Shown: positions 1-26,488, counted from the stretch's first letter. The stretch: 26,488 nt of DNA from a virus (IMGVR_UViG_3300050821_002388:1-26488); one strand, 5' to 3'. A program made the numbers and translations. Notes: generated by a model not told the origin, from the letters alone.

Positions 1-1434
1 CAGTTCTCCGTCGAAGTGTGGAGCACATTCCGCAACTCTGATCAGATCCTCACCGCGATCACGATCTCCGGCGAGGGAGGTCTCGCGATCGCGGATCCAT
101 ACGGAGAACCGCTCGTTTTCGGAGCTCTCGATTCCCGTATCTATCAGGCGACGGTCCCGGGCTCGGGACCCGTGACGATCGCCCAGGATGCCGTCTTTGT
201 TTTCCCCGGGATCACCGGCGCCGATATGGAAGTCACCGGATCCAGGATCACGGTTTTCTCCGTCGCTCCCGACTGGAGCGCGGGGATTGTCGAGTCGATC
301 TCGTTTCTCACCGACGTTTTCAAGGCCTACAGCGACAACGAACAACGCCGCGCGCTTCGACAGATCCCTCGGCGCGGGATGAAATATCGCGCGCTCGCTC
401 TTGACGCGCGAAACGCGGCCGGGATGGAAGCTCTCATTTTCGGATGGATGAATCAACCGTACGCGGTCCCCTGGTGGCAAGATGCGACCGGACTCGCACT
501 CGACACGCCGGCGGGATCGTACTCGATCGCGTGCAATACGGCCGATCGACAGTTCGCGGTCGGAGGGGTCGTCGTCATCCTGATCGACGAGTACACGTTC
601 GAAGCGCTCACGATCGAGACCGTCGAGGTCGATCACGTCACGACGACTTCGGCGACTCAGTTCTCATGGTTGGCTGGACCGTCAACTCTGGTAATGCCGG
701 CGTTTCTCGCGCGACTCGGAACGTCCGTAAAAGTCGATCGACTTTGGTCCGCGGCCGACGGGATCGATCTCGAGTTCACCGGCGAAGCACAGCAACCGGC
801 GCCGACACCGGCGATCACGCTCCCCACGTTCGAAGGTTTCCCCGTTTTCGAAGTTATGCCGAATTGGGCGTCGGATCTCACGCGGACTTATGATCGCTCG
901 CTCGCGATCCTCGATCCGAAGATCGGTCCGATCACGATGATCCCAAAGGGACAGACCTCGATCGCTGGACAAGAGTTCCCCTGGTATCTCGCGAATCACG
1001 CGGCCGTGACGCAGCTCCGCGCGTTTCTCCTGGGACAGTTCGGACAGCTCTCGCCCTTCTGGGTCCCGACCTGGGATCAGGACCTCGTCCTCGCGCGTGA
1101 CGTCGGCGCGACCGATGGGGGGATCCTGATCGCGTCGGAGTTTTACACACAGTTTTTCTTTCCTTCGAAGGCGCGACAGTACCTCGCATTTATCCCGGTC
1201 GACGGAAGCGGGCTCGTGTTTTCGAAAGTGACGGGGTCGGTCAACAATGGCGACGGGACCGAATCGCTCACGCTCGCGAACCCGACCGGGAAACTTTTCC
1301 ACGCGGCCGCGACTCAAATATCGTTTCTCACGCTCGCGCGGCTCGCGAGCGACGACAGTGAGATCGAATGGTTCTCGAACGATCTCGCACAAGCAAAACT
1401 CACGTTTAAGGAAGTACCGACCGAGGTCCCATGA
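1..1434 (+). CDS. Large minor tail protein, 5' end cut by window
   Basis: The reading frame is open from base 1, so the gene most likely begins upstream; a GTG at 16 is possible but has no good ribosome site, and the residues before it (QFSVEV) read smoothly into the protein. It is directly upstream of a phage_BR0599-type gene and a gpJ-like hub gene, which places it in the tail tip region. The sequence looks internally duplicated: a segment near residues 120-160 (RALALDARNAAGMEALIFGW, then a QPYAVPWW stretch) resembles one near residues 330-355 (AAVTQLRAFLLGQFGQLSPF, then WVPTWDQD). Both resemble ring-forming distal tail modules (inference). The stop overlaps the next start as ATGA at 1431-1434. 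No exact family is claimed; a role in the baseplate or tail tip is inferred from context. Confidence 0.7.
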   Translation, partial: QFSVEVWSTFRNSDQILTAITISGEGGLAIADPYGEPLVFGALDSRIYQATVPGSGPVTIAQDAVFVFPGITGADMEVTGSRITVFSVAPDWSAGIVESISFLTDVFKAYSDNEQRRALRQIPRRGMKYRALALDARNAAGMEALIFGWMNQPYAVPWWQDATGLALDTPAGSYSIACNTADRQFAVGGVVVILIDEYTFEALTIETVEVDHVTTTSATQFSWLAGPSTLVMPAFLARLGTSVKVDRLWSAADGIDLEFTGEAQQPAPTPAITLPTFEGFPVFEVMPNWASDLTRTYDRSLAILDPKIGPITMIPKGQTSIAGQEFPWYLANHAAVTQLRAFLLGQFGQLSPFWVPTWDQDLVLARDVGATDGGILIASEFYTQFFFPSKARQYLAFIPVDGSGLVFSKVTGSVNNGDGTESLTLANPTGKLFHAAATQISFLTLARLASDDSEIEWFSNDLAQAKLTFKEVPTEVP

Positions 1435-2228
1435 GCTTCGATTCTCTCGAGAAGTCCCAGGCGTCCGGCACACCGTGGGAGATCTATCGCTTCGTCACGG
1501 CCGGAGAGAACTTTTTCCTCACGTCGGCCGACGTGAATATCTCTTACCTCGGACAAACTTATGTTTCGACGACGCTCCGACGCGATGAGATGACAGAGAA
1601 CGCCGACGTCGACTCCGGCGAGATCAAGGTTTATCTTCCGACCGCGCATCCCCTCGCGCTCCTCTTCCTCCCTGGACTTCCCCCGTCGCCTGTCCAACTC
1701 ACGATCTTCGCCGGTCACTACACCGACACCGAGGTCGTCGTTCTCTATAGCGGGTCGGTCGCCTCGGGAGTTTTCGTCGACGAGTGCGAGCTCACCTGTC
1801 GGTCGGACAAATACATCCTCAACCGAAAGGTCCCGAGAGAGCTCTACCAGGGGCTTTGCAATCACATCTTCGGGGATCCGGGATGCGGGATCAATCTCGC
1901 GACCTACACGACCCCGGGAGTCGTGAGCGCGATCGACTCGACCGGATCTCTGATCACGGTCCCGGCGTTCGCGGGTCTGCCGAACTCGCTGAAGGGCGGC
2001 TATTTCATCCAAGGAAATTCAACTCGCGCGATCCTCAATCAGACCGGCGCGACGATCGTCCTAATGGCTCCGATCGCGGGACTCGTCGTCGGCGCGGCGT
2101 GCTCGGCCGTCGCCGGATGCGCTCACACGTATCCCGCATGCTCGGGATTTAACAACGTTCAAAACTTCGCGGGGTTCGATCTTGTCCCGCTTATCAATCC
2201 CTTCGATGGGACGACGAGTCTCGCCTAA
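1431..2228 (+). CDS. Phage_BR0599-type tail tip protein
   Basis: A 265-residue tail protein. The N-terminal half resembles the DUF2163-like part of this family. The second half has its hallmarks: RELYQGLCNHIFGDPGCGIN near residues 138-157, and the end pattern C-x4-YPACSGFNNVQNFAGFD followed by P-x2-NPF. The paired cysteines probably bind metal, by analogy with the lambda gpL-type tail tip protein that joins the distal tail to the hub (family knowledge). The start ATG at 1431 overlaps the stop of the upstream gene by four bases, and the gpJ-like gene follows after three bases. That order (large tail protein, BR0599 protein, hub) is common in lambdoid and gene-transfer-agent-like tails. Length is usual for the family. 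Confidence 0.85.
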   Translation: MSFDSLEKSQASGTPWEIYRFVTAGENFFLTSADVNISYLGQTYVSTTLRRDEMTENADVDSGEIKVYLPTAHPLALLFLPGLPPSPVQLTIFAGHYTDTEVVVLYSGSVASGVFVDECELTCRSDKYILNRKVPRELYQGLCNHIFGDPGCGINLATYTTPGVVSAIDSTGSLITVPAFAGLPNSLKGGYFIQGNSTRAILNQTGATIVLMAPIAGLVVGAACSAVAGCAHTYPACSGFNNVQNFAGFDLVPLINPFDGTTSLA

Positions 2229-2231
2229 AAA

Positions 2232-4988
2232 ATGTTCATCATTCTCTTACTCATCGTTCTCGTCGCGTCGACCGTCGTCACGATGCTATTGCGGAAAAAC
2301 ACGAACGCGACCGCGTCGTCGCTTGGCGACTTCCAATTCCCGACAGCGACCGAGGGACGCGCGATCCCGGTCGTTTTCGGGACCGTGAAGATCGGCGGAG
2401 GGAATACCGTTTGGTGGGGCGGGCTCTCGAAAATCGCCATCAAAACGAAGTCGGGGCTCTTCTCGAAGACGACCGTCGGGTTCAAATACCTGCTAAGCAT
2501 TCAATACGTTCTGTCGGAAGGTCCGATCGACGAGTTCATCGCGCTCGAGTGTGACGGGAAGCAAGTCCCATTCGCGACCGACGACGGCGGGCGGGATCCG
2601 CGTCACGTGTTCGTCGATCAAAATAATTACTGGGGGGGGACACCGAACGGGCAAGGCGGGCTCCGCGGAAATATATTTTTCTACCACGGGACGCAGACTC
2701 AGAGCAGCGATCCGATCCTTTCCCTACTGCAGACCGCGACCGCGTTCCAGGAAGGCGGGACGCAACCCGTGTTCACTGGAACCGGGAACGGCGGGCTCGC
2801 GTTCGTTTCCGCGGGGCCGTCGGCCGTGAACGAGACGATCACGATCACCGCGACGAGTTCGTTCTACACACACGACAATACAAAACCTTACTACCTCGCG
2901 CGCGAGTTCTCGGTCTGGGGCTCGATCTCCGGAAACATCGGGACGGCGTACGCGAATTACGCGTTCGGCTCGACGACGATCAACTTCACGATCCAGACGG
3001 GCTCGATCGACTTCTCTCCTGGGGATTTCTGGACGATCGGGACGCTCACGGCGCGGGTCTCCCCGAACTATCGCGGGCTCTCGTACGCCGTTTTCGATTC
3101 GTTCTATCTCGGGATTTCGCCGTCGCCGCGGCCGTTTCTTTTCGTCGTTCGGCGATGTCCGGATCCGCTCTCGATGGGACCGACGATCGCGAACATCAAC
3201 GGGGACGCGAACGGCGCGTTCGCGATCTATGACATCTTGACGAATGATCGATACGGGCTCGGGGTCCTCTCCGCTCGGATCGACCCGACCGCGTTCTCTT
3301 ATGCGGCGACGATTCTCGCGACCGAAGGGCTCGGCGTCTCGATGCTCTTCGACTCACAGCAAACGGCCGATCAGCTCATCGGAGAGATCCTCCGTCACAT
3401 CGACGGCGTTCTATATGTCGACATGGCGACGGGACTCTGGACGCTCAAGCTCGCGCGCGCCGATTACGATCCGACGACGCTCCCCGTGATCGACGTCGAC
3501 GACATCGAGAAAATCCAGTTCTCGCGTCCGTCTTGGCTAGAAACCTCGAATCAGGTTTCGCTCACTTACCTCGACCGCGGGCAGGATTTCAACGCGCGAA
3601 CGGTCAAGGCGGAAGACAACGGAAATATCGCAGTCACGGCCGAGGTTCGGACCGAGGCCCTCACTTTCAACGGGCTCTCGAACGGGAGTTCGGCCGCGCT
3701 CGTCGCCGCGCGATGTCTCAAGGGGTTCGTCTATCCGATCGCGAAACTCTCGCTCACCGTCAACCGCGCGGCGTGGAGTTATCGGATCGGCGGAGTGTTC
3801 CGGCTCACCTGGGTCCCGCTCGGGATCGTCGGGCAAGTTTTCCGAATCGCGAATATAGGGTACGGCGAGGTCGCGGCCGGGAAGATCACGATCGACGCGG
3901 TCGAGGACATCTTCGGGCTCAATTACACGGTTTACAATGCTCCCCCTCCGTCGGGATGGATCAATCCGCTCGGAGCTCCGACAGCTCCTCCATTCGAGCG
4001 ACTCGAGGAAGTTCCGCTCGAGCTCGCGCCGACGACCGGGATCTATGCGATGACTCTCGTCGCGCGCGCCGAGGGAACCGATCACGACTATCTCGTTTAT
4101 CAACCCGTGAGCGGAAGCGACACCGAGACGAACGACGTGACGGGGTTCACGCCGATCGGGATGCTCTCGGGGATGTATCGCGCGATGACGCCGGCACTCG
4201 ACGCGACCGGATTCGTTCTCCAGGCGAACGGCGTCGACCTGAATACTCTCGTAAATACCGACTCCGGAGGAGTCGTCCTCGGAACGAACCTCGCGCTCAT
4301 CGATGAGGAGATCGTGTCCTGGACGACCTGGACGCTCAACTCCGACGGGACGATCTCGATCGCCGGCGTCCTCCGCGGAGTAATGGACACGGTCCCGGCC
4401 GATCACGCGTCGGGGGCGATCGTTTGTTTCGTGACGGACGGATGCGGACTCACTCAACAATCGCCGTATGGATCCGATCAAACCGTCCAGGCGAAGATCC
4501 TTCCGGAAAACAACGCGGGGACGTTTCCTCTCACCTCGGCGAGTTATGTCACGGTCACGACGCGCTCGCGAGTTTCGCGACCTTATCCCCCCGGGAATGT
4601 TTGCGAACAGTCGCAACCGTACGGGACGCGATACACGGCGACGCTCGGGCCGGTCACGATCTCCTGGAGCTCGCGGAACCGACTCACGCAAGCGGCCGCG
4701 GGTCTGATGATCCGGCAGGATCAAGGGACGATCGCGGGCGAAGTGGGACAGATTTTCAAGGTCGTCGTCGTGATCGGGGGAGTGACGATCCGAACCGTGA
4801 ACCCCGCGACCTCGCCGTTCACTTACGCCGTCGCCGATCGGATCACGGACGGAGGAGTCGGACCTGTCACGCTCGAGATCTACTCGAACGCGAACACGCT
4901 CGACTCGTTTCAACCCCAGGCCGTGACGTTCGAGATGACGGGATTCGGTCTCGACTTTGGGAACTTTTTCGGAGGAGTGCAAGCATGA
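2232..4988 (+). CDS. gpJ-like tail hub / host-specificity protein
   Basis: A 918-residue protein, the largest complete gene here. It opens with a hydrophobic stretch (residues 1-20, MFIILLLIVLVASTVVTMLL), odd for a virion protein but seen in some tail hub proteins. Then comes a conserved segment, EGRAIPVVFGTVKIGGGNTV (about residues 40-60). Residues about 420-575 fit the Phage-tail_3 (PF13550) hub domain: SRPSWLETSNQVSLTYLDRG, then AARCLKGFVYP, then TIDAVEDIFGLNY with a Tyr-Pro-rich end and SGWI. The C-terminal part has RGVMDTVPADHASG, typical of these hubs, and ends in beta-rich fibronectin-like sequence. It likely forms the tail tip that contacts the host receptor. No Shine-Dalgarno is visible; the start is fixed by close spacing to the upstream gene. 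Confidence 0.8.
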   Translation: MFIILLLIVLVASTVVTMLLRKNTNATASSLGDFQFPTATEGRAIPVVFGTVKIGGGNTVWWGGLSKIAIKTKSGLFSKTTVGFKYLLSIQYVLSEGPIDEFIALECDGKQVPFATDDGGRDPRHVFVDQNNYWGGTPNGQGGLRGNIFFYHGTQTQSSDPILSLLQTATAFQEGGTQPVFTGTGNGGLAFVSAGPSAVNETITITATSSFYTHDNTKPYYLAREFSVWGSISGNIGTAYANYAFGSTTINFTIQTGSIDFSPGDFWTIGTLTARVSPNYRGLSYAVFDSFYLGISPSPRPFLFVVRRCPDPLSMGPTIANINGDANGAFAIYDILTNDRYGLGVLSARIDPTAFSYAATILATEGLGVSMLFDSQQTADQLIGEILRHIDGVLYVDMATGLWTLKLARADYDPTTLPVIDVDDIEKIQFSRPSWLETSNQVSLTYLDRGQDFNARTVKAEDNGNIAVTAEVRTEALTFNGLSNGSSAALVAARCLKGFVYPIAKLSLTVNRAAWSYRIGGVFRLTWVPLGIVGQVFRIANIGYGEVAAGKITIDAVEDIFGLNYTVYNAPPPSGWINPLGAPTAPPFERLEEVPLELAPTTGIYAMTLVARAEGTDHDYLVYQPVSGSDTETNDVTGFTPIGMLSGMYRAMTPALDATGFVLQANGVDLNTLVNTDSGGVVLGTNLALIDEEIVSWTTWTLNSDGTISIAGVLRGVMDTVPADHASGAIVCFVTDGCGLTQQSPYGSDQTVQAKILPENNAGTFPLTSASYVTVTTRSRVSRPYPPGNVCEQSQPYGTRYTATLGPVTISWSSRNRLTQAAAGLMIRQDQGTIAGEVGQIFKVVVVIGGVTIRTVNPATSPFTYAVADRITDGGVGPVTLEIYSNANTLDSFQPQAVTFEMTGFGLDFGNFFGGVQA

Positions 4989-5782
4989 GCGTCACAAACG
5001 GACCTCGCCGCGGACTAATGATCAACGCTCTCACGGGCGACAATTTCGACGCGAACTTTCGAGCGTTTCTCCGCGCGATCGACGCGCTCGTAATGTGTTC
5101 GATCATCAACCGGACGACCTCCGCTCCTCCAGGCTCGCCGGCAAACGGCGACGCGTACATCGTCCAGGCGACCGGGACCGGACTCTGGACCGGACACGAC
5201 AACGCGATCGCAATCTGGACGACCGACAATCCCACGGCCGGCTCCGGCGAGTGGGAGTTCTACGCGGCCGCGGGGGGACTCCTCGTCTACAGCGTCGCCG
5301 ACACGTCGCTATATTTTTGGAACGGTTCGGCGTGGACGGCCGTCGCCGGAGGGGGCGGGGGCGGGACACTCGCCGGCGACAGTGACGTCACGATCACGGG
5401 ACCGACGACCGGACAGATTCTCACCTACAGCGGGACGAAATGGATTAACAGTCCTCCGAGCGGAGCTCCTCCGACCGCGATCGCGGGCGTGAACAATCAA
5501 ACCGCGAATTACGTGCTCGTCCTGGGGGACGCCGGTTTTCTCGTCCGCATGAACCTCGCCGGCGCGAACACTTGCACGATCCCCCCGAATGCGAGCGTCG
5601 CGTTTCCGCTCGAGACCGTCGTCACGATCCGACAAGTCGGAGCGGGGATCTCGACGATCGTCGCCGGCGCGGGAGTCACGATCAATTCGCCGTCGACGCT
5701 CGCGATCGCGCGGCAAAACGGAACGGTTCAACTCGTCCAGGTCGCGACCGACGTGTGGGATCTCATGGGGGACGTCACCTAA
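4985..5782 (+). CDS. DUF2793-containing tail fibre-like protein
   Basis: A 265-residue protein whose ATG at 4985 overlaps the hub gene stop (ATGA). Residues about 30-115 match the DUF2793 pattern: SAPPGSPANGDAYIVQATGT, GHDNAIAIW, then a W-F-Y core and LYFWNGSAWTAV. This domain is known in tail proteins of phages and gene transfer agents, usually just downstream of the hub. A poly-glycine hinge (near residue 123) separates it from a beta-rich C-terminal half containing VTITGPTTGQILTYSGTKW, a pattern common in tail fibres. Likely a side fibre or tip decoration. The hinge DNA is shared with the next gene. The stop overlaps the next start by one base (TAATG). Confidence 0.75.
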   Translation: MSVTNGPRRGLMINALTGDNFDANFRAFLRAIDALVMCSIINRTTSAPPGSPANGDAYIVQATGTGLWTGHDNAIAIWTTDNPTAGSGEWEFYAAAGGLLVYSVADTSLYFWNGSAWTAVAGGGGGGTLAGDSDVTITGPTTGQILTYSGTKWINSPPSGAPPTAIAGVNNQTANYVLVLGDAGFLVRMNLAGANTCTIPPNASVAFPLETVVTIRQVGAGISTIVAGAGVTINSPSTLAIARQNGTVQLVQVATDVWDLMGDVT

Positions 5783-5844
5783 TGATTCTCGCGGGAGTAA
5801 TAGCAGAGGAAAAACCGAGCGGGGGCGGAGGGGGCGGGGGCGGG
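5347..5844 (+). repeat. 19-bp G-rich direct repeat in two adjacent tail genes
   Basis: The sequence CGGAGGGGGCGGGGGCGGG occurs at 5347-5365 and again at 5826-5844, in the same codon phase of two neighbouring genes. Both copies encode a poly-glycine hinge. The second copy has four G runs of four or more, enough for a G-quadruplex. The span given covers both copies. Confidence 0.85.
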
Positions 5845-6606
5845 GTCGCGCTCCTGGTTCACACGGCCGCGGCCGAGACCGGATACGGATCGGGATTCGT
5901 GACGACTCCGGCGATCGATACAACCGGCGCGAATTTTCTCGCCGTGATCGGGCAATCCGACGACCCCTCGACCGGAGTTCTCACCGACAGTTACGGGAAC
6001 ACTTGGACGCAAGCGACCGCGGGCTCGTCCTCGGTTCCGGTCGTCTACTACTGTTCGTCTCCGATCGTCGGTCCAGGTCACACGTTCACAATGACACACT
6101 CGGGCGGATTCACGGCCGCGCTCGCCGTCGGAGCTTTCAGCGGGGTACACGCGAGCCCGTTCGAGAGCGTCGTGAATGCCCCGAACCGCTCCGGTCCGAC
6201 CTCACAACCTGGGATCCTCGCGCCGAGCGTCGGGGATCTCGCCATTACCGGAATCGCGGGGGCCCATCCCCTCGTCGTCGTGGGCTCGTCGATCGACAGC
6301 GACTTTACGATCACCGACGCAGTCGACGGGGGAGGATTCAGCGAGAGTCACGTCGCGATGGCCTATCTCATCGTCACGGGAGCGAGCGGCGAAACTCCCC
6401 AGGCGTGGAACTCCGGGACGACCTACACGGTCGGGGCGATCGTGAGTTACCTCGGGAACAATTACGTCGCGCTTTACGCGGGGACGGGACACAATCCGAT
6501 CGGGACCGGCTACTGGGGCGCGGCGTCTCCCGGCGTCGCTCCGCTCTGGACGATCGGCGACTCGTCGTCTCTCGCGTCGACGATGGCGACGTTCGCGAAA
6601 GCGTGA
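5782..6606 (+). CDS. Tail surface protein with carbohydrate-binding-like C-terminus
   Basis: A 274-residue protein starting at ATG 5782, overlapping the previous stop by one base. After a short leader it has eight glycines in a row, then a beta-rich domain with LTDSYGNTWTQA, GPGHTFTMT and AVGAFSGV, a pattern seen in surface and glycan-binding proteins of soil and aquatic bacteria and their phages. Residues about 212-250 (AWNSGTTYTVGAIVSYLGNN then YVALYAGTGHNP and YW) match the CBM5/12-like chitin-binding fold: W, T-x-Y, G-x2-V-x-Y-x-G, Y, final W. Probably a virion-tip accessory that binds host or environmental polysaccharide (inference). Last gene of the tail block. Confidence 0.65.
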   Translation: MILAGVIAEEKPSGGGGGGGGVALLVHTAAAETGYGSGFVTTPAIDTTGANFLAVIGQSDDPSTGVLTDSYGNTWTQATAGSSSVPVVYYCSSPIVGPGHTFTMTHSGGFTAALAVGAFSGVHASPFESVVNAPNRSGPTSQPGILAPSVGDLAITGIAGAHPLVVVGSSIDSDFTITDAVDGGGFSESHVAMAYLIVTGASGETPQAWNSGTTYTVGAIVSYLGNNYVALYAGTGHNPIGTGYWGAASPGVAPLWTIGDSSSLASTMATFAKA

Positions 6607-6671
6607 GCGCGCAGGAGACGCGCGTCTTCCGTTCCTAGACGCGAGTGCTTCGATCGCTGATCGTGGAGTGA

Positions 6672-6998
6672 ATGGTCTCCGGAGCTGCAGCGGTTCTCGA
6701 GTTCGCGTCGACGGGAGAATACCGGGATGAGCGTCTCTTCATTCTCGAAACTGTGAGGCGTCAAGAAAAAAAGCTCGACGCCACACTTACCGAAGTCGCG
6801 ATCATGCGGGCCGAGAACGTGAAGTTTCGCGTCGACTTAAACGAGGCACACGGCCGCGTCCGCGGGCTGATCAAAGCAAAGGACGATCTCCAAAGGCGAT
6901 TACTCCGGATGGAAGTCCGAGCGGGTTCGATCGCGTTCGTCGCTGGAGTCGTGACGGCCGGCGGGATCGAGCTGATCTTTCGCTTTCTCGTGAAGTGA
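6672..6998 (+). CDS. XhlA-like coiled-coil membrane protein, possible holin partner
   Basis: A 108-residue protein. Residues about 20-82 are a long charged helix with heptad spacing (LETVRRQEKKLDATLTEVAI, then AKDDLQRRLLRMEV), followed by one membrane segment near the end (AGSIAFVAGVVTAGGIELIF) and a short basic tail. A coiled coil plus C-terminal membrane anchor is the layout of the XhlA family found beside phage lysis genes, though this copy is a little longer than usual. The ATG at 6672 has GGAG four bases upstream. It overlaps the endolysin gene start (GTGA at 6995), supporting a joint role in lysis. No sequence motif is decisive. Confidence 0.55.
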   Translation: MVSGAAAVLEFASTGEYRDERLFILETVRRQEKKLDATLTEVAIMRAENVKFRVDLNEAHGRVRGLIKAKDDLQRRLLRMEVRAGSIAFVAGVVTAGGIELIFRFLVK

Positions 6999-7576
6999 CG
7001 GACTCAATCAAACCCGAAACGATCTCCGCGGTCCTGGGTCCCTTCGGTCCCCTCGAGAACGTCCGCACGAATTGGCCGCTCATCGAAAGCGCGCTCGAAA
7101 CTCACGGGATCAACTCACTCGCGACAAGGATCGCGGCGATCGCGACGGTCGCCGTCGAGACCGGAAGGTTCTCGCCGGTCCGCGAGCGCGGGGGACCCGC
7201 TTACTTCACAAAACATTACGAAGGCCGCGCGGACCTGGGGAACAATCAACAGGGAGACGGCGCGAAGTTTTTCGGCCGCGGATACATCCAGATTACGGGG
7301 CGAGGGAACTATTCGGAGTATGGCCGCGAGATCGGCGTCGACCTGATCGCGAATCCCGACCTCGCGCTCGATCCCGCGATCGGCGCGGAAGTGCTCGCTC
7401 TCTTTTTTCGGACAAAAAACATCCCCAGGCTCGCGGACGCGATGAACTGGGAAGCGGTTCGTCGACGCGTGAACGGCGGTCTCGAGGGATGGGACCGTTT
7501 TTCCGCGTACGTCGGCGAGCTTTCGAAAGCTCTGCAGCTCGTCGAGTCTACGGTCGGCGGAGATGTTCAAATCTAA
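6995..7576 (+). CDS. Glycoside hydrolase family 19 endolysin
   Basis: A 193-residue GH19 (chitinase/lysozyme-like) domain with no other domain. In phages, GH19 enzymes cut the glycan strands of peptidoglycan. Landmarks: VAVETGRFSPV with the likely catalytic Glu55, a second acid at Glu76 in TKHYEGR, and GRGYIQITGRGNYSEYG at about 94-110, the family's substrate-cleft signature. The GTG start overlaps the preceding stop (GTGA). There is no N-terminal signal peptide or cell-wall binding domain, so export would depend on a holin; the neighbouring small membrane proteins are candidates. Length is typical for a single-domain phage GH19 endolysin. Confidence 0.9.
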   Translation: MTDSIKPETISAVLGPFGPLENVRTNWPLIESALETHGINSLATRIAAIATVAVETGRFSPVRERGGPAYFTKHYEGRADLGNNQQGDGAKFFGRGYIQITGRGNYSEYGREIGVDLIANPDLALDPAIGAEVLALFFRTKNIPRLADAMNWEAVRRRVNGGLEGWDRFSAYVGELSKALQLVESTVGGDVQI

Positions 7577-7594
7577 AAGTCGGAGGAAAACAAA

Positions 7595-7759
7595 ATGTTT
7601 TTGGGAATTGTGATCGGAAGTGTCGCCGGGATCATCGTCGGATCGATCTTCGGGAAGTACGTCCTCGCCGAGTACGGGTCGGTCAAGGCTCACATCACGA
7701 GCGAAGTCGCCTCGCTCAAAACAACCATTACGACCGAGATCGCCAAGCTCAAACTTTAA
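7595..7759 (+). CDS. Small single-pass membrane protein in lysis cassette
   Basis: A 54-residue gene with a strong Shine-Dalgarno (GGAGG at 7582-7586, eight bases before ATG 7595). Residues 1-20 (MFLGIVIGSVAGIIVGSIFG) form a glycine-rich membrane segment; the rest is an amphipathic helix rich in Lys, Thr and Ser. The position, between the endolysin and a holin-like gene, suggests a holin, antiholin or phage-lysis helper, but no family is recognised. The ribosome site is the best in this cassette, so the gene is probably real and well translated. Confidence 0.65.
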   Translation: MFLGIVIGSVAGIIVGSIFGKYVLAEYGSVKAHITSEVASLKTTITTEIAKLKL

Positions 7760-7801
7760 GGCCCTCCCACCTCCCCCAAGAGAGAAAGGAATCGGGCTCG
7801 T

Positions 7802-8071
7802 GTGAATTATCTCAAAAGGTTTTTCGATGCAAACGACGGGACCGCGTCGCTTCGAAACGCGGCGTTCGCTCTCGTCGTCCTCGCCGGCGTCGTGTACCTC
7901 GGCGTCCAGCTCGTCGTCGGTCTCGTGAAAACCGGTACGGGGATCACGGCCGACTGGAACATGGGTCTCGGGATCATCGTCACCGCGGCGACCGGCTCGA
8001 AGCTCATCGGACAAGCAATCCATAACGACGCAACCAATCCCGCGGATACTCAGAAAGGCGTTACGGAATGA
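7802..8071 (+). CDS. Holin-like membrane protein
   Basis: An 89-residue protein with a basic N-terminus (NYLKRFFDAN), a first membrane segment near residues 20-42 (AFALVVLAGVVYLGVQLVVG) and a second near 53-72 (MGLGIIVTAATGSKLIGQAI), then a polar tail. Two-span small proteins beside an endolysin are typical class II holins, which would open the inner membrane for the GH19 enzyme. The GTG start at 7802 is preceded by AAGGA about eleven bases upstream. The stop overlaps the next gene's ATG (8068-8071). The assignment rests on topology and position only. Confidence 0.55.
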   Translation: MNYLKRFFDANDGTASLRNAAFALVVLAGVVYLGVQLVVGLVKTGTGITADWNMGLGIIVTAATGSKLIGQAIHNDATNPADTQKGVTE

Positions 8072-8694
8072 AAGCTCATCTCGTCGCGATCGCCGCGATC
8101 GTTCTCGTCCTGTCCGGTTTTCTCCTCGCCTGGGGGATCTACCGGCCGAAACCCGCGAAACCGGAAACGCCGGCCGCGGCCGTCCGGGAAAAGGACGGAT
8201 CCCTGGAGCTCGAGCGCGCACCCGACGGGATCTCGGCGACGGCGCCGGCCGGGACAAAACCCCTCCGCGCGGACCCAGATATCCCCAAAGGCGGGAAGGT
8301 CGTTCGGGTCGTCGAGGTCACTGTCGACCCCGGGAAGGCTCAAAGGGGGGTCCAGACCCCCGGGAAAGGAACGATCGTCGCTCCTGGGGGGTCCGTTGGG
8401 CCCGCATGCCCCCCTGTGACGACGGACCTCACACTCGTCCGCATGCCGGATAAATCGGAGCGAGTACTCGCTTCGAGCCCCGACGGGACGGTCTCCGGGG
8501 GAATCGATGTCCCGGTCTCGGCGCCGGCGATCCCCAGGATCCAGCGATGGACCGCGGAAGGTCTCGCCGGCTATGACACTCACGCCGGCCGGAATGTATT
8601 CGGGGGACAAGTTTCGTACTCGAGGGGACCGTTCGTCGCCTCGGCCGGCGTGATCGGCGGGACGGGGTTCGTCGGCGCGGGAATCAGGTTCTAG
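8068..8694 (+). CDS. Membrane-anchored protein, possible spanin-like lysis protein
   Basis: A 208-residue protein starting with an inner-membrane anchor (residues about 5-24, LVAIAAIVLVLSGFLLAWGI) followed by a Pro/Ala-rich region (PKPAKPETPAAA), a periplasm-compatible middle, and a glycine/aromatic-rich end: GYDTHAGRNVFGGQVSYSRG then FVASAGVIGG and GAGIRF. The end looks like outer-membrane beta strands, with alternating hydrophobic residues and a terminal Phe. An inner-membrane anchor joined through a linker to an outer-membrane-seeking tail would fit a one-piece spanin that fuses the two membranes after the endolysin acts (inference). No lipobox is seen. The start overlaps the holin-like gene stop (ATGA). 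No family is recognised. Confidence 0.6.
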   Translation: MKAHLVAIAAIVLVLSGFLLAWGIYRPKPAKPETPAAAVREKDGSLELERAPDGISATAPAGTKPLRADPDIPKGGKVVRVVEVTVDPGKAQRGVQTPGKGTIVAPGGSVGPACPPVTTDLTLVRMPDKSERVLASSPDGTVSGGIDVPVSAPAIPRIQRWTAEGLAGYDTHAGRNVFGGQVSYSRGPFVASAGVIGGTGFVGAGIRF

Positions 8695-8742
8695 GCTGCT
8701 ACACTCGCCGATGGTGGGCTAAATTCCCCCTGGAGGTCAAAA

Positions 8743-9033
8743 GTGAGCATGCAAACGATGAGGCTCGAGACGAAAGACGGGGTCCACGTCGCGGACCTCG
8801 AGCTCCCGGCAAACGGCGAACCCGACGCGATCGCGTACGGCGAGCGGATCTTCGTTCGGCGACTGATGAAGGTCACGCAACCCCCCACAAAAAACTCTCC
8901 CGAGGTTTACTTCGAGGCGACGACTCATCATATGGACGGACCGCTCCCGGCGATCGCGGCCGCTCCGGCGTTCGACAAAGTGACCGGACCGACTACGACG
9001 ACCGCGAAGCCAGCGCTCGCTCCGACGAAGTAA
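8743..9033 (+). CDS. Hypothetical protein at end of late region
   Basis: A 96-residue unknown. The GTG start at 8743 is chosen over ATG 8749 because GGAGG at 8732-8736 is six bases from the GTG. The first 60 residues are polar and mixed (RLETKDGVHVADLELPANGE, then AIAYGERIFVRRLMKV), possibly a small beta domain; the last 30 are rich in Pro, Thr and Ala and probably disordered. It is the last gene before a strong hairpin at 9059-9098, so it probably closes the late operon. Confidence 0.6.
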   Translation: MSMQTMRLETKDGVHVADLELPANGEPDAIAYGERIFVRRLMKVTQPPTKNSPEVYFEATTHHMDGPLPAIAAAPAFDKVTGPTTTTAKPALAPTK

Positions 9034-9058
9034 TTTTTCCGGTTTTCAGAACAGAGAT

Positions 9059-9098
9059 CGAGTCCCTCGTGTTACGTTTTCAGAACACGAGGGACTCG
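9059..9098 (+). terminator. Perfect 15-bp hairpin after late genes
   Basis: CGAGTCCCTCGTGTT (9059-9073) is the exact reverse complement of 9084-9098, with a 10-base loop containing TTTT. It lies 26 bases after the last late gene and could end late transcription, but no T run follows, so it may act as an operator or recombination site instead. The 12-mer GTTTTCAGAACA occurs at 9042-9053 and again at 9076-9087, across the loop. Confidence 0.55.
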
Positions 9099-9152
9099 CT
9101 TCCAAAACCCTCTCCCTGTCCAGCGTTTTAGCACCTCGAAAAGTATCCGCGC

Positions 9153-9180
9153 TTACAATCCGCTATACGAGATTACAATC
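9153..9180 (+). promoter_or_regulatory. TTACAATC direct repeats before the TetR gene
   Basis: TTACAATC occurs at 9153-9160 and 9173-9180, exactly 20 bases apart, in a 210-base gap that is AT-richer than its surroundings. Each copy contains TACAAT, one base from a TATAAT -10 box. The pair could be overlapping promoters or two operator half-sites on the same DNA face for the adjacent regulator (inference). Confidence 0.35.
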
Positions 9181-9242
9181 GTTTATCTCCTCCGTTCCGA
9201 TTTCCGTAACAACTTGCGGAGGGTAAAAAACCGGGGTGCCCC

Positions 9243-9857
9243 CTGTCATCCAAGCTCACAGAAAAACTTCTCAGCGCAGCGGTCGAGTCCTTCGCCGCGG
9301 ACGGATTCCACGGCTCGACGACGAAGCTCATCTCGGATCGCGCCGGCTGTACCGAAGGATCCCTCTTTCGACTATTCGGTTCAAAGGAGAAGCTCTTCGG
9401 GGCGGCAGTCCTTCGAGCGTTCCAAACTGGCCAGATGCCGAACGAGGAGCTCGCTCGCATCCTCGACAATGACGACAACTTTGAGCGCGCGCTCCGTCGA
9501 GGGATGCTCGAGTTTTTCGATCGCCTCGGCGAGAACTATCTCCGGATCACGATGTTCTCGTGTCTCGAGCGGCCGGAGCTCGTTCGAGCGCATTTGATGG
9601 ACTCGTCCTTCGCGAAGGTCGTCGCTCACACGATCGAGCGCGAGATCTACCGCGGGAACGTCCGCGACGACGTCGATCCTCACACGGCCGCGCTCGCGCT
9701 CACGATGGCCCTCTGGCAGTTCGCATTCGTCTCGCCGATCGCGACGACGGAGTTCAAATCGAAGGAAGCAAGGCGCGGGGCTGTGAAAAACTTTGTGGAA
9801 ATCTGGTTTCACGGGATGCGAAAGAACCCTCCAAAGACACCCCGAAAAAAGGACTAA
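9243..9857 (+). CDS. TetR-family transcriptional regulator, non-standard start
   Basis: The frame encodes 204 residues, the usual TetR size. The N-terminal helix-turn-helix is classic: SSKLTEKLLSAAVESFAADG, F-H-G-S-T-T, ISDRAGCTEGSLFRLFGSKE, KLF. The ligand-binding part follows, with ALALTMALWQFAF near residues 142-154. The frame is open from 9210 to 9857 but holds no ATG, GTG or TTG before the internal ATG at 9435, which would delete the DNA-binding domain. CTG at 9243 fits the homology. Alternatively GTG 9236, in another frame, would join perfectly if the C5 tract at 9239-9243 had one C fewer. GGAGG lies at 9218-9222. It probably controls nearby lysogeny genes; the ligand is unknown. Confidence 0.75.
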   Translation: MSSKLTEKLLSAAVESFAADGFHGSTTKLISDRAGCTEGSLFRLFGSKEKLFGAAVLRAFQTGQMPNEELARILDNDDNFERALRRGMLEFFDRLGENYLRITMFSCLERPELVRAHLMDSSFAKVVAHTIEREIYRGNVRDDVDPHTAALALTMALWQFAFVSPIATTEFKSKEARRGAVKNFVEIWFHGMRKNPPKTPRKKD

Positions 9858-9894
9858 ACCCCGCAATTGTCGGGAGCTTCGGTTCTGCTACTAA

Positions 9895-9919
9895 AGCAGC
9901 GAAAGTTCGTTCTTTTTTA
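9895..9919 (+). terminator. Weak terminator candidate after TetR gene
   Basis: CTGCT at 9885-9889 can pair with AGCAG at 9895-9899, and a T-rich run (TCTTTTTTAT, 9911-9920) follows about twelve bases later. The stem is short and the T run distant, so this is only a weak candidate for ending the TetR transcript. Confidence 0.25.
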
Positions 9920-9924
9920 TAACA

Positions 9925-9954
9925 GTGACAACTGAGATAATTTAGGCGTACTAT
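9925..9954 (+). promoter_or_regulatory. Candidate sigma70-type promoter
   Basis: GTGACA (9925-9930, five of six matches to TTGACA) is followed after 18 bases by TACTAT (9949-9954, four of six matches to TATAAT), in an AT-rich gap. It points rightwards towards the small helical protein, the integrase and the early region. A second -10-like sequence, GATAAT, lies at 9936-9941 without a clear -35. Confidence 0.4.
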
Positions 9955-10042
9955 CTGCCGAACGCGGGAAATCGCGGGTTCTCTTCTGTCCGTACCCGAA
10001 ACAGCTAAGGGCGGGAACCCCCGACCGAAAAGGCGGTTTCGT

Positions 10043-10225
10043 ATGTACTCGGGGAAAGGAAGCGAAGGCGTCCTCGAGGCGGTCATCGATGTATCAAAGC
10101 AGCAAGCGGAAAGGATCTCATCGATGAGAACCGCGCTCGAGAACGGCGACACCGAGAAAGCGATCGAAGAGGCAAAGGCCGTCGCGGGCCTGAAACCTCT
10201 CACTCACAAAGCATCCACTCACTGA
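10043..10225 (+). CDS. Small helical protein upstream of integrase
   Basis: A 60-residue, mostly helical, charged protein (EGVLEAVIDVSKQQAERISS, then ENGDTEKAIEEAKAVAG) with no recognised family. ATG 10043 follows AAGGCGG at 10030-10036, a modest ribosome site. It lies about 90 bases downstream of the candidate promoter at 9925-9954 and 75 bases before the integrase gene. Such small genes beside integrases can be recombination directionality or regulatory factors, but nothing in the sequence shows this. Confidence 0.5.
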   Translation: MYSGKGSEGVLEAVIDVSKQQAERISSMRTALENGDTEKAIEEAKAVAGLKPLTHKASTH

Positions 10226-10232
10226 CAAATAT

Positions 10233-10294
10233 ACCCCCCCCCACTTCTTCCCCTGGGGGCGGGGTCCAGCCAACAAAAACCATAGGGGGGTTTT
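10233..10294 (+). repeat. C9 tract and inverted repeats before integrase; att candidate
   Basis: ACCCCCCCCCA (10233-10243) faces TGGGGGCGGGGT (10254-10265), which can pair over about nine bases with one mismatch. A second small stem, AAAACC (10276-10281) with GGTTTT (10289-10294), follows. The region separates the small gene from the integrase. It may be a terminator or part of attP, which in large serine integrase phages is commonly beside the integrase gene. No att core can be proven without the host junction. Confidence 0.3.
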
Positions 10295-10300
10295 CGGACA

Positions 10301-11971
10301 GTGAAAAAAGCAATCGAACTGATCCGCGTGTCCACGATTCAGCAAGCGGGGGACGATCGTTTCTCGATTCCCGCTCAACGAACTATCAACCGAAAGACGG
10401 CCGCGGCGTACGGGCTCACGATCACGAAGACGATCGAGATCTCCGACGTCGGCGGATCCGACGTTCTCGCCTCTCCGGAGATCCAGGAGCTCGTCCGACT
10501 GATCCAGGATCGAGAGATCCACGGGGTCATCGCGCGCGAGTTTTCTCGACTCATGCGGCCGGAAAACCTCGGCGACTTCTACCTGCTGCAGAACTTCGCC
10601 GACTCGAAAACCTTGCTCTACCTTCCCGACGGCGCGATCGACTTCTCGACGAAGTCCGGGAAGATGATCGGAGGGATCCGCGCGCTCTTCGCTGGATACG
10701 AGAAAACGGAGTTTCTCGAGAAGTCCCAGGGAGCGCGCGAGGAGATGCGGAAGCTCGGGAAGTGTCCCTCGTCGCCGCTCACATGGCCGACGGCCGTCGC
10801 GTACGACAAGGTCACCGGCTGGAAGTACCTCCCCGAGATCACGAAGGTCCGGAAGTGTTTCGAGCTCTTCCTCTCCGGCGTGAATAGCTGGAACGAGATC
10901 GAACGCGCGACCGGGATCCTAAAGTGGAACGTCCGCGGGATCCTCTCGAATCCCATCTACAACGGCTGGCGAGTGTACGACAAAAAGCGAGACCCAGGTC
11001 GCGAGGCTCGCTTCGCCCAGGTCGACGGTCGACAGGCCGATCGGCGTAAAATGTCCCGCACCGACGAGGATGTCATCCGAGTAAAAGTGATCGAGGATCC
11101 GATCGTCTCCGATGCCGAGTTCGCACGCGTCCAGGAGATGCTCGCCGCGAAGCTCGATCATCACTTACGCGCGAAGTCGTCCGGCGATTCGCGGTTCATT
11201 TATCACGGTTTTCTAACATGCTCGGCGTGTGGGAAAACGGAGTACACGCGTTCTTACACGTCTCGGAAGTCGGGGCTCGTCTCCGACTACTACGTTTGTT
11301 CGGCGAAGGGATCCTTCATCTCGAACAAGCGGAACCCGATCCCGTTCGCGGACCGATGCGCGACGCCGTATATGCGAAGGGACAAGCTCGAGACTCATCT
11401 CGACGGGATTTTCGCGACTCGACTCACCGACCGCGGTTTTCTCCGGGAGCTCGTCGAGGAGTTCGACGCTCGAGCGAAGGGCAAGGGGAGCGAGAAAAAG
11501 ATCGCTCGACTCCAGGCTCAACTCGACCGGCTCGAAGAGAAGCGACAGCGGATCCTCGACGGCTATTTCGAGGGAGTGATCTCTCGCGTCGATCGGGACG
11601 CTCGAGTCCTATCTGTCGATCGCGATCACGCGATCGCCGCCGGCGCGCTCGAGGACGAGGTCCCGACGCATGCCGGACTCGAGGTCAAGCAACTCGTCGC
11701 GCTCTTCCGGCCGCTCTTCACTTGGAAAACTTTGCATTCCGACTCGAAGCGTCGGATCCTGTTCTCGCTCGCTCCGGAGATCAAGGTCGCGAACTACCTC
11801 GTCGCCGGGATGAGTCTTCTCGTTCCCCCAAGCGGAGAACGAAAACCCCCGGTCTCTGATCGGGGGAGTGTCAACTCGTCGGAGGGTATCGGCTATTATG
11901 AGAGCCGTCGCAGAATGGCTCCTCTTATAGCTGAAACCTCTTCGCGTGTCTACATCCCCTTAAACCTCTAG
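10301..11971 (+). CDS. Large serine recombinase, phage integrase
   Basis: A 556-residue site-specific recombinase. The N-terminal resolvase domain has IRVST with the nucleophile Ser11, and SRLMRP with Arg83/Arg86 in the position of the family's active-site arginines. The middle 'recombinase' domain contains NVRGILSNPIYNGWRVYDKK (about 207-227). A zinc ribbon follows: CSAC near residues 307-310, YYVC near 332 and RC near 353. A coiled coil (KKIARLQAQLDRLEEKRQRI) lies near 405-425, as expected for attP/attB synapsis control. Length is normal for large serine integrases. GTG 10301 is chosen from the resolvase N-terminus; the ribosome site is poor. It inserts and, with a directionality factor, excises the phage genome. 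Confidence 0.92.
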   Translation: MKKAIELIRVSTIQQAGDDRFSIPAQRTINRKTAAAYGLTITKTIEISDVGGSDVLASPEIQELVRLIQDREIHGVIAREFSRLMRPENLGDFYLLQNFADSKTLLYLPDGAIDFSTKSGKMIGGIRALFAGYEKTEFLEKSQGAREEMRKLGKCPSSPLTWPTAVAYDKVTGWKYLPEITKVRKCFELFLSGVNSWNEIERATGILKWNVRGILSNPIYNGWRVYDKKRDPGREARFAQVDGRQADRRKMSRTDEDVIRVKVIEDPIVSDAEFARVQEMLAAKLDHHLRAKSSGDSRFIYHGFLTCSACGKTEYTRSYTSRKSGLVSDYYVCSAKGSFISNKRNPIPFADRCATPYMRRDKLETHLDGIFATRLTDRGFLRELVEEFDARAKGKGSEKKIARLQAQLDRLEEKRQRILDGYFEGVISRVDRDARVLSVDRDHAIAAGALEDEVPTHAGLEVKQLVALFRPLFTWKTLHSDSKRRILFSLAPEIKVANYLVAGMSLLVPPSGERKPPVSDRGSVNSSEGIGYYESRRRMAPLIAETSSRVYIPLNL

Positions 11972-11994
11972 CAGTTACGAAGATGGGGGTCTGT

Positions 11995-12342
11995 ATGCCG
12001 AAACACGTCGAACACCGCGGGAGACCGCGGAAATGGTCCGGACCGCTCGCGGAGTGGATGATCGCGAGCGGGATGCGACCGAAGGATCTCGCCGATCAAA
12101 TCGACGTCGATCTCTCGACCCTGTATCGCTGGTTTCGGGGCGATCAGAATCCCTCATACGACACAGCAAAGGTAATCGCTCGGATCGCGCGGAGGTCCGC
12201 TTTCGGGCGGAAACTCACGCTCGAGGACATCACCCGACCGCGGCGCCTTACAACGAATCGAGGAGACGAAAATGTCGACGGAGTTCTTTCCAGGTCAGCG
12301 ACGGAAGCTCGAGATCGCGGACTGGCAACCGCTCAGAAATGA
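11995..12342 (+). CDS. Helix-turn-helix (XRE-like) regulator
   Basis: A 115-residue protein with a Cro/CI-like fold in residues about 15-60: LAEWMIASGMRPKDLADQID, then VDLSTLYRWFRGDQNPSYDT and AKVIARIARRS. The ATG at 11995 is preferred over 11983 because GGGGG at 11985-11989 gives it a ribosome site. It sits just after the integrase, on the same strand as the early genes, so it could be a Cro-like or early regulator; there is no dimerisation or self-cleavage domain like that of lambda CI. The last 30 residues look unlike a natural protein and overlap the next gene by 71 bases, so the true end may have been changed by a frameshift. Confidence 0.65.
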   Translation: MPKHVEHRGRPRKWSGPLAEWMIASGMRPKDLADQIDVDLSTLYRWFRGDQNPSYDTAKVIARIARRSAFGRKLTLEDITRPRRLTTNRGDENVDGVLSRSATEARDRGLATAQK

Positions 12343-12988
12343 ACAGGACGAGAAGCGGATCCGCTTCGATCTCCTGATGCCCCTCACGGGTCAACCCTAT
12401 CTCTCGATGCCGACGTTTCTCTCTCCCTCTTACGAGAAGATGGAGCTCGAAGGATCGGCGATCAAAGACACCGATCTCCTCACTCAGATCGAGGACGTTA
12501 CGCTCGAGCTTTACGCGACCGATCAAAGCGGTCCCCTGGAAGTCGATTGGGGAATCGGACTCGACGAAGCGGAAGCGGAAGCGCGCGATCGCAAGCGGAA
12601 GCTACTCCTCACGACTTGCACTCTCCGAAATTTCAAGGTCGTCCGCGTGAAGCGCGGCGAAGATCAGATCGTCGCCGTGAAGTTCTCCGTCACGACGCGG
12701 TCGACCCGCGGGCTCGCGGCGTGGGCCCACGACTACAACGGCAAAACTCTATGGTGTGAGTTCTCGATCGACGCGTCCCCAGGTCAAAGCGTGATCGCCC
12801 AGGCGCAGGGCGCGGTCACCCAGGCGGAGCTCACGCTGAAAGGCTCCGCGCTCGTCCCCGGCGCCGAGGAGAAGACGTTCGAGAAGCGCGAGCGATGTCC
12901 CTTCCCGCTTTGCGTTAACGACCTGGATCACGACGGCGATCACGAGGACGCGGTCGGGAACAAGCTCGAAGCGGAGGCGATCCAGTGA
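12272..12988 (+). CDS. Conserved-looking early protein of unknown function
   Basis: A 238-residue protein with a good ribosome site (GAGGAGACGAAA before ATG 12272). The body is a mixed alpha/beta sequence (ADWQPLRNEQDEKRIRFDLL, FLSPSYEKMELEG, FKVVRVKRGEDQIVAVKFSV). Near the end there is CPFPLCVNDLDHDGDHED, with two Cys and two His spaced like a small zinc knuckle seen in other phage proteins. No family is assigned. It heads a chain of overlapping early genes leading to the recombination nuclease, and ends in GTGA at 12985-12988. Confidence 0.7.
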   Translation: MSTEFFPGQRRKLEIADWQPLRNEQDEKRIRFDLLMPLTGQPYLSMPTFLSPSYEKMELEGSAIKDTDLLTQIEDVTLELYATDQSGPLEVDWGIGLDEAEAEARDRKRKLLLTTCTLRNFKVVRVKRGEDQIVAVKFSVTTRSTRGLAAWAHDYNGKTLWCEFSIDASPGQSVIAQAQGAVTQAELTLKGSALVPGAEEKTFEKRERCPFPLCVNDLDHDGDHEDAVGNKLEAEAIQ

Positions 12989-13236
12989 ACGCCGCGGAGC
13001 TCGACGAGCGGCGGAAGGGCTCGCTCAAAGGCGTCCTCGTGGGCCTCGAGAATCGCGCCCCTTACGTCGCGATCGAGTGCGCGAAGATCGAGGCTCTCTT
13101 CCTGATCGCAATCCAGCTCGCCGAACTAAACGAGAAGCTCACGCCGGCGCGACTCGTGTCCGCGATCGAGGAGATCCAGGCGGAGATCGAGAAGCATGAT
13201 CGGAGACGTAAAGACTCCGGCGGAGGTCCCCCATGA
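12985..13236 (+). CDS. Small helical early protein
   Basis: An 83-residue, strongly helical protein with no recognised domain. A hydrophobic helix (VAIECAKIEALFLIAIQLAE) is followed by a charged helix (VSAIEEIQAEIEKHDRRRKD) and a short glycine/proline end. The GTG start overlaps the preceding stop and the end overlaps the next ATG, so it is translated as part of the early operon. Function unknown. Confidence 0.6.
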   Translation: MNAAELDERRKGSLKGVLVGLENRAPYVAIECAKIEALFLIAIQLAELNEKLTPARLVSAIEEIQAEIEKHDRRRKDSGGGPP

Positions 13237-13487
13237 CTTTCGAGCAGCTCTTCTCCGGACGCATGCTCCTGATGCGGGTTCAGCGCCACATCTCACAAGC
13301 GGAGTGGGATGGACGTTCTCCCGGTCTGAACCCTCGTTTCAAAACGCTCGCGGGCGAGGAAGCATTTTTCACCGTCGAGCGTCTCCTGGTCGAACTCGAG
13401 CGCGAGTTTGAAAAGAAGAAAAAGCGCTGCAATCAAATCAAGCAACGTCGACTCGATCGACGCGCGGATCGGCAGGTAAGAGCATGA
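13233..13487 (+). CDS. Small basic early protein
   Basis: An 84-residue unknown. The second half is a long, very basic helix (VERLLVELEREFEKKKKRCN, then QIKQRRLDRRADRQVRA) that may bind nucleic acid. Coupled to its neighbours on both sides by ATGA overlaps (13233-13236 and 13484-13487). Confidence 0.6.
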   Translation: MTFEQLFSGRMLLMRVQRHISQAEWDGRSPGLNPRFKTLAGEEAFFTVERLLVELEREFEKKKKRCNQIKQRRLDRRADRQVRA

Positions 13488-14254
13488 GCGTCGAACGTCG
13501 TCGTCGCTGCGGGTTCCGCAAAGTCGGCGGGCTCTACCTCGTGTCGAGTGGATCCGGGATGGCATGCGGCCGTCTTCCGATCCCGCTCGGCGTGTGTCCC
13601 GTGTGCTCGAGCGGGATCAAACAGACGCGCGGCTGGACCTGGGTCGACGTCCCCGGACTCGTCAAGAATCTTCCCTGTAAGGCGACGCCGGATTATTGCG
13701 CGTCGTGTCCGCTCGCGCTCCCCGAGCTCGTCGGCCGCGCGGGTCTCCTCTGGATCGGCGCGCAATTCTACCGGACGCCGGCGGAGTTCCAGGCGGAAGC
13801 GGAAGAAATGGGAATGTCGCGCCGGATCTCCGCGGTCCCGCGCGACTTTAAGCTCGGCGAGACCTGGGTCCTGTTCGCTCATCCGAGGGCGATCCCGTGT
13901 GATCAGTGTTCCCCGACGCTCGCTCGACTCTTCGCGTCGGAGTCGGCCGACGTTTCAAAACTCTCGGCCGAGGTCCTCGAGAAAACCGAAAAGTGTGAGA
14001 AGTGTCACGGCTCGAAGTGGATCGCCGGCGCGTTCCGATTGTTCCGGCCGGAACGGATCGAGAAGATCGTGACGCTCTCGCAATCCCAGGACGCGGCCGC
14101 GATGAAAGAGCTCGCCGACAAAGGGATCACTCCGGTAATCGTCCCGGACGACGATCCCGATCACAAGGGGAGCGTATACGACCGGACCGACGACGAAGAG
14201 CCGATCATCGACGGGAAGGCTCGCGCGGCCGGAGAAAGCGAGGCGACAGCATGA
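13484..14254 (+). CDS. Cysteine-rich zinc-binding phage protein
   Basis: A 256-residue protein with many paired cysteines: a first Cys in RRCGF, MACGRLP, CPVCSSG, then C-x-A-TPDYCASCP, a middle CDQCSP, and CEKCHGSKW. It probably holds two or more zinc ribbons. GIKQTRGWTWVDVPGL and the FRLFRPERIEKIV segment look conserved-domain-like, and similar proteins occur next to phage recombination nucleases (from memory, not searched). The last 50 residues are acidic and probably disordered. Both ends are ATGA overlaps, and the YqaJ-type exonuclease follows directly, so a role in DNA recombination or replication is plausible but unproven. Confidence 0.7.
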   Translation: MSVERRRRCGFRKVGGLYLVSSGSGMACGRLPIPLGVCPVCSSGIKQTRGWTWVDVPGLVKNLPCKATPDYCASCPLALPELVGRAGLLWIGAQFYRTPAEFQAEAEEMGMSRRISAVPRDFKLGETWVLFAHPRAIPCDQCSPTLARLFASESADVSKLSAEVLEKTEKCEKCHGSKWIAGAFRLFRPERIEKIVTLSQSQDAAAMKELADKGITPVIVPDDDPDHKGSVYDRTDDEEPIIDGKARAAGESEATA

Positions 14255-15294
14255 GCGCGCGCGCACCTTGGCTAGAAGCTCGTCGCCTGGGACTCGGCGG
14301 ATCCGACTCGCCGGCCGTCCTGGGTCTCGACCCCTGGAGATCCGGACTCGACATCTGGAGATCGAAAGTCGAACCCCTAAAACCGACCGAGGACGAGGTT
14401 TTTCTCTTCGAACTCGGACATCTCCTCGAGCCCGTGATCGCGGGACTGTACTCAAAACAGACCTCGCGCGAGCTTTTCGTTCCCGATCCGGAGATCGTCC
14501 AGCATCTCGAGTTTCCCGAGATCCTCGGATCTCCGGATCGTCTCGCTCCCCAGGACGGCCGAGTCGTCGAACTCAAAAGCGAGCATCAATTCGCGGACAA
14601 GTTCGGCGATCCAGGAAGCGATCAGGTCCCCGATCACTACATCGTTCAGGCCGCGCACTATATGGCCGTCGCGAACCTCGATCGATGCGACGTCGCGGTC
14701 CTTCACGGCGGATATAAGTTCGCGATCTATCAGCTCCGGCGCGACCTGGACCTCGAGCGATCGATGATCGAGCAGCTCCGCGACTGGTGGCATGCGTACG
14801 TCGTGAAGAAAGTCGAACCGCCGCTCGACGCGTCGGAGTCCTGGGGAAACTACCTCGCGACGAAATATCCCTTCAACCGCGGACCGATGATCAAGGTCGA
14901 CGAGAACTCGGACCCCGCGATCATGCGTCACGTCTTCAACGTCCTCAATTTTTCCGACGTGAAGAAACAAACCGACAAGCGGATCGAGGAAGCGAAAAAC
15001 GCGATCAAGGCTTTTCTCGCCGAAAACGACGGGCTCGTCGGTCCCTGGGGAAAAATCACTTGGAGACTCTGCAAGGATTCGACCGCGACCGTGATCAATT
15101 TCGAGAAGCTCCTCCATCACGTCGCGAAAGCGTATTCGATCCCGGAGATCGAGATCACCGAGCTCCGAGAAAAGTACATGGAAAGCGTGATCACCAAAAG
15201 AGGCGGACGCCGGTTCGTCGCGAAGCGCGCGAAAGAACTCGCCGAGGAAATGGTTCCGGAAGCTCAGGAGGTTTTATTCGATGTCAGCAACTAG
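14251..15294 (+). CDS. YqaJ-type (lambda exonuclease-like) recombination nuclease
   Basis: A 347-residue nuclease of the PD-(D/E)XK fold. Such enzymes digest one strand of double-stranded DNA ends to feed an annealing protein. Landmarks: LGLGGSDSPAVLGLDPW (about 13-29), GHLLEPVIAGLY with Glu60, GSPDRLAP with Asp96, the catalytic VVELKS (Glu107, Lys109), and YIVQAAHYMAV with Gln133. The start is ATG 14251, overlapping the upstream stop; an open frame runs further upstream but belongs to the overlapped gene. The C-terminal 150 residues are extended, helical and charged compared with minimal YqaJ domains. It overlaps the next gene by 14 bases, the usual pairing with an annealing protein. Confidence 0.88.
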   Translation: MSARAPWLEARRLGLGGSDSPAVLGLDPWRSGLDIWRSKVEPLKPTEDEVFLFELGHLLEPVIAGLYSKQTSRELFVPDPEIVQHLEFPEILGSPDRLAPQDGRVVELKSEHQFADKFGDPGSDQVPDHYIVQAAHYMAVANLDRCDVAVLHGGYKFAIYQLRRDLDLERSMIEQLRDWWHAYVVKKVEPPLDASESWGNYLATKYPFNRGPMIKVDENSDPAIMRHVFNVLNFSDVKKQTDKRIEEAKNAIKAFLAENDGLVGPWGKITWRLCKDSTATVINFEKLLHHVAKAYSIPEIEITELREKYMESVITKRGGRRFVAKRAKELAEEMVPEAQEVLFDVSN

Positions 15295-16282
15295 CAGCGC
15301 AAATCACGGTTTCAGCGATCCGACGGGGACCGCGCTCGAGGCTCCCCAAAATAATCAGATGGCGATGATCCTCGCCGCACAACTACAGGCCGAGGTTCAA
15401 GCGGCCGTGATCCAGGCGGAGCGATCTCCGCGGGACTGGGATCAGGTCCGCGAGAAGATCCTCCGCGAGTGTAAGCGGACGTCGTTCGCGAAAGCGGCTC
15501 GATATAACAAACCCGTCGGGAAGGGCGTCCAGGGGTTCTCGATCCGCTTCGCCGAGACCTGCATCGGAGCGGCGAAGCATATTCACACGACGACGCGGAC
15601 AATCTGGGAAGACGACGAACAGCGGAAGATTCTCGTCAAAGTTTGGGACGCGCAAGAGGGCGTCTCCTACGCCGACGAGGTCTCGATCGAGAAGACGATC
15701 GAGCGGCGATCGATCCCCGACGGCGCCGAGGTCCTCCGGACTCGCAAAAACAAAGCGGGGGATCAGCTCTATATCCTCCGCGCGACCGAGGACGATCTGC
15801 TCAACAAAGTGAACGCGGCGAAATCGAAGTCGATCCGGAACTCCGGTCTCCGACTCATCCCGGGATGGCTCGTCGAGGAAGCGTTCCAGGAGATCAAGCT
15901 CACCGTCAAAAACGCCGACGAGAAGGATCCCGACGCCGCGAAGCGCGAGATCCTGGACGCGTTCGGCGAGCTCGGCGTCGACGTCGCCTCGCTGAAAAAG
16001 TTCATCGGTCACGATGCCCAGGCCCTCACCCCGAAAGAACTCCAGACACTCCGCGGGCTCTATATGGAGATCCGCGAGGGCTCGACGACGATGTACGAGG
16101 TCCTCACCGCGCTCGATCGCGAGCGAGCAGCGGTCCGCGAGAAAGAAGCGGCCGCGACGAAGGGACCCGAGGGAACTGTCGTCGCCGGCGCCGGCTCGAC
16201 GACGCAATCGGTCAAAGACAAGATTTTGAACCGAGAGAAGAAAACGCCGGCGACGATCGACGGCTCCGAACCCAAACAATAA
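15281..16282 (+). CDS. Probable single-strand annealing partner of the exonuclease
   Basis: A 333-residue protein overlapping the exonuclease gene by 14 bases. The segment SFAKAARYNKPVGKGVQGFS then IRFAET (about 66-92) is a strong conserved-looking block, followed by a beta-rich core (RKILVKVWDAQEGVSYADEV) and KSIRNSGLRLIPGWLVEEAF. The C-terminal 60 residues are charged and flexible. Size, basic core and pairing with a YqaJ-type nuclease fit a RecT/Bet/Erf-like annealing protein, but I cannot place it in one of those families from sequence alone. Alternative: another single-strand DNA-binding recombination mediator. Confidence 0.6.
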   Translation: MSATSSANHGFSDPTGTALEAPQNNQMAMILAAQLQAEVQAAVIQAERSPRDWDQVREKILRECKRTSFAKAARYNKPVGKGVQGFSIRFAETCIGAAKHIHTTTRTIWEDDEQRKILVKVWDAQEGVSYADEVSIEKTIERRSIPDGAEVLRTRKNKAGDQLYILRATEDDLLNKVNAAKSKSIRNSGLRLIPGWLVEEAFQEIKLTVKNADEKDPDAAKREILDAFGELGVDVASLKKFIGHDAQALTPKELQTLRGLYMEIREGSTTMYEVLTALDRERAAVREKEAAATKGPEGTVVAGAGSTTQSVKDKILNREKKTPATIDGSEPKQ

Positions 16283-16291
16283 AAAAGGCGT

Positions 16292-16309
16292 TCCACTTTT
16301 TGCCACTTT
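16292..16309 (+). promoter_or_regulatory. Tandem CCACTTT boxes before nuclease gene
   Basis: TCCACTTT (16292-16299) and GCCACTTT (16302-16309) stand ten bases apart, one DNA turn, immediately before ATG 16310. Similar CCCACTTT copies occur in the 23315-23541 gap. Possibly a binding site; there is no obvious ribosome site here. Confidence 0.3.
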
Positions 16310-16819
16310 ATGAAGCTCGCGACATTGCGTCCGTTTCTCTGGAAGTTCGAGCGCGAACGATACGCGGATAACTACCTCGTCCAGCAAGTGAGCGAGGAGC
16401 AAGTCCAGGCCGCGATCGTCGCGGAGCTCGAGTTCTATCGGATCGACGTCGTCGCGATCGATGCGGGAATGAAGCGAGCTCGCGGCCGGATGATCGCCGC
16501 GGCGTGGATGCGCGGCATCGACGTCGGCGAGGTCGTGAAGTTCAAGGCGGGCGGGATCCCGGCCGGATGGCCGGATCTACACGCGACACTCGCTCCCGAC
16601 GGGGTCGGTCTGTACGTCGAGGTCAAGGCGCCGGCGTGGATCGATCCCGGAAATTATTCGAAGGTAATCCGCGAGGCAGGAAAACCGAGCGACGAGCAGC
16701 TCGGTTTCCTGGACTCGAAACACTCACGAGGGGCGATCGTCACGGTCGCCTGGAGCGCAGACGATGTCATGCGAACACTAGGGGAACGGGCGATCAGAAA
16801 CCGCTCGGCTCTCCAGTGA
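16310..16819 (+). CDS. VRR-NUC domain nuclease
   Basis: A 169-residue VRR-NUC protein (PD-(D/E)XK fold), a family linked to branched-DNA or nick processing and common in phage replication regions. Motifs: GIPAGWPDLHA with Asp89, YVEVKAP with catalytic Glu104 and Lys106, then KPSDEQLGFL and AIVTVAWSADDV. The first 28 residues precede the usual family start (SEEQVQAAIVAEL), and no clear ribosome site stands before ATG 16310, so GTG 16388 or thereabouts could be the real start. Unlike its neighbours it is not coupled to the upstream gene; 27 bases with tandem CCACTTT boxes separate them. Confidence 0.85.
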   Translation: MKLATLRPFLWKFERERYADNYLVQQVSEEQVQAAIVAELEFYRIDVVAIDAGMKRARGRMIAAAWMRGIDVGEVVKFKAGGIPAGWPDLHATLAPDGVGLYVEVKAPAWIDPGNYSKVIREAGKPSDEQLGFLDSKHSRGAIVTVAWSADDVMRTLGERAIRNRSALQ

Positions 16820-16850
16820 GTCGTCGGACAGGAATCGAGACGAGGAGAAA

Positions 16851-17747
16851 ATGCAAACGAGGATCCGCACGATAAAACCCGAGTTCTACACACACACATC
16901 CCTATTCGACCTCGAGCAAAAAACACGACTACCGATCCGAGTCGCTTTCTCGGGACTCTGGACAGTTTGCGATCGCGACGGCCGCTTTAAGTGGGACCCG
17001 CGCGAACTCAAAGTTCACGTCCTCCCGTATGACGACCTCGACTTTTCCCAGGTCCTCGACGCGCTTCGAGCCGACGGGTTCGTCGTCCAGTACGAGGTCG
17101 CCGGCAGGGTCTACGGCTACATCCCCTCATGGCGAAATCATCAAGTTTTGAACGCGCGCGAGCGAGCGTCGAGGCTCCCGTCTCCAGGTCCCGCGGAAGT
17201 CGTCGAAATTACGACTCCTAGTCTTTTCAGCAACTTGACGCGTGAACCGGAAGTGTGTGCGGGAACTGGAACTGGAACTGGAACTGGAACGGAACGGGAA
17301 CTACCCCCCCCAACCCCCCACGCGGCCGTGGTGACGGAAATCAAAACCACGGAAAATCAAAAAGTCGCCGCGAAAGTCGAAGCGAAAAAACCTCCGGTTC
17401 CACTCATGCTCGTACACGACGACGGCGTCCCCCAGGGACTAAGCGAGGTCGAATACGCGCGTCGCTTCCTGGGAGATGTCGGTCTCCCCGAGAAGGGGAA
17501 CGTCTTCGTCGCGGCCGACGCGATCAAAGCTCTCGCGAAATCCTGCGGGCTCTCGCTCGTGAACTCATTCGTCCAGATCCGCGCGAGAGCTTTCGACGAT
17601 CGCGATCACGGCGTCGCGGTCGATCATCTCTGGATCCTCAACGGCCGATACAACCAACCGAAACCCAGGAGTAAAAGCGATGATTACGCCGATCGACTCG
17701 ACCGAGAGCTCGCGATCCTCCGACGAGCAAACGGAGCGAGTGCTTAG
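16851..17747 (+). CDS. Phage replication initiator, DnaD/O-like
   Basis: A 298-residue replication protein. The N-terminal winged-helix block is a common phage pattern: RTIKPEFYTH, PIRVAFSGLWTVCDRDGRFK, WDPRELKVHVLPYD, VLDALRADGFVVQYEV and YIPSWRNHQ (together about 6-105). A Gly-Thr repeat linker follows, encoded by GGAACT hexamers, then a Pro-rich stretch and a helical C-terminal domain (about 195-270, AADAIKALAKSCGLSLVNSF). Such proteins bind the origin and recruit the helicase loader. AGGAG-like sequence before ATG 16851 supports the start. It overlaps the next gene by 68 bases. The repeats make this gene a candidate for carrying the origin, as in lambda O. Confidence 0.75.
   Translation: MQTRIRTIKPEFYTHTSLFDLEQKTRLPIRVAFSGLWTVCDRDGRFKWDPRELKVHVLPYDDLDFSQVLDALRADGFVVQYEVAGRVYGYIPSWRNHQVLNARERASRLPSPGPAEVVEITTPSLFSNLTREPEVCAGTGTGTGTGTERELPPPTPHAAVVTEIKTTENQKVAAKVEAKKPPVPLMLVHDDGVPQGLSEVEYARRFLGDVGLPEKGNVFVAADAIKALAKSCGLSLVNSFVQIRARAFDDRDHGVAVDHLWILNGRYNQPKPRSKSDDYADRLDRELAILRRANGASA
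17262..17302 (+). repeat. GGAACT hexamer repeats in initiator gene
   Basis: Four perfect GGAACT copies (17262-17285) pass into degenerate copies up to 17302, encoding Gly-Thr. A C8 run and a relatively A-rich stretch (about 17335-17395) follow. The arrangement of repeats beside A-rich DNA inside an initiator gene resembles the lambda O origin, though the units are shorter. Confidence 0.85.
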
Positions 17748-18351
17748 ACTTTTGCACACGTTTTACGCGGCTGTGGGAAATCCCCCGACCGTCGACGGAG
17801 CGCTCGCAGTCATGGCGAAAGCTCTTCTCTCGAAGGTGACGATCGAGCAGATCTCGACGGCGCTCGATGCGTGCATGTTTGAGAAGTTCCCCGTCCGGAT
17901 CCCGCACATTCTCGCGCGGGTCCCCGGGCTCGACGTCGAGGCGAACGCCGAGAAGCGGCTCGCCTGGGATGTCGTCGAAGCGTTCACTTTGAAATGGCTC
18001 CGATGGAACGAGGACCGCACGATCGCGACCGTCGAGAGTGGAGCTCCGCAACTGTCGCAACGGGTCCTCGACACGGTCCGTCGCTCCGGGGGATGGACGG
18101 TTTATCTCCGGATGACGGACGAGGATTTTCCGCATCAACAAAACCGGTTTTTCGAGGAGTACGAAGCATTCGACGAGATCCAGGCCGTCGCCGCGGATCC
18201 CGCTCGAGCGCTCCTCGAGATGCCGAAGTTCAAGCAGCTCGCCGGCGCGAAGGCTTTCACTCGGCCGGCGCCGACTCCAACTCCGGCCGCTCCGATGTCC
18301 CCGCAAAAAGCGCGGATCTTGGACGCGATCGCGAAAGGAAAACGACGATGA
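17680..18351 (+). CDS. Probable helicase-loader-like replication protein
   Basis: A 223-residue, mainly helical protein: VLRLLHTFYAAVGNPPTVDG, then IEQISTALDACMFEKFPVRI, P-H-I-L-A-R-V-P-G-L-D, and SQRVLDTVRRSGGWTVYLRM. The C-terminus is Pro/Ala-rich with a basic end. Its place directly after a DnaD/O-like initiator suggests a lambda P-like loader (inference); no Walker motif is seen, so it is not an AAA-type loader. AGGAG about eight bases before ATG 17680 supports this start even though it overlaps the upstream gene by 68 bases. Confidence 0.55.
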   Translation: MITPIDSTESSRSSDEQTERVLRLLHTFYAAVGNPPTVDGALAVMAKALLSKVTIEQISTALDACMFEKFPVRIPHILARVPGLDVEANAEKRLAWDVVEAFTLKWLRWNEDRTIATVESGAPQLSQRVLDTVRRSGGWTVYLRMTDEDFPHQQNRFFEEYEAFDEIQAVAADPARALLEMPKFKQLAGAKAFTRPAPTPTPAAPMSPQKARILDAIAKGKRR

Positions 18352-18635
18352 GACCGGTACATCCGTACAAAGGCAATCACGCGCGGACGAAGGAAAAACC
18401 GCAAGTCAAGCTCACAATCGGCCGCGTGTACGTCGTGAAGCGCTATTACACCGGCGACTTTCGCGCGCGATGCTGTGAGTCGCTCGTCCGGACGGTCCGG
18501 CTGAAAGTGACGGACCCGATGAAGTCGACGCTCCAGGTCGGCGACGAGCTCGAGCTTCCGTTCGTTCATGCGGAGTTCATCCCCGCGATCGTCGAGGAGT
18601 ACAAGAAACCGCACGAGGAGCGGTTCACCGCATGA
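18348..18635 (+). CDS. Small early protein of unknown function
   Basis: A 95-residue, basic protein that looks beta-rich (KLTIGRVYVVKRYYTGDFRA, then VRTVRLKVTDPMKSTLQVGD, ELELPFVHAEFIPAI). It may be a small barrel-like domain, but no family is recognised. The ATG at 18348 overlaps the preceding stop; the longer open frame upstream lies inside the loader-like gene and is rejected. It ends in ATGA at 18632. Confidence 0.6.
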   Translation: MRPVHPYKGNHARTKEKPQVKLTIGRVYVVKRYYTGDFRARCCESLVRTVRLKVTDPMKSTLQVGDELELPFVHAEFIPAIVEEYKKPHEERFTA

Positions 18636-18853
18636 TCGGAAAGTACACGCTCCGAGTCACAGGCTCACAAAAACTCGCCCTCGTCGACGCGCTCCTCGAA
18701 CTCCTCACGTCGACGAGCGCGACGCAACGCTTCATCGATTGCTCGGTCGATCCCCCGGTCGAAACGAACGTGACGGAACTCCTCCGGATCGTCACCGATG
18801 CACCGTTCGAACCCGTTCCAGACGTCGACAAACCGAAAGCGAGGACACAGTGA
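18632..18853 (+). CDS. Small early protein of unknown function
   Basis: A 73-residue unknown with a short alpha/beta pattern (GKYTLRVTGSQKLALVDALL, then ELLTSTSATQRFIDCSVDPP) and a Pro-rich tail. Coupled by ATGA upstream and GTGA downstream, directly before the ATPase gene. Confidence 0.6.
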   Translation: MIGKYTLRVTGSQKLALVDALLELLTSTSATQRFIDCSVDPPVETNVTELLRIVTDAPFEPVPDVDKPKARTQ

Positions 18854-20142
18854 AGATTCTCAGATTCGAAGCGGCTAACATCAAAAAGCTCAAGGTCGTC
18901 GAGATCCGTCCCGACGGTCACATTGTCGAGATCACCGGACCGAACGGAAGCGGGAAGTCGAGCGTCCTCGATGCGATCTTCTACGCGCTCGCCGGCGCGA
19001 AGGACATCCCGTCACAACCGATTCGCCGCGGACAGCTCAAAGCACACGTTACGCTCGAGCTCGGCGACGTCACAGTGACGCGCAAGTTCTCGAAGGACAC
19101 CGGGACCTCGCTCGTCGCGGAAGCGAAAAACGGCGCGCGCTTCCCGACTCCGCAACGTCTCCTCGATGAGATGCTCGGAAAACTTACGTTCGATCCGCTC
19201 GAGTTTTCTCGGATGGACCCGAAAAAGCAGCTCGAGCAAATACGCTCGATGGTCAAGCTCGACATCGACCTGGACAAACTCGACGCCGACAATCGGAACG
19301 ACTTCGAAGCGCGGACCGAACTCAATCGCGAGATCAAGTCGCTCGATGCTCAGGGATTCGGGTTCACGTTTCCCGACGACACTCCCGACGAGGAGATCGA
19401 CATCTCGAAACTCGCCCAGGAGCTCGAGACGGCCGGGACCCAGAACCTCCGGATCGATCGCGTGAAGCGCGAGCGCGAGCAGCTCGAGACCTCGATTCAG
19501 GAGCAAACCGATCGCGCGCTCGAATGTCGCCGCGAGGCGGAGGACTTCCGACAGAAAGCGATCGACGCGGACGCGATGGCCGAGCAACTCATCGCGGACA
19601 ATCTCGAGGCGAGATCGCGACTCGAGGCGATCGTGATCCCGGATCCCGTCGACACGGCCGAACTCCGCGAGCTCATCAACTCCGCGCGACTGATCAATGC
19701 CAGCGTCGCCAAGAAAAAACAGCAAGCGGCGATTTTTGCCCAGGCTAAGAAAAAGCGCGACGCCGCGGACGCTTTGAAGGAAGCGATGTCCGCGCGACTC
19801 CATGCAAAGAACACGGCGATCGCCGCGGCGAAGATGCCGATCGAGGGACTGTCGTTCGGCGAGGGAGAAGTCGTTTACGACGGACTCCCGTTCAATCAAG
19901 CGAGCTCGGCCGAACAGCTCCGCGTATCCGTCGCGGTCGCGATGGCCGCGAATCCAAAGCTCAAAGTTCTCCGGATCCAGGACGGCTCACTCCTCGACGA
20001 GACGAGTATGAAACTCCTCGCGAAGATGGCCGCGGCCGAGGACTATCAAATCTGGATCGAGCGCGTCGACACGAGCGGGAAAGTCGGCGTCGTCATGGAA
20101 GACGGAAGCGTGAGGGAAGCGAAAGAGAAAGCGACCGCATGA
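18850..20142 (+). CDS. SbcC/RecF-like coiled-coil ATPase
   Basis: A 430-residue SMC-family-like ATPase. The N-terminal half-domain has ITGPNGSGKSSVLDAIFYAL with Walker A at residues 30-37. A long coiled-coil centre follows (about 185-330, with runs such as REQLETSIQEQTDRALECRR). The C-terminal half-domain has FNQASSAEQLRVSVAVAMA, in place of the ABC signature, then LKVLRIQDGSLLDETSMKLL as the Walker B/D-loop region. Compared with SbcC the coil is much shorter, as in phage AAA ATPases placed with recombination genes. No SbcD-type nuclease is visible nearby; the VRR-NUC or YqaJ enzymes may be functional partners (inference). GTG 18850 overlaps the upstream stop. Confidence 0.85.
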   Translation: MKILRFEAANIKKLKVVEIRPDGHIVEITGPNGSGKSSVLDAIFYALAGAKDIPSQPIRRGQLKAHVTLELGDVTVTRKFSKDTGTSLVAEAKNGARFPTPQRLLDEMLGKLTFDPLEFSRMDPKKQLEQIRSMVKLDIDLDKLDADNRNDFEARTELNREIKSLDAQGFGFTFPDDTPDEEIDISKLAQELETAGTQNLRIDRVKREREQLETSIQEQTDRALECRREAEDFRQKAIDADAMAEQLIADNLEARSRLEAIVIPDPVDTAELRELINSARLINASVAKKKQQAAIFAQAKKKRDAADALKEAMSARLHAKNTAIAAAKMPIEGLSFGEGEVVYDGLPFNQASSAEQLRVSVAVAMAANPKLKVLRIQDGSLLDETSMKLLAKMAAAEDYQIWIERVDTSGKVGVVMEDGSVREAKEKATA

Positions 20143-20372
20143 GCGATCGGAACAAATCTCCGATCTTCGTCGCCGGCGCGAGTACCTGGTTCTGTGATTA
20201 TTGCGGGGCTCACGGGCCGGCGAACTTCGCACCCGACGCGAAGGCCTTCGCCGCGGTCGAGGCGATCCGCGAAGCTCACGCGAAACAATCACCGACCTGT
20301 CGCGGGGGGAAAAACTATCGGATCCAGGTCGTTAACCTGGGACGACTGAAAGCGAAAGGACGAGTCGCATGA
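20139..20372 (+). CDS. Small protein with Cys pair
   Basis: A 77-residue protein with WFCDYCGAHGP and a later PTCRGGKNY, a likely small zinc site, ending in a basic segment (RLKAKGRVA). Coupled by ATGA on both sides. Function unknown; the position suggests a helper of the replication/recombination set. Confidence 0.6.
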   Translation: MSDRNKSPIFVAGASTWFCDYCGAHGPANFAPDAKAFAAVEAIREAHAKQSPTCRGGKNYRIQVVNLGRLKAKGRVA

Positions 20373-20554
20373 TCTTGACGATCGCACAATGGGCAACGAT
20401 CCGCGATCTTTTCAGCGAGGAAGAAAAGCTCGCGCTCAACTCTGCGATCACCGGCGAGACCGTGTGTCCGCGTGGGATCGTCGTCGACGAGAAACGATTG
20501 TCGCTCAAGATCCTCGGGAAGATCGCGAAAGGAAGCGAGACCCCGAAAGCGTGA
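20369..20554 (+). CDS. Small early protein of unknown function
   Basis: A 61-residue unknown, helical at the start (ILTIAQWATIRDLFSEEEKL) with a basic end. Coupled by ATGA upstream and GTGA downstream in the early operon. Confidence 0.55.
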   Translation: MILTIAQWATIRDLFSEEEKLALNSAITGETVCPRGIVVDEKRLSLKILGKIAKGSETPKA

Positions 20555-20718
20555 ACGCGGAGAACATCCGGAAGGAGCTCGATCGTCTCAAAGACGTCGT
20601 CGAGGTCGAAACCGACAGCGGGATCCGACGCGTGATCCGACATCGGATCGCGGACCTCGAGCGAATGCTGGAAAAACTGAGAGCCGACGGGAAGGATTCG
20701 GAAGGAGAACCCAAGTGA
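20551..20718 (+). CDS. Small coiled-coil protein
   Basis: A 55-residue charged helical protein (NIRKELDRLKDVVEVETDSG, then IRRVIRHRIADLERMLEKLR) starting at GTG 20551 and ending in GTGA at 20715-20718. The overlaps on both sides support translation. Function unknown. Confidence 0.5.
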   Translation: MNAENIRKELDRLKDVVEVETDSGIRRVIRHRIADLERMLEKLRADGKDSEGEPK

Positions 20719-21392
20719 TCGAGGGATGGTTTGACGGAGTTTGTGAACCGCGGAACCCTGGCGGTCATGCGGCGTTCGGGATCCTCGTGAAAGTCGACGA
20801 GAAGATCGTCGTCTCGCGCGGACAGTACGTCGATTACGGTCCGAAGATGTCGAACAATGTCGCCGAGTTCGCCGGTTTCATCGAGCTCATGAAAGAGATT
20901 GCGAAGATCCCAGGACCCGCGCTCGTTCGCGGCGATTCGAAGCTTGTGATCTACACGCTCACCGGCCGATACAAAGCGAAGCAAGGTCTCTATATCCCGT
21001 ATTTCCTGAACGCGCGACAGGCATTCGAACCCGAGCGCGATCGCGTCGGTCTCGAGTGGATCGGCCGAGATGAAAACGAAGAGTGTGACAAACTCTCGAA
21101 AGCGGTTCTCAAAGAGCGCGGGATTCGTCTCAGGATTCAACCTGGAGCGGCCGGATCCTGGAGCGGAACGCGATCGCGCGAGCGACCGCGATCGCCGTTT
21201 CCGAAAACCGTCGAGGCAGCTCTCGCGGCCGGCTACACGATGCGACACGAAGGCGTCGAGTGTCGAGGATGTCCAGCAAAGATCGATTTTTGGACGACGC
21301 CGCACGATAAGAAAATTCCGGTCGATCACGGGACGTTCACTCCTCACTGGATCTCGTGTCCGAGCTCGGAACAATTCCGGAGGAAAGCATGA
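20715..21392 (+). CDS. RNase HI-like protein fused to a Cys-containing domain
   Basis: A 225-residue fusion. Residues 1-135 form an RNase HI domain that would remove RNA from RNA-DNA hybrids: WFDGVCEPRNPGGHAAFG with Asp7, MSNNVAEFAG with Glu51, VRGDSKLVI with Asp74, and RDENEECDKLSK with Asp125. After a basic linker (SGTRSRERPRSPFP), residues about 160-225 form a second module, RHEGVECRGCPAKIDFWTTP, H-D-K-K-I-P-V-D-H, and PHWISCP, with three Cys and several His that may bind zinc. GTG 20715 overlaps the upstream stop. It may process replication primers or R-loops in the phage. Confidence 0.8.
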   Translation: MIEGWFDGVCEPRNPGGHAAFGILVKVDEKIVVSRGQYVDYGPKMSNNVAEFAGFIELMKEIAKIPGPALVRGDSKLVIYTLTGRYKAKQGLYIPYFLNARQAFEPERDRVGLEWIGRDENEECDKLSKAVLKERGIRLRIQPGAAGSWSGTRSRERPRSPFPKTVEAALAAGYTMRHEGVECRGCPAKIDFWTTPHDKKIPVDHGTFTPHWISCPSSEQFRRKA

Positions 21393-21649
21393 GGCTAAAA
21401 GACGAGTCGAAGCGAATCACGAAAGAGAAGGGGATGCTCAATACAACCCAGGCCGCGAAGTTTCTCGACTACAGCGAGCATGCGCTCAAGAAGTGGAGAA
21501 CCGAAGGACTCGGTCCCGCGTACTACAAAGGCCGCGGCGGAATGGTTTTCTATGAGCGCGCGGATCTCGTCGCGTTCAAAAAGAAAGTGTCACTCACACG
21601 CGTCGAGCCGAAACCGCGGACGCCGGCGCCGGCAACGATGCCAGCGTGA
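21389..21649 (+). CDS. Excisionase-like helix-turn-helix protein
   Basis: An 86-residue protein with a MerR/HTH_17-type fold: MLNTTQAAKFLDYSEHALKK, then WRTEGLGPAYYKGRGGMVFY and ERADLVAFKK. This is the pattern of excisionase-family and related DNA-binding proteins; in a phage with a serine integrase it could be the directionality factor or a regulator. A strong ribosome site (GGAGGA) precedes ATG 21389, which overlaps the RNase H gene stop. A perfect 18-bp palindrome starts four bases after this gene, a good candidate binding site. Confidence 0.7.
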   Translation: MRLKDESKRITKEKGMLNTTQAAKFLDYSEHALKKWRTEGLGPAYYKGRGGMVFYERADLVAFKKKVSLTRVEPKPRTPAPATMPA

Positions 21650-21652
21650 CAA

Positions 21653-21670
21653 TTGTAAATATATTTACAA
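21653..21670 (+). promoter_or_regulatory. Perfect 18-bp AT-rich palindrome, candidate operator
   Basis: TTGTAAATATATTTACAA reads the same on both strands and stands in a GC-rich genome, between the excisionase-like gene and a small membrane protein gene. Its TGTAA-N6-TTACA symmetry fits a dimeric regulator, such as the CRP/FNR class or a helix-turn-helix dimer. Confidence 0.6.
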
Positions 21671-21688
21671 AACCGAACGGAGGACTCT

Positions 21689-21862
21689 ATGAACTTCACG
21701 ACTCTAATCGCTCCGCTGATCGCGATCGCGGTCGGATTGCTCGTTTACTTCGGATGCTCGAACGATCGACCGAAACAAGCGAGGATCGGGCTCGTCGTCG
21801 CCTCGTGCGGAATTTTTATCTTGCTGTGGATCATCACGTTTCACGGTATCGGTCGATCGTGA
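21689..21862 (+). CDS. Small two-span membrane protein
   Basis: A 57-residue gene with a clear ribosome site (GGAGG at 21679-21683). Two membrane segments, LIAPLIAIAVGLLVYFG and IGLVVASCGIFILLWIITF, are joined by a short basic loop (SNDRPKQAR). No family is recognised. The palindrome 18 bases before it may control it. Possible roles are superinfection exclusion or a membrane regulator, but nothing shows either. Confidence 0.65.
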   Translation: MNFTTLIAPLIAIAVGLLVYFGCSNDRPKQARIGLVVASCGIFILLWIITFHGIGRS

Positions 21863-21960
21863 CGCGACACGTTCGGCGCCGACTTCGGATCCGGCGCCGA
21901 CGATTGCTCGATCGGATCCGAGAGCTCACGCGTCAGATCTTGAGGTTACGAAATGGATAG
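21859..21960 (+). CDS. Candidate arginine-rich microprotein
   Basis: A 33-residue frame, roughly 40 percent arginine (TRHVRRRLRIRRRRLLDRIR). Its GTG overlaps the upstream stop (GTGA at 21859-21862) and its end overlaps the next ATG by eight bases, like real genes in this operon, but the length is too short for certainty. It could be a nucleic-acid-binding peptide or chance. Confidence 0.35.
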   Translation: MTRHVRRRLRIRRRRLLDRIRELTRQILRLRNG

Positions 21961-22186
21961 CGATCAGGAAGAGAAACTCGACGGTCTCAAACTTCACGTT
22001 TCCCAGTGTCGCGTGTGCTCGAGAGCGAACAAACGAGCAAACGATTTTTGTGCGATCGGCCGACTCATGTTTTTCGCCTGGGTCAAGAACGAGACGCCGG
22101 CATCGATCGTCGAACTCGACGAAGAGCAATCGATTCGCGTGATCAACGAGGAAGCGGAACGCGGCCGGAAAGCGAGCTCAAACTGA
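21953..22186 (+). CDS. Small Cys-containing protein
   Basis: A 77-residue protein with LKLHVSQCRVCSRANKRAND and FCAIGRLMFFAWV; His, CxxC and a later Cys could form a zinc site. The remainder is acidic helix. ATG 21953; the end overlaps the next start by one base (TGATG at 22184-22188). Function unknown. Confidence 0.6.
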   Translation: MDSDQEEKLDGLKLHVSQCRVCSRANKRANDFCAIGRLMFFAWVKNETPASIVELDEEQSIRVINEEAERGRKASSN

Positions 22187-22377
22187 TGGATCAGGCGGAG
22201 AACACTTTGAAACGCGACTTGACGGATCAGCAAAAACGAGCGCGAAAACGACAACGGGAGCTCTACTTGAGAAAGCGGAACTATCTTCGCTTGCACGTCG
22301 CGCGCGATCGGAGACGGACGCAACGAACCGCGGACGCTCCACTCGTCGATGCCTGGAAAAACACGGGAGTCGCTTGA
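22186..22377 (+). CDS. Small very basic protein
   Basis: A 63-residue, highly basic helical protein (RDLTDQQKRARKRQRELYLR, then RNYLRLHVARDRRRTQRTAD) that may bind DNA or RNA. It starts at ATG 22186, one base overlapping the upstream stop, and ends directly against the next ATG (22378). Confidence 0.55.
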   Translation: MDQAENTLKRDLTDQQKRARKRQRELYLRKRNYLRLHVARDRRRTQRTADAPLVDAWKNTGVA

Positions 22378-23016
22378 ATGTATAGCGTCGACGTCGACAT
22401 CTCGCAAGTCGTGAAGCTCTCGGAAAAAGTTCTCCGAAAACTTCCGTACGTTTTGAACGACTCGATCACCGAAGTCGCGAAGCTCGTCGTCGCGGCCGAA
22501 CAGGATCAGCTCCGAAAGGACTTCACGATCCGGAAAGACTTCCTCACGGGTCGTTTCAAGGTTTTGCAGTATTCGCGAACGACAGATCTCACCGCGATCG
22601 TCGGAATCGATTCTCGAGTCGCTGGAGCTCCGCTTTTACTCGGGTTTTTCGAAGATGGCGGATCAAAACTTCCGACGACTGGACCCGAGCTCGCGATTCC
22701 GCTCACCGGCGAAGCGGCTCGACCGTCTTTTTCTTCGGCAGTTCCGACCGCGCTTCTTTACAAGAATCTCCAGATCAGCATGAAGATCAAAGGTCACGCG
22801 GTCATTTTCCCAGGTCTGCAGCATACATATCTCGTTCAAGGCGTCGGAGTTTTTCAACGAACCGGAAAATCGACGGAACTGATCTACTCGTTCAAACGAT
22901 CCGCTCCGCTTCGACCGCGGACTCACATGATCGAACTCGCCCAGGTCGTGATCCGAGAATCGTTCGCGCGCATTTTCAATAAGAACTTCGTCGACGAACT
23001 TCGCGGAAACGGATGA
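22378..23016 (+). CDS. Putative tail-completion (gpZ / HK97 gp10-like) protein
   Basis: A 212-residue protein. Features in line with tail-completion or minor tail protein Z-type proteins: an N-terminal helical part (VVKLSEKVLRKLPYVLNDSI, TEVAKLVVAAE), then FTIRKDFLTGRFKV, a beta-rich middle, and a C-terminal helix with VIRESFARIFNKNFVDEL. The resemblance to lambda gpZ is general and not conclusive. If right, it would finish the tail-head joint; its place upstream of the terminase, apart from the other tail genes, is uncommon. It starts flush against the preceding stop. Confidence 0.4.
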   Translation: MYSVDVDISQVVKLSEKVLRKLPYVLNDSITEVAKLVVAAEQDQLRKDFTIRKDFLTGRFKVLQYSRTTDLTAIVGIDSRVAGAPLLLGFFEDGGSKLPTTGPELAIPLTGEAARPSFSSAVPTALLYKNLQISMKIKGHAVIFPGLQHTYLVQGVGVFQRTGKSTELIYSFKRSAPLRPRTHMIELAQVVIRESFARIFNKNFVDELRGNG

Positions 23017-23059
23017 TGATGAACGCGATCAAGTGATCGTGTGTGTGTGTGTGAAATAT

Positions 23060-23314
23060 ATGAGCAACGAAGCGGCCGGCGCGGTTCGAGTTTGTCACGA
23101 TGCGATCGTCACTGGTCTCTGTATCGATTGCGAAAAATCGTTCACCGGCGAGATCGGCGTTCGAATGATATTCCCGATCGAAGGCCCAGGTCTCGAGATC
23201 CTGATCACAGACCCGAAGCGAAACGAGGTTCACCCGATCGCACGTATTGAACTGCATCTCATACCCTTCGTCGTCGCGCGTCCTCTTCCACTTCCGCCGG
23301 CCGGATCCGCATGA
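23060..23314 (+). CDS. Small protein with Cys pair
   Basis: An 84-residue unknown with VRVCHDAIVTGLCIDCEKSF, a probable small metal site, and a beta-like remainder ending in a Pro-rich tail. ATG 23060 is preferred; an open frame also reaches GTG 23033 through a (GT)n run (23040-23053), which offers several GTG codons and has no ribosome site. Confidence 0.5.
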   Translation: MSNEAAGAVRVCHDAIVTGLCIDCEKSFTGEIGVRMIFPIEGPGLEILITDPKRNEVHPIARIELHLIPFVVARPLPLPPAGSA

Positions 23315-23541
23315 TGTATATAGCGCACATCACACGACGCAAGTCGTTACCATCAAAGGGCTTTGGACCGGCGCGTCCGGACGCTAAAGATGGGAGGATC
23401 AGTGTCCCACTTTGCTTTGGGTCCTCCCCCACACCCCCCCCGCGCGCGGGTGACGGCGACCGCGAGCTTTTTCCAGCGGGAGATCCTGGCCTTTGCGGTT
23501 CGCTTCGCTGGAGTTTCCCACTTTCACACGAGGAGAGGTTC
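23315..23541 (+). other. Structured 227-base intergenic region
   Basis: The gap holds a 12-bp palindrome GCGTCCGGACGC (23373-23384), a 7-bp stem GGGAGGA (23392-23398) with TCCTCCC (23422-23428), an inner stem CCCA/TGGG, a second palindrome CCCGCGCGCGGG (23439-23450), and CCCACTTT twice (23406-23413 and near 23517-23524). It might hold an ncRNA, a terminator or a packaging/recombination site. The frame continuous with the next gene (from ATG 23311) looks unlike protein. Confidence 0.45.
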
Positions 23542-23970
23542 ATGAACAGCACATTGCAAACGAAGATCACAAACGAGATCGAGAGCTCGATCGGCGCTCC
23601 GGATTACACCGAGAGCGCGCGACAGGCTTACAACGCGTACGGACGAACGACGAATTTCAAAAACTATCAGGGGCTCGCGATGCCGGCATGGGAGAACCTC
23701 CCGGACCCGATCCGCGTCGCCTGGGTCGCGGCCGTGAAGCAAGCGGTCACGTCGTTCGTCGAAGGCCTCGCCGGAGATCTCGGATGTTTTCTCCGCGCGT
23801 TCTCGAGGGGCGAGCCGACGTTCACGCTCATCGCGCGGGACCCGACGTCGTTCGCGACGATCCTCTTCTGGATCCAGCAGAACCCAGGGGCGCCCTCGTC
23901 GAAACTTCACGAGGCGTTCATGAAGGCCGAACGCTGTCGCGAGTGGCCGGAAAAGAAAGCGGCCGACTAA
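23542..23970 (+). CDS. Conserved-looking phage protein of unknown function
   Basis: A 142-residue protein with two recognisable blocks: NAYGRTTNFKNYQGLAMPAW then ENLPDPIRVAWVAAVKQAV, and later EPTFTLIARDPTSFATILFW with FMKAERCREWPE. The second block resembles a short domain seen in several phage proteins (from memory). ATG 23542 is chosen for its ribosome site (GAGGAGAGG at 23530-23538); ATG 23311 is in frame but would add 77 unlikely residues across palindromic DNA. Function unknown. Confidence 0.65.
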   Translation: MNSTLQTKITNEIESSIGAPDYTESARQAYNAYGRTTNFKNYQGLAMPAWENLPDPIRVAWVAAVKQAVTSFVEGLAGDLGCFLRAFSRGEPTFTLIARDPTSFATILFWIQQNPGAPSSKLHEAFMKAERCREWPEKKAAD

Positions 23971-24037
23971 TACCGGGGGGCTCGTGATAATTTCGTTTCT
24001 ATCAGGACGCGCGCGGTTCCGGCCGAAAGGGTCGAAG

Positions 24038-24388
24038 ATGGAGCTCCCGAAATGGGCGTTCAAAACTCAGAGCCGAATAAAAGCTGATGGCTCGCTCGAC
24101 TTGGTCATCGGATTACGACCCCTCGGCCGACTATATCTCGTCGCGCGCGCGCTCCTCGAGATCGTCCGGACGACGACGATCACGCTCACGATCGAGATCC
24201 AGGAGCGACGGCCGATCGTCACCCACGACGGCGAGCCCGTCGAACCGGATCTCACCTACACGCTCCGAGACGACGAAATCCTCGAGCTCGTGAAGCGCGT
24301 CCCGATCCCGCGGATCCCGCTCCTGATCGATTACGCGCGAGATCGACAGCTCTTCGGATCCCCACTTCCCGATCGGCGCGAAGCGTGA
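24038..24388 (+). CDS. Small protein before the small terminase
   Basis: A 116-residue alpha/beta protein (DGSLDLVIGLRPLGRLYLVA, then RALLEIVRTTTITLTIEIQE). ATG 24038 has AAAGGG seven bases upstream; GTG 23984 is an in-frame alternative, with GGGGGG nearby. It ends in GTGA at 24385-24388, coupled to the small terminase. Function unknown; a packaging helper is possible by position only. Confidence 0.55.
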   Translation: MELPKWAFKTQSRIKADGSLDLVIGLRPLGRLYLVARALLEIVRTTTITLTIEIQERRPIVTHDGEPVEPDLTYTLRDDEILELVKRVPIPRIPLLIDYARDRQLFGSPLPDRREA

Positions 24389-25020
24389 AGAAAGATCGCT
24401 CCCGGGAAAAACCGCGAATTACCAGAAAAAAACAACCACATAAGACGAGCGCGAAAAACCGCGAATTACCAAAGCGCTCGAGCTCGCCGGCGCCGGCTCC
24501 GAAAAAGCGAATCAGTCGACACGTCCCGACCTGGATCGGGAAGATCGACGAATGCGCGCGCGAGCTCAACCTGGGAAACCGTCGGGTTCAAATCCTCGCG
24601 AACGAGGGACTCCCGCGGGCGGAGCGCGGCGTGTACGACATCGTCGGATGTTTTCGATGGTATGTCCGATACCTCCAGCGGAAGCTCGTCGCGCGCGCTC
24701 TCCCCGAAGACGGCGACGGAGACGGCGGAGGACCGGCGACCTCGTCGTCGGCGACGCGTCACAAGATGCTCTCGATCGAGGCGGAGCTCAAACAGATCGA
24801 ACTCGCCGAGAAGCGTGAGCAAGTCGTCTCGATCGAGAAGGTACAGAAGGACCTCGAGGCGATCGTCGTCGAGATCAGGACGCGGATCCTCGCGCTTCCC
24901 CCCAGGCTCGCGGCCGAGGTCCTCGGCGAAACCGATCTCGCGGTCTCGCAAGTGAAGATCGATCGATCGCTGAAAGGGGCTCTCGATGTCCTTTCGCAAT
25001 TCGACCCCGACGTCAAATAA
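24385..25020 (+). CDS. Small terminase subunit, Nu1-like
   Basis: A 211-residue packaging protein. A basic N-terminal extension (about 1-45) leads into a winged-helix-like domain: WIGKIDECARELNLGNRRVQ, ILANEGLPRAERGVYDIV, then CFRWYVRYLQRKL. An acidic/Gly linker (EDGDGDGGG) joins it to a long helical assembly domain (IEAELKQIELAEKREQVVSI). It is the expected partner of the GpA-type large terminase, recognising the phage DNA and stimulating the motor. GTG 24385 overlaps the upstream stop; the large subunit starts 35 bases before its end. The DNA of its N-terminus carries a 19-bp repeat in two reading frames. Confidence 0.8.
   Translation: MKKDRSREKPRITRKKQPHKTSAKNRELPKRSSSPAPAPKKRISRHVPTWIGKIDECARELNLGNRRVQILANEGLPRAERGVYDIVGCFRWYVRYLQRKLVARALPEDGDGDGGGPATSSSATRHKMLSIEAELKQIELAEKREQVVSIEKVQKDLEAIVVEIRTRILALPPRLAAEVLGETDLAVSQVKIDRSLKGALDVLSQFDPDVK
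24406..24471 (+). repeat. 19-bp direct repeat in terS, candidate packaging site
   Basis: GAAAAACCGCGAATTACCA occurs at 24406-24424 and 24453-24471, 47 bases apart start to start. Since 47 is not a multiple of three, the copies encode different peptides (EKPRIT and KNRELP), so the DNA rather than the protein is repeated. Suggests sites bound by the small terminase, like lambda cosB R-sites. Confidence 0.8.
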
Positions 25021-26488
25021 GCTCCCGGAGTCGTTCCGACTCGAGGACGACCCGCGGGCCCTCGAGGTCTATCGAAAGCGGCGACAGAACGCGATCGCGC
25101 TTTTCGCTCCGCCGGAGGACATCACAATCTCCGCGTGGGCGGAGAAACACCGCGTAATGCCGAAAGGGACGACCGATCGGCCGGGACCGTTTCACGCGGA
25201 AAAGTTCCAGGTCGAAATGATGAACGCGGTCCTCGATCCGCTCGTTCATGAGGTCGTGATCAAGAAGTCGACTCAGATCGGCTACTCGGACGCCGTGATC
25301 AATAACATCGTCGGCTATTTCATGGACATCGATCCGAAACCGATCATGCTCGTCCAGCCAACAATCGACAATGCGAAAGACTACGGGAAAAAGCGGATCA
25401 CGCCGATGATCGAGTCGACCGCGGTTCTCAAAATCAAAGTGAGCGATCGCGTCTCGAGACAAGCGGGAAACACTCTCTCGCTCAAAGAGTTCCCCGGCGG
25501 GTTTTTGAAACTCACCGGCGCGAACGCCGGCTCGGGACTCCGCTCGGATCCGGTCCCGATCGTCCTGTTCGATGAGATCGACGGTTATCCCCTGGACGTC
25601 GAAGGCGAAGGCGATCCGATCATGATCGGGACACGCCGGACCGACGCGTTCGCGAATTTCAAAATCGTAAAGGGCTCGACGCCGGCGAAACCGCGGGGGA
25701 TCTCCTCGATCGAGAAAGCGTTCGAGAAAAGCGATCAACGAATGTTTTTTGTCCCGTGTCCCGAGTGCGGTTTCATGCAAGCTCTTCTCTGGAGGGACGA
25801 GGACGCCGGCGAGAACTCGCCGCGGGACTTTCATCTCACGTACTCGGTCGACGCCGACGGACAGGTCGTCGCGAGTTCCGTCTTCTACGTTTGCTCGGGA
25901 TGTAAGGCGAAGATCCCCGAGTACCGAAAACAATCTATGCTCGACGCGGGGACCTGGGTCCCGAAGTTCCCCGACCGGCCGATCGTCGGGTTCTATATAA
26001 ACGCGCTTTACTCTCCCTGGCGACAGAACTGGAAAGCGCTCGCTCAAGAGTGGCATGAAGCGAACGAAGAGAAAAATCCCGAGAAGATGAAAGCGTTCAT
26101 CAATCTCCGACTCGGCGAGACCTGGGAAGAGCAAGGCGACTCGCTCGAACCGCACATGCTTCGAAAGCGATGCGAGGATTACGCCGCGGACGTCCCGGCC
26201 GGCGTCGCGATCCTCACGGCCGCGGTCGACGTCCAGGGGGATCGACTCGAGGTCGTCGTCAAGGGATGGGGAGCGAAAGAGGAATCCTGGCTAATCGCGT
26301 ATCAGCAATTTTTTGGGGACCCCGGTCAAGGCGACGTGTGGAACGACGTCGACGAGTTTCTCCTCACCGACTTCGAGCATGCATCCGGCCGGAAGATGCG
26401 CGTTTATTGCGGGATGGTCGACTCCGGAGGTCACAACTCCGACGACGTTTACAGATTCGTGAAAGCGCGACAGCGACGCCGGATCTAC
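24986..26488 (+). CDS. Large terminase subunit, GpA family, 3' truncated by window
   Basis: 501 residues are visible and the gene runs off the end without a stop. The ATPase part has a Walker A-like KKSTQIGYSD (Lys94) and Walker B IVLFDEIDG (Asp196, Glu197). A zinc-ribbon-like insert follows: CPECGFMQ and CSGCKAKI. The nuclease part begins with AILTAAVDVQGDRLEVVVKG, holding a likely catalytic Asp. This matches GpA-family (PF05876) terminases, which cut and translocate DNA into the head and are best known from cos phages such as lambda. ATG 24986, with AAGGGG about eight bases upstream, overlaps the small subunit gene by 35 bases. A long antisense frame over 25013-26155 is a shadow. Confidence 0.9.
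   Translation, partial: MSFRNSTPTSNKLPESFRLEDDPRALEVYRKRRQNAIALFAPPEDITISAWAEKHRVMPKGTTDRPGPFHAEKFQVEMMNAVLDPLVHEVVIKKSTQIGYSDAVINNIVGYFMDIDPKPIMLVQPTIDNAKDYGKKRITPMIESTAVLKIKVSDRVSRQAGNTLSLKEFPGGFLKLTGANAGSGLRSDPVPIVLFDEIDGYPLDVEGEGDPIMIGTRRTDAFANFKIVKGSTPAKPRGISSIEKAFEKSDQRMFFVPCPECGFMQALLWRDEDAGENSPRDFHLTYSVDADGQVVASSVFYVCSGCKAKIPEYRKQSMLDAGTWVPKFPDRPIVGFYINALYSPWRQNWKALAQEWHEANEEKNPEKMKAFINLRLGETWEEQGDSLEPHMLRKRCEDYAADVPAGVAILTAAVDVQGDRLEVVVKGWGAKEESWLIAYQQFFGDPGQGDVWNDVDEFLLTDFEHASGRKMRVYCGMVDSGGHNSDDVYRFVKARQRRRIY

Follow-up and report, generated by a model that had tools for sequence, protein, structure and literature searches.

Excess of GATC in a partial tailed-phage genome: probably in the main a lineage-wide compositional signature, with a modest residual specific to GATC

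The virus contig IMGVR_UViG_3300050821_002388, a partial genome of 26,488 bases that was analysed whole and is here called the window, is crowded with the tetranucleotide GATC, and this raises the question of whether the word itself is being kept or whether its abundance follows from the way in which the lineage composes its DNA. The original prediction, made from the letters of the contig, described an extreme excess apparently driven by synonymous codon choice, thought it unusual for a phage, and named a host genome signature, methylation-based marking or a recognition sequence as possible causes.

Judged by the protein families matched, the window belongs to a tailed phage, with all assigned genes on the plus strand. 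A tail assembly protein whose 5' end is cut by the contig (1–1434; phrog_1082, E 7e-118) precedes a tail/baseplate hub protein (1431–2228; phrog_778, PF09931), a large tail protein (2232–4988; phrog_1101, E 3e-199, PF13550) and a DUF2793 structural/tail fibre protein (4982–5782; PF10983, start estimated). Further along are predicted a GH19-type endolysin (6995–7576; phrog_181, PF00182), a large serine integrase (10301–11971; phrog_95, PF00239, PF07508), a RecE/YqaJ-like exonuclease (14251–15294; phrog_434, PF09588, start estimated), a replication initiation protein (16851–17747; phrog_16167), a RecF/SMC-like AAA ATPase (18844–20142; phrog_1499, PF13476, start estimated) and, cut by the contig end, a terminase large subunit of the GpA type (24986–26488; phrog_15, PF05876, PF20454). 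The integrase makes it probable that this is a temperate phage, able to integrate. The matches to PF09931 (phiJL001 Gp84), DUF2793 and Rcc01698_C point to Alphaproteobacteria, as a suggestion from families and not a host assignment, and soil as the source habitat is something that we infer, as no search output states it. Searches by similarity gave no host: megablast of the window against phage records returned zero matches, the terminase found only matches of 34–40% identity in the genome collection and at best 43% among 385 Alphaproteobacteria, and the window's proteins matched phages and plasmids of many hosts, always below 60% identity.

Counted over positions 1–26488, GATC occurs 469 times (17.7/kb, one per 56 bases) where about 95 sites would be expected from base composition (the real GC content is 59.9%), an excess of 4.96x. 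CGATCG accounts for 113 of these sites and at 4.27/kb is the densest hexamer, against 1.59/kb for GGATCC, which by hand arithmetic stands at about 4.9x its base-frequency expectation. Positions 1–660, for which 17 sites had been reported, hold 18, and the high density described for most coding regions is found throughout, at 9–30 sites per full kb; the peak of 30 falls in the first kb, which is therefore untypical of the window. An open reading frame at 9435–9857, with a weak match below cut-off to a TetR C-terminal domain, lies in a stretch of lower density. The sites are evenly spread, with a variance/mean of 1.03 in 500-base bins and a widest gap between adjacent sites of 551 bases (16971–17522). 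An origin- or packaging-like array was considered and ruled out, as even the densest 250 bases (24145–24394, 13 sites) are matched by shuffles that preserve codon context (P=0.81). The word is also frequent, at about 15/kb, in 2.9 kb outside gene calls, which is provisionally non-coding and may include small genes that were missed.

The window's relatives, sought with its terminase large subunit as query, are 64–94% identical in that protein, some come from the same metagenome, and they span 0 to 18 or more GATC/kb. Near relatives (77–94% identical over the matched part) are all alike at about 14–20/kb. A record with a terminase at 69% (G014) has 16.7/kb and other more distant relatives have 5–13. 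The terminase tree holds few well-supported forks, and no number of changes in GATC density is drawn from it.

As more of the sequence is retained in the null model, the excess shrinks. Shuffling synonymous codons gene by gene, so that the encoded protein and its codon usage stayed unchanged, gave 251±10 coding sites against 427 observed (1.70x, z 17.4), so that a codon-shuffled model does not reproduce the count. When the bases flanking each codon were kept as well, 354±9 sites were expected and 1.20x remained (z 8.3); among 16 palindromes GATC then had the top z but not the top ratio. Accounting for dinucleotide content left 1.55x, and the roughly fivefold excess falls this far because GA/TC is extremely frequent (1.66x) and CA/TG rare (0.59x); CG stands at 1.61 and TA at 0.40. 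Alongside this extreme dinucleotide bias, the main leucine codon of the window is CTC. Other palindromes are enriched too, which goes part of the way towards the refutation that the original prediction had named for itself: TCGA reaches 4.63x and CGCG 2.57x base composition, and both exceed the codon shuffle, by 1.34x and 1.50x, ratios below that of GATC. In the pooled near clade, counted strand-symmetrically, GATC stands at 1.59x its dinucleotide expectation and ranks 7th of 136 words, and under a maximal-order model it ranks 29th of 136. Against the junction-preserving shuffle, GATC in this clade is raised whichever codon phase it occupies (1.12, 1.52 and 1.30; z 10–19), TCGA and CGCG lie near 1.0 with no or scarcely any excess, and GCTC has an overall residual of 1.31, like that of GATC.

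The codon preferences on which the original prediction was built are present. Valine before ATC is written GTG 17 times, GTC 4 times and GTA twice (roughly 17 GTG and 5 GTC had been claimed), while GTC makes up 359 of 559 valine codons overall; the commonest codon after CTG is ATC, with 12 cases; and GAT is used before C in 101 of 137 instances, against 57 of 301 elsewhere. The choice of third base does vary with the codon that follows, with G favoured before NTC and T before C. The GAT preference is largely explained because T before C is general, its frequency being 0.74 for Asp and 0.72 for His/Tyr/Cys, with 0.53 for Asn. Given codon box and next base, third-position G in the near clade is raised before ATC (1.31), CTC (1.49), GTC (1.25) and TTC (1.51), and also before GCC (1.71), but not before ATG (0.91). 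Of the claim that codons are actively chosen for GATC, the excess and the dependence on the next codon stand, together with a smaller residual specific to the word, but most of the pattern belongs to the wider T-before-C and G-before-NTC rules.

Gain and loss of third-position G were estimated pairwise from 384 ortholog pairs in 16 records, with a bootstrap over families and a ranking of contexts with at least 300 observations; an initial turnover count of the window against its relatives, in which the same sites were repeated across relatives, was set aside for this version. The rate at which G was gained before ATC among these near relatives was 1.26 (0.86–1.54), the highest of the ranked contexts, against 0.38 (0.30–0.43) before other A-codons, and loss was 0.19 (0.15–0.21) against 0.26 (0.21–0.29). 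Compared with codons of the same first base, gain was also higher before CTC (0.38 against 0.14) and TTC (0.52 against 0.19). High gain with slightly lower loss before ATC could be due to selection or to context-dependent mutation, which look alike in this test.

In this phage family selection shows more sharply in the opposite direction, in a relative free of GATC. This record, G020 (terminase 66% identical; L101:1-20000 and L102:1-10092, the same record as L025), has no GATC in 30,092 bases where 137 would be expected, no third-position G before ATC against 42 expected, and GAT before C in 0 of 86 cases. CGATCG is nearly absent from G017 (L098-L100; 1 against 10 expected) and G024 (L103-L105; 2 against 32). 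Avoidance of the sites cut by a host's Type II systems is described for phages in PMC6286503, with a weaker effect in temperate ones, and these three relatives fit that description, the window being the reverse. That some relatives are depleted of GATC or CGATCG, seemingly in a way aimed at these words, most likely reflects restriction avoidance, in which the words would have been lost as an escape from restriction enzymes. GCGCGC, CAGCTG and GTCGAC are nearly missing from G024 too, as though it had to face more than one such enzyme, and TGATCA is avoided in the GATC-rich G007 (L093-L095; 0 against 18 expected), G021 (L114-L116; 2 against 14) and G014 (L096-L097; 1 against 12). Third-position G before ATC, CTC, GTC and TTC stands at 0.78, 1.18, 1.35 and 1.93 in G011, at 0.71, 1.49, 1.50 and 1.26 in G017, and at 0, 1.36, 1.60 and 0.74 in G020, so that in all three G before ATC lies under other NTC contexts. 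In G013 (1.08, 1.26, 1.10, 1.39) and G024 (0.99, 1.02, 1.55, 0.98) the enrichment before ATC is merely missing, as are those before CTC and TTC in G024. The TTC preference of G020 is gone as well (17 against 23, z -1.4, small numbers); its change is not confined to ATC, and its total loss of GATC stands alone.

Methylation-based marking, one of the causes first suggested, finds no positive support. A D12 (Dam-like) enzyme was detected, by motif scan and Pfam, in the GATC-free G020 only (L101:14336-15358), and this predicted protein has distant similarity to DpnM (2dpm, E 1.7e-10), below the cut-off of the dam model. The PF02086 (D12) profile matched nothing in 22 of 23 relatives, all GATC-rich records included, and a motif scan of the window contig, itself a partial genome, gave no DPPY-type motif. 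Dam marking by a phage-encoded enzyme was therefore rejected, as no such gene was found in the window or its GATC-rich relatives; no evidence here supports marking of this type, though a host-side system could still act. G011 and G013 are predicted to encode CcrM-like N6/N4 methyltransferases that carry a ParB-like domain at the N-terminus (L106:3100-4464 and L111:4687-6027). G011 also has a C5 enzyme, and G023 gave a motif match of the N6/N4 type.

Chromosomes of Alphaproteobacteria provide a comparison at the level of the class, not of the phage's own host. CGATCG reaches at most 2.9/kb in 385 genomes, all under the window's 4.27/kb, and in the denser of these it mostly stands far above its reversed control. 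We compared 83 chromosome segments, mostly chosen for high CGATCG and with masked bases handled, in which the GATC excess over base composition spans 1.37x–4.78x and the codon-shuffle ratio 0.94–1.55; in the window's clade that ratio is 1.51–1.85, mostly above the sampled maximum. The complete chromosome closest in style, G161, has 13.3 GATC/kb, an excess of 4.78x, GA at 1.50 and CA at 0.75, and as the nearest sampled segment it is still at a dinucleotide distance of 0.132 from the window. The GA and CA biases of the window's clade fall outside the range of all 83 segments. G before ATC is favoured 1.34x in pooled unselected segments, and 1.32–1.45x in the window (1.32x), in G005, G007 and G021, and in the other near relatives taken together; G before CTC is at 1.00 in unselected chromosomes, unlike the preference of the clade. 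This kind of signature is normal in Alphaproteobacteria, and its degree in the window's clade is beyond the sample. None of 23 chromosomes gave a match to a Dam-family model above the cut-off, and weaker matches came from 3 of 13 CGATCG-rich ones and 1 of 10 others.

Comparable excesses have been described elsewhere. Subcluster B3 mycobacteriophages carry GATC at about 4x expectation genome-wide, far above their sister subclusters (PMC4841201), and that report reads this as genome-wide amelioration and gives no cause. They and the window are alike in an excess of at least about 4x that is genome-wide, and in a GGATCC excess, the marked hexamer of B3 at more than 4x, although in the window CGATCG is denser; the phages differ, and presumably their hosts. 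The view that such enrichment is unusual for a phage is tempered by these GATC-rich mycobacteriophages, already in print. HIP1 of cyanobacteria is the octamer GCGATCGC, which goes with GATC and CGATCG methyltransferases (PMC4390886). What it shares with the window is a genome-wide excess of a palindrome centred on GATC/CGATCG; an HIP1-type identity is ruled out, as GCGATCGC makes up only 19 of the 469 sites, and the GATC-rich phages gave no match in a search for the D12 family. Oligonucleotide usage of phages and hosts has been compared, and used to separate lytic from temperate phages, in PMC2917420; here, such similarity is gauged against the class Alphaproteobacteria only, not the actual host.

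We consider it likely that the GATC excess is mainly a lineage-wide compositional signature, probably acquired in and shared with a probably Alphaproteobacterial soil host that permits integration, and of the causes first named a host or lineage signature fits best. Dinucleotide bias, codon usage and junction bases supply most of the excess and rules wider than GATC the bulk of the codon-level pattern; frequent gain of G before ATC renews the smaller residual, which may be the GATC/CGATCG preference of Alphaproteobacteria themselves and not a phage function. Preferences of like kind in chromosomes of the class, and the strong excess of G161, agree with this, and a host with the full signature may be supposed. 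Against it stand the GA and CA bias of the clade and the CGATCG density of the window, beyond all those sampled, the clade's codon-shuffle ratio, mostly beyond them, the dinucleotide distance that still separates the window from its nearest segment, the choice of most compared chromosomes for high CGATCG, terminase matches of at most 40% identity in the genome collection, and the neutral G before CTC in unselected chromosomes. A modest GATC-specific residual exists besides the signature. That all of this is chance or a counting error, from an extreme local sample such as the rich first kb or from base composition, may be dismissed, being refuted by the codon shuffle and by the recurrence of the excess in every close relative.

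Selection on GATC itself, read by a protein in host self-marking methylation, as a repair or replication motif, or as a packaging or segregation mark, would explain the three-phase residual not or barely seen in TCGA and CGCG and the top gain rate with its disjoint intervals. We think it unlikely: the GCTC residual and the raised gain before CTC and TTC show a force not limited to one palindrome, the sites are unclustered, D12 enzymes are lacking in the GATC-rich records and the Dam family in most CGATCG-rich chromosomes, and context-dependent mutation would yield the same pattern. It is also doubtful that translational codon-pair preference and codon usage made GATC a by-product with no DNA-level component. 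Such preferences occur across domains of life, as PMC2585594 reports, and codon-context rules account for most of the pattern, but neither the residual in the phase xGA-TCx nor the density outside gene calls is what one would expect from a rule of translation. A dense mark kept for function and recognised by some protein of host or phage, with sister phages gaining or purging GATC according to the methylation or restriction system of their hosts, strikes us as quite improbable.

Bias in dinucleotides and codon context can account for most of a large 4-mer excess, and such counts therefore call for layered null models. By itself the window strongly illustrates a lineage signature in a phage, and its family, extending from 0 to 18 or more GATC/kb, offers a natural comparison for the forces that raise or lower a recognition word.
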